From the NCBI RefSeq assembly GCF_026870155.1, contig NZ_CP113975.1, positions 3,534,001 to 3,598,000 on the forward strand: 64,000 nucleotides of DNA. Direction: 5' to 3'. The notes under the pieces were generated by a model. That model worked only from the letters and a program-made list of their open reading frames with translations, had not been told where the DNA came from and did not search any database. Every line of letters begins with the position of its first letter. The stretch's first letter is position 1. Shown one piece after another: positions 1 through 64,000 of this stretch. The stretch comes from Flavobacterium marginilacus (GTDB lineage: Bacteria; Bacteroidota; Bacteroidia; Flavobacteriales; Flavobacteriaceae). Both the position numbers and the translations under genes were made by a program.

Positions 1-2
1 CA

Positions 3-1157
3 GCCATTTCAGAATCACTTTCCGAGCAGGACAATCAGCGTTTGTTCGAACTAACACAATATATCGAAAATGCCCGTGATAATTTCTTGGGCTATCCGGT
101 TTCCAAAGATTTTGATTATTCAGAAATCAGTCATTTTTTAAAATATCCTATCAATAATCTTGGCGATCCCTTTGAAGACTGCACCTACAAAGTGCAGACC
201 CACGAACTCGAAAGAGAAGTCGTTGGATTTTTTGCCAAATTATTCCGCGCCAACCCAAAAGATTATTGGGGCTACGTAACCAACGGCGGTTCCGAAAGCA
301 ACTTGTATGGATTGTATCTCGCCCGTGAATTGTATCCAAAAGCGATGGTTTACTATTCCGAATCTACGCATTACAGTGTCCGCAAAAACATTCATCTGCT
401 CAACATTCCGAGCATCGTCATCCGCTCACAAGAAAACGGCGAAATTGATTATATCGATTTTGAAAATACCGTAAAAATGAACCGCCATAAGCCGGCCATC
501 GTACTTACCACTTTTGGAACAACGATGAAAGAAGCCAAGGACGACGTTTCAAAAATCAGGAATATACTAAAAGGACTGGCCATACAAGACAGCTATATTC
601 ACTGTGATGCTGCTTTATCGGGCAGTTACGGCGCTTTTATGGAACCAAGATTATCTTTCGATTTTACCGATGGAGCCGACAGCATTTCCATCAGCGGACA
701 TAAATTTATTGGTTCCCCTATTCCAACAGGCGTAATTATCACAAAGCGTTCCAACCGAGACCGCATCTCAAAAGGAATTTCATACATCGGATCTCTGGAT
801 ACAACCATTACAGGTTCAAGAAACGGCCATTGTCCTTTGTTTTTATGGTACACTTTAAAAAAAATGGGAGTTGAAGGTCTAAAAAAACGCTATCTGCACA
901 GCCTCGAAACAGCCGAATATTGTGAGCAAAGATTAAAAAGCATTGGAATCGAAGCCTGGAGGAATCCAAATTCAATAACCGTTGTTTTTCCAAAAATAGC
1001 AGAAGAAGTTAAATCCAAATGGCAATTGGCTACAGAAGGCGATATCTCGCATGTTATCTGCATGCCTAATGTAACCAAAGAACAAATTGACCTTTTTATC
1101 ACTGATATAGAAAACTGTATTGAAAATCCTGAGGAATTAGTAGAATTTGGTTTCTAA
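3..1157 (+). CDS. hdc: Histidine decarboxylase-like PLP enzyme, 5' end outside window
   Basis: Pyridoxal-phosphate-dependent group II decarboxylase, most like histidine decarboxylase (histidine to histamine plus CO2). The reading frame is open from base 3, and upstream codons give AISESLSEQDNQR before the first possible internal start (TTG at 42). The true start therefore lies before the window. Visible motifs are TNGGSESNLYG (cofactor-phosphate region), ESTHYSV (histidine stacking on the PLP ring), HCDAALSG (aspartate contacting the pyridine nitrogen) and SISGHKFIGSP, whose lysine should form the Schiff base. The roughly 385 visible residues match the usual 380-residue family length, so only a short N-terminus is missing. 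The substrate is inferred from family resemblance; another amino-acid decarboxylase is possible. Confidence 0.8.
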   Translation, partial: AISESLSEQDNQRLFELTQYIENARDNFLGYPVSKDFDYSEISHFLKYPINNLGDPFEDCTYKVQTHELEREVVGFFAKLFRANPKDYWGYVTNGGSESNLYGLYLARELYPKAMVYYSESTHYSVRKNIHLLNIPSIVIRSQENGEIDYIDFENTVKMNRHKPAIVLTTFGTTMKEAKDDVSKIRNILKGLAIQDSYIHCDAALSGSYGAFMEPRLSFDFTDGADSISISGHKFIGSPIPTGVIITKRSNRDRISKGISYIGSLDTTITGSRNGHCPLFLWYTLKKMGVEGLKKRYLHSLETAEYCEQRLKSIGIEAWRNPNSITVVFPKIAEEVKSKWQLATEGDISHVICMPNVTKEQIDLFITDIENCIENPEELVEFGF

Positions 1158-1162
1158 GCAGT

Positions 1163-1188
1163 AATTACGAATTAAAAATTACGAATTA
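1163..1188. repeat. Two tandem 12-bp direct repeats
   Basis: The 12-mer aattacgaatta occurs at 1163-1174 and again at 1177-1188, just after the stop codon of the decarboxylase gene. It is AT-rich, partly self-complementary and of unknown function. The rest of the 120-bp gap holds nothing recognisable. Confidence 0.5.
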
Positions 1189-1278
1189 CGATGATAGTAA
1201 GTATTTTGCAAGAGTAATAACATTTAGAGCCTGTTTAAAAATTTATAGAGGTGTAAATATATTTTTATTCTGAAATAA

Positions 1279-2082
1279 CTACGTATAACGCAATCTCACA
1301 AAAACGTGTTTGATGCCTTTTTTGTCTGATTCTCTTTCATCAATTTCAAGGATATCTGTCATTGATTTGAGCATTGGTGTCAGTTTTGAAAAACCATAAT
1401 TTCTAGGATCAAATTCTGGTTTCTTTTTTACAATGAGATTGCCCACATCGCCTAGAAATGCCCAGCCGTCTTCGTCACCGATAGCATCAAGCGAATCTTC
1501 GATAAGTTCTATGGTTTTATTGTCAATTTTGACGGAGATTTCTTTTTCTGCAGCCTTTTTAGATTCTGCAGGAACTGTAGCAGTGGGTTTTGGTGCTTTG
1601 CTTTGGGCATTGGTAGTTTTTCTGGTCTTTTTGATAGCACCGTCCAGTACTTCAATAAAAACAAACCGGTCACAAGCCGCAATAAAGGCACTTGGTGTTT
1701 TCTTTTCTCCAATGCCAATTACTTTCATGCCCGATTCCCGCAAGCGAATGGCAAGGCGTGTAAAATCGCTGTCGCTTGATACAATGCAAAAACCATCCAA
1801 TTTGCCCGAATACAATAAATCCATAGCGTCAATAATCAAAGCAGAATCGGAGGAATTCTTCCCAGTCGTATAGCTGTACTGCTGTATAGGCGTGATGGCG
1901 TGTTCTAGCAAAACTGATTTCCAGCCGTTGGCATTTGGTTTGGTCCAGTCGGCATAAATACGTTTAGTGGTTGGTGTTCCAAAATTAGCAATCTCTTCCA
2001 TCATTCCTTTTACGTTGCTGTAAGGAACATTGTCGGCATCAATAAGTACGGCGAGTTTTAATTCTTTGGTGTTTTGAGGCAT
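1279..2082 (-). CDS. NYN-domain putative ribonuclease with C-terminal OST-HTH/LOTUS domain
   Basis: A 267-residue protein. Residues about 8-150 form a NYN (PIN-like) nuclease domain with the acidic signatures AVLIDADNVP, SDSALIIDAMDLL and IVSSDSDFTRLAIRLRESG; these aspartates would coordinate the metal. Residues about 160-185 are a lysine/alanine-rich linker. Residues about 190-265 (IELIEDSLDAIGDEDGWAFLGDVGNLI ... FDPRNYGFSKLTPML) match an OST-HTH/LOTUS RNA-binding fold. The pairing resembles bacterial YacP-like and MARF1-like NYN-LOTUS proteins. An RNA-cleaving or RNA-surveillance role is inferred; the target is unknown. There is no signal peptide, so it should be cytoplasmic. It stands alone, next to the end of the large hydrolase operon on the same strand. 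Confidence 0.8.
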   Translation of the reverse strand: MPQNTKELKLAVLIDADNVPYSNVKGMMEEIANFGTPTTKRIYADWTKPNANGWKSVLLEHAITPIQQYSYTTGKNSSDSALIIDAMDLLYSGKLDGFCIVSSDSDFTRLAIRLRESGMKVIGIGEKKTPSAFIAACDRFVFIEVLDGAIKKTRKTTNAQSKAPKPTATVPAESKKAAEKEISVKIDNKTIELIEDSLDAIGDEDGWAFLGDVGNLIVKKKPEFDPRNYGFSKLTPMLKSMTDILEIDERESDKKGIKHVFVRLRYT

Positions 2083-2168
2083 ACCTTAATCTTAAGTTAT
2101 TGGATAGTTTGATTATCGGATTTTTAAACTGTCTTTGAAACAGTTATTTCATCTCTGCTAACCTGATT

Positions 2169-2176
2169 CAAATATA
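2169..2176 (-). promoter_or_regulatory. Candidate -7 promoter element of the NYN gene
   Basis: Read on the minus strand this is TATATTTG, an exact match to the Flavobacterium -7 consensus TAnnTTTG, about 87 bp before the ATG of the NYN gene. No good -33 TTG is visible at the expected spacing, so the call is tentative. The intervening leader contains a small hairpin (aactgt/acagtt). Confidence 0.35.
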
Positions 2177-2270
2177 CATTTTTTATTAAAGAAAAGCTGT
2201 AAATTTTCACCTTAGACCCTGATGTAAATGGAAAGCCAGCAAGACTAGAAATACAGTCTTGAATAAAACA

Positions 2271-2307
2271 AAAAACCTGTAAATATTAATAAAATTTACA
2301 GGCTTTT
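2271..2307 (-). terminator. Rho-independent terminator at the end of the xylan hydrolase operon
   Basis: A 9-bp perfect stem (2276-2284 pairing with 2294-2302, cctgtaaat/atttacagg) is flanked by an A-run on the left and T-run on the right. It can therefore act in either orientation. On the minus strand it lies 57 bp after the stop codon of the double-CE1 gene and is followed by a U-rich tract. It would end the long left-arm transcript. Confidence 0.7.
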
Positions 2308-2363
2308 GATTTTTGCTGCGGTTCAGACTATTTATTAAACCTCACTTCTGAAATAAATAAATT

Positions 2364-5509
<3,146 letters not shown>

Positions 5510-5561
5510 TTAATATTATTTTTTATGACTATTCTTAACTAATCCCAAACAGATCGAATCA

Positions 5562-5639
5562 GCCACAGATTAAAAAGATTTACACAGATTTTTTTTAAAA
5601 ACAGTACTGAAATCTGTGAGAATATGTGTAATCAGCGGC
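5562..5639. repeat. Imperfect inverted repeat of the gccacagatt family
   Basis: An imperfect hairpin lies in the 183-bp gap between a CE1 gene and the GH9 gene. The left arm begins gccacagatt and ends cacagattt, and the right arm begins aaatctgtg and ends atcagcggc. The inner 9 bp are perfect and the outer arm carries several mismatches. The arms share their sequence with the perfect palindrome at 40804-40867, so the two belong to one dispersed family. Confidence 0.55.
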
Positions 5640-5674
5640 AAAAAAATACATGGTATTATTTGCGGACAGTAATA

Positions 5675-8218
5675 TTATTTTTTTTGCTGGCTTTGTGCCA
5701 ATTCATTTGCAGCGTTTGCTAAAAAAACATACCAGGCACCGCCATCAATAATACACTCATTTTCACCCCAAAAGAAAGGCCAGTCATCTTTGTTTTCTAA
5801 AAAGTCGGGTTTAAGAAAAATAAGACCTGGAACTACTCCGCCCGCAATAGTTGTAAAGTCAGCCCGATTACCGCCATAGGCCACTTTTTTGGATTTGTTG
5901 CCTACCGCATTCACAAATGACAGATTAGAATACGGATGACATCCAAAAACATAATTCAATCCTTGATAAACATATTCTTTATCAATAATGTCCGGATAAA
6001 ATTTATGGATATAATAATTAGTACTTGCCCAATTTATAACCTGAGAACTGCCTCCCCAGCCTCTTTTCACTATAGGAACAGCATACGGATTATCCGAAGT
6101 TTCTTTGTCAATAGCAATCTTATATTTAATTGCATAATCACGCACTTTTGCTTTGTAGCTGTCATCCATGTATGGCACAGCCAAGAGTGCCGAATTAATA
6201 TTAAATTCCAAATTTTCATCCAATTGATTCCAGATTTTACTCAAGAAACCAGTTTTGTATTGATTCTCTTTTGTGCTAAGATATAACTGCATCATTGCAA
6301 TCATATCACTTCCTTTTCCCCATTTGGACATTGGGCTGTCATCAGGCTTAGCATTTTTTGCAATTTCATTTGCTTCATTGAAAAGCTTTATAGCACTAGA
6401 CAAACATTTAGCTGAAAGCTCATCATTATACCCTTTCAAAGCTCTGCTTGCTGCGGCTAATGCTGCGGCTGTCCTATAATCCAAAAATGAAGTTCTATTT
6501 ATAAAAGCCCATCGGTCATCAAGTGTACCGCTCGAAACTCCATTGGACTCATATGGTTTAAGCGATGAATTATACGGCAGATTATCAGTTTCTGTAGACG
6601 CGTCCCCCAAGTGATGATACTGATGCAGATTTGGTACAATTATACCTCGTACAGGATGACCAATATTTTCAACTTGTGCAACTAGGTTCAAAACTCCATG
6701 CTCAATCTGCTGCAGCAAATCTGGTTTACCATCAGGACGGTGAATATCTACATATTGCGTTTTTTGATCTATATAAGTTTCGTCTCTCTTTACTTTGAAT
6801 GCTTCCCAAGATTCAACAAAACTATTGATTACACTAACATGTGAAAAAGTCTGTATATCAAAATCACCAGCATCAAACCAGCCTCCCACTGCCATCCCCG
6901 GAATACGTTCCAAAGGTTTATACTTGGTTTCTGTAGCAGGCCCTTGTTTATATCCGTCAAAGTGTTCGTGATTTAACGGTGCCTGGAGACAATCATCTAA
7001 AAATGGCTTTCCATGCCAAATTCTATATGCCTCATTGACTTCCATGTGATCCATTTGAACAGGAAACCATACGTCCATAGTAGGATGCCATACTTTTGAA
7101 TAAATATCATCCTCTATCTGGAAAGTGTTCGTTTTTTGATCTCCATATTGGATATAATAAAGACCTTTTTCTTTAACTGAACTAAAATCCAACTGCGCAT
7201 AATTATATCTTAAATAATTCCCCCAAACCTTTACATCTGCCTTTAATTTTTCAACAAATTCTCCATTTTCATTAAGCTTAAAAATAGATGCCGCAGCCAG
7301 CGGTTTATCATTTTTGTCAAGTTCAATAACTGCAGCTTTCTTTTGGTTTGGCATATAACCTACTTGAGAAAATCCAATTACTGGTTTTCTTATCCAGTTT
7401 GGAATCGCATTTGGTTCTACATACCAGGTAAGCACTTTGCCTGTTTTATTTGCTGGAAAAATACTGCGGGCAACAAACCATCCATTCTGCCCAAGATTTC
7501 TCCCGTCAAAAAGCATCACATCCTGATCCTCGGACTGAATTTTTACAGTACGCTCTGGGTTTTCAGGTGCAAAGGTTAAACTCTTGCCAGAATCTAATGG
7601 GAGCGTCACTATATATTCATTTTTTCCACGATCGTCAAACGTATTATGCCCGCCAAACTGCGGAATCTTTTGAGCTGAAGACCGAATTTCAGTATTGCTG
7701 GCAGGATATCTTGGAAATGTTCCTGCCCTTCCATCAACTAGATAGTTGCTTTCGAAGTAAGAAGTGGGTATGAATTCCATGTTAAAGCCTGCCTTTCCTT
7801 CTAATTGTTTTGGTAATGGTTTTTCCAGAAAAACAGAAATTGTAAACCCCTTGTCTTTTGCAGTTACTACTACTTTCGAATCAAAATTAAATTCTTCATA
7901 TCGCAGTGCTACTTCAATAGTGCTGTTTGACTTGTCAACTTTTCGGCTGATCATTTTGGGAATTAAATCCCATTGTTCCGGTGTATTATGAAGCCTAACG
8001 GCACCGCCGGTCACAGTCCTGACACCATGATGTATAAATTCTATCCCAGCCGTTTTCTCATCAAAAAACATCCCATTGTATTCATTATTAAAAACCAGAA
8101 CATTTAAGCCCTGAGTTTCAAAATATTCCTTTTCATTCAGCACTAATTTTTGGGCAATTGCAATGTTGGAAATACTGCATAAACAAAGAAGCATTATCGC
8201 TTTCTTAAGTTTGTCCAT
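5675..8218 (-). CDS. GH9-family glycoside hydrolase
   Basis: An 847-residue secreted enzyme with a signal peptide (MDKLKKAIMLLCLCSISNIAIAQ). An unassigned N-terminal beta-rich region covers about residues 25-285. A cellulase N-terminal Ig-like domain follows (about 288-385, starting near VIGFSQVGYMPNQKKAAVIEL). The (alpha/alpha)6 GH9 catalytic domain extends to the C-terminus. The GH9 catalytic-base motif is present as GGWFDAGDF with Asp449 and Asp452, and the general acid should be Glu819 or Glu821 in WGENECII. GH9 enzymes are mostly endo- or exo-beta-1,4-glucanases. In a xylan locus the substrate may be a glucan contaminant or a xylan-linked structure, so specificity is open. The protein is longer than a plain Ig-GH9 enzyme because of the extra N-terminal region. 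Confidence 0.8.
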   Translation of the reverse strand: MDKLKKAIMLLCLCSISNIAIAQKLVLNEKEYFETQGLNVLVFNNEYNGMFFDEKTAGIEFIHHGVRTVTGGAVRLHNTPEQWDLIPKMISRKVDKSNSTIEVALRYEEFNFDSKVVVTAKDKGFTISVFLEKPLPKQLEGKAGFNMEFIPTSYFESNYLVDGRAGTFPRYPASNTEIRSSAQKIPQFGGHNTFDDRGKNEYIVTLPLDSGKSLTFAPENPERTVKIQSEDQDVMLFDGRNLGQNGWFVARSIFPANKTGKVLTWYVEPNAIPNWIRKPVIGFSQVGYMPNQKKAAVIELDKNDKPLAAASIFKLNENGEFVEKLKADVKVWGNYLRYNYAQLDFSSVKEKGLYYIQYGDQKTNTFQIEDDIYSKVWHPTMDVWFPVQMDHMEVNEAYRIWHGKPFLDDCLQAPLNHEHFDGYKQGPATETKYKPLERIPGMAVGGWFDAGDFDIQTFSHVSVINSFVESWEAFKVKRDETYIDQKTQYVDIHRPDGKPDLLQQIEHGVLNLVAQVENIGHPVRGIIVPNLHQYHHLGDASTETDNLPYNSSLKPYESNGVSSGTLDDRWAFINRTSFLDYRTAAALAAASRALKGYNDELSAKCLSSAIKLFNEANEIAKNAKPDDSPMSKWGKGSDMIAMMQLYLSTKENQYKTGFLSKIWNQLDENLEFNINSALLAVPYMDDSYKAKVRDYAIKYKIAIDKETSDNPYAVPIVKRGWGGSSQVINWASTNYYIHKFYPDIIDKEYVYQGLNYVFGCHPYSNLSFVNAVGNKSKKVAYGGNRADFTTIAGGVVPGLIFLKPDFLENKDDWPFFWGENECIIDGGAWYVFLANAANELAQSQQKK

Positions 8219-8251
8219 GATTTATCTTTTATAAGTTATACAACCCGTTAA

Positions 8252-9421
<1,170 letters not shown>

Positions 9422-9533
9422 TTAAAACTTATTCTGATACTCCTGTTCCGTTCAAACAGGAATTATGGCAAGCATATTTCATCCACTTTATATGCTCAAT
9501 TAATTTTTAACCTGAACCCAATTAGTATTTTTT

Positions 9534-9637
9534 GGAGCAGAAACATTGGGTATTTTAAGCAAGATTGGTCCCGCTCTTCGCTGCAATCTTGTGGGCTGAA
9601 CCCCAGCCCACAAGGATTTCCACTGCGATCGGGGCTA
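9534..9637. repeat. Structured interspersed repeat, copy 1 (hairpin with AACCC loop)
   Basis: A repeat of about 104 bp that starts at ggagcagaaacat and ends at cggggcta. It contains an 11-bp perfect stem (9588-9598 with 9604-9614; cttgtgggctg/cagcccacaag) closed by the pentaloop AACCC. The stem is framed by gtcccgct on the left and cggggcta on the right; CCCG and CGGG could form an outer stem. A second copy lies at 60492-60585 plus 62044-62050, with the same frame and loop but a different, still perfect, stem. It sits in the 454-bp gap (9377-9830) between GH8 and CE1. The rest of that gap has only a short cctgtt/aacagg hairpin near 9440 and no credible gene. Confidence 0.75.
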
Positions 9638-9830
9638 AAGAGAAACACTTGTGCTCTTTTGCCATTATTTATAAAAACAATTTAAGGTTTAACTAATTCT
9701 ATTAATTTATCTTATATAAAAACAACAAGCTTTACTGATAATTCATTAGCTAAATAATAACTCCGATAAATTGTAAACTATGGGAATTCTAATTTTTAAT
9801 TACTCAATCTAATCGCAGATAATACTTAAT

Positions 9831-11117
9831 CTATTTAGTCTGAGGAGTAATTATCTGATAATTACCGCTCAAATGCATCAGACTAAAAAGATACATTAGA
9901 CCATCATAATAAGGGTCAAAATAGCCATCCTCATACGGTTCAAGCTTAGCGTTCCAGACTGCATGCACAAAATCTAAACTTCCCTTTTCATCATTTATCA
10001 TTGCTGTTGCAGCAGCTGTGGCAACTAACCCAATCGAGTGCCTCAATTTTTTCACAGTACCCGCCTGCAGAATAAATTCTGGAGCTGAACCGTCAAGATT
10101 AAACTGATCCTGATACGTATCCATCCCTTTAGACCTTAAAAACTTTTGAAACTTCACAGCATATTCTTTCTGCCATTTTTTGTCTTTACCAAACCAAGCA
10201 TAATCCATTGCAATATTCATTGGAACACGCCAGGAATCATAACGAAATCCTGCTGGCATCCATGGAGTTACATGGGGCTTACCATCAAATTCTGTATAAT
10301 CAGAATTCAGACCCGTTACCGGATGTGTCGCTTTCTTAAAAAACACTCTAGAGGTATCTGCGCAATCTCTATAAAATTGCTCATGTCCATCTTTTGCATA
10401 TTCAGCCCATATTTCATAAAAAGCGGGTAAATGATAAGACGGATCTGTCCATTTATAATTTCTTCCTTCAGGTACAAAACTTATTTGCTTATGCTCAGTA
10501 TTAATCAGATTATAAATATTGCCTGTTCCGTCTTTTTTCCACATAGCATCCAGTATTCGTCTGGCTTCCTTGTAATAATTAATGCCGGTATTATTACCCC
10601 ATCTGTTTGAAGCAAACAAAAGACTGGTTATGTAATACAGTTCCCCATCAGATGCAGATCCAGGAGAATTCTGCTTCATAGTAACAGGGTTAAGACTCCA
10701 TGCAAAATAACCCTCACGAGGACCGCTTTGATGCTGCAGATAGGCTTTAGAAAATCGCCATATTTTATCAAAAATATCTTTTTTATTCAGCTGCACTGCC
10801 ACCATCATTCCGTATGACATTCCTTCAGTTCTTGCATCCTTATTTTTCACATCCGATACGTAGGCCATTGTATCTCCAACAGTAAAATAAACACGATTGG
10901 GACCTTCAAAAACATCGTAATAAGCCTTAGAAAGTTTCTCTCTAATAGCTGCTTTTTTATACCCTGCTTCTAAAAAAATATTTCTGTATTTTATATTTTC
11001 AAATGCTCCTTTTGATTTCTTTTTTTCTTGGGCAAAAAGCATATTAGAAGAAACAATAACAGACAGTAGAAATAATCCTGTTTTATGTATGTTTTTGAAT
11101 AAATTTGCTTTTATCAT
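9831..11117 (-). CDS. GH8 enzyme, probable reducing-end xylose-releasing exo-oligoxylanase
   Basis: A 428-residue secreted GH8 enzyme. The ATG at 11117 is preferred because it leads directly into a signal peptide (MIKANLFKNIHKTGLFLLSVIVSSNMLFAQ); an alternative start 36 bp upstream adds 12 residues. The (alpha/alpha)6 barrel shows the GH8 general-acid motif ARTEGMSYGMMVAVQL, followed by YFAWSLNP and SASDGELYYITSLLFASNRWG. Length and motifs fit Rex-type enzymes, which take single xyloses from the reducing end of xylo-oligosaccharides, and the xylan setting supports this. A GH8 endoxylanase is the alternative. It follows CE6 at 51 bp. Confidence 0.8.
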   Translation of the reverse strand: MIKANLFKNIHKTGLFLLSVIVSSNMLFAQEKKKSKGAFENIKYRNIFLEAGYKKAAIREKLSKAYYDVFEGPNRVYFTVGDTMAYVSDVKNKDARTEGMSYGMMVAVQLNKKDIFDKIWRFSKAYLQHQSGPREGYFAWSLNPVTMKQNSPGSASDGELYYITSLLFASNRWGNNTGINYYKEARRILDAMWKKDGTGNIYNLINTEHKQISFVPEGRNYKWTDPSYHLPAFYEIWAEYAKDGHEQFYRDCADTSRVFFKKATHPVTGLNSDYTEFDGKPHVTPWMPAGFRYDSWRVPMNIAMDYAWFGKDKKWQKEYAVKFQKFLRSKGMDTYQDQFNLDGSAPEFILQAGTVKKLRHSIGLVATAAATAMINDEKGSLDFVHAVWNAKLEPYEDGYFDPYYDGLMYLFSLMHLSGNYQIITPQTK

Positions 11118-11168
11118 TTGGTAAATATCTGGCTGATTAGCTGTAAAAATCATTACTGAAATTCTATA

Positions 11169-12020
<852 letters not shown>

Positions 12021-12074
12021 TTAATGGTCATTTAAGCAGTTGCATTTATAATTTAGTATAATTTGAAATAGAAT

Positions 12075-13625
12075 TTATTTTGCCCAAGCTTCGCCTTCTG
12101 GTGTACGCCTCCACGAAAAATAGGAATCTAAAACCTCTAGTGATTTTAAACTTGGAACTGGACCAGTGTAGGCACTATTATTGAAATACATTAACTTGGG
12201 ATCCGAATTGTTAAAAGCCGGCCAGTTAGGAATATCTTTGCCGTTAGGGTCACCATATTTTGCAAAGTTTGTCCAATAAGTTCCCATTAGATCTGAAACT
12301 GCTAAATCTGACTTGCTCGTTTGTGGGTTTGATTTATCTAAATTCTCAAAAACATACGCTACCTCCTGACCATGGTAAGAACCAAAACCATAGTATTGTG
12401 AATCTTTAGGATGATCTGGATGCTGATCAAAATAGTAAAAAAACACTTTTGACTTTCCCGTTTTTGCCTGAAGTCTCGCCCAAGACCATGTCTGCCAGCC
12501 AAAAGCAGCATCGCGGGATAAATCACGAGCCGTTTTAGGAACTGAAGAATCGCCCACAGGATAAGCTCTTAAAAGATTTTCTGCGAATTTACCATAGCGC
12601 GTTTCTACACTCCTGATAAATTCCTTTGGGTCTTTGGTTCGTGTAAAACTTGCCCCTTCATCTGAATTGTAACCAATAAGAACGGGAATATCATTATATC
12701 TGCCCGCTTCATATAATCTGTATTGATCGTCTGGAATTACCCACCCGTCAGTAATGGGCCAACCTCGCCCTGCAGGGAGTTTATCAGCCTCAATCGACCG
12801 TAATTTTTCAATTGAAGCCACTCCGGCATTTTTCATATAATCCACTCCTTCCTTTTCAGCTGTCTTAAGTGTTTTCATGTTTTCACCTGGATACGTTGTA
12901 AGTCTTGAAGGACCGAATGAACCGCCGCTTTGTGATATAGCACCATTAAAAAGCCCTTTTGCTAAAGGCGAAGCACATAACATACTTACTGCAATACCTC
13001 CTGCTGATTCTCCAAAAATGGTTACTTTATTTGGATCGCCTCCAAAAGCAGCAATGTTCTCTTTTACCCACTGCAGACCTGCAATCATATCCAGTAAACC
13101 GTAATTTCCTGAAACATTTTTTGGATTTTCAGCGCTCAGTTCCGGGTGTGCCATAAAACCTAACTGTCCCACACGGTAGGCAATACTTACCAATACAACA
13201 CCTTTTTTGGCCAAATTTTTACCATTGTAGGAGGCTTCAGAAGTTGCTCCTGCTCCAAATCCGCCTCCATAAATCCAAACCAGTACCGGAACTTTTTCTT
13301 TTGCAGATTTAGCTGGTGTCCATACATTCAGGTAAAGACAATCCTCGCTCTTTCCAGAAGGTGGATTTCCTCCCTGGATTGGACCCGGCGCAAATTTATT
13401 TACCTGCAGCACACCATCCCACTTTTTTACTGGCTGAGGAGCACGCCATCTAAGATCTCCAACCGGCGGTTTTGCAAATGGAATTCCTTTGAAAACCAGT
13501 AATCCATCTTCAGCAGTTCCAAGCAACTGACCTTGCTTCACTTGAACTTGTGTTGTTAGCGATTGGGCAATTGTACTCGAAAAAGTCAAAGAGGTTAATA
13601 CTACAGCTATAAATATATTTTTCAT
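12075..13625 (-). CDS. Type-B carboxylesterase (PF00135 family)
   Basis: A 516-residue secreted alpha/beta-hydrolase. A signal peptide (about residues 1-20, TFSSTIAQ) is followed by the full carboxylesterase fold: SEDCLYLNVWTP near the N-terminus, oxyanion-hole region WIYGGGFGAGAT, nucleophile Ser207 in FGESAGGIAVS, and histidine in GSYHGQEVAYVF. Members hydrolyse esters of many kinds. In this operon the likely substrates are acyl decorations of xylan or their released oligosaccharides, but this is inference from neighbours. Length is typical for the family and no key residue appears lost. Confidence 0.82.
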   Translation of the reverse strand: MKNIFIAVVLTSLTFSSTIAQSLTTQVQVKQGQLLGTAEDGLLVFKGIPFAKPPVGDLRWRAPQPVKKWDGVLQVNKFAPGPIQGGNPPSGKSEDCLYLNVWTPAKSAKEKVPVLVWIYGGGFGAGATSEASYNGKNLAKKGVVLVSIAYRVGQLGFMAHPELSAENPKNVSGNYGLLDMIAGLQWVKENIAAFGGDPNKVTIFGESAGGIAVSMLCASPLAKGLFNGAISQSGGSFGPSRLTTYPGENMKTLKTAEKEGVDYMKNAGVASIEKLRSIEADKLPAGRGWPITDGWVIPDDQYRLYEAGRYNDIPVLIGYNSDEGASFTRTKDPKEFIRSVETRYGKFAENLLRAYPVGDSSVPKTARDLSRDAAFGWQTWSWARLQAKTGKSKVFFYYFDQHPDHPKDSQYYGFGSYHGQEVAYVFENLDKSNPQTSKSDLAVSDLMGTYWTNFAKYGDPNGKDIPNWPAFNNSDPKLMYFNNSAYTGPVPSLKSLEVLDSYFSWRRTPEGEAWAK

Positions 13626-13722
13626 AAGTAATTTTCTTTTGATTTTATACTATTTTCCATTTAAAACTATTCTAGAATTCAAGTCTTTCATTGATGTTTT
13701 TTACAAAAGCTAACTCATAACT

Positions 13723-14961
13723 TTATTTAAACAAACCTAAATCTATGGCTTCGCCCATTCTTTTGTAACCCAATTCATTTGGATGCAAAAAATCCTTATC
13801 ATGCATATTGGGTAAAATAGTTTTTGAGCCAGGCTCTGAAGCCATTGCTGCATCAAAATCAATTACAGCATCAAAACCATTATTTCCTCGAATCCATGCA
13901 TTTACAATATCTCTGGCTTCTTGTCGATAAGGCGCATCATAAAATGATTTTTCAAACGGTAGAATAGTACAGCCATACACTTTGATTCCCTTAGCGTGTG
14001 CTTTGTCGATCATCACTTTATAGGCAGCAATCAATTCCTGTGCTCTTACTGGAGATTCTTCAGCAGTTTTAATCCCTCCAATATCATTTATACCTTCAAG
14101 AATTACTAACCATTTTGTTCCAGCCTGAGAAAGTACATCTCTGTCAAATCGATTCAATGCTGTTGGACCTAATCCGCCTCTGACAACACAGTTTCCTCCA
14201 ATTCCTAAGTTCAAAACTCCAATATGTTCTGTTCCTTTATTTTCTAATAAACGTCCAGAAAAAATATCAGTCCATCTGTTCTGTTTATTAGTTCCTGAAC
14301 CTCGTCCATCAGTAATAGAATTCCCTAAGCAGACAATATTTGCCGATTTTTTAGGTGCAATAACATCCACTCCCATAATTGAATACCAATGGTCTGTCTT
14401 CACCGCACCCGAAAAAGCAGCATTGTTCAGATTATCTGCCTCCAAAATATAAGAGGTTGTTCGGGAACCTGGATGCCCGGATGTTTTTTGCGAAGCAGTC
14501 CCATAATGAATAGTTATCGCTAAAAGCTGGCCTGGCTGCAGCACAAAATCAAAAGCATCTGAAAACACTTCTTCCTGAGGGTTCATTGTTACTCCCGGAT
14601 TTCCTTTGAAGCTGAGTGTCTTTTGCGTAGCTGCATCAATAGCCGGAGCATCAGCAACATTTGCAATACTTACCGATTTTAAAACAGTTGGCTGATCACT
14701 ATATATATTTGAAAAGTGTAACCTCAGCTTTTTCCCTCCAATTGAAACCCTGATAATCTGCCTCAATGTATTTTCAGCCAAACCTGGAGCAGGCGGCATA
14801 TTATTGGGTTCAACAAGCATTTGTGCCGTAGCCCAAGTTCCTACCCAATTTTGAGTATTGGATTTTTCAATTCCATTTACGGCTGTTTGACTGGATTTAC
14901 ATCCCTCCAAAATAATGAGGAGACTAAAAAACAAAACCCATTTGATATGTTGCTTTTTCAT
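13723..14961 (-). CDS. SGNH/GDSL-family esterase, probable lipoprotein
   Basis: A 412-residue protein with a lipoprotein-type signal (LEGC, Cys21), so probably membrane-anchored. Residues about 40-200 form a beta-rich N-terminal region. The SGNH domain follows with CLGNSITDGRGS (nucleophile serine), NLGIGGNCV, ILEGINDIGG and the His block DFLHPNELGYKRMGEAI. The layout matches secreted GDSL esterases found in plant-polysaccharide loci. Acetyl-ester removal from xylan is inferred from context. It directly follows GH115 with a 14-bp gap, so the two are surely cotranscribed. Confidence 0.78.
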   Translation of the reverse strand: MKKQHIKWVLFFSLLIILEGCKSSQTAVNGIEKSNTQNWVGTWATAQMLVEPNNMPPAPGLAENTLRQIIRVSIGGKKLRLHFSNIYSDQPTVLKSVSIANVADAPAIDAATQKTLSFKGNPGVTMNPQEEVFSDAFDFVLQPGQLLAITIHYGTASQKTSGHPGSRTTSYILEADNLNNAAFSGAVKTDHWYSIMGVDVIAPKKSANIVCLGNSITDGRGSGTNKQNRWTDIFSGRLLENKGTEHIGVLNLGIGGNCVVRGGLGPTALNRFDRDVLSQAGTKWLVILEGINDIGGIKTAEESPVRAQELIAAYKVMIDKAHAKGIKVYGCTILPFEKSFYDAPYRQEARDIVNAWIRGNNGFDAVIDFDAAMASEPGSKTILPNMHDKDFLHPNELGYKRMGEAIDLGLFK

Positions 14962-14975
14962 ATTGAATCTAAAAA

Positions 14976-17936
14976 TTATTTTGCATTATACTGATTTGAA
15001 ACTGGTCCAAAATAACTGGGATACCTATTATTTGGGTTGATAACAATGTTGTCAATCACTACTTCTGGATCAATCATAAAGATTTTCAAGGTATGAATAC
15101 CCGGTTCGCTTACTTCTAATGCTGTATCAAGCCACCTCATATTGTCAAAAATATCGCTTCGCCGTTCCTTACCACTGCCGTTCAAATAACAATCTCTGTT
15201 TAAAGGAGGAAGTGGTTTTAACACTTTTGAGTTCGCTAAATTACTTGGGGTATATTCTTTGAACTCATCAACCATACCTTTTCGAGCATCAATAATTTGG
15301 GGTGTTTGATTATCTAAAGCAACTGCAATTCTCAATCCACGAGTTGGATTAACATCCTGCACAGGAAGAATACCTAAAAAAACTTTTGCTTTTCCTTTTT
15401 CAGAAAGTAAGACTTTATATTCTAATCGAGGAGCTGTTTCTACAGTTGCACTTGGTGCATTTGTTGGATAAATTCCCATACTCGCTTCTGATCTTCCTAA
15501 ATCTGATAAAGCAATCCATTTTGCATTCTTTCCTGGTATATTAGCATTGTATTTATTTGAAGGAATAGAAAATTCTCCCGTTAAACTCCCAAAATAAGGT
15601 TCGTTAATTTTTGGCTGATCTGCTTTTACAGCGTCAAGCTGAACAGATACTATATTATTTCCTTGACTAACTTCAATCACACCATCAAAAGTTCCATCGG
15701 CTAAAATATTCCAGTCTATATCTACCTGAATACGTGTTTCTTTTTCAACAACCCCTTTAGACTGACTTAATTTAATCCAAGGTTTATTTGCTTTAGCAAC
15801 AAATTCAAATTTTCCAAGACCACGGTTAAATACGTCAATATAATAACTGGATTTAGCCAATCCGTCAAATACAGGCAATACTGCTTTATCAGTAGCATTC
15901 GGCCATGATAATTCAGATCCTTCTATAGCGACACCCATCGTTGGCTCAGCTAATGGAGTTATTTCTTTCATCTCAGGAAGTTGATTAGCTTTAGGCATAG
16001 ACCACATTGTATACCCCATGTGAACGTCACTCATCATATTCTTCCACTTCCCTTTGGACATTGTATCATTGTAGTAATCACTCATTTTTTTATCTTCTTC
16101 AAAAAGATCCTGAGCACGTTTGTAAAAATCATTTGCACTTACTCTGCCTTGTTTTGCAAAAAGCCTGTTTTTATCGGCTGCCAGAAAGATTTCAGCAACG
16201 CCGGCCGAAGCTTTCGCTGGATACAATACTAATTGATAATAAGCATCTTGAGCATCTGAAGGAATTTCTGATTTTAATTTTTCTGCTTTATCAGTTACTT
16301 CCCTCCATAGTTTTAATACTCTATCCGATTCATGGTTATTGACAACGCTAAAAATATTAGCAACCTGTACTTCAGGTTTACGCCAAAGATTATATTTGGT
16401 ATACTTTGAAACTATATCTGCAATCTCTTCAGCATGTTCGTTTCCAAAAATTCTCTTAGCCCAATCAACTGTATAATTCCAAGTTTTATCCGCTGGGATT
16501 CCATCTGGATTCCAGGCAAAACGCATAATAAAATCAATAGGAAGTTCTTTAGGCTTTAAGTCACCAACATTAACTATCCATAATTTATCAAGACCTGATT
16601 GATAAGCCAAATTAAATTGTTCTTGCAGTTTAGGAATTGTAGTAGTGTTAAGCCAACGATCATTCCAAGGACCTCCGTTCATATCAATATGATAGTACAA
16701 TCCACCCCCTCCTATTCTATTCTTTTCCTTTTCTGGATAAGTACGTCGTATTTGTCCCCAGTTATTGTCACAGAATAAAAGAATAACATCATCTGGAACT
16801 GTCATGCCTGCATCGTAATAACGCTGCACTTCTGTAAATATAGCCCAAACTTGAGGGTGATTTTCAGGAGGATCATTATATACTTTTTGAATAATTCCTC
16901 TTTGCTTTTTTATAACATTCTGCAAAGTGTTAATGTTCTTTAAATCGTCACCTTCTCCCATTGCCACATCACCTTCGCCACGCATTCCAATGGTGATTAA
17001 GTTATCAAAATTTTTATTGCGTTCTAATCCATCGTAAAAAAATTGACTAATATTCTTTTCATTGGTTTCAAAGTTCCATTCCCCAATTTCTTTTTTTCTA
17101 TCTGTATATTCTTTTTGCGAACGCATCATCGGTTCATGATGTGAAGTTCCCATCACAATGCCATATTCATCAGCAACTACGGGATTCAGCGGATCGTCTT
17201 CATTAAATGATTTTCCCCACATTGCTGGCCATAAATAATTGGCTTTCAAACGCAAAAGTAATTCAAACATAGTGGCATACATTTTGGAATTTATTCCTCC
17301 GTAATTTCCTCTTGCCCATTGTGCAAATGAAGGTTCCTCATCGTTGATAAATATGCCGCGGTATTTTACTTTTGGCGAATTTTGAATGTATGTTCCATGC
17401 TTAATGTAAAGTTCTTTTACTTTTTTAATTGGAACATCAGCCCAAAAATACCATGGAGAGACGCCAATTTTTTCCGAGATATCATAAATTCCATAAATAG
17501 TCCCCCGTTTATCACTGCCTGCTACTACTAACTGACCGTCTACTGTCTGAATTAAAAATGATTCCCACTGTCCTTTTATACCAGAAACATCAATTTTTTT
17601 AGCAGCTATTAATTTATCAATAATCTGGCTTTTACCGATAGTTCCTACCACAATAGAATTCTTTTCAGATTGTATGCTTTCAAAAACCTGAGAAGATTCC
17701 CCTGTTACTTTTCGGACATCATCTCCTAAATCTTTCGCAGCGCGGACAACTCCTTTCCAATCACTTGGATCAACATAAATAGAAGCTGATTTACCATTAG
17801 CCGCAATTGTAAAAGCATGTGTTTCCATTTGATGCAAAACATATTGTGGAGGTGTTTGCTGGACACTTTTTTTAATTGACTGACCAAATGTATTTGCCAT
17901 TAAAAACAATACTGCTGATAACGTATAAAATTTCAT
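14976..17936 (-). CDS. GH115 xylan alpha-1,2-glucuronidase
   Basis: A 986-residue secreted enzyme that removes (4-O-methyl-)glucuronic acid from internal xyloses of xylan. The start at 17936 gives signal peptide MKFYTLSAVLFLMANTFGQ; another ATG 15 bp upstream is possible. An N-terminal GH67-like alpha/beta domain (about residues 25-190) is followed by the TIM-barrel with the GH115 signatures NYLWPAMWGKSFNEDDP, GIVMGTSHHEPMMR, FCDNNWGQIRRTYP and YYHIDMNGGPWNDRWLNT. A C-terminal beta-sandwich region (about 650-985) carries the GH115_C-type module. Length is at the upper end of the family. It lies between GH43 and SGNH genes and marks the substrate as glucuronoxylan. Confidence 0.92.
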   Translation of the reverse strand: MKFYTLSAVLFLMANTFGQSIKKSVQQTPPQYVLHQMETHAFTIAANGKSASIYVDPSDWKGVVRAAKDLGDDVRKVTGESSQVFESIQSEKNSIVVGTIGKSQIIDKLIAAKKIDVSGIKGQWESFLIQTVDGQLVVAGSDKRGTIYGIYDISEKIGVSPWYFWADVPIKKVKELYIKHGTYIQNSPKVKYRGIFINDEEPSFAQWARGNYGGINSKMYATMFELLLRLKANYLWPAMWGKSFNEDDPLNPVVADEYGIVMGTSHHEPMMRSQKEYTDRKKEIGEWNFETNEKNISQFFYDGLERNKNFDNLITIGMRGEGDVAMGEGDDLKNINTLQNVIKKQRGIIQKVYNDPPENHPQVWAIFTEVQRYYDAGMTVPDDVILLFCDNNWGQIRRTYPEKEKNRIGGGGLYYHIDMNGGPWNDRWLNTTTIPKLQEQFNLAYQSGLDKLWIVNVGDLKPKELPIDFIMRFAWNPDGIPADKTWNYTVDWAKRIFGNEHAEEIADIVSKYTKYNLWRKPEVQVANIFSVVNNHESDRVLKLWREVTDKAEKLKSEIPSDAQDAYYQLVLYPAKASAGVAEIFLAADKNRLFAKQGRVSANDFYKRAQDLFEEDKKMSDYYNDTMSKGKWKNMMSDVHMGYTMWSMPKANQLPEMKEITPLAEPTMGVAIEGSELSWPNATDKAVLPVFDGLAKSSYYIDVFNRGLGKFEFVAKANKPWIKLSQSKGVVEKETRIQVDIDWNILADGTFDGVIEVSQGNNIVSVQLDAVKADQPKINEPYFGSLTGEFSIPSNKYNANIPGKNAKWIALSDLGRSEASMGIYPTNAPSATVETAPRLEYKVLLSEKGKAKVFLGILPVQDVNPTRGLRIAVALDNQTPQIIDARKGMVDEFKEYTPSNLANSKVLKPLPPLNRDCYLNGSGKERRSDIFDNMRWLDTALEVSEPGIHTLKIFMIDPEVVIDNIVINPNNRYPSYFGPVSNQYNAK

Positions 17937-18017
17937 TTTGAATTGAATCATAATTGATTATAAATAGATTTGAGACAGCCTATAAGCGAGACTTTAAATT
18001 AAAAATTACAGTATCAA

Positions 18018-18048
18018 AGACCCCAAAATCAAAATCCCTTCGGGGTCT
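18018..18048. other. Intergenic hairpin between GH43 and GH115
   Basis: The 7-bp perfect stem agacccc/ggggtct (18018-18024 with 18042-18048) has a 17-nt loop. It is not followed by a U-tract on the minus strand, so a terminator is unlikely. A role in mRNA processing or stability within the operon is possible but unproven. Confidence 0.4.
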
Positions 18049-18073
18049 GTAACTTAAAAACTGCATCTTCTCT

Positions 18074-19807
18074 TTACTGAGGCTGAGCATCATTAGCAGC
18101 AGTTGCATATAATCCTACCAATGCGCCTGTAAAACCTCCTGCAGCATTAGTTGACAGAATATCTCCTGAAACTGCTCCCCCTAAGTTTTTAAAATCAATA
18201 CCATCAGTTGAATAGCTAAATTCATAACTGTCTCCTGTTGCTTTTACCTGCAGACGGATTGGTTTTTTGATGTCAATTTTTGTACTTGCAATAATTTTAG
18301 ACTCCCCTTTTTCTGTTCTTTCTAACAATATATAAGTATCATTTCCTTTTTTGGTGATACCAAAAACATAATTAAACTTCTCATTTTGCAGACATGTAAT
18401 ACCTGCCAAATCTTTTTCGGAAGCTGGTTTGTAATCAATTGTTGTGGCAAAAGTGAAACTATTGTGCTGCTGTCTGTAAAAAAGCGTCGAAGTAGGTTTC
18501 ACTTCTTTAATGTTTACTTCAAATGGATTAATCTGCAGTCCTTTTTTAGTTACTGAAATAAAATTTTCGCGCGGCCCTCTTAATCCTATCCATCTGTAAT
18601 CTAATTTATTGGAAGTAAAATTTTCTTCGAAAGTAAAATTTCCATTAGGAAAAAATCCATCCTTTCCGGTTTTATTTTCAGCTCCGTTTGGCGTTTTTAA
18701 TTTTGGTTCCATTGGAACTAATCCGTTTTCAAAAACAGGAAACGTTCCAGACCAGTCTACAGGAAGCATAAACGTTTCACGTCCTGCATTTACTCTGTCT
18801 TTTTCATTAGGGCGTATTCCTAAAAACACTCCGTAATATTTATTATCCGGTCCTAATACTAAATCAGCATGTCCTGCCCAATCCACTTTATTGGCTCTGT
18901 CTTTTGGAAAATATCTTTGTGTTAGGATGGGATTGTTTGATGATGGTTTAAAAGGACCTTTTGGACTGTCACTGATGAAAATCACCTCACTATGATTCCC
19001 TCCTGTACCACCTTCGGCACACATTAAATAATAACGTCCGTCTTTTTTATACAAATGCGGCGCTTCAATCCAAATAGGTTTTTTAGAAAGATCTACTCCT
19101 CCGTCAACAATAATTTTATCAGTACCTGGAATTACTTTGTCAGCTGCAGTATCATATTCCCATACTTTAATTACGCGGTGACCAATATAAAGTTCTTTGC
19201 CTTTATCCGGAGCATCATTGTGAACGATATAACCTTTTCCATTATCATCAAAAAAAATACATGGATCAATTCCTCCAAAATCTAGTTTAATTGGGCTTCC
19301 CCAGCCTTTCATCGGGTCTTTGGTTTTTACTATTATATTTCCCATATTCCCTGTAAAAGCCGTAACAATCATATAAAAAGTATCATTATGCGGATTGTAA
19401 GTTATCCCCGGAGCGTAGACTCCTGCACTGATACCCGTATCGTGCGGATTAAATTCGTTTACATTATTCAAAACCCCGCCCAAATCAGTCCAGTTTACTA
19501 AATCTTTAGAATGAAAAATAGGTACGCCGGGAAACATTGCAAATGATGAACAAACCATATAATAATCATCCCCTTTTCTGGTAATTGCCGGATCCGGATA
19601 ACACCCCTGCAGCACCGGGGTATAAAACTCCCCTGCTTTTAATGGATTTTTTTTATATAACTGATCGTCACCCTGATAAACCACTTTGGAAAACACTGGT
19701 GGATTTTTTGCTGTTTTACCTTTGAGCTTGTCTTTATCACCAATATTTGTGAAGGAAAACAAGCCCATCATTAATGATGAAAATAAAACGATTTGTATCT
19801 TTTTCAT
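18074..19807 (-). CDS. GH43 beta-xylosidase/arabinofuranosidase with C-terminal beta-sandwich
   Basis: A 577-residue secreted GH43 enzyme. After an N-terminal signal region the five-bladed propeller (about residues 55-370) shows catalytic base YPDPAITRKGDDYYMV, pKa-modulating aspartate GGIDPCIFFDDNGKG and general acid WIEAPHLYKKDGRYYLM. The C-terminal region (about 385-575, NFTFEENFTSNKLDYRWIGLRGPRENF) is a concanavalin-A-like domain, the usual partner in beta-xylosidase-type GH43 proteins. It probably trims xylose or arabinose from xylo-oligosaccharides. It is far from the other GH43 proteins here in sequence, so it should have a distinct specificity. Confidence 0.85.
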   Translation of the reverse strand: MKKIQIVLFSSLMMGLFSFTNIGDKDKLKGKTAKNPPVFSKVVYQGDDQLYKKNPLKAGEFYTPVLQGCYPDPAITRKGDDYYMVCSSFAMFPGVPIFHSKDLVNWTDLGGVLNNVNEFNPHDTGISAGVYAPGITYNPHNDTFYMIVTAFTGNMGNIIVKTKDPMKGWGSPIKLDFGGIDPCIFFDDNGKGYIVHNDAPDKGKELYIGHRVIKVWEYDTAADKVIPGTDKIIVDGGVDLSKKPIWIEAPHLYKKDGRYYLMCAEGGTGGNHSEVIFISDSPKGPFKPSSNNPILTQRYFPKDRANKVDWAGHADLVLGPDNKYYGVFLGIRPNEKDRVNAGRETFMLPVDWSGTFPVFENGLVPMEPKLKTPNGAENKTGKDGFFPNGNFTFEENFTSNKLDYRWIGLRGPRENFISVTKKGLQINPFEVNIKEVKPTSTLFYRQQHNSFTFATTIDYKPASEKDLAGITCLQNEKFNYVFGITKKGNDTYILLERTEKGESKIIASTKIDIKKPIRLQVKATGDSYEFSYSTDGIDFKNLGGAVSGDILSTNAAGGFTGALVGLYATAANDAQPQ

Positions 19808-19866
19808 TTCTAACTATTTATTTATTATTTATTAATTTTATTCTTTTCTAACTTTAGTTTGTACTG

Positions 19867-21219
19867 CTATTCAAATTTGATCCAATCAATTTCAATTTGA
19901 TTATCACCTTTCGACAAAACAATCAAATTTTGAATACCGGATTCCATTGTCAATACTGGCGATTTTATTTCTGCCCAATTACTGCCTTTGGAAACAGTTA
20001 CTTCAGCGATAATCGTTTGTTTTTTTTCTTTCGAAGCTATCTGCAGAACCCCGCCTTTTTCTGAAGAAACTTTTACAGTCACCGATTTTAATTTTTTCTG
20101 ACCAAAATCAACATTATTGTACTGTATCCATCCTCCTGACTGATTGAAGGAAGTTTTCCATCCTTTAAAGGAATTTTGACTCTCTAAAAATGAAATTGAA
20201 ACTCCTTTATCGCTTATTTCAAAATATCGGTCAATTTGAATTTGATCCGTTGCTTTGGTGATTCCAACGCCTCTTAAAGTCGGAATCACTTTCTGAATAG
20301 TTCCGTCTGGATTGAAATTCAAATAATCAGCTCTGATTGATCTGGCTTTATCAAATTGAGGCGATAAATCGTTGTGGTGATAAAACAAATACCATTGCTT
20401 TTTAAATTCTATAATCGAATGATGATTAGTCCAGCATCCGGCAGGCGATTCATCCATAATAACGCCTGCAACTTTGAATGGACCTAACGGATTATAAGCA
20501 GTTGCATATTCTAAACGCTCAATTTTGTTTTCGACATGAGGATAAGTCAGGTAATAGATTCCGTTTCTCTCAAATACATACGGTCCTTCTTTTAATCCTA
20601 TCGCAGGCAAATTTTCTAGTGTTTTCACCTCCGAATCTAATTCGGTCATGTTTTCCTTTAATTTGGCTCCATAAATATTTCCTCCAGACCAGTATAAATA
20701 AGCCTGTCCGTCTTTGTCAATAAAAACATTAGGATCAATCCCACTGATTCCTTTTATCGGATTTGGTTCCGGCACATAAGGTCCTTCAGGCTTACTGGCA
20801 ATGGCCACGCCTACGGTAAATCCTTTTTTATAATTAATGGTATCTTTTGGTATACTCGGAAAATAGAAATAATACTTACCCTTTCTTTCAATACAATCTG
20901 GTGCCCACATGCTATAACTATTGGGTTTAACCCAGGAAACTGAATTTTGCTGTACTATCATTCCGTGATCTGTCCAATGGGTTAAGTCAGCCGAAGAAAA
21001 CACATGATAATCTTCCATACAAAACCAGTCTTTGCGTCCTTTCCCTTCAGCCGCAAGAATATCATGAGACGGAAATATATAAACTTTATCTCCAAACACT
21101 CTCGCAGAAGGATCGGCCGTAAACTGATCTCGGATAAGCGGATTTTGAGCAAAAGAAACTGTGTTAATTATAAATACTAACACCATTTCAATTTTAAAAA
21201 TACAGGTTAAATTCTTCAT
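19867..21219 (-). CDS. GH43 arabinofuranosidase/xylosidase-like with C-terminal CBM6-like domain
   Basis: A 450-residue secreted GH43 enzyme with a signal peptide (about residues 1-24, ending VSFAQ). The propeller (about 25-315) shows base FTADPSARVFGD, modulator GIDPNVFIDKDG and general acid LKEGPYVFERNG. Residues about 325-450 form a CBM6-like beta-sandwich (GGWIQYNNVDFGQ, ENVDFG-type motif, LIVLSKGDNQIEIDWIKFE). It belongs to the same subgroup as the two genes upstream and the gene at 28294, and they look like products of tandem duplication. The tryptophan after the acid Glu-Gly-Pro in those paralogues is tyrosine here. Substrate is probably arabinosyl or xylosyl decorations. Confidence 0.85.
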   Translation of the reverse strand: MKNLTCIFKIEMVLVFIINTVSFAQNPLIRDQFTADPSARVFGDKVYIFPSHDILAAEGKGRKDWFCMEDYHVFSSADLTHWTDHGMIVQQNSVSWVKPNSYSMWAPDCIERKGKYYFYFPSIPKDTINYKKGFTVGVAIASKPEGPYVPEPNPIKGISGIDPNVFIDKDGQAYLYWSGGNIYGAKLKENMTELDSEVKTLENLPAIGLKEGPYVFERNGIYYLTYPHVENKIERLEYATAYNPLGPFKVAGVIMDESPAGCWTNHHSIIEFKKQWYLFYHHNDLSPQFDKARSIRADYLNFNPDGTIQKVIPTLRGVGITKATDQIQIDRYFEISDKGVSISFLESQNSFKGWKTSFNQSGGWIQYNNVDFGQKKLKSVTVKVSSEKGGVLQIASKEKKQTIIAEVTVSKGSNWAEIKSPVLTMESGIQNLIVLSKGDNQIEIDWIKFE

Positions 21220-21322
21220 TTTATTTTACATTAATTGACTAAATATCCCTCCATTACATTTTTTAAGGAAACTGATACTTTAAATTGCTTCTTAAATACA
21301 TAATTATCTGAATCCTTTTTTA

Positions 21323-22678
21323 TTATTTAGAAAACATCCAATAATCAAAAAACATGATTTTGCTGGAAGCTTTTCCTTTAAACACAAAATAAACATCATG
21401 TATTCCTGTGACTTTCTGAATGTCTGTAGTCACTAATGCCCATCTATCGTTTCCTCCTGTCATTGGAACTTTTATAGTTCCAATTAATTCACCATCCACA
21501 CCGTCTAACCTTACTTCCATAGATACATCACTGTTGTGAGTTGTACCCAGCCTTGCGGTAAATTTTGAAGCCCCATCTTTTCGGAAATCGACATCTTTAA
21601 CTTTTGTAAAAGCATCATTTTTCATGGCAGTTATAAAAACACCAACCTCATTATTCTGCATCGCTTTTACATCTTTTGACCAAGCCATAGTTTCTGCTTC
21701 TGACTTAACGTAAGGATTGACAGTGGCCAAGCTTTTTTTAATTCCTTCGGTCATATTCATCTGTTTAATGGTGCCATCCGGATTGAAAACAGCTTCTTCT
21801 ACACATACTGATCGGGTAAAACCTCCACCTCCAGGTAATGCGCCATTATGATAGAAAAAATAAGACTTGCCTTTAAAATCAATAACACCGGGATGGTTTG
21901 TAAAGCTTCCGCTCTGAGTAGGCATTACAACCCCCTGATATTTCCAAGGACCAATCGGACTTTTGCTGGTCGAATAACTTATATGTTCTGAAATTGGACC
22001 TCCCGCAAAAAACAAATAATACAATTTGTTTCTTTTATAAAGCTAGGGTCCTTCTTCATAAGTTGTAGGCCTGCGGGAATCTTCTTTTCCTATGCGTTTT
22101 CCAAATGCTTCAATAGTGTTTGGGAATGTTTTTATTTCGTCATTATAAGAGATCATGTCTTCGTTCAATTTCACATAATGGCATACAGGATTTCCCCATA
22201 ATAGATAAGCCTGTCCATCATCATCAACAAAAACCGTTGGATCAATATCGGCATTGCTGTTTTGAATTAGTGGTTTTCCTAAAGGATCTGTGAAAGGTCC
22301 ATAAGGGCTATTTGACACTGCGACTCCAATACCATTTTTCCCCTGACGATCGGTTATTGGCGCATATATATAAAACTTGCCTTCTCTTTCTATACACTGA
22401 ATTGCCCAAGCATTCATCTTTGCCCAGCTAAAATCTTTGTATGACAGCACCGCGCCATGATCTGTCCAGTTTACCATGTCTTCGGTAGTGTATAACTTCC
22501 AGTCATTCATCGTAAACCAAGTCGATTCATCTTCGTCATGGGAAGTATACAAATACACTTTGCCATTATACACCATCGGTGCGGGATCGGCGGTATAGCT
22601 TGTCTGTACAATAGGATTTTGAGAAAATCCAATCATAGGAATTATATATACCAAAAGCTTAATTTTTTTTAAGTACAT
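21323..22678 (-). pseudogene. GH43-CBM6 gene interrupted by one in-frame amber codon
   Basis: The two open pieces (22678-22043 and the continuation to 21323) are in the same frame and together encode a full-length 451-residue GH43-CBM6 protein. The only defect is TAG at 22043-22045, codon 212. It falls in the general-acid motif: the gene reads [17 protein letters not shown] where paralogues read EGPWVYKRKGHYY and EGPWVYKRKNLYY. A single G-to-A change would convert the tryptophan TGG to TAG. The signal peptide, base motif [12 protein letters not shown], modulator [12 protein letters not shown] and the CBM6-like C-terminus ([19 protein letters not shown]) are intact. It could be a recent pseudogene, a sequencing error or a read-through gene. 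Without read-through the product stops right after the catalytic Glu and is inactive. Confidence 0.85.
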
Positions 22679-22723
22679 TTTTTATTTATTAACTTTTTTA
22701 GATTGTTTTTAAATTAAATGGGA

Positions 22724-24037
22724 TTATTCAAATAGCCACCAATCTAAATTAAACATAGATTTCTCATTCCCTTTGAACACAAAAAACAGATTATGCAAGC
22801 CTTTTACCTTTTTAACTTTAGCATTAAATTCTTTCCAAGTATTTAAATCCCCGGTACTTTTTATAACACAAACACCCAGAAGTTCGCCTTCTTTAGTATC
22901 TAAATGGATTTCTATTTTTCCTCCCAAAATGGAAGAGGCACTAACTTGGAAACTTTTTGGTTCTTTATCAAAATTAACAGACTGAATATCAATATAATCG
23001 TCGTTGTCTATTTTAGTCACAAATACACCTTTTTCATTAATTGCATCCGACTTCACTCCTTCACTCCATGCCATGGTTTCAGCTTCAACACGTTTAAAAG
23101 GATTAATTGTTCCAACTGGTTTTGGTCCATCAACAGACCAGTATGATAAGGCTTGTATTGTTCCGTCGGGATTATAAATGATTTCGTCCATATCCACAGA
23201 ACGTCTTTCATAAAACGTAGCAGTTTCTCTTTTTATTAAATCATAACTATGACCAAAAACATAAGATTTACCTTTATAATCAATTATCCCAGGGTGATTA
23301 CCTCTTGTTTTCTCACTGGCTTGAACGACCATTCCTTTATATTCCCAAGGTCCTGCTGGGGAATTACTCATCGCGTATCCAATCCCTTCCGGACAGCAAG
23401 TTGAGGCGTAAGACATATAATAATGTCCTTTGCGTTTATAAACCCAAGGCCCTTCCTGATAGTTCCTTGGTTTAGTAGGTTCTTTGACAACTTCTCCAGA
23501 GGTCGAAATCATGTCTTCATTTAATTTCACATAATATACATCCGGATTTCCCCAATATAGATAAGCTTGTCCGTCATCATCAATAAGTGGTGTTGGGTCA
23601 ATATCATTCCAAATATGATTGTCCTCAATCAATCGTTTTCCCAGTGGATCTTTAAACGGTCCATAAGGACTATCGGATACTAATACACCTATTCCCTGCC
23701 CGTGCATGGGAGCGTAAATATAAAATTTACCATTTCTCTCTATACATTGAATCGCCCAGGCACCATTGTCATGCTTTACCCAGCTGAAATCGTTCAGTGA
23801 AGCAACAATACCATGATCGGTCCAGTTTACCATATCTGTTGAAGTATAAAGCAGCCAATCCTTCATTTTGAATCCAGTGGCATCATCTTCATCATGGGAT
23901 GTATATAAAAACACTGTATCATTATGTACCATCGGAGCAGGATCGGCAGTATATTTGGTTTGAATAATAGGCTTCTGAGCAAACCCCAGCATGGGAATAC
24001 TACAAAATACTAAAAGGCATTTCTTTTTAAAGCTCAT
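22724..24037 (-). CDS. GH43 arabinofuranosidase/xylosidase-like with C-terminal CBM6-like domain
   Basis: A 437-residue secreted GH43 enzyme with a signal peptide ending GFAQ. Catalytic motifs are intact: base [12 protein letters not shown], modulator [19 protein letters not shown], general acid YQEGPWVYKRKGHYYMSYAS. A CBM6-like module follows (about residues 310-437, [12 protein letters not shown] ... LDWWLFE). It is the closest intact relative of the amber-interrupted gene that follows 45 bp downstream. It lies 14 bp after GH3, so arabinose or xylose release and GH3 action are coupled in expression. Confidence 0.87.
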   Translation of the reverse strand: MSFKKKCLLVFCSIPMLGFAQKPIIQTKYTADPAPMVHNDTVFLYTSHDEDDATGFKMKDWLLYTSTDMVNWTDHGIVASLNDFSWVKHDNGAWAIQCIERNGKFYIYAPMHGQGIGVLVSDSPYGPFKDPLGKRLIEDNHIWNDIDPTPLIDDDGQAYLYWGNPDVYYVKLNEDMISTSGEVVKEPTKPRNYQEGPWVYKRKGHYYMSYASTCCPEGIGYAMSNSPAGPWEYKGMVVQASEKTRGNHPGIIDYKGKSYVFGHSYDLIKRETATFYERRSVDMDEIIYNPDGTIQALSYWSVDGPKPVGTINPFKRVEAETMAWSEGVKSDAINEKGVFVTKIDNDDYIDIQSVNFDKEPKSFQVSASSILGGKIEIHLDTKEGELLGVCVIKSTGDLNTWKEFNAKVKKVKGLHNLFFVFKGNEKSMFNLDWWLFE

Positions 24038-24051
24038 TTTTTTTAACTGTT

Positions 24052-26646
24052 TTATTTAATATAAACGGTAGTCATTTTTAAATCTTTGGCATCCGAACTA
24101 TTGCCATAATAAACTTCATATTCACCTGATGCCACATTCATTTTATTAATTTTAGTATCATAAAACTCAAATGAAGAAGCCGGTAAATCGATCGTAACAT
24201 TTTGTTTTTCGCCTGCCTTTAAATTGATTCTTTTAAAAGCTTTTAATGTTTTTAAAGGACCGTTGGAATCATTTAATTTTCGGACATACACCTGAACAAT
24301 TTCGGTTCCATCACGTTTACTGATATTTTGTATTGGAAAACTTAACTGCGTGTTTTCAGTCGGTTTTATATTTGTCTTGCTTAATGTGCCTGAGCCAATA
24401 TTAAATTCAGAGTAACTTAAGCCAAAACCAAAAGGAAATAAAACATCTGTTGTATATCTGTAAGTACGGTTCTTCATTGAATAATTTTCAAAATCACCTA
24501 GTATCTCTGAATTTTTATAAAATGAAACCGGCAGTTTTCCAGCAGGATTATAATCTCCAAAAAGTACATCGGCAACAGCTTGACCGCCCGATTCTCCTGG
24601 ATACCACGCCTGTAAAATAGCATCACAGCTCGAGGTTTCAGGAGCTAAAGCAATGGCAGAACCGGAACAGTTTACAAAAACTACTTTTTTGCCGGCATCT
24701 TTGAGTTCTTTCAAACATTTTCTCTGAACAGATGGAAGCTCAATATTTGTACGGTCACCGTCTTTAAAACCCGGATAAGAAACAGGCATTTCTTCGCCTT
24801 CAAGCAAAGTCGAAAGTCCGCCTACAAAAACTACCGTATCGATACCTTTTAATTTTTGAACCAATTTGCTGAAATCGATATCAAATCCTTTTCCAAAATC
24901 GAATTCTAGATTGGCCTGCCAATTGTTTGACTGAGCATAAAGAATTTCAATTTTATATTTTTTCCCTGCCTCTACAACAAATGGAATATTAGAAGGAACT
25001 GTCCGCCAATTATTGGCTTTTGAAATTGATTTCCCGTTCACTAACAATTCAAAAACACCGGTAATCCCAGTTTTAAAAACAAGTGTATCGTTTTGTTTCG
25101 CTGTATATTCTGTTTCATACTTTGCAGAAAATCCTTCCAGCTTAACTCCTGAAGCAAACTCATGCTGACCCGCAGTAGTCATTTTTATAGGATTAACAAT
25201 CTGCTGAGAAATTACACTAGCGCCCTCTCTGTTTGGATTGTTCCAATAAGTAGCTTTCATTCCTTTTTTCCCTTCAAATGAAATTTGGTCAAAATAAGTC
25301 TGAGTTACTTTATCTTCTACTAAATCACAGGCTTTATCATAAACGATTTTGTTTGCTCCTATTTTGGATTCAATTCCATCTTTTATCGTAATGGTTCTAA
25401 CGGGTGTACCATTATAATTTCCCCATAACACAGGTTCATTATCAGCGTTTGGACCAATAACTGCAATCTTACCAGCTGTTTTATTTAAAGGAAGAACATT
25501 GTTTTTATTCTGCAGAAGCGTCATTGTTTTATGAGCCATTTCAAGTGCTAACTGCTGATGTTCTTTATTATTAAGAACCGAAGCAGGAATCTTTGTCCAA
25601 GGCACAATAGCATCATCGTCCATTTCACCTAAATCAAAACGCCCCACTAAAACACGAAGCAGACTTTTGTTAATATCAGATTCTTTAATTAAATCTTTTG
25701 CAACAGCTTCGGGCAGGTTTTTAAAAGGGTACTTCTCCCAAACACATTCTACGTCAGTTCCTGCAAGTACAGCTTTGGAAGCAGCATGTACCGCATCTGA
25801 TGAGACTTTATGAGTAGTATAAAAATCAGTTACTGCTCCGCAATCTGAAACTACCATGTATTTATATCCCCATTCATCACGAAGAATACGCTGCAAAAGA
25901 CGGGTATTACTGCAGCAAGGTTCATCATCCAGACGCTGATAGGCACACATAACTTCCCTTACATCTGCATCCTTCACTAGTGCTTTAAATGCCGGCAGGT
26001 AGGTTTCATACAATTCTCTAGGATCTACACTATTAAGATTTAATTCGTGTCTGCTCCATTCCGGGCCGGAATGAACAGCAAAATGCTTTGCGCAGGCCAA
26101 GAGCTTACGGTATTTAGAATCTGCTGGTCCCTGCAGTCCCTTCACAACAGAAATACCCATTCGTGAAGTAAGATAAGGATCCTCTCCATAAGTTTCCTGA
26201 CCTCGTCCCCAGCGCGGGTCTCTAAAAATATTTACGTTTGGAGTCCATACTGAGAGACTTAAAAACCGTTTATTTTCATTTCCGTTTTTAATCCACTGAT
26301 TGTATTTTGCTCTGGCTTCATCAGATACGGCATCAAAAACACGATAAACAAACTGATCGTCAAATGAAGCTGCCATACCGATAGGTTCTGGAAAAACAGT
26401 TACATTATCATTATTTGCATAGCCATGCAAAGCTTCACTCCACCAGTTGAATTTTTTAATTCCAAGCCTTGGCACAGCATCAGACTGGTCGCACATTAAT
26501 GCGGCTTTTTCTTCAAGTGTCAGTCTTGAAATTAAATCCTTGGCTCTTTCTTCTGAACTGAGTGAAGAATTCTGGTAAGGATATTTCTGCGCATTTATGC
26601 TGCATATTGAAAATAAACTTATGATGATGAGACAATTAATTTTCAT
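24052..26646 (-). CDS. GH3 beta-xylosidase-like enzyme with inserted PA14 domain
   Basis: An 864-residue secreted exo-glycosidase. A signal peptide (about residues 1-19, CSINAQ) is followed by the GH3 TIM barrel (about 30-350), with nucleophile Asp268 in YMVVSDCGAVTDF and the substrate-binding motif LLACAKHFAVHSGPEWSRHELN. The alpha/beta C-terminal domain is split by a PA14 module (about 455-590, GMKATYWNNPNREGA ... FELLVNGKSI), and a fibronectin-III-like domain ends the protein. This architecture is common among Bacteroidota beta-xylosidases and beta-glucosidases. In this locus removal of non-reducing-end xylose from oligosaccharides is most likely. The surrounding GH43 genes are separated by 14-49 bp. 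Confidence 0.88.
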   Translation of the reverse strand: MKINCLIIISLFSICSINAQKYPYQNSSLSSEERAKDLISRLTLEEKAALMCDQSDAVPRLGIKKFNWWSEALHGYANNDNVTVFPEPIGMAASFDDQFVYRVFDAVSDEARAKYNQWIKNGNENKRFLSLSVWTPNVNIFRDPRWGRGQETYGEDPYLTSRMGISVVKGLQGPADSKYRKLLACAKHFAVHSGPEWSRHELNLNSVDPRELYETYLPAFKALVKDADVREVMCAYQRLDDEPCCSNTRLLQRILRDEWGYKYMVVSDCGAVTDFYTTHKVSSDAVHAASKAVLAGTDVECVWEKYPFKNLPEAVAKDLIKESDINKSLLRVLVGRFDLGEMDDDAIVPWTKIPASVLNNKEHQQLALEMAHKTMTLLQNKNNVLPLNKTAGKIAVIGPNADNEPVLWGNYNGTPVRTITIKDGIESKIGANKIVYDKACDLVEDKVTQTYFDQISFEGKKGMKATYWNNPNREGASVISQQIVNPIKMTTAGQHEFASGVKLEGFSAKYETEYTAKQNDTLVFKTGITGVFELLVNGKSISKANNWRTVPSNIPFVVEAGKKYKIEILYAQSNNWQANLEFDFGKGFDIDFSKLVQKLKGIDTVVFVGGLSTLLEGEEMPVSYPGFKDGDRTNIELPSVQRKCLKELKDAGKKVVFVNCSGSAIALAPETSSCDAILQAWYPGESGGQAVADVLFGDYNPAGKLPVSFYKNSEILGDFENYSMKNRTYRYTTDVLFPFGFGLSYSEFNIGSGTLSKTNIKPTENTQLSFPIQNISKRDGTEIVQVYVRKLNDSNGPLKTLKAFKRINLKAGEKQNVTIDLPASSFEFYDTKINKMNVASGEYEVYYGNSSDAKDLKMTTVYIK

Positions 26647-26695
26647 GCTTTTTTATATTATAATTTAATAGCTAAGCTTGTTATAAAAAGAAAAA

Positions 26696-28264
26696 CTAAT
26701 TCGTTTTCGAAATTTTATCACTGATATGGAAATAATCAAAATCCGCAAAACCGCCCGTATTTTTGGTTGCATAATTGAAAAGTCCAAAACGGTATCCCAT
26801 AAAATGCGGAAGTGTGTATGGCAGTTTTATAGCATTTCCGATACTAATCCATTTTTTTCCATCCAGACTGTAGAAAAATCTTCCTGTATCAGCTTTATCT
26901 TTGAAATTACATTCGGCTTTAAAGTATACTTTGTCCTGATTTAAAGGAACACTTTCAATTTCTTTGGAAATATCAATCATTACGATTTTTTTAGAACCGT
27001 TTTCAGCTTTTACAGCTATTAGTCCGAAATCTTTCTGCAATAATGAAAGTCCTGCAAAATCGCCGTCTTTCATTTTAGAAACTTCAATCATTATTTCACC
27101 TGAACTTTCAGGGCCAAAAGTTCTTTGAGTTAAAGTATTTTTAGCTTGCAGAAAACTGTTGTCGATTCGTTCTGTTTTTAATCTTAAATAGCCTTTTCTT
27201 TCTGTAACAGACCAAAGTTTGTTGTCTGGATTGTGATTCCACTGCCACACTAATGGTAAATCAGTTTCTCCATTTTTTCGGGTAAAATCATCAGAATTTA
27301 CAATACCCGGAATAAGGCTTTTATTAGCCGGTAAATCTAAAGTTTCCGGCACTTTACCATTTTCTCCTAATATTGGCCAGCCGTTTTCCCATTTAACAGG
27401 AACCAGATAGGGAATACGGCCTACGCCTCCTGCATCTCTAAATAAATAAGAAAACCATTTTCCGTCAGGAGTATCAATAATTCCGCCTTGTGCAACACCT
27501 AAATCCTGCAAACCGATTTTTCCTTCCCAAAGGCCGTTAATATTGTCCGCCCGATGTATAACTACAGTTCGCATTCCTCCTTTTGGCCAGGCGATATTAA
27601 ACAGATAGTATTTTCCTTTCACCTTAAAAAGCTGAGAACCCTCCGAATTAAGCATAATATTGCTTCCGGCTGGAGCGCTGGCGTTTTCAATTAATACCTG
27701 ATCCAATCCTCCTTCTTTAATTCCCGATAAATCAGCATTTAATTCTTTTACAAAAAGTTTTCCGTTACCATAAACCATATAAATCCTGCCGTCATCATCA
27801 AAAAAAATCGAATGGTCATGGTAAGAAGCATTTAATACATTTTTTTTCCAAGGACCTTTTTCTAAATTTTTTGTGGAAAAAATATACGTTTTACCAGTTG
27901 TCCCAGAAAAAGTACTGACATAATAAGTGCCATTATGATAGCGCAGACTGCTGGCCCATGAACCTCTGCCATAATCATTTTTACCATTATCTAAATTCAG
28001 TTTATCATCATTATCCTCTAATGTTTCATAAGCATAATTAATAAGTTTCCAGTTCACTAAATCATTGGATTTCATGATTGGAACACCCGGATTCATGTGC
28101 ATTGTGGTACTGCTCATGTAGTATGTATTCCCAACTCTAATGATAGATAAATCAGGCACATCTGCATAAATCACGGGATTTTTGGCTGTCGTTTTTTGAG
28201 AAAATACTGCCGTCTGCATAATTAAAATCAGACAGGTAAAAATGATACTAATTTTATTTTTCAT
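26696..28264 (-). CDS. GH43 enzyme with C-terminal beta-sandwich (GH43_12-like)
   Basis: A 522-residue secreted GH43 enzyme with a signal peptide (about residues 1-22, QTAVFSQ). The propeller (about 30-320) carries base YADVPDLSIIRVGNTYYM, modulator YHDHSIFFDDDGR and general acid LNSEGSQLFKVKGKYYL. The C-terminal concanavalin-A-like domain (about 325-515, WQWNHNPDNKLWSVTERKGYLRL) is typical of the xylosidase/arabinofuranosidase branch. The DVPDLS and SEGSQ motifs separate it from the tandem GH43-CBM6 group and resemble subfamily 12, whose members often release arabinofuranose from arabinoxylan. The subfamily call is by eye. Confidence 0.83.
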   Translation of the reverse strand: MKNKISIIFTCLILIMQTAVFSQKTTAKNPVIYADVPDLSIIRVGNTYYMSSTTMHMNPGVPIMKSNDLVNWKLINYAYETLEDNDDKLNLDNGKNDYGRGSWASSLRYHNGTYYVSTFSGTTGKTYIFSTKNLEKGPWKKNVLNASYHDHSIFFDDDGRIYMVYGNGKLFVKELNADLSGIKEGGLDQVLIENASAPAGSNIMLNSEGSQLFKVKGKYYLFNIAWPKGGMRTVVIHRADNINGLWEGKIGLQDLGVAQGGIIDTPDGKWFSYLFRDAGGVGRIPYLVPVKWENGWPILGENGKVPETLDLPANKSLIPGIVNSDDFTRKNGETDLPLVWQWNHNPDNKLWSVTERKGYLRLKTERIDNSFLQAKNTLTQRTFGPESSGEIMIEVSKMKDGDFAGLSLLQKDFGLIAVKAENGSKKIVMIDISKEIESVPLNQDKVYFKAECNFKDKADTGRFFYSLDGKKWISIGNAIKLPYTLPHFMGYRFGLFNYATKNTGGFADFDYFHISDKISKTN

Positions 28265-28293
28265 TGTATAAATTTGAATCTAAGGTGTATATT

Positions 28294-29253
28294 TTATTTT
28301 ACTTTGGCTACGCCTTCAGTTGTCTGCACAATTTTTTGAATCGTTCCGTCTTCATTATAATACATATAGTCTACGCAGACAGAACGTCTATAACTACCGC
28401 CAGTAGGCAGACTCCCATTATGGTAAAAAAAGTATGATTTCCCTTTATAGTCAATAATCCCTGGATGTGTAGTAAAACTGTTTGTCACATTATCTTGGAT
28501 GATACCTTGATATGTCCATGGTCCCTCTGGTTTTGGAGCTGTGCAGTATTCTATCATTTCTGGTTTTGTACCAACGCTTGGATAAACTAGATAATACAGA
28601 TTTTTTCTCTTATATACCCATGGTCCTTCAATGTAATTTTTAGGTTTAAAAGTGGTGATAGGCCCGTCCATTTCGATCATATTGTCTTTAAGTTTTACCC
28701 ATTTACAGCTTCCATTACCCCAAAATAAATAAGCTTGTCCGTCATCATCAACAAATACGGTAGGGTCAATATCATCCCAGGCAAATTTCATGTCTGTAGT
28801 CATTTCGTTTATTACAAGAGCCTTACCAATAGCATCTTTAAAAGGACCTGTAGGACTGTCAGAAACAGCTACGCCAATTGCGGCACCGCCCCCGCTTACA
28901 TCATCTTTTTTGTGAAACGTAGAAACAAACCAGTAAAACTTTCCTTTTCTCTCCACACACTGCGCAGCATAAGCATCCCCAGTAGCCCAAGAAAATGTAC
29001 TTGGCGAAAGCAGTGCTCCGTGATCTTTCCAGGCTGCCATGTCTGTTGTAGAAAATACGTGCCAATCGGACATTTTATAATTCGTATCTTGTTCTGTTGC
29101 TACATCATGCCCTGTATACAAATACAATGTGCCTTTATGTACAAGCGGCGAAGGATCTGCAGTAAAAATATTTTTTATAATAGGATTTTGTGCTGTCATT
29201 CTAATCATTGACAAACCACAGAACACCAATAGAATTTTAATCTTAAATTTCAT
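28294..29253 (-). CDS. GH43 single-domain enzyme
   Basis: A 319-residue secreted GH43 enzyme. The ATG at 29253 gives signal peptide MKFKIKILLVFCGLSMIRMTAQ; an ATG 9 bp earlier is equally in frame. Motifs are base FTADPSPLVHKG, modulator [19 protein letters not shown] and general acid YIEGPWVYKRKNLYYLVYPS. It belongs to the same subgroup as the GH43-CBM6 tandem array but ends right after the propeller (VQTTEGVAKVK), so the CBM6 module is absent. Whether the module was lost or never gained cannot be decided here. It lies between GH31 and another GH43 in the operon. Confidence 0.86.
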   Translation of the reverse strand: MKFKIKILLVFCGLSMIRMTAQNPIIKNIFTADPSPLVHKGTLYLYTGHDVATEQDTNYKMSDWHVFSTTDMAAWKDHGALLSPSTFSWATGDAYAAQCVERKGKFYWFVSTFHKKDDVSGGGAAIGVAVSDSPTGPFKDAIGKALVINEMTTDMKFAWDDIDPTVFVDDDGQAYLFWGNGSCKWVKLKDNMIEMDGPITTFKPKNYIEGPWVYKRKNLYYLVYPSVGTKPEMIEYCTAPKPEGPWTYQGIIQDNVTNSFTTHPGIIDYKGKSYFFYHNGSLPTGGSYRRSVCVDYMYYNEDGTIQKIVQTTEGVAKVK

Positions 29254-29307
29254 ATTATCCATTTTTAGTTTCTAATTATCTATTCTGATTTCAGTTTTAA
29301 TCTGAAA

Positions 29308-31899
29308 TCACTTTTTTACCACTGCTTGCCTACCTGTATATTTTATTGTTTTAACAGCTGCATCATTCTGTTTTCCAGACATCCATACAATATTCATGGT
29401 ATACACCTTTGTCTGGTCTTGGTAATTACCAATTTGTTTACCTATAGTCAAACTTTGATTCTTTTCATTCCAAATCATTGGAATTTCGATATACTTTCCT
29501 TTTTCATAATTGTAATTATTCCCTTCGTCATTATAAAATGTAAACGCAGCATCTTTGCCTGTATAGACACGTACTTCTAGAATATCCTGCTTTGTCTGGG
29601 TATTTTGAACAACATTCCCCATTGGCACAATTGAACCTTCCTTTACAAAAACCGGAATTTTATCCAATGGAGCCGGAACTGTTACTGTTTGTCCGCCTTC
29701 AAATCGTTTACCAGTCCAGAAGTCATACCAGGCAGTATTCTTTGGTAAATAAACATCCCAATTGATAACATCTGGAGCTGTGACCGGCGCTATCAAAAAT
29801 GCTTTACCAAACATGTATTCATAAGCTTGGCTGACAGCAATTGGATCATCATTGAAATCCATAATTAGCGGCCGCATTAATGTTGAATTATTCTTGGATA
29901 TCTGCCACGCTTCTGAATAAATATATGGCAGCAGCTGATACCTGAGGTTCATCATAGAACGCATATTATTCTCTGCTTTTTCGCCATATTTCCAAGGTTC
30001 CGTTTCTGTTTGGTATCCATGAATACGGAATATCGGATTGAAAGCACCCCATTGAAACCAGCGGGTGAGTATTTCATGATACTTTTCGTCAGTATATTGT
30101 CTCGGACCCGGGCGGAAAAAACCGCCAATATCAGTTGTCCAATAAGGCATGCCTGTAAGATTGTAATTTAACCCTGCCTCTATCTGACGTTTATAAGTGT
30201 CCCAGCTCCAGCCTATATCACCTGACCAATTGATAGTTCCGTAACGCTGCTGTCCAAGAAAAGCTGAACGGGTGAGAATGGCAACTCTTTTTTCTGGATT
30301 TGTATTTCTTTGTCCTTCATAAATCGCCTTGCTGACAAATAATGGATAAGTTAAGCGGTAAAAATCTCCCAGGCCAAAATAAGTTTGTTTGCCTCTCAGC
30401 GCATCATTTTCTGGTTCAGTAGCATCCATCCACCAAGAATCTACACCAAGTGCAAATAAATTTTTATTGAGTGCATTCCAATGTGTTTTTTGAGTTTCGG
30501 GATTAAAAATGTCTATCCACGGACTATTGGGAATGAATAAATTTTTAGCTAAATATTCCTTACCAATTTCTGATTCTTTATTCAGATTTTCCCAGACAGA
30601 AACCGAAAAATGAGCATTCAAATCATGAATTTCCTTTATGAATTTTTCTGGTTCAGGATAATGTGTTTCGTCAAATTTAGGAACTCCCCAGCCATATTTC
30701 CCCCAATACTGCCAGTCCTGTACAATTACATCTACAGGCAGACTGCGTTTCCTGAATTCTTTAATTGCAGCAACCAAATGCTCGCCAGAAGTATATCTTT
30801 CTCGGCATTGCCAGAAACCAAAAGCCCATTTTGGCAGCATAGGAACATTCCCGGTTAAATTACGGTAACCAGCAATAATTTCGTCTGTGTCTTTTCCCGA
30901 AAAAACGATATAATCAAGTGACTTCGCATTTGGCGAATTGAAAACCGTTTCGTTATTAGAAAGTTTTAAACTAAGCGACGGTGTGTTGCTCGATTTGCAG
31001 ACAACTTTTACAGTATGTTCTCCTGCTTTTAACTGAACTAATCTGCTCACTGCCGGCGGCAACCATAAATTGGATTGATTGATTACATCTATATTATCAA
31101 TAATAACCAAATGATTACTATCCATATCACCAAGGTCAAGCATTAGAGAATATTCGCCGTCTTTAGCCACCGAAAAACTGCCCGAATAAACAGACTGCTG
31201 TTGTGAAACCCGCTGTGTTCCTGCTGTGGTTGTTACTTCGGCTTCTCGATTTTCACTTTGGTTTATACCATTTTTAACCAAGGGAATATTTTGGTTCGTT
31301 GGATTAAAATAGGTCAGACCATATTGGTGCCATAAAAGTCCATATCCTTTATTAGATACCAAAAACGGAATGGCAATCTGTGAATTTACCTGAATTAACT
31401 TTCGGGCAGTATTTTTTAAATTATAAAAGCCATCTTGAAATTGTCCTAATCCAAACAAATACTCGTCTTGAGGAGATTCAAATCCCTGTTCGGCCACAAA
31501 ACAAGTTTCTCCCATAATGGAACTGGGTTTCATTAACCTCGAATTTGCTTTCTCGGAAAGAAACACTTTACCAGATTTATCGCTATACTGAATAACAGTT
31601 GTTTTTTTATCAAATGATGCTGTTATTGCTTTTGTGCTCAACTTCAAACTCGCTGCGGTTTCTTTTAATGTAAAACCTGGAACTTTAGGCTTATTAATCA
31701 AAACAAACTCTTGGGCTTCTTTTGAATTTCCAATTTGATATTGCACCCGGATTGATTTTTCAGTAACAGGAATTATATTAAGTATGCCTTCAGATAATTC
31801 AATTGAAAGCCTATCCGTAGTCAAAATGTGCTTTTTATACTGCTGCGCACTAATTGAAAAGGAGAAACTTAAAATTAGAATGTATATGAATCTTTGCAT
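29308..31899 (-). CDS. GH31 alpha-xylosidase-like enzyme with inserted PA14 domain
   Basis: An 863-residue secreted GH31 enzyme with a signal peptide (about residues 1-18). The N-terminal beta-sandwich is split by a PA14-like module (about 235-330, YSGSFSVAKDGEYSLMLDLGDMDSNHLVIID). The TIM barrel carries nucleophile Asp492 in WWMDATEPEND and general acid Asp561 in NWSGDIGWSWD. The PA14 insertion in the N-terminal domain is the layout of characterised alpha-xylosidases such as Cellvibrio Xyl31A. Removal of alpha-linked xylose from complex xylan or xyloglucan side chains is the expected reaction; alpha-glucosidase is a less likely alternative. The small relic ORF precedes it by 12 bp. Confidence 0.88.
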   Translation of the reverse strand: MQRFIYILILSFSFSISAQQYKKHILTTDRLSIELSEGILNIIPVTEKSIRVQYQIGNSKEAQEFVLINKPKVPGFTLKETAASLKLSTKAITASFDKKTTVIQYSDKSGKVFLSEKANSRLMKPSSIMGETCFVAEQGFESPQDEYLFGLGQFQDGFYNLKNTARKLIQVNSQIAIPFLVSNKGYGLLWHQYGLTYFNPTNQNIPLVKNGINQSENREAEVTTTAGTQRVSQQQSVYSGSFSVAKDGEYSLMLDLGDMDSNHLVIIDNIDVINQSNLWLPPAVSRLVQLKAGEHTVKVVCKSSNTPSLSLKLSNNETVFNSPNAKSLDYIVFSGKDTDEIIAGYRNLTGNVPMLPKWAFGFWQCRERYTSGEHLVAAIKEFRKRSLPVDVIVQDWQYWGKYGWGVPKFDETHYPEPEKFIKEIHDLNAHFSVSVWENLNKESEIGKEYLAKNLFIPNSPWIDIFNPETQKTHWNALNKNLFALGVDSWWMDATEPENDALRGKQTYFGLGDFYRLTYPLFVSKAIYEGQRNTNPEKRVAILTRSAFLGQQRYGTINWSGDIGWSWDTYKRQIEAGLNYNLTGMPYWTTDIGGFFRPGPRQYTDEKYHEILTRWFQWGAFNPIFRIHGYQTETEPWKYGEKAENNMRSMMNLRYQLLPYIYSEAWQISKNNSTLMRPLIMDFNDDPIAVSQAYEYMFGKAFLIAPVTAPDVINWDVYLPKNTAWYDFWTGKRFEGGQTVTVPAPLDKIPVFVKEGSIVPMGNVVQNTQTKQDILEVRVYTGKDAAFTFYNDEGNNYNYEKGKYIEIPMIWNEKNQSLTIGKQIGNYQDQTKVYTMNIVWMSGKQNDAAVKTIKYTGRQAVVKK

Positions 31900-31911
31900 T
31901 TTTTTAACTGC

Positions 31912-32109
31912 TTAATTTTGTATTGGATTTAATGAAACAACAAAACCGCCCCTGCGAAGTAATTTTACCTCTACTGTTGAATTTTTATTTACTACAATTA
32001 CTTGTGATTGCAATAGTACATACTGTGGCCAGACATTAAAAAAGCTGAACACAGCAAACAAGACTATAATGCCTTTTAAGTTTATGATTTTTAATAATTT
32101 ATTTTTCAT
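31912..32109 (-). pseudogene. Small ORF: signal peptide joined to a GH97-like C-terminal tail
   Basis: A 65-codon ORF between GH95 and GH31 with a convincing signal peptide (about residues 1-29, LFAVFSFFNVWPQ). The remaining 36 residues end in VEVKLLRRGGFVVSLNPIQ. That ending resembles the last strand of GH97 alpha-glycosidases (vLkvkLaPGGGfvvsL pattern). GH97 genes accompany GH95 and GH31 in complex-xylan loci. The ORF may be what remains after an in-frame internal deletion of a GH97 gene of about 2 kb. The GH97 link is by eye and uncertain; a genuine small secreted protein is the alternative. It is spaced like an operon gene (37 bp and 12 bp gaps). Confidence 0.45.
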
Positions 32110-32146
32110 ATCTCTCTTCTCAGTTCAATTTGGACTGTGTATTTTT

Positions 32147-34603
32147 TTATTTGCTGACGAATGTATAAACACCGTTTTTTTTTGTTAAAAAGTCAACCAA
32201 AACTGTAGGTTTAAGCTCCAGTGGTTTTATATTAGAATTTTCAGATATAATAGGTGATGCCGTTTCATCTGTAAAATAAAACGGGTTAGGATTTTCTCCA
32301 TTTGCAGCTGCTAATTCCTCTCCTGACTTTTGTTTCATAGCATTTGGCAGGCGTAATCTTAAGTTCCCGCCAAGTGCTGATTTGATAACTAATTTTGTAA
32401 TTTTAGAATCTTTCCATTTCATCTCAGCAATTTCAAAACCGCCCCGAGCACGTATTCCTTCAACACTGCCATCAGGCCAGGCATCAGGCAATGCGGGAAG
32501 CAGATGAACCGCTCCATCTGAACTTTGAACCAGCATTTCTGTAATTCCCGAAGTACACCCAAAATTCCCGTCAATCTGAAATGGAGGATGCGCATCAAAA
32601 AGATTATTATACGTTCCGCCCCCGCCAGCATTTACACCTAATGGGGTCAATTGATTTTTTATAAGAGAATAAGCATGGTTTCCATCCTGCAGTTTTGCCC
32701 ACCAGTTTATTTTCCAGCCCATACTCCAGCCTGTTGATACGTCTCCGCGCTGCAGTAAGGTGTTTTTTGCAGCTGCGAATAATTCAGGTGTTCTATAGGC
32801 TGAAATCTGATTAGAAGGAAATAATCCATATAAGTGCGACACATGCCGGTGATTATCTTTAGGATCATCAATATCGTCTAACCATTCCTGCAGCTGGTTG
32901 TGTTTCCCTATATGCATTGGAGCCAGTCGATTGCGAAGCTGTTTCAAAGTGTCTATTAAAGCATTATCCTCTTTTAAAGTTTGTGCTGCCTGAATTGTTG
33001 CAGTAAAAACATCATAAACAATTTGATTATCCATAGTTGTCCCTGCATCAAGTGATGAGCCGTTATGTGCTTTTGGTGCATTTTCTGGTGAATTCCCTGG
33101 ATTTACTACCAGCCATTTGTATTTTGGATGTTCAATCAGAAAATCGGCATAAAACAAAGCAGCACCTTTTATTACCGGGTAAACAGCTGCTAAAAATGTT
33201 TTATCACCAGTGTAAAGATAATGCTCCCACAAATGCTGGCTGGCCCATCCTCCTCCTGCAGTCCAAAGCCCCCAGAAAGCACCATCCACAGCACCAGTAG
33301 CCCGCCAAATATCAGTATTGTGATGTGCCATCCATCCTCTTGTTCCATACATCGTTTTAGCAGTTTCCTGTCCCGTTACTGATAAATCTTTTACCATCTG
33401 TAAAAAAGGGGCATGCAGCTCTGAAAGATTTGTTTTTTCAGCAGGCCAGTAATTCATTTCTGCATTTATATTAATGGTATATTTACTATCCCAAGCAGGA
33501 TGAAGACTTCCATTCCAAATGCCCTGCAGATTAGCCGGCTGTCCTCCAGGCTGTGAAGATGATATAAGCAAGTAGCGCCCATACTGATAATATAATGCTG
33601 CAAATTGCGGATCATTTACATTTCTAAAATTCTTCAATCGTTCATCTGTAGGCAGATCTGCGGCAGGAGTTGTTCCTAAATCAAGTTTAACACGATTAAA
33701 ATATTTTTGGTAAGCAGCAATATGTGCTTTTTTTAGTATCTCATAAGATTTGCCAACAGCTTTATTCAAATAATCGGCAGCACGTTGTCCTTCATTAGCG
33801 CTTACATCATGATAATTATTAAAATTAGTTGCTATAGAAATAACGATTGTAACAGCATTTGCCTCTTTAACGGTAAGCATTCCGTCTGATTCAGATAATT
33901 TTCCGCTGTCTAATTTAATACGGGTTATACCTTTAAATTTAATCAGCCCCGCTACACCTTCGTGGTCACTTGCAGTTCCGGTAATTTCGAGATCTTTTGA
34001 ATTGTTTACTGCAAAATTCTTTATTTTATGAGGCGAAGTATAGCTTGCTGCAAATGAAATGCTCCCTTTTTTATTAGCTGTAATTCTCATTACTATTACT
34101 CTGTCTGCAAATGACACAAAAGCCTCTCGCGTATATTTCACACCATCAGCCTCATAACTGGTTTTCGAAACTGCCTTTTCTATATCGAGTTCCCTCCTGT
34201 AATCAGAATATTTTTCATGGCCTTTAAAGTATAAATTAAGATTTCCAACTGGCTGAAACATCTGTCCCTGAGACTTCTTTGAAATAAATGCTTTGTTACT
34301 TAATTCTTCAGCTTCTTTATATTTTCCTTCAAAAATCATTTTTTGAATTTCCGGCAAAGCTGCCAAAGCATTTGGATTGTCATTTCTATTGGGACCGCCA
34401 CTCCATACCGTATTCTCATTCAACTGAATAATTTCATGTTCAGCATTACCATATACCATAGCACCAAGAAAACCATTACCTATCGGCAGCGCATTTTCCC
34501 ATGTTTCTCCCGAAGGCTGATTGTACCAAAGTTTAAGATTTCTGTCTTCCTGTGAGTACACAGAAAATCCAAAAAGCAGGAATGTTAAAAAAAAAGTTTT
34601 CAT
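32147..34603 (-). CDS. GH95 alpha-L-galactosidase/alpha-L-fucosidase
   Basis: An 818-residue secreted GH95 enzyme and the first gene of the left arm. A signal peptide (about residues 1-17, FGFSVYSQ) is followed by the N-terminal beta-sandwich beginning LKLWYNQPSGETWENALPIGNGFLGAMVYGN, the GH95 signature. The (alpha/alpha)6 barrel follows with QPANLQGIWNGSLHPAWDSKYTIN, NAEMNYWPAEKTNLSELH and CTSGITEMLVQSSDGAVHLLPALPDAWPDG. Length is typical. GH95 members split alpha-1,2-fucose or alpha-L-galactose; the latter occurs on cereal glucuronoarabinoxylan, which fits the neighbouring GH31 and GH115. The choice between the two sugars is inference from context. Confidence 0.9.
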   Translation of the reverse strand: MKTFFLTFLLFGFSVYSQEDRNLKLWYNQPSGETWENALPIGNGFLGAMVYGNAEHEIIQLNENTVWSGGPNRNDNPNALAALPEIQKMIFEGKYKEAEELSNKAFISKKSQGQMFQPVGNLNLYFKGHEKYSDYRRELDIEKAVSKTSYEADGVKYTREAFVSFADRVIVMRITANKKGSISFAASYTSPHKIKNFAVNNSKDLEITGTASDHEGVAGLIKFKGITRIKLDSGKLSESDGMLTVKEANAVTIVISIATNFNNYHDVSANEGQRAADYLNKAVGKSYEILKKAHIAAYQKYFNRVKLDLGTTPAADLPTDERLKNFRNVNDPQFAALYYQYGRYLLISSSQPGGQPANLQGIWNGSLHPAWDSKYTININAEMNYWPAEKTNLSELHAPFLQMVKDLSVTGQETAKTMYGTRGWMAHHNTDIWRATGAVDGAFWGLWTAGGGWASQHLWEHYLYTGDKTFLAAVYPVIKGAALFYADFLIEHPKYKWLVVNPGNSPENAPKAHNGSSLDAGTTMDNQIVYDVFTATIQAAQTLKEDNALIDTLKQLRNRLAPMHIGKHNQLQEWLDDIDDPKDNHRHVSHLYGLFPSNQISAYRTPELFAAAKNTLLQRGDVSTGWSMGWKINWWAKLQDGNHAYSLIKNQLTPLGVNAGGGGTYNNLFDAHPPFQIDGNFGCTSGITEMLVQSSDGAVHLLPALPDAWPDGSVEGIRARGGFEIAEMKWKDSKITKLVIKSALGGNLRLRLPNAMKQKSGEELAAANGENPNPFYFTDETASPIISENSNIKPLELKPTVLVDFLTKKNGVYTFVSK

Positions 34604-35078
34604 TACAAATAATTAATTAATCTGATTTCAGAATATATCCATCATCTGGATGCATTTATATTGTTTGGATCATAACTGCTTATCTGTTCAAGTCAATTTT
34701 TTGCTACTTATTTCTGATAATAATTTATTATGACGGTCTTCTAAAAATTATAAATGATTATCAAACTCAAGTACTTTTTACAAAAAATTGCATTTAAAAA
34801 AACAGCTATTTATCAAATGAATTAATAAAATTATATACATAAAAATGAATAATGTTTAAAAAAATAGCAAACACAAACGATTGTGTAAAAATATATCATT
34901 TTTTTTAATGTAAAAGAAATTAAGTGTTCTTTGTACCATTATTACATTTTCAGCAAAAAAAAAGGACTAATTCGAATTTTAATATAGTCACATTGACAAT
35001 ATATAGTAAGTTTTTAATATTTTTGCTTTATAAATCACACTACCGCAGATTTTATTTTAGAAAAAAAAGACTTTTATA
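34604..35078. other. Divergent regulatory intergenic region
   Basis: A 475-bp AT-rich region between the start of the hydrolase operon (minus) and the Nudix regulator (plus). It must contain the operon promoter and any operator sites. No exact TAnnTTTG was found on the minus strand. No obvious palindromic operator was recognised by eye. No credible ORF lies here. Confidence 0.6.
34993..35025 (+). promoter_or_regulatory. Candidate promoter of the Nudix regulator
   Basis: TTG at 34993-34995 and TATTTTTG at 35018-35025 match the Flavobacterium TTG / TAnnTTTG promoter consensus with a 22-bp spacer. The -7 element ends 53 bp before the GTG start. This is the best promoter match seen in the window, though it rests on motif matching alone. 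Confidence 0.5.
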
Positions 35079-35798
35079 GTGGAAGAAAAGAAAAAAAAGA
35101 AAAAAATTGACAGAAATGAAACTACATGGGTAATGAGAGACATCACCATTGACTGTGCAGTATTTGGCTATGACAGCGGAAGCCTCAAAATACTTCTTGT
35201 ACAGCACGGTGAAGGAGTATCAATAGGCCAATGGGGCCTTCCCGGCGGGTGGATTACTGAAAAAGAACATATAAAAGGCGCCGCACACAGACTGCTCAAA
35301 AAAATCACAGGTCTTGACAAAATTTACCTCAAACAGCTAAAAGCTTTTGGCGCACCAGACCGTTATCCTGCGGCGCGTGTAATCACTATCGGCTACTATG
35401 CAGTAATCAAAAGCACAGATTACAGCATCACTGCAGGAGGAAACATCTCTGACGCAAAATGGTACAACATTAAAGAAATACCCGAACTAGCCTTCGATCA
35501 CAGTCAAATACTAGAGTATGCCCTTAAAAAACTTAGAAAAAAAGTCAAAAAAGCACCTATCGGTTTTTCATTACTTCCGAACAAATTCACCTTACTTGAA
35601 CTTATGCATTTGTATGAAGAAATTTTAGGATACGAAATGGACAAACCCAACTTTAGACGTAAATTCCTGAATATGAAACTACTTAAAACCCTCCCCGAGA
35701 AACAGCAGAACACTAAATACAGAGCTGCGCAGCTGTATGAATTTGATACTGAAATTTACGAAAAACTAACAAAAAAGGGATTCAGTTTCGAATTCTAA
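35079..35798 (+). CDS. Nudix-winged-helix transcriptional regulator (NrtR/AraR type)
   Basis: A 239-residue cytoplasmic regulator. The Nudix fold covers about residues 20-150 and a C-terminal winged helix about 160-235 (LPNKFTLLELMHLYEEILGYEMDKPNFRRKFLNMKLLK). The Nudix box is degenerate: GGWITEKEHIKGAAHRLLKKITG lacks the catalytic REUXEE glutamates. It should therefore bind a sugar or nucleotide-like effector rather than hydrolyse one, as in AraR- and XylR-type regulators of pentose use in Bacteroidota. The start given is GTG at 35079, preceding a lysine-rich tract; an in-frame ATG at 35133 (MRDITIDC) is a serious alternative. Its position between the divergent operon and the sensor gene suggests pentose-responsive control of this locus. 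Confidence 0.85.
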   Translation: MEEKKKKKKIDRNETTWVMRDITIDCAVFGYDSGSLKILLVQHGEGVSIGQWGLPGGWITEKEHIKGAAHRLLKKITGLDKIYLKQLKAFGAPDRYPAARVITIGYYAVIKSTDYSITAGGNISDAKWYNIKEIPELAFDHSQILEYALKKLRKKVKKAPIGFSLLPNKFTLLELMHLYEEILGYEMDKPNFRRKFLNMKLLKTLPEKQQNTKYRAAQLYEFDTEIYEKLTKKGFSFEF

Positions 35799-36483
35799 AA
35801 GCAAAACATATTGTTATTTACAAAGCTGACCAATACCGCCTTTTGACAAAAACCAAAATAGAACATCAACAGCAATCTAGTTTTAAACAGAAATTACACC
35901 TAAAAAAATATTTAGATAAAAATTACACAATTATCAATAAAAAACAAAGTTATCATATAAATTAAATGTATTTTATACATTTGTAAACAGAAATTAAATA
36001 TTATTAATTATTTTTATGATTTCATTAAATAAAATAGAATTATAATACTAAAATTTTGAGTCAAATACAAGAAAAAACAAACGCTTATTTAAGAAAAATT
36101 TGCTGATATAAAATATATCCCTTAAAATTGTAGTCAATTAGACTATTATGTAAAAAACAATTTTTAAGTATCATTCTCATTAAATAATTTTTTACGCTCT
36201 GTAACCGGACTATATAAAAGTTCATTACTTTTTCTTAAAAGGAAAGTAAGCTATTCCGAATAGGCTCAGCCTTATTTTTTTTAAAGATGCCCGCCTATTA
36301 TAAAGCAATCAAAATGGACTATTTTTAAATTTAATTTATATGGGATAGTACATCGGGTTGTTCGTTTTTATGCTTTAGTACGTTTACAGATTTCTATATT
36401 CACCATTTTATAACTTGTCTTCTGCAAGCAGTTTTTAAGAAGACTCTCGTTTTTAGATTAAAATTTTCTAACCTATTATTTTC
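35799..36483. other. AT-rich leader region upstream of the hybrid sensor gene
   Basis: 685 bp without a credible ORF. TACATTTG at 35976-35983 matches the -7 consensus TAnnTTTG on the plus strand but lacks a good -33 TTG and would give a leader of about 490 nt. A short palindrome (ctattccgaatag) lies near 36250. No clear terminator follows the Nudix gene, so read-through into the sensor gene is possible. Confidence 0.45.
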
Positions 36484-39400
36484 ATGAAAATCTTTAAAAT
36501 AGTAATAATTATAGCACTGTTTATTTCCTGCCGAGTACAGTCTCAATCAGGAATATTATATACTTCAGATTCGCAGTTATCAAGCAGTCTTATAAACTCT
36601 ATGTATCAAGACAGTAAGGGATATATCTGGATTGCTACCGAAGATGGTTTAAATCGTTATGATGGAGCAAAGTTTGTTATCTACAAACGCAGAAAAAATA
36701 CTGCCGGAACTGTTCATAATAACTACATAAAATCAATTTTTGAAGACAGAAACAAGAATTTATTTTTTGGTTTTATTGATGGGTTGCAGATCTACAATCA
36801 TGCAACGGACTCTTTTACGGATGTTCCGATGACTGGTAATACTGATACAAAATTTAGTCCTCATGTCAGCTGTATGATACAGCGAAAAAATGGTGACATT
36901 TTAGTAGGATCTTCAGGCTATGGTATTTTTAAAATTGATTCTAAAAAAAAGAACCTGGCCGCAAAACATCTCGATATCCAGATTTCTACAACGATGATCC
37001 ACGATCTTTATGAAGACAAGAATCAAAATTTATGGATTTTAACTCAGGACAGAGGACTTTGGAGAATTGACAGCAATAATAACTTAAAACAATTTATCCT
37101 TTTAAAAGATCATCTGACCAACATTACCAGTATTTGCGAAGATAAAAAAGGAAACTTATTTTTAGGTACGCTTAACAATGGTCTTTTTATTTACAACAGA
37201 TCTGAACAGAAATTTGAATCCTTTTTAGATTCAAAATCGCTCCCTATCAAAAAATTATTTCTGATTAAAAATGATCAAATCCTTGTGGGAACAGACGGAA
37301 TGGGATTGTATAATTATGATTCTGAAAAAAAGAAGCTTTCAGTAGCTAACTTTAATGTTGCCAATTTTGATTTTTCAATGTCCAAAGTGCACTCTATACT
37401 TAAAGACCGGGCAGGAAATCTTTGGATGGGACTATATCAAAAGGGAGTACTGCAGATTCCTCCAAAAGAAAATAATTTTAACTATATAGGATACCAATCC
37501 GTAAACAACAACATTATTGGTTCAAGCTGCGTGATGTCAGTGTTCCGAGATAGAAAAGGTATTTTATGGGTAGGAACTGACGGTGGCGGTCTTTATGGCA
37601 TTACAGATAAGAATAAAAAAAAATACCATTACACTTTTGAAAAAAATGGTTTCAGCCGGCTGGCGATTATGTGCATTTTTGAAGACTCAAATGATGATTT
37701 ATGGATTGGAACTTACCTGCATGGGCTGGCCAAACTTAACCGTAGCACGAACCAATTTGATTTTATAAATACTATATTAAGTAAAGAAAATAAACCTGTA
37801 GAAAACATTTACAGTCTGGTCGAAGATCAGAAAAAACAATTATGGATAGGTACTCTTGGATCTGGGCTGTACTGCATGGATCTCACTACACATAAAGTTA
37901 CTGACTATAATTCAAAAGACAGTAAAAATACCTTAGGAAATTGGTGTGTGAACTGTCTTTTGCCTGCTAAAAACAATAAACTTTATATTGGAACTTACGA
38001 CGGACTGTACTGCATGGATCTGAAAACTAAGACCTTCATTAAAAAAGGCTCGCTAAACCATACATTTCCAAAAAAAATAATTTACGACTTACATGAGGAT
38101 AAACTTGGAAATTTATGGATTGGTTCATCTGAGGGACTTATTTACCTGCCTATAAAAGAGAAGCCAATTATTTATACAACCGATAATAATTTGCCCAGCA
38201 ATATAATTTCTGCTATACAATCAGATAAAAGCGGCAATCTATGGATCAGCACTAACAGCGGGATATCACGTTTCAGTCCGCGAAGCAAAAAATTCTTCAA
38301 TTTCAATTTTAATGACGGCATTCAGGGAAATGAGTTCAGCAAAAATGCCTCTTTTCAAGACATCAGAGGCCAGATCATTTTTGGGGGAATGAAAGGCGTA
38401 ACGTATTTTGACCCTGAAATGATAAAATACAACGAAAAAAGCACAAATGTCTATATAACAGGATTTTATATTCAAAATAAATCGGTAAAGAAAGGCATGA
38501 AATCTGATCAGTTTGATATAGTGAACAGTGCGCTTATTGATGCCAAAACAGTCGATTTGGGGCATGATGACAATTCATTCAGTATTGAATTTTCTACTAT
38601 GGATTTTAACAATCAGCGGCATATAACTTACTTCTACTCTTTAGAAAACAACAAATGGAATAAACTGCAGCAAGGCATAAACAATATCACATTTAACAAT
38701 CTTGAACCTGGAACTTATAATTTTAAGGTAAAAGCAGAAGTCTATGGCAAATATTCGGGGATTCGCCAATTGACAATAACTGTACATCCTGCATGGTATT
38801 TTTCGATATGGGCTAAATTGTTTTATTGGGCATTCTTTTTTGGCGCAGCATATGTTACTGTACAGCAGATTAATCAAAGAAAATTAACTAAAATAAAATT
38901 ACAGGAACATTTACAGAACAAGCAGGTAAACGAAGCTAAACTTCAGTTTTTAACAAACATTTCGCATGATATAAAATCTCCTATTTCATTAGTTATCAAC
39001 CCTCTGCTCAAATTAATGAGTACAGATCATGATATTACAAGGCAGAAATCGTATATGGTAATGCACCGCAATTCTGAAAAAATACTACAGCTGGTCAATC
39101 AGGTAATGGATGTTCGTAAAATAGATCAGGGACAAATATCCCTGAACCTTAAGCGGACTGAAATCATAAACTCCTTACAGGAAAGCTGTCTACTGTTTGA
39201 AGAGCAGATTCAGACAAAAAATATAGAATTGGAACTCCATTACAAAAAGCCTGAGCTATATGCATGGATAGATCCAAAATATTTTGACAGGATAATTCAG
39301 AATGTGCTATCTAATGCAGTTAAATTTGTGCCTAATGAAGGAAAGATTGAAATTTTTATTGAGGGAGATTCAAAATTATATCAAGACAATAAAGAGATTT

Positions 39401-40560
39401 CCTGTTTTACGATAACTATTGCTGACAATGGAATAGGAATAAATGAAAACGAGCTGGCCAAAATATTTGACCGCTTTTATCAATCCAGTAACAGCAGATT
39501 GAATCATACTGAAGGTACTGGTATTGGTCTGCACTTAACAAGATCAATTGTTGAACTCCACAATGGAAGCATAACTGCTGAAAATAATATTGGAACTCCA
39601 GGATGCCGTTTTATTATACAGCTTCCAATGAGAACAGAGGATATGGAAGTAGAAAAAGAGGATGAGGATAATACTCATGAGCGAATTAACAATTTGGTCT
39701 TGTCTGCTTTACAGATACCTTCATTAGAACCTGTTGATCAGTCTTTTATTAGTACAACTAGTAAAAAAAGAATTTTAGTTGTCGATGACAATGACGAAAT
39801 CAGAGAGTATTTATTTAAAGAACTAGCAGCGCATTACAAAGTTGTTACCAGTATTAATGGTAAAGAGGCTCTGGAAATAGTTTTAAAAGATTCTTTGGAT
39901 CTTATTATAAGCGATGTTAAAATGCCTGTAATGGACGGTGTTACATTTTGCCGTAAAGTAAAGAAAAACATTAACATTAATCATATTCCTGTGATTCTGT
40001 TAACTGCAAATTCACACGATCATGATCAGTTAGAAGGACTCAACATTGGTGCAGATGCATATATTACCAAGCCGTTTAACATGGAGATATTAAAAAAGAC
40101 GGTACTAAATCTTATCCGAACAAGAGAATTATTAAAAAATAATTACAGCGGCAATCAGGCACAGGAGGATAAAATCAAAAAAATCACAATGGAATCTTCT
40201 GACGAAAAACTAATTCAGAAAATAATGAATTTTGTCAATAAAAATCTCAGTGATCCAAATTTAAATGTAGAAATGATCGCGTCTGAAATTGGAATAAGCA
40301 GAGTACATCTGCACAGGAAATTAAAAGAATTAACGAATCAGTCATCAAGAGATCTCATACGCAACATCAGGCTGAAACAGGCGGGTGAACTATTGGCTTC
40401 CAAACAGATGAATATTTCGGAAGTGGCTTACCTTGTAGGCTTTTCAAATGTTTCTAAATTCTCAACAAGTTTCAAACAGTTCTATGGAACAGCGCCAAAA
40501 GAGTACATGGAAGAAAAACTTAAAAAAAATGGACAGACTGATAAAGTTTCAAATATTTAA
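36484..40560 (+). CDS. Hybrid two-component system (HTCS) sensor-regulator
   Basis: A 1358-residue one-polypeptide sensor and transcription factor of the type that controls polysaccharide loci in Bacteroidota. An N-terminal signal/anchor precedes a periplasmic region of repeated two-component propeller units (about residues 25-670, recurring LWIGT...GL motifs such as GYIWIATEDGLNRYDG). A Y_Y_Y domain (about 700-770) and one transmembrane helix near 780-800 follow. The kinase has His828 in NISHDIKSP, an N-box at Asn940 and a G1 box DNGIGI at 981. The receiver (about 1097-1210) has acidic Asp1101/Asp1102 and phospho-acceptor Asp1144 in IISDVKMPVMDG. An AraC-type HTH (about 1240-1340) ends the protein. 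It probably senses a xylo-oligosaccharide and activates the flanking operons; the ligand is inferred. Confidence 0.95.
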   Translation: MKIFKIVIIIALFISCRVQSQSGILYTSDSQLSSSLINSMYQDSKGYIWIATEDGLNRYDGAKFVIYKRRKNTAGTVHNNYIKSIFEDRNKNLFFGFIDGLQIYNHATDSFTDVPMTGNTDTKFSPHVSCMIQRKNGDILVGSSGYGIFKIDSKKKNLAAKHLDIQISTTMIHDLYEDKNQNLWILTQDRGLWRIDSNNNLKQFILLKDHLTNITSICEDKKGNLFLGTLNNGLFIYNRSEQKFESFLDSKSLPIKKLFLIKNDQILVGTDGMGLYNYDSEKKKLSVANFNVANFDFSMSKVHSILKDRAGNLWMGLYQKGVLQIPPKENNFNYIGYQSVNNNIIGSSCVMSVFRDRKGILWVGTDGGGLYGITDKNKKKYHYTFEKNGFSRLAIMCIFEDSNDDLWIGTYLHGLAKLNRSTNQFDFINTILSKENKPVENIYSLVEDQKKQLWIGTLGSGLYCMDLTTHKVTDYNSKDSKNTLGNWCVNCLLPAKNNKLYIGTYDGLYCMDLKTKTFIKKGSLNHTFPKKIIYDLHEDKLGNLWIGSSEGLIYLPIKEKPIIYTTDNNLPSNIISAIQSDKSGNLWISTNSGISRFSPRSKKFFNFNFNDGIQGNEFSKNASFQDIRGQIIFGGMKGVTYFDPEMIKYNEKSTNVYITGFYIQNKSVKKGMKSDQFDIVNSALIDAKTVDLGHDDNSFSIEFSTMDFNNQRHITYFYSLENNKWNKLQQGINNITFNNLEPGTYNFKVKAEVYGKYSGIRQLTITVHPAWYFSIWAKLFYWAFFFGAAYVTVQQINQRKLTKIKLQEHLQNKQVNEAKLQFLTNISHDIKSPISLVINPLLKLMSTDHDITRQKSYMVMHRNSEKILQLVNQVMDVRKIDQGQISLNLKRTEIINSLQESCLLFEEQIQTKNIELELHYKKPELYAWIDPKYFDRIIQNVLSNAVKFVPNEGKIEIFIEGDSKLYQDNKEISCFTITIADNGIGINENELAKIFDRFYQSSNSRLNHTEGTGIGLHLTRSIVELHNGSITAENNIGTPGCRFIIQLPMRTEDMEVEKEDEDNTHERINNLVLSALQIPSLEPVDQSFISTTSKKRILVVDDNDEIREYLFKELAAHYKVVTSINGKEALEIVLKDSLDLIISDVKMPVMDGVTFCRKVKKNININHIPVILLTANSHDHDQLEGLNIGADAYITKPFNMEILKKTVLNLIRTRELLKNNYSGNQAQEDKIKKITMESSDEKLIQKIMNFVNKNLSDPNLNVEMIASEIGISRVHLHRKLKELTNQSSRDLIRNIRLKQAGELLASKQMNISEVAYLVGFSNVSKFSTSFKQFYGTAPKEYMEEKLKKNGQTDKVSNI

Positions 40561-40688
40561 AGCACAAATGTGCCGTTAAGCACTGAATTTACAGAAAATA
40601 TTAATGAGAAAATGAATCAAACCACCTCTATATTACCCTGAATGTTAATGAGTTAATTTAGCAGTCTCAAAGGCTGCAAATAATTTTC

Positions 40689-40939
40689 AGAAGCTAAAGC
40701 AAAATGTCGCAAAGTACATAGTTTTAACTTTTTTTAAGACTAATAACCTGAGTTCGATTGTTAGGCTGACTGAAACTGCAAGATTGGATTGCGAAAATTG
40801 ATGAAATTTTGCCACAGATTCACAGATAAAAAATGATTTTAAAATCTGTGAATCTGTGGCAAAATTTTTTTAGAAGCTAAAGCAAGATGCGCTGAAAGTG
40901 TATAGTTTTAAACTCTAATTGAGACCAATAAAACGCTGA
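40689..40939. repeat. Pair of imperfect ~65-bp direct repeats flanking a palindrome
   Basis: Copy A (40689-40751) and copy B (40872-40939) both begin agaagctaaagcaa, share tagttttaa in the middle and end in aataa..ctga. They are 183 bp apart and enclose the perfect palindrome at 40804-40867. Copy B ends next to the stop codon of the transposase remnant. They occupy most of the 380-bp gap after the sensor gene; no gene is seen in that gap. Confidence 0.6.
40804..40867. repeat. Perfect 24-bp inverted repeat with 16-bp spacer
   Basis: Arms 40804-40827 and 40844-40867 are exactly complementary over 24 bp and contain gccacagattcacagat. The right arm is followed by a T-run (ttttttt), so on the plus strand it could work as a strong terminator for the sensor gene, and on the minus strand for the convergent side. 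The arm sequence recurs in degraded form at 5562-5639, so it is also a dispersed repeat. Confidence 0.75.
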
Positions 40940-40940
40940 T

Positions 40941-41498
40941 TTATCGGCTTTGCAGAATAATCATTAACAACATCTTTATAGCCTCATTTATTTCCCCTTC
41001 CTCTGTTAGGGTAATATCGCAGACGGCATCGGACTTTTGTCCAAAACTCTTTCCACTTATTTCTGTTCTTCCAATCCCAAAATTATTAATCTGCAGTTTG
41101 TCATTCATAGGATCTTTTTTAGAAGCCTTTATAGCAAGTTTTACTTTTTGAATGAATAACCATGCAGTCTTTTGAGTTATTTCATATCGTTTTGCAATAT
41201 GGATTGACGACACTGCTTGGTTGGTATAAGCCATTTCAAAGACTATACAGAATGCTTTTTGAATTCCAAATTTCACTCTATGAAAAAGAGTACCTGCTGT
41301 CGGACTCTCATTATACCTGCATTTAGTACATTCTCTTTTATTATGTTTTTCAAAATAAACATACTTTGTATTCTCACAGCGCTTACATTTATAGCCGTCT
41401 TTCCATTTTTCATTGGCAATAAATTCCCGGCAGCTATCGTCGTCTGGAAATATTTTTACAAAGTCTAAAACATTCTCTCCATTTAATGTAATTTCCAT
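40941..41498 (-). pseudogene. Truncated IS1595-family transposase remnant
   Basis: 185 codons. The N-terminal zinc ribbon is intact (CKRCENTK ... CTKCRYN, about residues 37-62) and is followed by the linker helices of IS1595-type transposases (TLFHRVKFGIQKAFCIVFEMAYTNQAVSSIHIAKRYEITQKTAWLFIQKVKLAI). Where active members read VDEFVxGG, with the first catalytic Asp, this reads INNFGIGRTEISGK. The protein ends about 40 residues later, without the rest of the catalytic core (full length is about 300). The product should be unable to transpose. It lies between the sensor gene and the GH5 gene; no terminal repeats of an IS were recognised. Domestication as a DNA-binding protein cannot be excluded. 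Confidence 0.7.
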
Positions 41499-41952
41499 AT
41501 TCTTACTATTTTATTGTAAACAAAAAGTCTTTTATATAATCTGAAATAAATTATTTGATGTTACTTAATTAAGTCTGAACATCATTTGCCAGCAGTCTAA
41601 TCGGTTTTTCCTGTCTGATTCTCAATACAGGGAGGTATTTTTAATTCTGGTTTTAAGGGGTGCAAAACCATTTTTTACTATTTTGGAGCACATTGCTCCA
41701 GTAAGTGGGCATTTGAAAGAGTTTGCGGTCTGTCACAATATATTACAATAGCTCCTATTCGGATTTTCAGCCAAATCAGCTTGGTTTGACCAATAAAAGA
41801 AACAATAACAAAAAATTTAAATAGAATACCCCTTAAGGCCTTACTATTAAGCAAATTTTATTTTGCTTTACTAATTAAGACCTATGGGATATTCAAACCA
41901 CACCTACTTAACAACTAATCGTTAGTTAAAACCACAATAAAAAACAACCAGT
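41499..41952. other. Intergenic region downstream of the SusCD operon
   Basis: 454 bp with no credible gene. Several short hairpins are visible: ggagca/tgctcc around 41685-41699, aagcaaa/tttgctt around 41850-41869, and aactaa/ttagtt near 41923. None has a clear U-tract on the minus strand. The end of the SusCD-GH10-GH5 transcript should lie here but no typical terminator was found. Confidence 0.5.
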
Positions 41953-43191
41953 TTATTTTACCGAACTGCATATGACTGATTTCTTTGCATATTCTTTAAA
42001 CCATTTATGAACAGGAAAAGCACAAGCCTCAGGATCACTGTTATATGCAATTCCTCCATCCAAAGATCCTTTATCAATAAGATTTTCAGGAGACAGCAGG
42101 TTCCATATAACATTTCCAGACTCATCGGCCAAAGTTTTAAAATTAGCTCCAAACCCTCTTTGTCCTGCTGTTCCGGTTACTCCGCCTTTTCCCCAGACAT
42201 CATATCCTGCAGGAGCCCAATCAATTTCTGTAACAGCTATCGGGGCAAAATCAGCAACCGGTTTAATATTTTCATTCCAATTTGCCCTAAAAACCATAGG
42301 ATCATTATTATCTCTGCCCCAGTATCCTGGATAGATATGTACAGCATATCCAATATTTGTCCCTTCAATTCGGTTTACGGCATATCCTTTATACTGCGAC
42401 TGATATCCGGAACCAGGAATCCAAATAATATTGTTCGCTCCATTTGACCGTATCTTATTAACCATTGGCTGAAAAAACAGTTTCAAAGCATCAAAATGTG
42501 GCTGAGTATTACTGCCAAAATCCCCATTTGTACTTTTAATCGTAATGGGTTCATTGGCTAATTCGAACATGACATTTTCTGCATTTTTCAAACTGGAATG
42601 ATTGGACAAGTAATCCCAGATCTTAAATAAATAATTATAATAATCGTCACCAACATCAATTTTCTGAGGACAAACACCAGGAGGACGGAGTATTACATAC
42701 ATTCCTCTTGACTTAGCATGCTGAATAAGCGGAATAATAACTTGATCAACAGCCAATTTAAATCGCTCAAAATTAAATTGAGAGATATCATCTTCTCCTT
42801 TTGTGGCGGCACCTGGATTATTAGACCAATACGGGTCAATATGCAGCCTGATATAATTTAAATACCAATCTTCATTCTTACTATTTGAAAGCTTGTCAAT
42901 TACACCATTATTGTAATTTAAACAGCCCGTTACATTATAGTTATCCCATCTGCACTGTCCAGCGGCACATCCATTAAACCAAGGACTTGGAGTAATGGCA
43001 ACTCCATGCAGTGAAACTTTATTACCGCATGGATCTTTCAAAAACCTGCCATCTACCTTAAGCTGCGGAGTTTTTTGAGGCCACGATACCGCAGCCTCAA
43101 TTGAAGATGTATCCTTTACAGGAACATCATCCTTTCCGCAACTTAAAAATACAAGCAAAATTATTCCTGTAAATAATAAATTGAATTTCAT
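41953..43191 (-). CDS. GH5-family lipoprotein glycosidase
   Basis: A 412-residue GH5 enzyme with a lipoprotein signal (LLVFLSCGKDD, Cys18), so probably anchored to the cell surface. The TIM barrel begins near residue 45 (LKVDGRFLKDPCGNKVSLHGVAITPSPWFNG). Catalytic residues are Glu214 in FELANEPI (acid/base) and Glu322 in AVTEIDW (nucleophile). The cysteine-rich insert near residues 75-95 (CAAGQCRWDNYNVTGC) is unusual. It ends the operon 6 bp after GH10. The subfamily and substrate are not certain: endoxylanase, glucanase or mannanase are all possible, and context favours xylan. Confidence 0.82.
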   Translation of the reverse strand: MKFNLLFTGIILLVFLSCGKDDVPVKDTSSIEAAVSWPQKTPQLKVDGRFLKDPCGNKVSLHGVAITPSPWFNGCAAGQCRWDNYNVTGCLNYNNGVIDKLSNSKNEDWYLNYIRLHIDPYWSNNPGAATKGEDDISQFNFERFKLAVDQVIIPLIQHAKSRGMYVILRPPGVCPQKIDVGDDYYNYLFKIWDYLSNHSSLKNAENVMFELANEPITIKSTNGDFGSNTQPHFDALKLFFQPMVNKIRSNGANNIIWIPGSGYQSQYKGYAVNRIEGTNIGYAVHIYPGYWGRDNNDPMVFRANWNENIKPVADFAPIAVTEIDWAPAGYDVWGKGGVTGTAGQRGFGANFKTLADESGNVIWNLLSPENLIDKGSLDGGIAYNSDPEACAFPVHKWFKEYAKKSVICSSVK

Positions 43192-43197
43192 AATTTA

Positions 43198-44871
43198 TTA
43201 CTTTGCTCCTTTAAGTCCCTCAGCAAAACCTGCATAAGAAAATTTACGTGTGTACTTAAGATCCCACAAACCTTGATGCTGGTCTGGCAGCCATGAAGAA
43301 TCAGATTTACTGTCTATTAATCCCCAAACAGTAATTCCGTATCTCTGGCTTACCGGAATATATTTTGCATACATATCCACCACGTATTTATACATATCAG
43401 CTTGTTTTCTAAGGTCAAATTCTGTTGGATTAAGGCCTGCAGCAACATCTAGTTCTGAAACCTTTATAAGTTTACCCGTAGCTGCCAGCAATTGGAACAT
43501 TGTTTCAATTTTGGCTTTATCAGAATTGATTGTAATATGCATCTGAGTACCTATACCATCAACCTTTTGTCCTTTACTTTCAATATAACTAACATATTGG
43601 ATAAGACCTTTACATTTATCAGTACTATACTCAAGGTTGTAGTCATTGACGAATAATTTATCCGTTGCATTACCGCTTTTTCTAGCAAGTCTAAACGCTT
43701 CAACTGCATAATCTTTCCCTAGATAATCCTGCCAGTAGAATTCATCAGCAGCCATATTTGCTTTACCTGCACCAGTTTTTAATTCATACGGTTTTCCATC
43801 ATCCATTGGCTCATTAACAACATCCCATGCGGTTACATACGAAGCACAATTTTTAACCATCCCTGTTATCCATTTATCCAGTGCATCACCAATAATAGCT
43901 TTCTTCTGCTCTGGAGTTTTATCTTTTGTCTGAACACTTCCAGTTGCGCTATACTTTTCTATTTTAAGATTATCATAATAAAAACTAGTGGCCGTTTTTC
44001 CAAGATTAAAAGCAATTGTATTACAAGTTTCCATCTCCTTAGTAACCGTAATCTCTTTAATATAAGTTGTCCATGTGGCAGTATATGAAAGATTACCAAA
44101 GAAATCCCAATGCTTATAACCCCCTACATTTAATTGTGCCTGTGTAGGAGATGATGCTGGAGCATCAGCGCGAATATCCATAGTAAGTCTGTATTTTTCG
44201 CCTATTTGTACCCCTGGAGAAAACTTAACGTAAAACTGTGCATCCCATTCATTAGCACGCACGCTGGCATTTGTTAATTTAAGTGCTCTGCCTGTTCCAT
44301 TAGCGCCTTGACCTGCAGCTGTAAACGATGTTATTACATTATTATTGACCTGATAATTGGATGCATCAGCAGTCTCAAAATCATTTGCAGTGATCAGGTT
44401 CCAGCCTGGCCCTGTTGATGATAGAATATCTGGAGCAATCAGGCTTTTGAGATATGCCGCATTTTGATTCGCATGCCAGCAGAGTGTATGACCAAAAACT
44501 GTAACATTAGCCTCTTTGGCTGTTTTTAGCAATTTATTGACATTGTCAAGAGCAAGACTCCCATCTGCCTGCACTATTGCGCCATGTTTCATTTCATAGC
44601 CCAAAGTAATCTCATCAAAATTCGTGTTAACTAATCTATACATCAAGCTTTTACTTGTGTAATCATTCAATGAAATACCAGCACCTAATTTAAAATTAGG
44701 ATTAGCCGTTCTATTTACGTAGCTTTTTAAATCAGAATAGACATCAATCGCTTCCTGATTGGCAATGCTCGTAGGTTTTTCATAATCGTACTTTAAAACA
44801 TTATCGTTTGTACAGGATGCAGCCGTCATCAAAACTGAAGACAATAGCAGTACTTTGTATAATTTATTCAT
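43198..44871 (-). CDS. GH10 endo-beta-1,4-xylanase with inserted CBM, lipoprotein
   Basis: A 557-residue endoxylanase that cuts the beta-1,4-xylan backbone. The ATG at 44871 gives a lipoprotein signal (MNKLYKVLLLSSVLMTAASC, lipidated Cys20), fitting a surface enzyme; the frame is open 36 bp further upstream. The GH10 barrel is interrupted after the third strand (VFGHTLCWHANQN) by a CBM4_9/CBM22-like beta-sandwich (about residues 150-310, GPGWNLITANDFETADAS ... FYYDNLKIEKY). It resumes with Glu354 in AWDVVNEPMDDG (acid/base) and Glu473 in KVSELDVAAG (nucleophile). This inserted-CBM layout is known for gut and soil Bacteroidota xylanases found next to SusCD. A MITE-like repeat occupies the 145-bp gap upstream. 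Confidence 0.93.
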   Translation of the reverse strand: MNKLYKVLLLSSVLMTAASCTNDNVLKYDYEKPTSIANQEAIDVYSDLKSYVNRTANPNFKLGAGISLNDYTSKSLMYRLVNTNFDEITLGYEMKHGAIVQADGSLALDNVNKLLKTAKEANVTVFGHTLCWHANQNAAYLKSLIAPDILSSTGPGWNLITANDFETADASNYQVNNNVITSFTAAGQGANGTGRALKLTNASVRANEWDAQFYVKFSPGVQIGEKYRLTMDIRADAPASSPTQAQLNVGGYKHWDFFGNLSYTATWTTYIKEITVTKEMETCNTIAFNLGKTATSFYYDNLKIEKYSATGSVQTKDKTPEQKKAIIGDALDKWITGMVKNCASYVTAWDVVNEPMDDGKPYELKTGAGKANMAADEFYWQDYLGKDYAVEAFRLARKSGNATDKLFVNDYNLEYSTDKCKGLIQYVSYIESKGQKVDGIGTQMHITINSDKAKIETMFQLLAATGKLIKVSELDVAAGLNPTEFDLRKQADMYKYVVDMYAKYIPVSQRYGITVWGLIDSKSDSSWLPDQHQGLWDLKYTRKFSYAGFAEGLKGAK

Positions 44872-44910
44872 CTTCTTTAAATTTTTAATTTTTAATAAAA
44901 TTTTCAATTA

Positions 44911-45014
44911 TACCATTTAGAAATATAAAATAGTTTTTTATTAACCTCCTCCACCCCCTCTCCATAGTAGAAGAGGGAAATAGGATCGGATTATTTTATA
45001 TTCCTTCTAAATGG
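44911..45014. repeat. MITE-like element, copy 1 (inside the SusCD-GH10 operon)
   Basis: About 104 bp with near-perfect terminal inverted repeats: taccatttagaaatataaaa at the left and its complement, with a 3-nt insertion, ending ctaaatgg at the right. The centre holds the hairpin core accccctctcc..agaaga.ggg. The same design recurs at 63658-63762 (105 bp) and, degraded, at 58805-58905. It lies between the stop codon of the surface lipoprotein and the GH10 start and would be transcribed within the operon mRNA. It has no coding potential. Confidence 0.7.
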
Positions 45015-45016
45015 CT

Positions 45017-46048
45017 TTATTTCTTAACTGGACTATAGACAGCTGCAGTTACTCCTCTATCACGCAGTACCAATGTATCTTTTGTAGTTACATTAAAATC
45101 CTGGAAATTAACTTTATAATCAAGATAAAGAGCATCTCTGTCTTTACTTCCCCAACTGTTTTTCTCTCCTTTTTTCACAAACTTGCCTGTACCGCTTGCT
45201 GTAAATAATGCACTGCTTCCGGAGACTGTACATTTATTTTCGTTATCAAATGTAAGTGTCAGATTAAAGTTGATATTAACTCCAGATGCATCTTTGACAG
45301 TAACTGGAAAATCAATTGTACTTAATGATTTGGTATTAATTTTAGAAACTTGATCAGTTTCTACGTAGGCAGTATGTCTGACAACTGTTTTATTAAGAGC
45401 CGTATTTCCATTATTTCCAAGAATAACGTCTTTACCTCTTCTCAAATAATTGCCGTCCCAAGGATTTACATACTTTACAGCATATAAAATAAAGTCCTTG
45501 GGCTGACTGCTCCAGTCTGTACTTAATACTTTTGATGGATTAGACACTAAAGCCTTTCCTGAAAGAATAGTATCAGCATTCACTACTTTTTTCATTTCAA
45601 GAGGAATAACATAGGTCTTTTTTACAGATAAAGGATCTGCAAAAAAAGCATCAGACAATTGTACCTCAACACCTCCGGTAATCTGGCCTTTTGGGATAAC
45701 AATCTGATTACTCGCAAGTGTATAGTAATTGCTTGGCATAGCAATAATTTCACTATCGCCAGCATTAAACAAGAAACCGGCTGGTAACGAATTTGCAACA
45801 GCAATATCAATGGTTACATCTTTATCATTACTGTAAACTCCGCCTAAAGTTCCCATTATTTTGCACTTGTGCTGATTATCTAAAGTGGTATCAAATATGT
45901 CTTCTCCTAATGTTATCGTTCTGACAGGGTACTGATAAGCAAAATAAACCGACTGATGGTCAAAATTATCAAACTCTGCATCTTGATTAGTACATGAAAC
46001 CATAGTGACAAGTACAGCTGCTAGCATTAAAAATATTTTGTTTTTCAT
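45017..46048 (-). CDS. DUF1735-type surface lipoprotein, likely glycan binding
   Basis: A 343-residue lipoprotein (LAAVLVTMVSC, Cys19). The N-terminal region (about residues 25-165, QSVYFAYQYPVRTITLGED ... DVTIDIAVANSLPAG) matches the DUF1735/BT_3987-like N-terminal domain of SusE-position proteins. The C-terminal half (about 180-340) looks like the companion DUF5627-type beta domain. Proteins in this position after a SusCD pair usually bind glycan at the surface and help load the transporter. No enzymatic motif is seen. It lies 50 bp after the second SusD gene. Confidence 0.8.
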   Translation of the reverse strand: MKNKIFLMLAAVLVTMVSCTNQDAEFDNFDHQSVYFAYQYPVRTITLGEDIFDTTLDNQHKCKIMGTLGGVYSNDKDVTIDIAVANSLPAGFLFNAGDSEIIAMPSNYYTLASNQIVIPKGQITGGVEVQLSDAFFADPLSVKKTYVIPLEMKKVVNADTILSGKALVSNPSKVLSTDWSSQPKDFILYAVKYVNPWDGNYLRRGKDVILGNNGNTALNKTVVRHTAYVETDQVSKINTKSLSTIDFPVTVKDASGVNINFNLTLTFDNENKCTVSGSSALFTASGTGKFVKKGEKNSWGSKDRDALYLDYKVNFQDFNVTTKDTLVLRDRGVTAAVYSPVKK

Positions 46049-46098
46049 TTTTCTTTAATTATTAAATTTCCTAATACATTAAGTAGAATCTTAATGTT

Positions 46099-47835
46099 CT
46101 ACCATCCCTTGTTTTGCAGTAAAGCATTAAACTTAAGAGCTTCTGAATATGGAATTGGCCCAAATTTCATATAGTCTTTATAAAGTCTGCTTTCAACAGT
46201 AATTTTTTGATGGACTCCTCCTTGGATTTTATCACCATCTGCAGAAATATTTAAATTTGAATTCCATCTGCGCAAATCCCAAAATCTGAATCCTTCAAAA
46301 CATAATTCCAAACGTCTCTCATTTCTGATTAAGCTGCGCATTTCCGTTTTATCAGCTTTAATCGATTCCAAGTAAGGATCAGGCTGAACAATTCCAGCTC
46401 TTTTTCTTAACGCTTTAACAACATCATAGGCAGAGAATCCTATAGTTCCCGTTGCGGTTGGTCCCCATGCTTCATTTGCAGCTTCTGCATAAATAAGATA
46501 CAGTTCAGTATATCTCATACGTGGTTTATAATGTCTCTGATTATTGATTGAAGTTGGATTTAAATTCACATCTTGTCTCAATAATTTTCTCATATAATAA
46601 CCTGTACGGGTAGATGTACCAACCTTGTTTAATGCATCATTTGTAGTACCGTCACTAGCTGTAGTAATTACAGAATTACTCACACCCGCAGTTGACTGGT
46701 TTACTAAAATGAATTTTTTCAAACGGGGATCACGATTGTCATAAGGCTTTGTAGCATCATAATTACTGCCGGCAGCAGAAATAGGATAACCGTTTGCCAT
46801 TGGGAAAGCATCAACTAAATTCTGTGTTGGATTGACACGTCCTTTTCCAAAAAGAGTTGGAGGAAAATTATCGCTTTCTAAATTATTACTATCACCAATA
46901 TCACCTCTCCAAAGAATTTCTGGCGGATTAACTCCAGCTCCCATAGCTTTTAACTCATCAGCATCACTGAACCAATTCAATCCATTAGAAGCTATTCCGG
47001 CAACTCCGCCGTTCAGGTTTAATAATGCACCGGCATATTTAGCCGCATCATCCCAAGTGGTTGTATTTCTTGCGCTGAAAGCTGGACTAGCAGCCAATAA
47101 AGCAGCTTGAGCTCTTACCACTTGTGCAATTCTTGAAGACATTCTTTGTCTCGCATATTGTCCAAAAACACGGTTGTAGTCACTTAAATTATCGTAACCT
47201 GGAGGCAGTGTACTTGCATCTTCAAAATCTAACGGCAGTAATTCAGTAGCTTTTTTTACATCACTATACAATTGTTTCATACAGTCTTCAAAAGAAGAAC
47301 GTGCCACATTGAAGTTGGAACTTGCAGTTTCAGGTGCCAACAGCACCGGAACTCCCAATAGCTGATCATTAGTTGCTGTACCAGCATGAGCCTGCAGTAA
47401 ATAATACATGTATAAAGCTCTTAATCCATAAGCTTCTCCCATCAGACGGTCTCTAAACAAAAGACTTACTTTTTCATCTTTTGCCCATTGTACTTTACCA
47501 GCTTCAGAAAGAAAAATATTCAGATACTGAATGGCAGCTCTCGAATTGGTCCATTGATCTAATGGGTTAAAGTTTGAAGTCCATTGACCTGTCGCTACCT
47601 TATGGTAATTGTTTGCTATATCATTTGATACAGCATCATCTGTTGCCACATCATTAAATGACCAGCTGTTTCCAGGAAGTCTTGTATAAGCATTTAGTAG
47701 AATTCCTTGCGCATATTCAGCTTCTGCATACATATCTTCAAGCCCTCTATTGTTTTCTATTGCCGGATCAATCAAATCATCACAGCTGCAAAAAACAAAC
47801 AGAACGGATATAAAAATTAATATTCTTATTTTCAT
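46099..47835 (-). CDS. SusD-like surface glycan-binding lipoprotein (pair 2)
   Basis: A 578-residue SusD-family protein. The ATG at 47835 gives a lipoprotein signal (MKIRILIFISVLFVFCSC) and a 28-bp gap from the SusC gene; the longer frame would overlap it. The TPR-rich N-terminal half (LMGEAYGLRALYMYYLLQAHAG, a SusD signature) and the C-terminal RagB/SusD region (RYTELYLIYAEAANEAWG, RRLELCFEGFRFWDLRRW) are intact. It forms the lid of the SusC channel encoded just upstream and should bind xylo-oligosaccharides. It probably pairs only with that neighbouring SusC. Confidence 0.93.
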   Translation of the reverse strand: MKIRILIFISVLFVFCSCDDLIDPAIENNRGLEDMYAEAEYAQGILLNAYTRLPGNSWSFNDVATDDAVSNDIANNYHKVATGQWTSNFNPLDQWTNSRAAIQYLNIFLSEAGKVQWAKDEKVSLLFRDRLMGEAYGLRALYMYYLLQAHAGTATNDQLLGVPVLLAPETASSNFNVARSSFEDCMKQLYSDVKKATELLPLDFEDASTLPPGYDNLSDYNRVFGQYARQRMSSRIAQVVRAQAALLAASPAFSARNTTTWDDAAKYAGALLNLNGGVAGIASNGLNWFSDADELKAMGAGVNPPEILWRGDIGDSNNLESDNFPPTLFGKGRVNPTQNLVDAFPMANGYPISAAGSNYDATKPYDNRDPRLKKFILVNQSTAGVSNSVITTASDGTTNDALNKVGTSTRTGYYMRKLLRQDVNLNPTSINNQRHYKPRMRYTELYLIYAEAANEAWGPTATGTIGFSAYDVVKALRKRAGIVQPDPYLESIKADKTEMRSLIRNERRLELCFEGFRFWDLRRWNSNLNISADGDKIQGGVHQKITVESRLYKDYMKFGPIPYSEALKFNALLQNKGW

Positions 47836-47863
47836 AATAATTAAATTAAGTGTGTGTTTAAAT

Positions 47864-50800
47864 TTAAAATAATGCTTTAACACCCAGATTATAATATCTG
47901 GTTTGTGGTGCTCCTCCGATGCTTAATTCCATAATATCTCTGTTTTGAGATATAGTTAACAGATTAGATCCAAGTGCATAAACACTAAGCTCATTAAAAA
48001 AAGTTTTTTGAAGTGCCTTTTTTGGAAAGTCATAAGTAAGCTGTACTTTAGAAAGATTTACCCTGTTGGTACTATACATCCAGAAATCTGAAGAGCGGAA
48101 ATTATTATCACTGCTCAATGAAGATAACCTTGGATAGACTGCAGTTTCTTTAGTTTCTTCTGTCCAGCTGTCTCTTACGTTAATAGAATATTTGTCTTCA
48201 CCATCCATTTGAAAATAGGTGTTGTTTTTCATCGCATAAGCACCTGTTTGTCCTGTGAAAATTGTGAAAAATGTGAAATTATTCCATTTAGCCGTAAAAT
48301 TAATACCAAATGTAAATGGAGCTCCATACCAGCCTGCTTTACCTAAATAGACTTCGTCTTTATTGTCAATAATACCATCGCCATTCTGATCTATGTATTT
48401 AATATCTCCTGGTTTAACTTGTCCAAAAGTCTGTGATGGTGAATTAGTAATATCAAGTGCATCCGTAAAAAAACCATCGCTTTTAAGGCCCCAAAGTGCA
48501 TCTAAAGGTCTGCCCTGTCTGTTTTGATAACTGTCATCGTATAATTCTGCTCTCTTAGTAGCTTCTGTATCTACATAAGTACCTGTTAATCCAAGTGCTA
48601 AATCAACATTCCCCACTTTTTTATTGAATCTTACATCAAAATCAAACCCAATACGCTTATCATCATTATAATTAATATAAGGCAGGAATGAAGTGTTAGG
48701 GAAGTTCGTAACAAAATAATTTGGATATAAACTTGAAGCCTGAATAACATTTCCATTAATTTCATTAACAAAAAAGTTAGTATTTAAGGTTATAAAGTTC
48801 TTAAAGAAGGCTCCTTCTAATCCAGCACTCAGCTCATTTCTCTTTGCAAAACCTAAATCTAAATTTTCACCTCTTCTAACATCAGTACTTCTGTTAAGAG
48901 CACCGTCTCTCCAGCTGAACCACTGTCCGTCTGTCTGGCTATATATACTTTCATATAAGTAATAATTTGAAACATCTAAATCTGTATTTAAAATACCTCC
49001 TGAAACATTCAATTTTAAATTATTAACAGCAGTCACGTCCTTCATAAAATCTTCTTCAGATAATTTCCATCCTAAAGACATCGTAGGAGAAAATCCTTCA
49101 CGATTACCTTCAGCAAATTTGGCTGAATGAACATATGCCCCATTAAATTCTGCATAATATTTCTGATCGAAATTGTACGATAAATTCAAACCTAAATTAG
49201 CATTGCTTGTTTTATGATAAACAGCAGAAAGACTCTGCTGATATCCTGAACCAATAAGCATTGCTGATAAATTATGCTGCTCATTAATTTTTTTCAAATA
49301 ATTAAACTGCCCGGAAAAAGCAACTGTTTGAGAAAGAGAGCTCCCGCTGATGTTTTCAATACCAGTTTTTGAATCCTTCCCGTACTTTGTTAAGGAAGTA
49401 ATCTGATCTATACCTGCATAGTTATTCCAAGATGCTTCATAAGTCGCATATGTGTTATTATAGGACTGGCTGTACGAATTAGAATAATCTACTGCAAAAT
49501 CAGTATGAAATGTCAGCCCATTGATAACATCACCTAACTCAACATTAACCCCTGTATTGAACTGAAACTGACGGCTTGTAAAGGTAGTGTGGCCTCCAGC
49601 ATAAATAGCTGCAAAAGGGTTAGTAGGATTAAGCTGCGTACCGCCTAATAAATACTGTCCATCAACTATATAGTTACTGTTTTTTACAAGAGTCATTGAT
49701 GCATCATCACTTGATTCAATCATGCTGATTGGTACTAATGGACTAAATAAATAAGGTCTCAGAGTAGCTGCACTGCTCCAGTAGTTTGTATTTACTCCTC
49801 TGGAATTGCTGTATATCGCATTTGCCCCGATTGTTGCTGAAATGCGGTTATTAATTTGAATATCTACATTTCCTCTTACATTGAATCTATTATTGTTATT
49901 ATTTGCAGCCTCTCCAAAACTTTGTAAAGGATCCTGCTGAGACGAAAAATTAGCAACAGTATAGTATCGTGCTGATTTATTTCCTCCTGTTATCTCAATA
50001 TTTGCATCATAATTAAAATAAAACTCCTTAACGTATTTTGGTGAATAGTAATTAACATCAGCATATCTATATGGATTTTTACCAGATGCATAATTATAAA
50101 TGGTTTCATCAGTATATGTTGGATCCAAACCATCATTAACACGGGCTTGGTTATAATAATGCATATATTCGGCAGAACCTAAATATTTTGGTAGGCTCTT
50201 TGGTACAAATACTCCGTTATCAAATCTGGTTGTAATCTGCTGTTTTTGTACTTTCCCTTTTTTCGTTGTAATATAAATCGCCCCTTTTGCAGCGCGGCTT
50301 CCATAAAGTGCGGCCGCTGAAACCCCTTTTAGAAAAGTGATTTGCTCAACTTCTGTAGACAATACTGTATTAATATCACGGGGAACTCCATCTACTAACA
50401 CCAGAATGCCGTTCATTCCCCAGAGATTACCATTAAGTCCTCCAATTAAAGCCTGGACTCCATCTAAACTATAAGTTGTATAGTTTTTTTCTAAAATTTC
50501 AGGCAGATTTACAAAAGAAACACCTCCCATTAAATCCTTGCTTTCTTCTTTCTTAAAAGCAACCTGAACTAAATTTGAATTCTCTTTGTTTAAATTTATG
50601 TCACTTACAGCAGTTGTTGCTTTTAGTACAAGTGCAGTATAGCCAGCAGCGCTAAACTCAATATCTGTATCAGCTGTTACGGTTATTGAGTAGCTCCCGT
50701 TCTTATCGGTAGCTGCTTTAACATTATCTTTTTTACTGACAACAGCTGCATTCACAAGTGGTTTTCCTCCTGCTCCGATAACAATTCCAGCTAAATTTAT

Positions 50801-50887
50801 TTTTTGGTCAATTTGAGCGAAAATCTTGGCAGGTAAGAAAGCAAATAGCACAAAACATAACACTATTTTAAGTTGTATATATCTCAT
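47864..50887 (-). CDS. SusC-like TonB-dependent outer-membrane transporter (pair 2)
   Basis: A 1007-residue TonB-dependent transporter. A signal peptide (about residues 1-24, LPAKIFAQ) is followed by a carboxypeptidase-D-like domain (about 30-105, INLAGIVIGAGGKPLVNAAVVSKK), a plug (about 130-235, LVDGVPRDIN ... LYGSRAAKGAIYITTKKG) and a 22-strand-type beta-barrel ending in LGVKALF. The TonB-box region is atypical: LVQVAFKKEESKDLMGGV replaces the common DEVVVVGYG pattern. A similar VQVAxxK form is common in one branch of SusC proteins. It should import longer or branched xylo-oligosaccharides with its SusD. It follows the first SusD by 45 bp. Confidence 0.93.
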   Translation of the reverse strand: MRYIQLKIVLCFVLFAFLPAKIFAQIDQKINLAGIVIGAGGKPLVNAAVVSKKDNVKAATDKNGSYSITVTADTDIEFSAAGYTALVLKATTAVSDINLNKENSNLVQVAFKKEESKDLMGGVSFVNLPEILEKNYTTYSLDGVQALIGGLNGNLWGMNGILVLVDGVPRDINTVLSTEVEQITFLKGVSAAALYGSRAAKGAIYITTKKGKVQKQQITTRFDNGVFVPKSLPKYLGSAEYMHYYNQARVNDGLDPTYTDETIYNYASGKNPYRYADVNYYSPKYVKEFYFNYDANIEITGGNKSARYYTVANFSSQQDPLQSFGEAANNNNNRFNVRGNVDIQINNRISATIGANAIYSNSRGVNTNYWSSAATLRPYLFSPLVPISMIESSDDASMTLVKNSNYIVDGQYLLGGTQLNPTNPFAAIYAGGHTTFTSRQFQFNTGVNVELGDVINGLTFHTDFAVDYSNSYSQSYNNTYATYEASWNNYAGIDQITSLTKYGKDSKTGIENISGSSLSQTVAFSGQFNYLKKINEQHNLSAMLIGSGYQQSLSAVYHKTSNANLGLNLSYNFDQKYYAEFNGAYVHSAKFAEGNREGFSPTMSLGWKLSEEDFMKDVTAVNNLKLNVSGGILNTDLDVSNYYLYESIYSQTDGQWFSWRDGALNRSTDVRRGENLDLGFAKRNELSAGLEGAFFKNFITLNTNFFVNEINGNVIQASSLYPNYFVTNFPNTSFLPYINYNDDKRIGFDFDVRFNKKVGNVDLALGLTGTYVDTEATKRAELYDDSYQNRQGRPLDALWGLKSDGFFTDALDITNSPSQTFGQVKPGDIKYIDQNGDGIIDNKDEVYLGKAGWYGAPFTFGINFTAKWNNFTFFTIFTGQTGAYAMKNNTYFQMDGEDKYSINVRDSWTEETKETAVYPRLSSLSSDNNFRSSDFWMYSTNRVNLSKVQLTYDFPKKALQKTFFNELSVYALGSNLLTISQNRDIMELSIGGAPQTRYYNLGVKALF

Positions 50888-50932
50888 TATTCTATAATTT
50901 TATTTTTAAATTTTTTAAAATAATCATTTTAA

Positions 50933-52822
50933 TTACCATCCAGGATTTTGTGAAAATTCTAAATACATATTTACATCTGCATTTTTTAACGGAAGCCAAT
51001 AATGCTTTTCGCTAAAGTTTCTCACCAAAATCACTTCCTCACGAATATTTATAACTCTATTTTCGCTTGGCTTTGCTGCATCAAATGGAGCAGCACGGTC
51101 AAATTCAATAGATTTTTTAATTGTATAAGGACTCTGAATCAATAATAACCAGCGGCGCAGATCATTAAAGCGGTGTCCTTCAAAACTCAGCTCCACAGCA
51201 CGTTCACGTCTAACCTCGTTCATAAATAAATCTAATGAACCTAGGTAATCTGCTGCAACGTGTCCAACGCCCGCTCTGTCACGAATTACATTTATAGCAT
51301 CTACAGCAGTTCCTGTATATTTTGGATCTTTTCCTGTAACTGAGCCATAACCCTGCGCTGCAGCTTCAGCATACATAATGTAGATATCAGACAGACGCAT
51401 CCAGGGAAGGTGGATATTTAAGTTATTACCGTATCCAAATCCATCATCAAACTTATTTGCACTTCTGGGAATAAACTTATACAGCAGATAACCAGTTCTG
51501 CTTCCTGTGCTTATATTTCGGTAGCTGCCGTTTGTATAAAGGTTTGCATAACGGTTGCTTTCTTCAGCAGCTGGAATAGAACCTGTAACGCATTTTACAC
51601 CATCATATACAATGTCATTGTAAAAACGCGGATCACGGCCTTTCCAAGGATATCTTGGATCATATCCTGAATCTGCATCAGCTTTAGTTATATCTTTAAT
51701 AGGTTTTCCATTCGCCATTCCATAATTATCAACATAATTAGCTGTAGGAAGGAATTTTACATCCCCGTCACATATCTGAGGTGCTGGCTGATACTGCTTA
51801 GAAGTACCCCAGTTAGATCCGTTTGCTCCCCAGTACGGACCTCTAAAAATAGCTTCAGTACCGCCTGGCATTTTCCAGTTACTTCCGGTTGTATAAAAAT
51901 TATCGCTGTATTTTGCAAACGGCATTAATTTATATTGTGAAGTACCGCTTTCAGTAATAGTTAATAATTCTGCAAAAGCTGCAGCCGCCTTTTTACAATA
52001 TTCTGCATTATAAGCAGCATTCCCTGTAGATACTTTATTCATCAACGGACTTCCCGCCCATAAATAATTTTTACCTAAATAGCCAAGAGCCATTATTTTA
52101 TTGATACGAAGCTCATTCTTTCCTAATGTTCTTTTTCCAATAACTGTATTATCCCAATTAACAGGAAGCAAGTCAGCAGCAGCTCTGAAATCGGCAGCAG
52201 CTTTGTCAGCACACGCTTGGTAGCTAAGTCTTGGCAGTTTAAGCGGCTGATCACTAGGAAGTACTTCGTCAATATAAGGAAGACCTCCAAAATACTGCAT
52301 AAACTCGAAATGAAACCATCCTCTAAAAAACAGTAACTGTCCTTTGATTAAATCCTTTTCTTCTTGGGTATATTCAGTCATTTTATCAATATTGGCAAGA
52401 CCAATATTGGCTTTACGGATGCCTGCCCAGCCTAATGTCCACAAATCCTTATGCATACGGTCATTATCTGTGCTGACAGTATTTCTGTTTATCCAGCCAG
52501 CCTGCCATCCGTCATATTCTCTTTGCCAGCCCCAAAAATCTCCTTTATCGATTTTACATATAAAGTGGAAATCACGGGCTGTAGACTGAATTTCATCTTC
52601 TCCCCAATTCCATGAATTTGTCCAATATCCATTGGTAAAATCAGGAATGCTTTGGTACAATTCTTCAGTAAATCCTTGAAAATTTTCAAAATTTTTGAAA
52701 GCCTCTTCAGGAGATATATCTGAATCAGGAGATTTTTCAAGATACTCATTACAGGATCCTGAAAGTAAAAGCAAACTTATAATTAAGCTGTACTTTGATA
52801 GTATTTTAATATAATTCTTCAT
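50933..52822 (-). CDS. SusD-like surface glycan-binding lipoprotein (pair 1)
   Basis: A 629-residue SusD-family lipoprotein (LLLLSGSCNEYLEKSPD, Cys24). Signatures are GQLLFFRGWFHFEFMQYFGGLPYIDEVL in the TPR region and LSDIYIMYAEAAAQGYG plus RRERAVELSFEGHRFNDLRRW near the C-terminus, ending LEFSQNPGW. It should bind xylan fragments at the cell surface and close over the SusC protein encoded 10 bp upstream. It is longer than its paralogue in pair 2 and shares little sequence outside family motifs, so the pairs likely have different ligand preferences. Confidence 0.93.
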   Translation of the reverse strand: MKNYIKILSKYSLIISLLLLSGSCNEYLEKSPDSDISPEEAFKNFENFQGFTEELYQSIPDFTNGYWTNSWNWGEDEIQSTARDFHFICKIDKGDFWGWQREYDGWQAGWINRNTVSTDNDRMHKDLWTLGWAGIRKANIGLANIDKMTEYTQEEKDLIKGQLLFFRGWFHFEFMQYFGGLPYIDEVLPSDQPLKLPRLSYQACADKAAADFRAAADLLPVNWDNTVIGKRTLGKNELRINKIMALGYLGKNYLWAGSPLMNKVSTGNAAYNAEYCKKAAAAFAELLTITESGTSQYKLMPFAKYSDNFYTTGSNWKMPGGTEAIFRGPYWGANGSNWGTSKQYQPAPQICDGDVKFLPTANYVDNYGMANGKPIKDITKADADSGYDPRYPWKGRDPRFYNDIVYDGVKCVTGSIPAAEESNRYANLYTNGSYRNISTGSRTGYLLYKFIPRSANKFDDGFGYGNNLNIHLPWMRLSDIYIMYAEAAAQGYGSVTGKDPKYTGTAVDAINVIRDRAGVGHVAADYLGSLDLFMNEVRRERAVELSFEGHRFNDLRRWLLLIQSPYTIKKSIEFDRAAPFDAAKPSENRVINIREEVILVRNFSEKHYWLPLKNADVNMYLEFSQNPGW

Positions 52823-52832
52823 AGTTGTAATT

Positions 52833-55800
52833 TTAGAATATAATGTTAGCTCCTAAATTGAACCTTTTTACAGTTGGATAAGCACCTTGTGATGCCCAGC
52901 CGGTTCCTGCATAATTTGCTTCTCTGTCATCGGGCATATTAGACCATAAAAACAAATTATTTCCATTTAAATAAAATCGTATGCTTTGAAGTCCAGACGA
53001 TTTAATCCAATTTGTTTTTCCGTCGAAAGTGTAAGCGATTTCAGCATTTTTCAAACGAAGGTAAGATCCGTCATACATGTATCTGCTCCCGTTGTTATAC
53101 TCACTAGCGGTAGCCAGCCAGCGCGGAACAGGCTGAACTGCATCTGTGTTATCTTTTGACCAGTAGGATCCTTGATCGTACACAACATGATTTTGGCCTG
53201 ATAAACTGGTAAGAACAACTTGTCTGGTAACATTATTTACACCATAAAACTGCACAAAGGCACTGAAACCTTTCCAGTTAACACCAACTGTATTGTTATA
53301 AGTATTTTGCGGTGTTCCTGTATAGCCGAAAGGAATATTATCTTTAGAATCAATAACACCGTCTCCATTATAATCTAGGATATTAAAATTCCCTGGAAGT
53401 TTTGCCGCATCATTTGTACTGTGAATTGTACTAGCATATAACTCATCCCAAGTATTGTAGTAACCTTGGCTTACATACGAATGAGCCTGACCAATAGAAT
53501 ATCCTTCGCTTTTTTGGTAATTAGGCAGTAATCCAGGATTATCTGCACTTATTATTTTATTTTTTGTGTGAGTGAAATTAGTGGTCCACCATAAATTCAA
53601 ACCATTCCCAAAAGTACGATTGAACTTTAATTCTAATTCATAACCTTTATTTTGAACTCGACCTAAATTTGCAACCGGTGCGACAGCTCCATAATAAGAA
53701 GGGATTGCCCTGCTGCCTCCTGCTAATAAAATATCAGTTCGGTCTTCTTTATAATAATCAAACGTACCAGTAACAAATCCTTTAAAGAAAGAAAAATCAG
53801 CACCTATATCACTTTTCTTTGCTTTTTCCCAGTGCACATCTTCATTACCAACAGTTGCCTGCTTATACCAAGTATAAGGACTTGCCTCTGCTGACTCACC
53901 GGTTGTTCCTAAAACAGAATTACCGCCATATGCCCATTGGGATTGATAAAGCCATCTGCCATTAATATTATCATCACCGATCTCTCCATAAGTGGCTCTA
54001 ATCTTTAATAGATCAAGAAACGAATCAGTACTCTTCATAAAATTTTCTTTCGAAATAATCCAGCTTAGACCGCCAGAAGAGAAAAATGCAAAACGATTAT
54101 TCTCGTTGAACTTTTCAGATCCATTGTAAGCTCCATTATATTCAATAAAATATTTATCGGCATAATTATAAGTAGTACGGAATACCCAGTCCTCTCTATA
54201 ATGAGGAATCTCGCTTCCCGACGCATACTGATCCCTGCTAAAAAGCCCCAAAGCGGTTATATGATGATTATCAGCAATCTTTGCCTGATAATTTAACTGT
54301 AATTGATAAAAAAGTTTACGATAAGTATTCCAATCTCTCACTGAACCTCCAGTGGTACTCCATTTAACGCCTTCTTGAAAATCAAACCTGTTATTAGAAT
54401 CATAAGCTTTTTTGAAAAGTACTACGCCGGTAACTGGATCTATATACTTTTCCTGTGCATCATTATACAAATCACTTATTCCTCTGTCTCCTTCTACAAA
54501 TGAATTATCTAGGGCGACCATTCCTTTAAAACTTAACCCTTTTACCCATTTGTCAAAACTTTGTTCGAGTGTAAAATCTGTGTTTAATCTTGTTGTAGTC
54601 ACATATTGAACACCGCTTCTCGCTAGATTCGCTACAGAATTTGATGCTTTTCCTTGATTTGGAGCATAATACCCCCAAGAACCATCCTCATAATATGGCA
54701 GGAAAACATCTGGAGCTGTTGAATATGCAGCATCCCACATGGTATATTCGCCTCCTGATGCACCCCAAGGACTTTTCTTGATACCGCGGGAACCAGCAAG
54801 ACCAACTTTAAACACTGTACTAGAAGTAATTTGAAAATCTAAATTACTTCTAACATTCAGACGGTTATAACCATATCCGGGATCATACCCCCTATTATTA
54901 TTATATTTTTTAAACATATCGCCTTCTCTTAAAAAATCTGCTGATGCGAAATATTTAACAGATTTAGTACCGCCGCTTACATTTAAACTTGCATTATAAG
55001 ACATCGCATAGTCCTTAAATAAAGCATCCTGCCAGTCTACATTAGGATAGCGCTCAGATTCTGCTACATTTGCTGGATATCTATACTTATTAATAATAGC
55101 CTGAGGAACGTAATCAGCCCAGCTTGATGGACTCAATGCCAGCTCGTTTTCGATGACACTGTTTTTAACCATTAACCCGTCATAAGAATCCAGCTTAGCA
55201 GGTAATTTAGAAAGAGTTTTCACGGTCGTATTAAAAGTAGTTCTTATTAATGCTTTACCAGACTGGCCTCTCTTGGTAGTAATAAGTATTACTCCATTTG
55301 CACCTCTAACCCCATAAACCGCAGTCGCTGATGCATCTTTTAATACCGAAACAGATTCTACCGAAGTAATCTCAACACTATTAATTGGACGTTCTACACC
55401 GTCAACAAGAATAAGAGGCTGTGCATTATTCCAGGTACTTGCACCACGTATAAAAAGCTGAGGATCTTCCTCTCCTGGCATACCTGAACTGGCTGATGTT
55501 ATCAAACCCGGCACATTACCTGTCAATGCAGCACCAATACTTTGAACACCGCCGGCACGTTCCAGAACTTTTCCGGAAACTTGGGTAATTGCTGCTACTA
55601 AACTTGCTTTTTTCTGTTTTCCATACCCTACTACAATAACCTCATCTAAGGAAGTTTTCTCAGGTGTCAGTACCACATTGATTTCTTTATTATTCTCAAC
55701 TGATCTTTCAACCGTTTTAAATCCTACAAAACTGAATACCAAAACAGCATCAGACGGCACATTAATGGTATATCTTCCATCGAAATCTGTGGAAACACTC

Positions 55801-56036
55801 AAATTTTTTTCGCCTTTTACTGAAACTGTAGTCCCTGGAACACCTTTGCCGTCTTCTGACGACGTTACCTTTCCTGTAACTGTAATTTGCTGCTTAATGT
55901 TACTGTTTACAACATATCTTGAACCAGAGAAGTCCTTCTCTGCAGCTGATAATTGGGTGATAAACAAAAACTGAAACAAAACTCCTAAAGGCAGATACAT
56001 AGCTCCGTTTAGAATTTTAGATAATTTTATTTTCAT
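52833..56036 (-). CDS. SusC-like TonB-dependent outer-membrane transporter (pair 1)
   Basis: A 1067-residue TonB-dependent transporter, first gene of the right arm. The ATG at 56036 yields signal peptide MKIKLSKILNGAMYLPLGVL...QLSAAE; an ATG 30 bp upstream is possible. A carboxypeptidase-D-like domain (about residues 60-130, VTGKVTSSEDGKGVPGTTVSVKG) precedes a canonical TonB box (SLDEVIVVGYGKQKKASLV), a plug with PQLFIRGASTWNNAQPLILVDGVERP and AVYGVRGANGVILITTKRG, and a C-terminal barrel ending RFNLGANIIF. It imports large xylan fragments through a TonB-energised channel with its SusD partner. Expression is probably driven by the hybrid sensor. Confidence 0.95.
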   Translation of the reverse strand: MKIKLSKILNGAMYLPLGVLFQFLFITQLSAAEKDFSGSRYVVNSNIKQQITVTGKVTSSEDGKGVPGTTVSVKGEKNLSVSTDFDGRYTINVPSDAVLVFSFVGFKTVERSVENNKEINVVLTPEKTSLDEVIVVGYGKQKKASLVAAITQVSGKVLERAGGVQSIGAALTGNVPGLITSASSGMPGEEDPQLFIRGASTWNNAQPLILVDGVERPINSVEITSVESVSVLKDASATAVYGVRGANGVILITTKRGQSGKALIRTTFNTTVKTLSKLPAKLDSYDGLMVKNSVIENELALSPSSWADYVPQAIINKYRYPANVAESERYPNVDWQDALFKDYAMSYNASLNVSGGTKSVKYFASADFLREGDMFKKYNNNRGYDPGYGYNRLNVRSNLDFQITSSTVFKVGLAGSRGIKKSPWGASGGEYTMWDAAYSTAPDVFLPYYEDGSWGYYAPNQGKASNSVANLARSGVQYVTTTRLNTDFTLEQSFDKWVKGLSFKGMVALDNSFVEGDRGISDLYNDAQEKYIDPVTGVVLFKKAYDSNNRFDFQEGVKWSTTGGSVRDWNTYRKLFYQLQLNYQAKIADNHHITALGLFSRDQYASGSEIPHYREDWVFRTTYNYADKYFIEYNGAYNGSEKFNENNRFAFFSSGGLSWIISKENFMKSTDSFLDLLKIRATYGEIGDDNINGRWLYQSQWAYGGNSVLGTTGESAEASPYTWYKQATVGNEDVHWEKAKKSDIGADFSFFKGFVTGTFDYYKEDRTDILLAGGSRAIPSYYGAVAPVANLGRVQNKGYELELKFNRTFGNGLNLWWTTNFTHTKNKIISADNPGLLPNYQKSEGYSIGQAHSYVSQGYYNTWDELYASTIHSTNDAAKLPGNFNILDYNGDGVIDSKDNIPFGYTGTPQNTYNNTVGVNWKGFSAFVQFYGVNNVTRQVVLTSLSGQNHVVYDQGSYWSKDNTDAVQPVPRWLATASEYNNGSRYMYDGSYLRLKNAEIAYTFDGKTNWIKSSGLQSIRFYLNGNNLFLWSNMPDDREANYAGTGWASQGAYPTVKRFNLGANIIF

Positions 56037-57162
56037 GTTATTTAAATATTTTTGAACTTGATCCATACTTTATACTGTTATCAATACTGCTGATAAACAG
56101 ATACAGACTTGATTAAATTAATTTTATATTTTTAGCCGGAAATTGATAATATTCTTATTTTAATTCAGGCTGTTATTTATAATCCCATATTCAAATTATC
56201 AATGCTTAAGCGAGATCATTTGGATTTGTGGATTATAAATGGTCTTGACAAAGCTCTCTGCATCCAGACTCAAGCTGCTACTCAAAAATTTTTTGAATCG
56301 TTTTTGTGTTTTACTGTTTTTACATTCCTCATAAGGTTTGAGGATTAAAGGCTGGCAAAAAAAAGCAGACCTTAAAAAAGTTTTTCGAAAAAATAAAATT
56401 TTGGTCATAATGGTTAATAAATTCTTGGTTGTTTGTTTGGTTGTTTTTTTCATTAAATGCAATTTGTTTACTAATGTTTTTATCAAAAATCAAATATTTA
56501 AAACTGCTGCCTATTTCTGTCTTGGAGACCAATGCTGTTTCTCATTTAAAAAATATTGCTTTAATAAATTTTGAAAAGAAACAGAAACACCAAATCATGT
56601 GATACGAACAATTTCAGGTTTTAAGAACATAATTATTGATATTAAAAATAAAACCTGTTTTTTTTTTATAATCAATAAAAAATTAGATGATTCAAAAGTA
56701 TTTATTAAAAACAGAGGCAGACTATTCGTTTGTTACAGATACTTTACACTACGTTACATATGAAAATAAAATGTAACAAACTGCAGAAAACTGTCCCGCA
56801 TTAATGAGTTTTACAAGACTAAGCTTATGTTTTATAAATAAGAGGAGAGAAAGACAGATTGCGGTTATTTCTTAAAGAAGCTGTCTAATTTATAAAGACA
56901 ATATCATTTCAAATTGACAGATGAATCAAAATATACCTTCTTTATTTGAAAATACTATTTTCCAAATAATTTTTCGTTTTGATAAAACCAAAATCTATTC
57001 CTATACGGAAGCTAAAATGCTAAGAAAAATTTACTAATGTAAAACCTATTGATAAAGGAAAAACTAAAAACCGTACACTATTACTGAAAGTAAAATATAA
57101 ATTATTCCGATAAAAAAAGAGTATTTACTTACTTTTATACGCTAAGCAAAGCTTTTTAACAT
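56037..57162. other. Long gene-free region upstream of the SusCD operon
   Basis: About 1.1 kb without a credible gene; short ORFs here are lysine/phenylalanine-rich and look random. It should hold the promoter and sensor-binding sites of the SusCD operon. The only exact -7 match on the minus strand is TACTTTTG (56693-56700) with a poor -33 (CTG after a 17-bp spacer), which would imply a leader of about 650 nt. No confident promoter, operator or riboswitch was recognised. Confidence 0.5.
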
Positions 57163-57190
57163 AAAAAAAAGAAGGCCGTATCAGGCCTTC
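57163..57190 (-). terminator. Rho-independent terminator of the GH5 gene
   Basis: A 7-bp perfect GC-rich stem gaaggcc/ggccttc (57171-57177 with 57184-57190) has a 6-nt loop and is followed on the minus strand by eight Ts (57170-57163). It lies about 80 bp after the GH5 stop codon and separates that gene from the SusCD operon. Confidence 0.9.
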
Positions 57191-57271
57191 CTCCATTCAA
57201 ATAATCACTCTAAACATTAAATTTCTCCTCTGGAAAGGATCCCAGGGTGAAGTTTATACTCAAACTTAGCA

Positions 57272-58330
57272 TCAATTCTCCCCCCAGCCGTATCGTATAC
57301 GGAATACACCGGAACTATTAACAGTGTTAATAGAAATATTCGTACCGCTGCCTCCTCTGTTAAATACACTATAAGAGTCACCATCTCTTAGACCTGGCCA
57401 GTAAACGCTGGCAATCTTATCAGTCCTGCATACATCACTGGTTGCAACTATATAGGCAATTTCATTATCGGTCTGATTTCCATTTTGGTAATCTTTACCA
57501 GAGTTCATTGTAGCACCAAATTCAGTAATAACCGTGCGGCTGCCATAACTCCCTATCCGGCTACGCCAGTCAGCCCTCCATTGAGTAACAGATCTTGTAG
57601 CCCAAAAGGCATAATTGTGTAATCCAAGTAAACAGCCGTTGAAACGGCTGTCAGCCCCCACTCCAGTAACATTCTCAGAATATCCTATACCATCCAGAAC
57701 TATTCTTGCTTTTGGAACATTTGGATAATTGGAAAGAAATTGGGCATAAATACCAGTTAATTGAGCCAAAGTATACCCATGAGGCTCATTAAAAGGCTCA
57801 AAATATACATTACTATTACTTTGATATTTAGTTATTACCGTATTCCACATGCTCCAAAAGGCTGTCGTATTATCAATAATACCGTCTTTAGACGAAGATG
57901 ATTCCCAGCAGGCAATAATAACTTTCCAGCCTTTGCTTGTCGCTTTATCGATTACCCCTTGATAACTAGCCCACCAGCTCTCAGCAACCGAAGGAGGATT
58001 AATCGGGATGCGGATTGTATTAACACCGCTTATTTTACTTGTAAAACCATTCAAAACAGCATCGGTTTTAGCGACAACTGTTGCATAACTGTCTCCTGCT
58101 TCAAGCCCCGAAATAATCACCCAGCCGTCTACAAAATTATCTCTTCCGTCAGCCCAGTTTAATCCGGCAATGGATGCGGCTCCAACTTTAGCAGTCAAAG
58201 AACTGCTTTTTATCACCGTATTTTCAGTTGCAGGAGCAGCTGTTGCGCTTGTCTGATTAACTTCCGCAACCTCATCTTTTGAACAGGCACATAAAATAAT
58301 GCCCAGCATAAGTACATACTTTTTTTTCAT
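57272..58330 (-). CDS. GH5-family lipoprotein glycosidase, monocistronic
   Basis: A 352-residue GH5 enzyme with a lipoprotein signal (VLMLGIILCACSKDE, lipidation at Cys14 or Cys16). The barrel runs from about residue 50 (ASIAGLNWADGRDNFVDGWVIISGL) to the end. Catalytic residues are Glu182 in YFEPFNEPHGY (acid/base) and Glu270 in VITEFGATM (nucleophile); NTIRIPINPPS is the conserved arginine strand. It shares only family motifs with the GH5 protein at 41953. It has its own terminator and a long upstream gap, so it is expressed on its own but probably under the same sensor. An endo-acting surface role on xylan or beta-glucan is inferred. Confidence 0.85.
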   Translation of the reverse strand: MKKKYVLMLGIILCACSKDEVAEVNQTSATAAPATENTVIKSSSLTAKVGAASIAGLNWADGRDNFVDGWVIISGLEAGDSYATVVAKTDAVLNGFTSKISGVNTIRIPINPPSVAESWWASYQGVIDKATSKGWKVIIACWESSSSKDGIIDNTTAFWSMWNTVITKYQSNSNVYFEPFNEPHGYTLAQLTGIYAQFLSNYPNVPKARIVLDGIGYSENVTGVGADSRFNGCLLGLHNYAFWATRSVTQWRADWRSRIGSYGSRTVITEFGATMNSGKDYQNGNQTDNEIAYIVATSDVCRTDKIASVYWPGLRDGDSYSVFNRGGSGTNISINTVNSSGVFRIRYGWGEN

Positions 58331-58804
58331 TTACATAAAATGTTTAAATTGTTAAATTAATTTTCTAGTATTCAGTTCAAACCACTATATCAGTACCAAT
58401 CTTTTTTTACGGTATTTGAATAATAGTTTAAATAATGCATTAAGTATCCAGACTCTTTTTATTTGAAATTTCTTTTCTTGAAATCAGCAAAAAAAATCTT
58501 TATAACAGTGCACTGCAGTAATTAATCATAAGGTCGGTTCATGGTCTTTTAATTGGTTTCGTTAATAAATAGTAATAGTATAAGCTGTAGTCACACAACT
58601 AAAACTTCAATTACAAAGTAAAGTATTACATAAACCGATCAGCAGGGACAAATTGGAAAATAAAGAGGGTTAAATTAGAAATTCATAATTTTTTACCAAT
58701 AAAAAAACACATTGTAAAAAAAATAACTTAATTAAATAGTTAATAATCAATAATTACACTAACACAACAAATATTCAACAACTAAAGACCACACAAAAAC
58801 ATAT

Positions 58805-58905
58805 ATTCCATCATTTAGAAGCAGTAAACAATCCAATTACCCCCTCTCGATTGGAGAAGACCGGAGGGGTGAGGTAAAAAGCACTTTATATTTCTAAAAA
58901 GCATT
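58805..58905. repeat. MITE-like element, degraded copy 2
   Basis: The core taccccctctcgattgg...ggaggggtgagg (58838-58874) matches the central part of the elements at 44911 and 63658. The flanks keep only partial terminal repeats (catttagaa on the left, tatttctaaa on the right). About 100 bp, so the same size as the other copies. Confidence 0.55.
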
Positions 58906-59099
58906 ATCTATGAATATCCAATTTATTAGCTGCACATAATAACAATAAACCTATTATTTCCTGTGCAGCCGTATCCAAAAACAACTACAGCAGCTACATC
59001 AGAAACAGCAAACAATAGAATCCAAGCGAAGCAGATTATCAAAGCAGCCAGCTTCTAAAAATAAATTTACTTTCAAGATGCTAATACATTATAAATAAT

Positions 59100-59107
59100 T
59101 ATTTTTG
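59100..59107 (+). promoter_or_regulatory. Candidate -7 element of the acyltransferase gene
   Basis: TATTTTTG matches TAnnTTTG exactly and lies 60 bp before the ATG. No clear -33 TTG is seen 17-23 bp upstream, so this is a moderate-confidence call. Confidence 0.4.
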
Positions 59108-59167
59108 CTCCCGATTCCGGAACTTTGTAACGGGACTTAAAATTAATAGTACTACAGAATATATATT

Positions 59168-60430
59168 ATGGTAAAAGATTTATTTGAAAGAATTCAAAAC
59201 AACAAAGGTCCGCTGGGAAAATGGGCTTCACAGGCTGAAGGTTATTTTGTTTTCCCTAAATTAGAAGGAGAATTAGGACCAAGAATGAAGTTTCAGGGGA
59301 AAGATATTTTGAACTGGAGTTTAAACGACTATTTGGGTCTTGCGAATCACCCAGAAGTGCGTCAGGCTGATACTGATGCAGCAATTGCATTTGGAGCAGC
59401 AGCTCCAATGGGAGCGCGTATGATGAGCGGTCACACTAAATATCATGAGCAGTTAGAACAGGAATTGGCTGCTTTTACAATGAAAGAGTCAGCTTATTTA
59501 TTGAATTTCGGTTACCAGGGAATGGTTTCTATCATCGATGCTTTGGTTACCAGAAACGACGTGATTGTATATGATGTTGACGCTCACGCCTGTATTATCG
59601 ACGGTGTTCGTTTACACAGCGGAAAACGTTTTACCTACAAGCACAACGATGTCGAAAGCATGGAAAAAAACCTGGCACGTGCTACAAAACTTGCCGAAAC
59701 AACAGGCGGAGGGATTTTATTCATTACCGAAGGTGTTTTTGGAATGCGCGGACAGCAGGGAAAACTGAAAGAAATTGTAGCAATGAAAGAAAAATACAAT
59801 TTCCGTTTACTAGTTGACGATGCACACGGTTTTGGAACACTTGGAAAAACAGGTGCCGGAGCAGGTGAAGAGCAAGGATGTCAGGACGGAATCGATGTTT
59901 ATTTCTCGACTTTTGCCAAATCTATGGCGAATATCGGAGCTTTCGTTTCTGCTGACAAAGACGTTATCGATTATTTAAAATACAACCTGCGTTCACAGAT
60001 GTTTGCCAAAGCGTTACCAATGATCCAGACTATCGGTTCGTTGAAACGTTTGGAATTACTGCGCCAGTCTTCGGAAATCAAAGACAAACTTTGGGTAAAC
60101 GTAAACGCACTGCAAAACGGTTTGAAACAAAGAGGATTCAACATTGGTGACACCAACACCTGCATCACTCCTGTTTACTTGGAAGGAAGTATCCCGGAAG
60201 CAATGGTTATGGTAAACGATTTGAGAGAGAACTACGGTATTTTCCTATCGATCGTGGTGTATCCAGTAATCCCAAAAGGAATCATTTTATTGCGTATGAT
60301 TCCGACAGCTTCTCACACTCTACAAGACATTGACGAGACTTTGTCTGCTTTCGAAGCTATCCGTGAGAAATTAACAAACGGTACTTACAAAGAAATCGCA
60401 AGCAAAACTACTGTTGATATGGAAGCTTAA
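59168..60430 (+). CDS. Serine palmitoyltransferase-like alpha-oxoamine synthase
   Basis: A 420-residue PLP enzyme of the alpha-oxoamine synthase family, which condenses an acyl-CoA with an amino acid. Motifs are the N-terminal acyl-CoA region (LNWSLNDYLGLANHPEV), AYLLNFGYQGMVSIIDAL, DVDAHACIIDG (ring-stacking histidine), LVDDAHGFGTLGKTG (aspartate-histidine pair) and TFAKSMANIGAF with Schiff-base Lys251. Bacteroidota members with TFAKSM act as serine palmitoyltransferase (sphingolipids) or as the cysteate acyltransferase of sulfonolipid synthesis. Flavobacteria are known for sulfonolipids, so the second role is a real possibility; sequence alone does not decide. It is a chromosomal housekeeping-type gene with its own terminator and is not part of the xylan locus. 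Confidence 0.85.
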   Translation: MVKDLFERIQNNKGPLGKWASQAEGYFVFPKLEGELGPRMKFQGKDILNWSLNDYLGLANHPEVRQADTDAAIAFGAAAPMGARMMSGHTKYHEQLEQELAAFTMKESAYLLNFGYQGMVSIIDALVTRNDVIVYDVDAHACIIDGVRLHSGKRFTYKHNDVESMEKNLARATKLAETTGGGILFITEGVFGMRGQQGKLKEIVAMKEKYNFRLLVDDAHGFGTLGKTGAGAGEEQGCQDGIDVYFSTFAKSMANIGAFVSADKDVIDYLKYNLRSQMFAKALPMIQTIGSLKRLELLRQSSEIKDKLWVNVNALQNGLKQRGFNIGDTNTCITPVYLEGSIPEAMVMVNDLRENYGIFLSIVVYPVIPKGIILLRMIPTASHTLQDIDETLSAFEAIREKLTNGTYKEIASKTTVDMEA

Positions 60431-60450
60431 CAATAAGCAACCTTACATAT

Positions 60451-60489
60451 AAAAAATCCATCGGTCAAAAGGCTGATGGATTTTTTTTT
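60451..60489 (+). terminator. Rho-independent terminator of the acyltransferase gene
   Basis: aaaaaatccatc (60451-60462) pairs with gatggatttttt (60475-60486) around a 12-nt loop and is followed by further Ts. It begins 20 bp after the stop codon of the acyltransferase gene. Confidence 0.85.
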
Positions 60490-60576
60490 GGGGAGCAGAA
60501 CATCAGTATATTTGATCAGGTTCAGTCCCGCTTTTCGCTATATCTGTGGTCCTGAACCCCAGGACCACAGGATGCC

Positions 60577-60585
60577 GCTGTAATC
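60577..60585. repeat. Left target-site duplication of the IS4 element
   Basis: gctgtaatc at 60577-60585 is repeated exactly at 62035-62043 on the other side of the element. This is a 9-bp duplication, as expected for IS4-family transposition. Confidence 0.9.
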
Positions 60586-62034
60586 CTACCGTGTGGACAC
60601 AAATACAATTTCGTTATTTTTATCACTAAATAAAGATATAATATGCGAAGATATTTTACAGACATTGATGATTCTCGACTATTAAAAAGGAGTAATTTAA
60701 TATTAGATAGTTTATTTCATAATTGTGTTCATTCGGTACGTCAGCTTACACAAAGCGATTCAGAATGTAAAGCAGTTTATCGTTTCTTGCAGAACAAAAG
60801 AGTTTCAGAATCGAAATTAATTAAAAACATGTCAGCAAACTGCTGTTTTTCAGCTCAAGACAAAACAGTTTTATGTATACAGGACACAAGTGAGATCAAT
60901 TTATATAATCATAAAAACAGAGTTAAAAAAGACGAATTTATAGGATTGACTAATGCTGCAGCAAAAGGAGGAATTGGATTTTTACTGCATCCTAGTTTCG
61001 TTATAGATGCTTATAGTTTTGTTCCGTATGGCTTTTCAGATGTAAAAATATGGAACAGGCCTTTAGAGAAACTTACAAAAAAGGAAAGGAATTATAATTT
61101 GCTTCCAATTGAAGAAAAGGAATCTTATAAATGGATAGAATCTTCCCAAAAATCCAAGGAAGTTTTAGAGAAATCAAAAAAAGTCATCATCATTCAGGAT
61201 CGAGAAGGTGATATTTATGAGCAATTTGCAATGATTCCAGATCAAAAGACGGAATTATTGGTAAGAGCAAGAGCAAACAGAACGCTACTAAACAAGGTTA
61301 AATTGTTTAGTTTTATAGCCAATGAACCTCTTAAAGGGAAATATACGATAGAATTAGAAGGTGATAAAAGAAGAAATATAAACAAACGGGAAGCTACCTT
61401 AGAAGTTAGATTTTCTGAAGTAACTATCCAAAAAAATGATTTAGTTTCAAAGAATGCACCCAAAAGCCTTGATTTATATATCATCGAAGCAAAAGAAATT
61501 GGCGATAACATTGATAATCCAATATGCTGGAGATTACTAACAACCATTAAAGTCTTAGACCTAGACACAGCCTTAAAATGTATCGAATGGTATACTTGTA
61601 GATGGATTATAGAAGAGGTTTTTAGAATTCTAAAAAAGGAAGGATTTAATATAGAAGCAAGCGAATTAGGTTCTGCAAAATCTATTCGAAAATTGTCTTT
61701 AATGATGATGGAGACAATTGTCAAACTATTTTTAATGCAAATAGCATATAGTATTCCAGAGGAAGAAATAGAAGCGAGAAGTTGTTTTTCAGATCAAGAA
61801 CTTGAATGTTTAGAATATCAAATGATAAAATTAGAAGGAAAAACAGAAAAATTAAAAAATCCTCATATCCAAAAGGATTTAAAAAGATATGTTTGGGTTA
61901 TTGCAAGGCTTGGTGGATGGAAAGGATATGCAAGTGGGAGAAAACCAGGAATAACCACTTTCTCTATCGGAATACAGAAATTTGCTTCAATAATGGAGGG
62001 ATGGCAATTGTTTTTAGATGTGTCCACACGGTAG
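60586..62034 (+). mobile_element. Complete IS4-family insertion sequence, 1449 bp
   Basis: Perfect 15-bp terminal inverted repeats, ctaccgtgtggacac at 60586-60600 and its complement at 62020-62034, enclose one transposase gene. The 9-bp direct repeat gctgtaatc flanks both sides. All parts needed for mobility look intact, so the insertion is probably recent. It landed inside copy 2 of the structured repeat, 102 bp upstream of the esterase gene at 62136. Confidence 0.93.
60643..62034 (+). CDS. IS4-family transposase (Tn5/IS50-like)
   Basis: A 463-residue DDE transposase. The N-terminal region (about residues 5-65, DDSRLLKRSNLILDSLFHN ... AVYRFLQNKRVSESKLI) matches the Tn5-type DNA-binding domain. 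Catalytic residues are Asp81 in CIQDTSEINLY, Asp186 in IIIQDREGDIYE and Glu324 in the IS4 signature Y-x2-R-x3-E-x6-K (YTCRWIIEEVFRILK). The C-terminus (RLGGWKGYASGRKPGITTFSIGIQKF) fits the Tn5 dimerisation region. The stop codon TAG at 62032-62034 is formed by the last three bases of the right terminal repeat. There is no sign of frameshift or decay. Confidence 0.93.
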   Translation: MRRYFTDIDDSRLLKRSNLILDSLFHNCVHSVRQLTQSDSECKAVYRFLQNKRVSESKLIKNMSANCCFSAQDKTVLCIQDTSEINLYNHKNRVKKDEFIGLTNAAAKGGIGFLLHPSFVIDAYSFVPYGFSDVKIWNRPLEKLTKKERNYNLLPIEEKESYKWIESSQKSKEVLEKSKKVIIIQDREGDIYEQFAMIPDQKTELLVRARANRTLLNKVKLFSFIANEPLKGKYTIELEGDKRRNINKREATLEVRFSEVTIQKNDLVSKNAPKSLDLYIIEAKEIGDNIDNPICWRLLTTIKVLDLDTALKCIEWYTCRWIIEEVFRILKKEGFNIEASELGSAKSIRKLSLMMMETIVKLFLMQIAYSIPEEEIEARSCFSDQELECLEYQMIKLEGKTEKLKNPHIQKDLKRYVWVIARLGGWKGYASGRKPGITTFSIGIQKFASIMEGWQLFLDVSTR

Positions 62035-62043
62035 GCTGTAATC
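62035..62043. repeat. Right target-site duplication of the IS4 element
   Basis: gctgtaatc, identical to 60577-60585. The element sits between the two copies with no extra bases. Confidence 0.9.
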
Positions 62044-62135
62044 GGGGCTATTCTGAAAGTTTATATTTTCATAAGAACCAGCACAGACAGCGCATAAAAA
62101 TTCTGTACTTTTATAGCACTAAACCAAAAAAGAAA

Positions 62136-62960
62136 ATGAAAAGATTTATTCTTTCAGCATTACTGTTATTCACAATAACAATAATCACCGCCCAAAAAAC
62201 AGAATACACTACTGTTACCAGTATTCCCTATTACAGTGAAGCTGTTTCCAAAACAGATTCATATATAAAAGAGCGCTGTGTACTCGATATCTATTACCCA
62301 AAAAATGTCAAAGGATTTACCACCGTGATTTGGTTTCATGGCGGCGGTTTAACTTCAGGCAGTAAAGAACTTCCGGAAGGATTAAAAGACAAAGGATTTT
62401 GTGTAGTTTCTGTAAACTATCGATTATCGCCAAAAGTAAAAACACAAAAATGTATTGAGGATACCGCAGCTGCCATAGCCTGGACATTCAAAAACATAGC
62501 GTCTTATGGCGGTGACAGTTCCTTAATTCTGGTTTCAGGACACTCGGCCGGTGCCTTTTTGACGTTGATGGTGGGGCTGGACAAAAAATGGCTGAAGACT
62601 TATGACATAGACGCCAATTCCATAGCAGGATTGATTCCGCTGAGTGCTCAGACTATCAGTCATTTTGAAATTCGAAAAGAAAGAGGCATTCCTGAAACAC
62701 AGCCCATAATCGATGAATTCGCTCCCTTATATCACGTTCGTGCCGATGCTCCGCCTTTATTACTAATCACAGGTGACAGAGATAAGGAAATGCTGGGCCG
62801 CTACGAAGAAAACGCCTATATGGCACGAATGATGAAAATTGCCGGACATACGCAAACCGCTTTATACGAGTTACAAGGCTACGGCCACAATATGACGGAA
62901 CCGGCTTTCCCATTAGTTGTACAGGAAATCAAAAGAATTACAGCATTAAAAAAGAAATAA
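62136..62960 (+). CDS. Secreted alpha/beta-hydrolase (esterase/lipase type)
   Basis: A 274-residue hydrolase. The open frame extends back into the IS, but the real start is the ATG at 62136, which gives signal peptide MKRFILSALLLFTITIITAQ. Motifs are oxyanion hole WFHGGGLTSGS, a dienelactone/BD-FAE-like YRLSP, nucleophile serine in VSGHSAGAFLTL, aspartate in ITGDRDKEM and histidine in GYGHNMTEP. Carboxylester hydrolysis is expected; the substrate is unknown. The IS right end lies 101 bp upstream, so the native promoter may have been displaced. The next gene starts 1 bp after its stop, so the two form an operon. Confidence 0.82.
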   Translation: MKRFILSALLLFTITIITAQKTEYTTVTSIPYYSEAVSKTDSYIKERCVLDIYYPKNVKGFTTVIWFHGGGLTSGSKELPEGLKDKGFCVVSVNYRLSPKVKTQKCIEDTAAAIAWTFKNIASYGGDSSLILVSGHSAGAFLTLMVGLDKKWLKTYDIDANSIAGLIPLSAQTISHFEIRKERGIPETQPIIDEFAPLYHVRADAPPLLLITGDRDKEMLGRYEENAYMARMMKIAGHTQTALYELQGYGHNMTEPAFPLVVQEIKRITALKKK

Positions 62961-62961
62961 A

Positions 62962-63507
62962 ATGACCCCACACTTATTAATCATTCCAGGACTCGGTGAT
63001 TCGGACGAAAAACACTGGCAGAGTTATTGGTTACAAAAATTCAACAATTCAACCAAAGTCATTCAGGACAATTGGGACGAACCGCAGCTCAGCGAATGGC
63101 TCGCAAGACTTAACGAAACTATTAAAAAAATAAATGAACCAACAATTTTAGTTGCACACAGCCTTGCCGTTTCCTTAATAATGCATTGGGCAGCCCAAAA
63201 CAGCAGTCCAAATATCATAGGTGCTATGCTCGTTGCCCCCGCCGACGTGGATTCTCCTGCACACACACCAGATTTTCTGAGACACTTCTCTCCTATTCCA
63301 ACGCAGACCGTGTCTTTTCCTACGCTGGTTATTGGAACCGAAAACGATACTTACATGTCACTAGAAAGAACCAAAGAATTAGCAGCTCATTGGGGAAGTG
63401 ATTTCATAAATATCGGTCAGCTGGGACACATCAACTCCGATTCCAATCTCGAATATTGGGAAGAAGGCCAGAATTATTTACAGCAGTTAATCAAAAAAAT
63501 CACTTAA
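62962..63507 (+). CDS. RBBP9/YdeN-family serine hydrolase
   Basis: A 181-residue cytoplasmic alpha/beta-hydrolase of the RBBP9/YdeN family. Motifs are LLIIPGLGDSDEKHWQSYW at the N-terminus, nucleophile serine in VAHSLAVSLIMHW, aspartate in GTENDTYM and histidine in GQLGHINSDS. The length matches the family. The physiological substrate of these enzymes is generally unknown. The start codon follows the previous stop by 1 bp, indicating translational coupling with the secreted hydrolase. Confidence 0.85.
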   Translation: MTPHLLIIPGLGDSDEKHWQSYWLQKFNNSTKVIQDNWDEPQLSEWLARLNETIKKINEPTILVAHSLAVSLIMHWAAQNSSPNIIGAMLVAPADVDSPAHTPDFLRHFSPIPTQTVSFPTLVIGTENDTYMSLERTKELAAHWGSDFINIGQLGHINSDSNLEYWEEGQNYLQQLIKKIT

Positions 63508-63544
63508 TTCTACAAATAACATTATTTCGTCAAATACATTTTTG

Positions 63545-63815
63545 AAACATATAAGTCATATAAGTTTTTAATTTAAAAAAATCAAGTAAAATCAAAAGTT
63601 CATTTAAGCAAAGCCGCTTAAACCTGCATAGATTTTTTTTAGCTTATATTCCCTTTTATACCATTTATGAATATAAAATAATCTAATTTTTATCCCCTCT
63701 CCTTGGGAGAGGGCTAGGGTGAGGAAAAAACAAAAAGACTGTTTTATATTCATAAATGGTATTAATCACTCTTTTGACAAACTACCTGCTTTTAACTTAC
63801 ATGACTTATATGTTT
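63545..63815. repeat. Outer inverted repeat enclosing a MITE-like element
   Basis: The left arm 63545-63569 and right arm 63791-63815 are complementary over about 25 bp with a few mismatches; both include the complementary motif acatataagtcat / atgacttatatgt. They enclose the 105-bp element at 63658-63762 plus AT-rich sequence, giving a nested palindrome of about 270 bp between the hydrolase operon and the sulfurtransferase gene. No gene is seen in this 357-bp gap. Confidence 0.65.
63658..63762. repeat. MITE-like element, copy 3 (best preserved)
   Basis: 105 bp with a perfect 21-bp terminal inverted repeat (63658-63678 with 63742-63762; ataccatttatgaatataaa and complement). The centre has the 8-bp hairpin ccctctcc/ggagaggg (63695-63702 with 63706-63713) followed by ctagggtgagg. 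Same layout as 44911-45014 and 58805-58905. Confidence 0.75.
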
Positions 63816-63864
63816 AAAAATTAATACCGTTTATTCTATAACATAAGCACAAAAAACTTTTAAA

Positions 63865-64000
63865 ATGACTAACCCTATAGTTTCCGCAGCTTGGCTTCAA
63901 GAACATTTAAACGATACTGATCTAATTATACTTGAAGCAAGATTAGAACAGAATCAATCAAATTTAGAAAACCAAAATCCCAATCTACAGATAAAGGGCG
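63865..64000 (+). CDS. Sulfurtransferase (rhodanese family), 3' end outside window
   Basis: The first 45 codons of a gene cut by the window edge, starting at ATG 63865 and open to base 64000. The start MTNPIVSAAWLQEHLNDTD is followed by LIILEARLEQNQ and ends in LQIKG. This matches the N-terminal rhodanese domain of thiosulfate/3-mercaptopyruvate sulfurtransferases (lVsaaWLxexLxdpdlvilDaR pattern). The catalytic cysteine lies beyond the window. The call rests on a short stretch. Confidence 0.6.
   Translation, partial: MTNPIVSAAWLQEHLNDTDLIILEARLEQNQSNLENQNPNLQIKG

Follow-up and report, generated by a model that had tools for sequence, protein, structure and literature searches.

Flavo-1 elements of Flavobacterium as dispersed hairpins whose tips may be overwritten by copying between loci

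In integron attC sites, the folded strand combines conserved boxes in its lower part with unpaired extrahelical bases and a terminal structure that varies. Organelle genomes carry double-hairpin and other short hairpin elements, that is, dispersed palindromic repeats with changing stems, and palindromic repeats are reportedly the subject of a paper on Volvox. In the REP elements of E. coli, recognition falls on an irregular lower stem, and the part played by the upper stem-loop is structural and non-specific (PMC8266576, in part). The family studied here, Flavo-1, has an Rfam entry as an sRNA gene with no known function, was rated 'probably' RNA in a table of Weinberg et al., 2010 (PMC2864571, in part), and was named among the most abundant sRNA families in a 2022 review (PMC9029176, in part). 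Its hits in F. psychrophilum lay sense or antisense indistinctly, many were untranscribed, and no orderly transcription was reported in the part of that source covered (PMC9723704).

The window analyzed was a stretch of 64,000 nucleotides from Flavobacterium marginilacus, in which a preliminary description had picked out two copies of a hairpin repeat and assigned them to no named family. Both copies lay on the minus strand and fitted the covariance model of Rfam RF01705 (Flavo-1); the window element and the Rfam element are the same family. Copy 1 scored 74.6 bits (E = 1.4e-14), above the gathering score of 42 bits; copy 2 scored 36.4 bits (E = 4.4e-4), below it because an insertion sequence cuts off its left end. 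The search for further copies that had been proposed returned at least 95 matches in the genome at E ≤ 1e-3 (a lower bound, with 150 of 1481 first-look candidates scored), 81 of the 95 above the Rfam cut-off. The elements were dispersed and mostly intergenic.

In its long form, copy 1 occupied positions 9534..9665 (minus strand), with outer ends set by eye on a conservation profile built from 49 long-form copies, and comprised a conserved outer flank (ggagcag...gggtatttt, plus strand), the RF01705 core (9563..9640, minus strand) and a left flank (gctaaag...cttttgcc). Its exchangeable tip (9588..9614) was an 11-bp stem closed by the loop AACCC (GGGTT on the minus strand), cttgtgggctg/AACCC/cagcccacaag, with 11/11 Watson-Crick pairs. 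The main part of copy 2 (60492..60585, minus strand) held the long-form right arm, the tip and the inner arms as far as the point of insertion; its tip (60544..60570) read ctgtggtcctg/AACCC/caggaccacag, again with 11/11 Watson-Crick pairs. The coordinates and perfect pairing of two differing 11-bp stems were thus as first described, and the frame ggagcag / gtcccgct / tcgct / atcggggcta was found in both copies. The last frame block of copy 2 lies about 1.45 kb away (62041-62050) because an IS4/Tn5-like insertion sequence of 1,449 bp (60586..62034, plus strand) interrupts the repeat. This element had 16-bp terminal inverted repeats (CTACCGTGTGGACACA / TGTGTCCACACGGTAG) and a 463-aa transposase (60643..62034, plus strand; Pfam Tnp_DNA_bind + DDE_Tnp_1), and was bounded by a 9-bp target duplication, gctgtaatc (60577..60585, GATTACAGC on the Flavo-1 strand, and 62035..62043), beyond which the leftover left end of copy 2 remained (62044..62050, minus strand, ggggcta on the plus strand). 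Flavo-1 was the target in 8 of the 10 copies of this insertion sequence.

On the Rfam strand, Flavo-1 folded into a long imperfect hairpin. Its outer helix (CCNG/CNGG) leads into a lower stem interrupted by two 3x3 internal loops (GNA/GNA in B-type copies) and a bulged C, above which stands an upper stem-loop, the tip, of nearly free sequence. Among 38 aligned copies, pairing was kept in 98.1% of pair cells (86.1% in shuffles) and two-sided changes numbered 103 (30 in shuffles; 0/500 shuffles as high). Two-sided changes fell in 13 of the 22 pairs, and covariation was 0.390 against 0.150 shuffled. The covariation backs the view of a dispersed, structured family whose sequence changes while its pairing is maintained. 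The loop called invariant in the preliminary description was not so: AACCC was common, and many of the 204 collected copies carried loops rich in T, stems of other lengths or nested hairpins. Mismatches in the arm pairs, read on the Rfam strand, were G.T in 30 cases and A.C in 9 (p = 0.001), an excess which indicates that the lower stem is strand-specific.

At the level of single loci, 40 sites common to this genome and a relative were compared, with flanks about 84% identical. Flavo-1 sites can last through many species, and at these sites the flanks and the outer helix followed the site, the inner stem-loop hardly. Tip identity was 0.55 at shared sites vs. 0.50-0.51 for unrelated copies (0/300 permutations as high), and the tip was retained in 7 of 34 clean pairs. 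For the pair tests, in which only 17 to 25 of the 40 sites were parsable, the outer pair was the same in 17/25 (random 0.35, p = 0.0002) and the inner pair in 11/25 (p = 0.18); arm type agreed in 20 of 31 sites vs. 19.6 expected (p = 0.60). The adjacent 20-nt flanks were more alike than at unrelated sites (0.67 vs. 0.52 and 0.61 vs. 0.48). The tip of copy 1 was kept at the shared site in genome G151, differing by a compensatory change at one pair and by a single wobble, and was also present at three other loci of its own genome; where the tip of copy 2 stands, the shared site of G151 (C79:8741, one flank matched) carried another hairpin, CCATCTCGT..ACGAGATGG.

Replacement was also seen between closely matched flanks at one site followed across species (site 2). 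Unrelated tips stood there in genomes G366 and G202, whose flanks were 4.7% apart (tip identity 0.63), and in G394 and G312, whose flanks were 5.4% apart (0.57). The arms at this site in F. marginilacus and in G112 differed by a single letter and enclosed different tips. Exchange was not total, and the tips of site 2 carry partial phylogenetic signal: across 20 species, tip distance tracked flank distance (Mantel r = 0.43, p = 0.003), one tip type was common, and merged tip classes gave 5 changes (minimum possible 4, shuffled mean 5.9, as low in 18/200). An earlier statement of no phylogenetic signal at this site (15 changes vs. a shuffled mean of 14.9) was withdrawn, as it used over-narrow classes, 11 of 14 being single rows and some splitting near-identical tips.

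Tips were more alike within a genome than between genomes. The nearest other tip lay more often in the same genome than elsewhere (0.885 vs. 0.827; 110 vs. 37 copies, 40 ties; p = 2.5e-12). At replaced sites, a near-identical tip occurred at another locus of the same genome for 22/27 of the F. marginilacus tips and 18/27 of the G151 tips, and one tip with an identical T.G wobble was found at three loci of the former. This likeness could come partly from recent duplication of whole elements and not from overwriting. In the open-access Flavo-1 literature, as far as covered, no account was found of tip replacement at shared sites, within-genome tip likeness, the outer/inner boundary or insertion-sequence targeting; the element is known and its tip-exchange behavior apparently undescribed.

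It is considered somewhat probable that Flavo-1 is a dispersed DNA hairpin element whose tip is overwritten by copying between loci, while a one-strand lower stem is kept. Replacement would be occasional and wholesale, taking in the tip and, in many cases, the arms inwards from pair 14-63. The new hairpin would come from another of the genome's Flavo-1 loci, possibly through ectopic gene conversion or template switching guided by homology of the shared arms; sometimes it would be a foreign palindrome instead. About 20 nt of homology is short for RecA-type conversion. Conservation of the lower stem on one strand would probably reflect its recognition by a protein that binds single-stranded DNA (or RNA) in folded form, and pairing would be the sole requirement on the tip. 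A copying mechanism that preserves structure, one of the options in the preliminary description, was judged the best fit; the copying itself we infer, no donor-recipient event having been observed directly.

The mismatches tolerated within tips bear on an alternative that treats Flavo-1 as a structured RNA, its paired changes arising by ordinary compensatory evolution through selection on the RNA. Tip mismatches were G.T in 38 cases and A.C in 22, compared with 22 and 0 in the stems of 10 distinct tRNAs (Fisher, P = 4e-4). They were thus nearly strand-neutral, unlike those of tRNA, which argues for upkeep of the tip at the DNA rather than the RNA level. The weak tip G.T excess (p = 0.05) and the arm G.T excess on the Rfam strand would also suit an RNA, as would the strong covariation, the GNA/GNA internal loops, the published 'probably' RNA rating, and the compensatory pair and wobble that separate copy 1 from its ortholog. 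Against it, many shared sites had whole tips replaced, not drifted; Flavo-1 orientation to genes leaned antisense (60 vs. 38) with no leader-like pattern; and the F. psychrophilum hits showed the indistinct orientation and patchy transcription noted above. The RNA explanation was rated unlikely.

A mobile element with strong site preference, lost precisely and then re-inserted as a different copy at the shared position, would also put new tips in old sites, and is thought rather unlikely. Sites varied between species, site 1 carried an inverted copy in G234 and no element in G157, and G366 and G202 differed over nearly the whole core, all of which would fit re-insertion; the candidate empty site of G157 was explained equally well by deletion between TTAGC repeats. 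However, the outer pair and the adjacent flank letters followed the site, the site 2 arms shared with G112 enclosed different tips, and the Flavo-1 ends showed neither a target duplication nor terminal repeats. The conservation profiles of the long-form copies showed no inverted ends of the MITE kind. In a further reading, held to be quite improbable, Flavo-1 loci would be docking bases for hairpins that are exchanged as units: a dedicated enzyme would read the GNA/GNA lower stem in single-stranded form and swap whatever stem-loop sits above the GAT/AGC joint. If true, this would be a recombination system with a DNA hairpin as its sole cargo.

The lower stem and tip resemble the anatomy of REP hairpins by analogy, and a RAYT-linked REP-like element had been suggested at the outset. 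Flavo-1 and REP/BIME/REPIN sequences are both short, extragenic, imperfect hairpins of high copy number with an irregular lower stem and a free tip, and both are insertion-sequence targets. Flavo-1 differs in its length of about 76 to 160 nt, in the replacement of tips at fixed sites and in its lack, in the consensus of 38 copies, of the conserved GTAG tetranucleotide that precedes REP hairpins (PMC8266576, in part); the nearest letters, at the loop, were GNAG, with GTAG a minority. The one RAYT-like gene of the genome had different hairpins on its flanks. Homologues of that gene and Flavo-1 matches were counted in the same 61 genomes, of which G018, G020 and G058 gave no Flavo-1 match. Seventeen genomes reached 60 or more matches, and 8 of these had no homologue, while G024 and G033 had a homologue and a single match each, so no RAYT of the type tested was linked to Flavo-1 or co-occurred with it. 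Leading/lagging bias was likewise none (49 vs. 46). A role for Flavo-1 as REP or REPIN partner of a RAYT (TnpA_REP) transposase was rated very improbable, and neither the flanking hairpins nor co-occurrence supported the suggestion.

Like attC, Flavo-1 would present a folded strand with a variable terminal structure; unlike attC, it is dispersed over the chromosome, and the attC R-box GTTRRRY/RYYYAAC was absent, by eye, from the Flavo-1 consensus. Unlike the organelle hairpins, Flavo-1 is bacterial, conserves its lower stem on one strand and has its tip replaced at orthologous sites. If part of its covariation comes from hairpin copying between loci, covariation alone is no proof of RNA, and if copying holds, the nature of Flavo-1 becomes testable with strain collections. 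The family would be a naturally occurring setting in which to follow palindromes from one locus of a bacterial chromosome to another, and would also supply an insertion sequence that homes to hairpins.

Several candidates were set aside. A DUF1016/YhcG nuclease, encoded by a gene with its end about 10 bp away from the match at 576595, was considered as a partner and rejected, with 8 genome matches and none in 5 of 8 Flavo-1-rich genomes (18 searched). Close Flavo-1 pairs were considered as ends of a larger element; their count was estimated to be near the random-spacing expectation, and the genes in three merged intervals and one further locus looked ordinary by eye, save for DUF1016. Rfam miRNA matches at 40797-40874 were chance hits on a long palindrome. 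Integron-like arrays were considered in G461, G528 and G663; in the first two, the close copies also had repeated flanks.

Both copies were matched to Flavo-1 (RF01705) on the minus strand by Rfam covariance models, where the preliminary description had known of no named family. Its two stems, loop and frame were confirmed, the stems at 9588-9614 and 60544-60570 each forming 11 of 11 Watson-Crick pairs. Copy 1 scored 74.6 bits (9640-9563, minus strand) and copy 2 scored 36.4 bits (60602-60520, minus strand), under the cut-off of 42, because copy 2 is interrupted by an insertion sequence. The window's genome (G000) held at least 95 matches at E ≤ 1e-3, and at least 81 above the cut-off, both lower bounds with 150 of 1481 candidates scored. 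Matches were present in 58 of 61 genomes of the genus (at most 64 candidates scored per genome, many genomes being at or near 64), and class-wide in 109 of 295 genomes, 69 of them above the cut-off. Flavo-1 was graded 'probably' RNA and 'probably not' cis-regulatory (Weinberg et al., 2010, PMC2864571). Hits in F. psychrophilum are reported as indistinctly sense or antisense of transcribed regions, with many outside them and no functional clues (Guerin et al., 2021, PMC9723704). It also figures among the abundant sRNAs of a 2022 review (PMC9029176), which gives it no function.

Copies were gathered with flanks from G000 (95 of 95) and from a relative, G151 (109 of 110, the missing one on a short contig). 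Read from outside on the Rfam strand, the fold comprised a 4-bp outer helix, an A.G mismatch, 2 bp, a 3x3 loop, 2 bp, a second 3x3 loop, 3-4 bp and a single bulged C, then the upper stem-loop, here called the tip; the lower stem beneath it is called the arms. The 3x3 loops were mostly GNA/GNA in B-type copies, and the second was mostly GGC/ATA in A-type copies (136 of 264 sequences fitted the strict pattern, with 124 distinct arm pairs). The covariation suggested by the preliminary description was borne out in 38 gap-free B-type copies with G-rich loops (from 42, the four with replaced arms excluded): 98.1% of pair cells were standard vs. 86.1% when shuffled, and two-sided changes occurred in 13 of 22 pairs. 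Two forms emerged from conservation profiles, a long one (49 copies) with roughly 40 nt of outer flank on each side and a short one lacking these flanks (57 copies), outer ends being placed by eye. A relative of Flavo-1 at 1490-1600 of sequence stretch L142, and in L310-L312, had the same inner stem and a different outer helix (GCGTGA..TCACGC); it closes a second hairpin in some copies and is present outside the genus too.

All comparisons were made between species, and none captured a swap as it happened. G000 and G151 had 40 sites in common by reciprocal best flank match, 28 of them by both flanks, with a mean flank identity of 84% (range 76-94). In most of 18 aligned pairs, at least one side showed homology continuing up to the element and into its outer arms, after which came an unrelated stem-loop. 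Mean tip identity was 0.55, vs. 0.51 for random pairs and 0.50 when permuted; as none of 300 permutations was as high, a small part of tip likeness is inherited. Identity over the 20 nt beyond the core was 0.67 and 0.61, vs. 0.52 and 0.48. The tip was kept at ≥0.75 identity in 7 of 34 pairs with clean tips; that of copy 1 was kept in G151, with a compensatory pair change and a wobble, and that of copy 2 was replaced (site matched by one flank). Of 25 shared sites, 17 agreed in the outer arm pair 10-67 (random 0.35, P = 0.0002) and 11 in the inner pair 14-63 (random 0.34, P = 0.18); arm type matched at 20 of 31 (random 19.6, P = 0.60). From these sequence comparisons, a boundary between apparently inherited outer arms and an exchanged inner part can be placed, and a stricter pattern, fitted by 17 of 40 pairs, left this picture unchanged.

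Two Flavo-1 positions were traced through the genus, with 66 genomes searched and 30 loci read for each. At site 2 (G000 1543191), Flavo-1 lay at the same place in 24 of 30 loci. Arms in G000 and G112 differed by one letter only, with different tips, and a tip with the stem TTTTATGGTG was common to G108 and G333, which sit on separate, well-supported branches. Among the closest pairs, tips were unrelated in G366/G202 (flanks 4.7% apart) and in G394/G312 (5.4%), and identical in G042/G323 (5.1%). Across 20 species, tips still differed more the further their flanks had diverged (Mantel r = 0.43, P = 0.003); once tip classes were merged, 5 changes were required (minimum 4, shuffles 5.9). Tips are thus handed down for short spans and replaced again and again, a replacement that scoring by narrow tip classes overstated. 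At site 1 (G000 2880596), the element was found in eight genomes including G000, with differing tips and with inserts in two (within the tip in G150, within the left arm in G260). G157 was without the element, G234 carried it inverted, and the remaining 21 loci read had a spacer of 37-52 nt in its place.

Among 187 clean copies, 161 tips were distinct, and 15 of these stood unaltered at two or more loci. For 110 copies the closest other tip lay within the same genome and for 37 in the other genome, with 40 ties (P = 2.5e-12). At replaced sites, a same-genome tip at ≥0.85 was found elsewhere for 22 of 27 G000 tips and 18 of 27 G151 tips, and one T.G-wobble tip was unchanged at three G000 loci, as copying predicts. 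Recent duplication of whole elements could explain part of this within-genome likeness. Most likely, tips would be copied from one Flavo-1 locus onto another via the shared arms, through gene conversion or template switching at a stalled hairpin. Gene conversion was reportedly proposed for REP by Higgins in 1988. A search of the open-access literature found no description of tip exchange.

The arms probably carry the functional signal; our guess, by analogy with E. coli REP, is that a protein recognising folded single-stranded DNA binds to them. In E. coli REP the lower stem is read by TnpA_REP, and the upper stem-loop is described as having a structural, non-specific role (PMC8266576). The preliminary description pointed to a RAYT; judged by its homologues and the Flavo-1 counts in 61 genomes, the type found in G000 is not Flavo-1's partner, and no partner was found. 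The hairpins that flank the sole RAYT-like Y1 transposase (170 aa; stretch L038, 1300-1950) are short ones of its own (TTTTAGCCCTGTAGGGGCG and relatives) and resemble a REP family in their own right.

On the Rfam strand, the arms held 30 G.T wobbles vs. 9 A.C mismatches (P = 0.001), so the fold matters on that strand. Counts were 38 vs. 22 in 141 distinct tips (P = 0.05) and 22 vs. 0 in tRNA stems, for which 10 distinct tRNAs from the collected sequences served as a control (Fisher, tips vs. tRNA, P = 4e-4); with this lower ratio, selection on tip pairing looks less RNA-like. Copy 1 folded well on both strands, as RNA and as DNA, so folding energy does not decide. Copies were intergenic with a slight antisense lean (60 vs. 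38, P = 0.03); 46 lay in divergent and 19 in convergent settings (163 of 204 copies used, 30 overlapping an ORF call; ORF calls simple). No leading/lagging bias was seen (49 vs. 46), GC skew being used to place the origin near 0 and the terminus near 2.75 Mb.

The insertion sequence in copy 2 (60586-62034; 1,449 bp, IS4/Tn5-like, 16-bp inverted ends; transposase at 60643-62034, Pfam Tnp_DNA_bind and DDE_Tnp_1) is bordered on both sides by the 9-bp duplication gctgtaatc, and homes to hairpins. Its ends occur as 10 pairs in G000 (nine besides the window's, one only ~200 bp long), eight at one same position of the Flavo-1 lower stem (six in Rfam-matched copies, two in degraded Flavo-1-like hairpins recognised by eye) and two within another palindrome. 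The duplication was exact in six of the eight, and five of these six fitted GATNNNARY when read along the Rfam strand. Among protein relatives of the transposase (14 of 30 returned loci read), four ends (G014, G002, two in G185) adjoined letters readable as Flavo-1, one in G056 sat in a palindrome inside Flavo-1, and another palindrome held a 39% relative in G016. Seven fragments, from G030 and G079, bordered on sequences resembling terminators and bearing a T run, and one G014 piece stopped at a contig end. Insertion sequences aiming at REP palindromes are already known (PMC1525189).

Tips in other genomes enclosed other palindromes, a TTCGACTACGCTCA hairpin in G195 and TTCGACAGGCTCAGCCTGACA in G418. 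Some tips carried a second structured element, a nested conserved piece (~GAGCGACCAGCGGAAGCTC) inside a longer A/T-rich palindrome (G151 contigs C114:48657 and C84:10953; G000 88153; site 1 in G150; site 2 in G157). Short inserts of the GGAGTTCAGTGAACTTCGTTTG and GCTTCGCCAGTTCGCTTCGCTCGTGTG types lay at a recurrent position in the arms (G151 C101:2860, C102:2323, C100:19116 and others; site 1 in G260). A DUF1016/YhcG gene lay between two methionine-synthase-like genes, named by eye (L009 and L142; G000 574360-578180), with one Flavo-1 match before the first of these and another directly after the DUF1016 gene. An intergenic gap at 40797-40874 of the window held a long near-perfect palindrome (~30-bp stem), on which miRNA-family matches were dismissed as chance. 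Seven IS200-type transposase genes of equal size and score were located in G000 (389039, 1989745, 2037152, 2555982, 2598842, 2940292 and 4853839).
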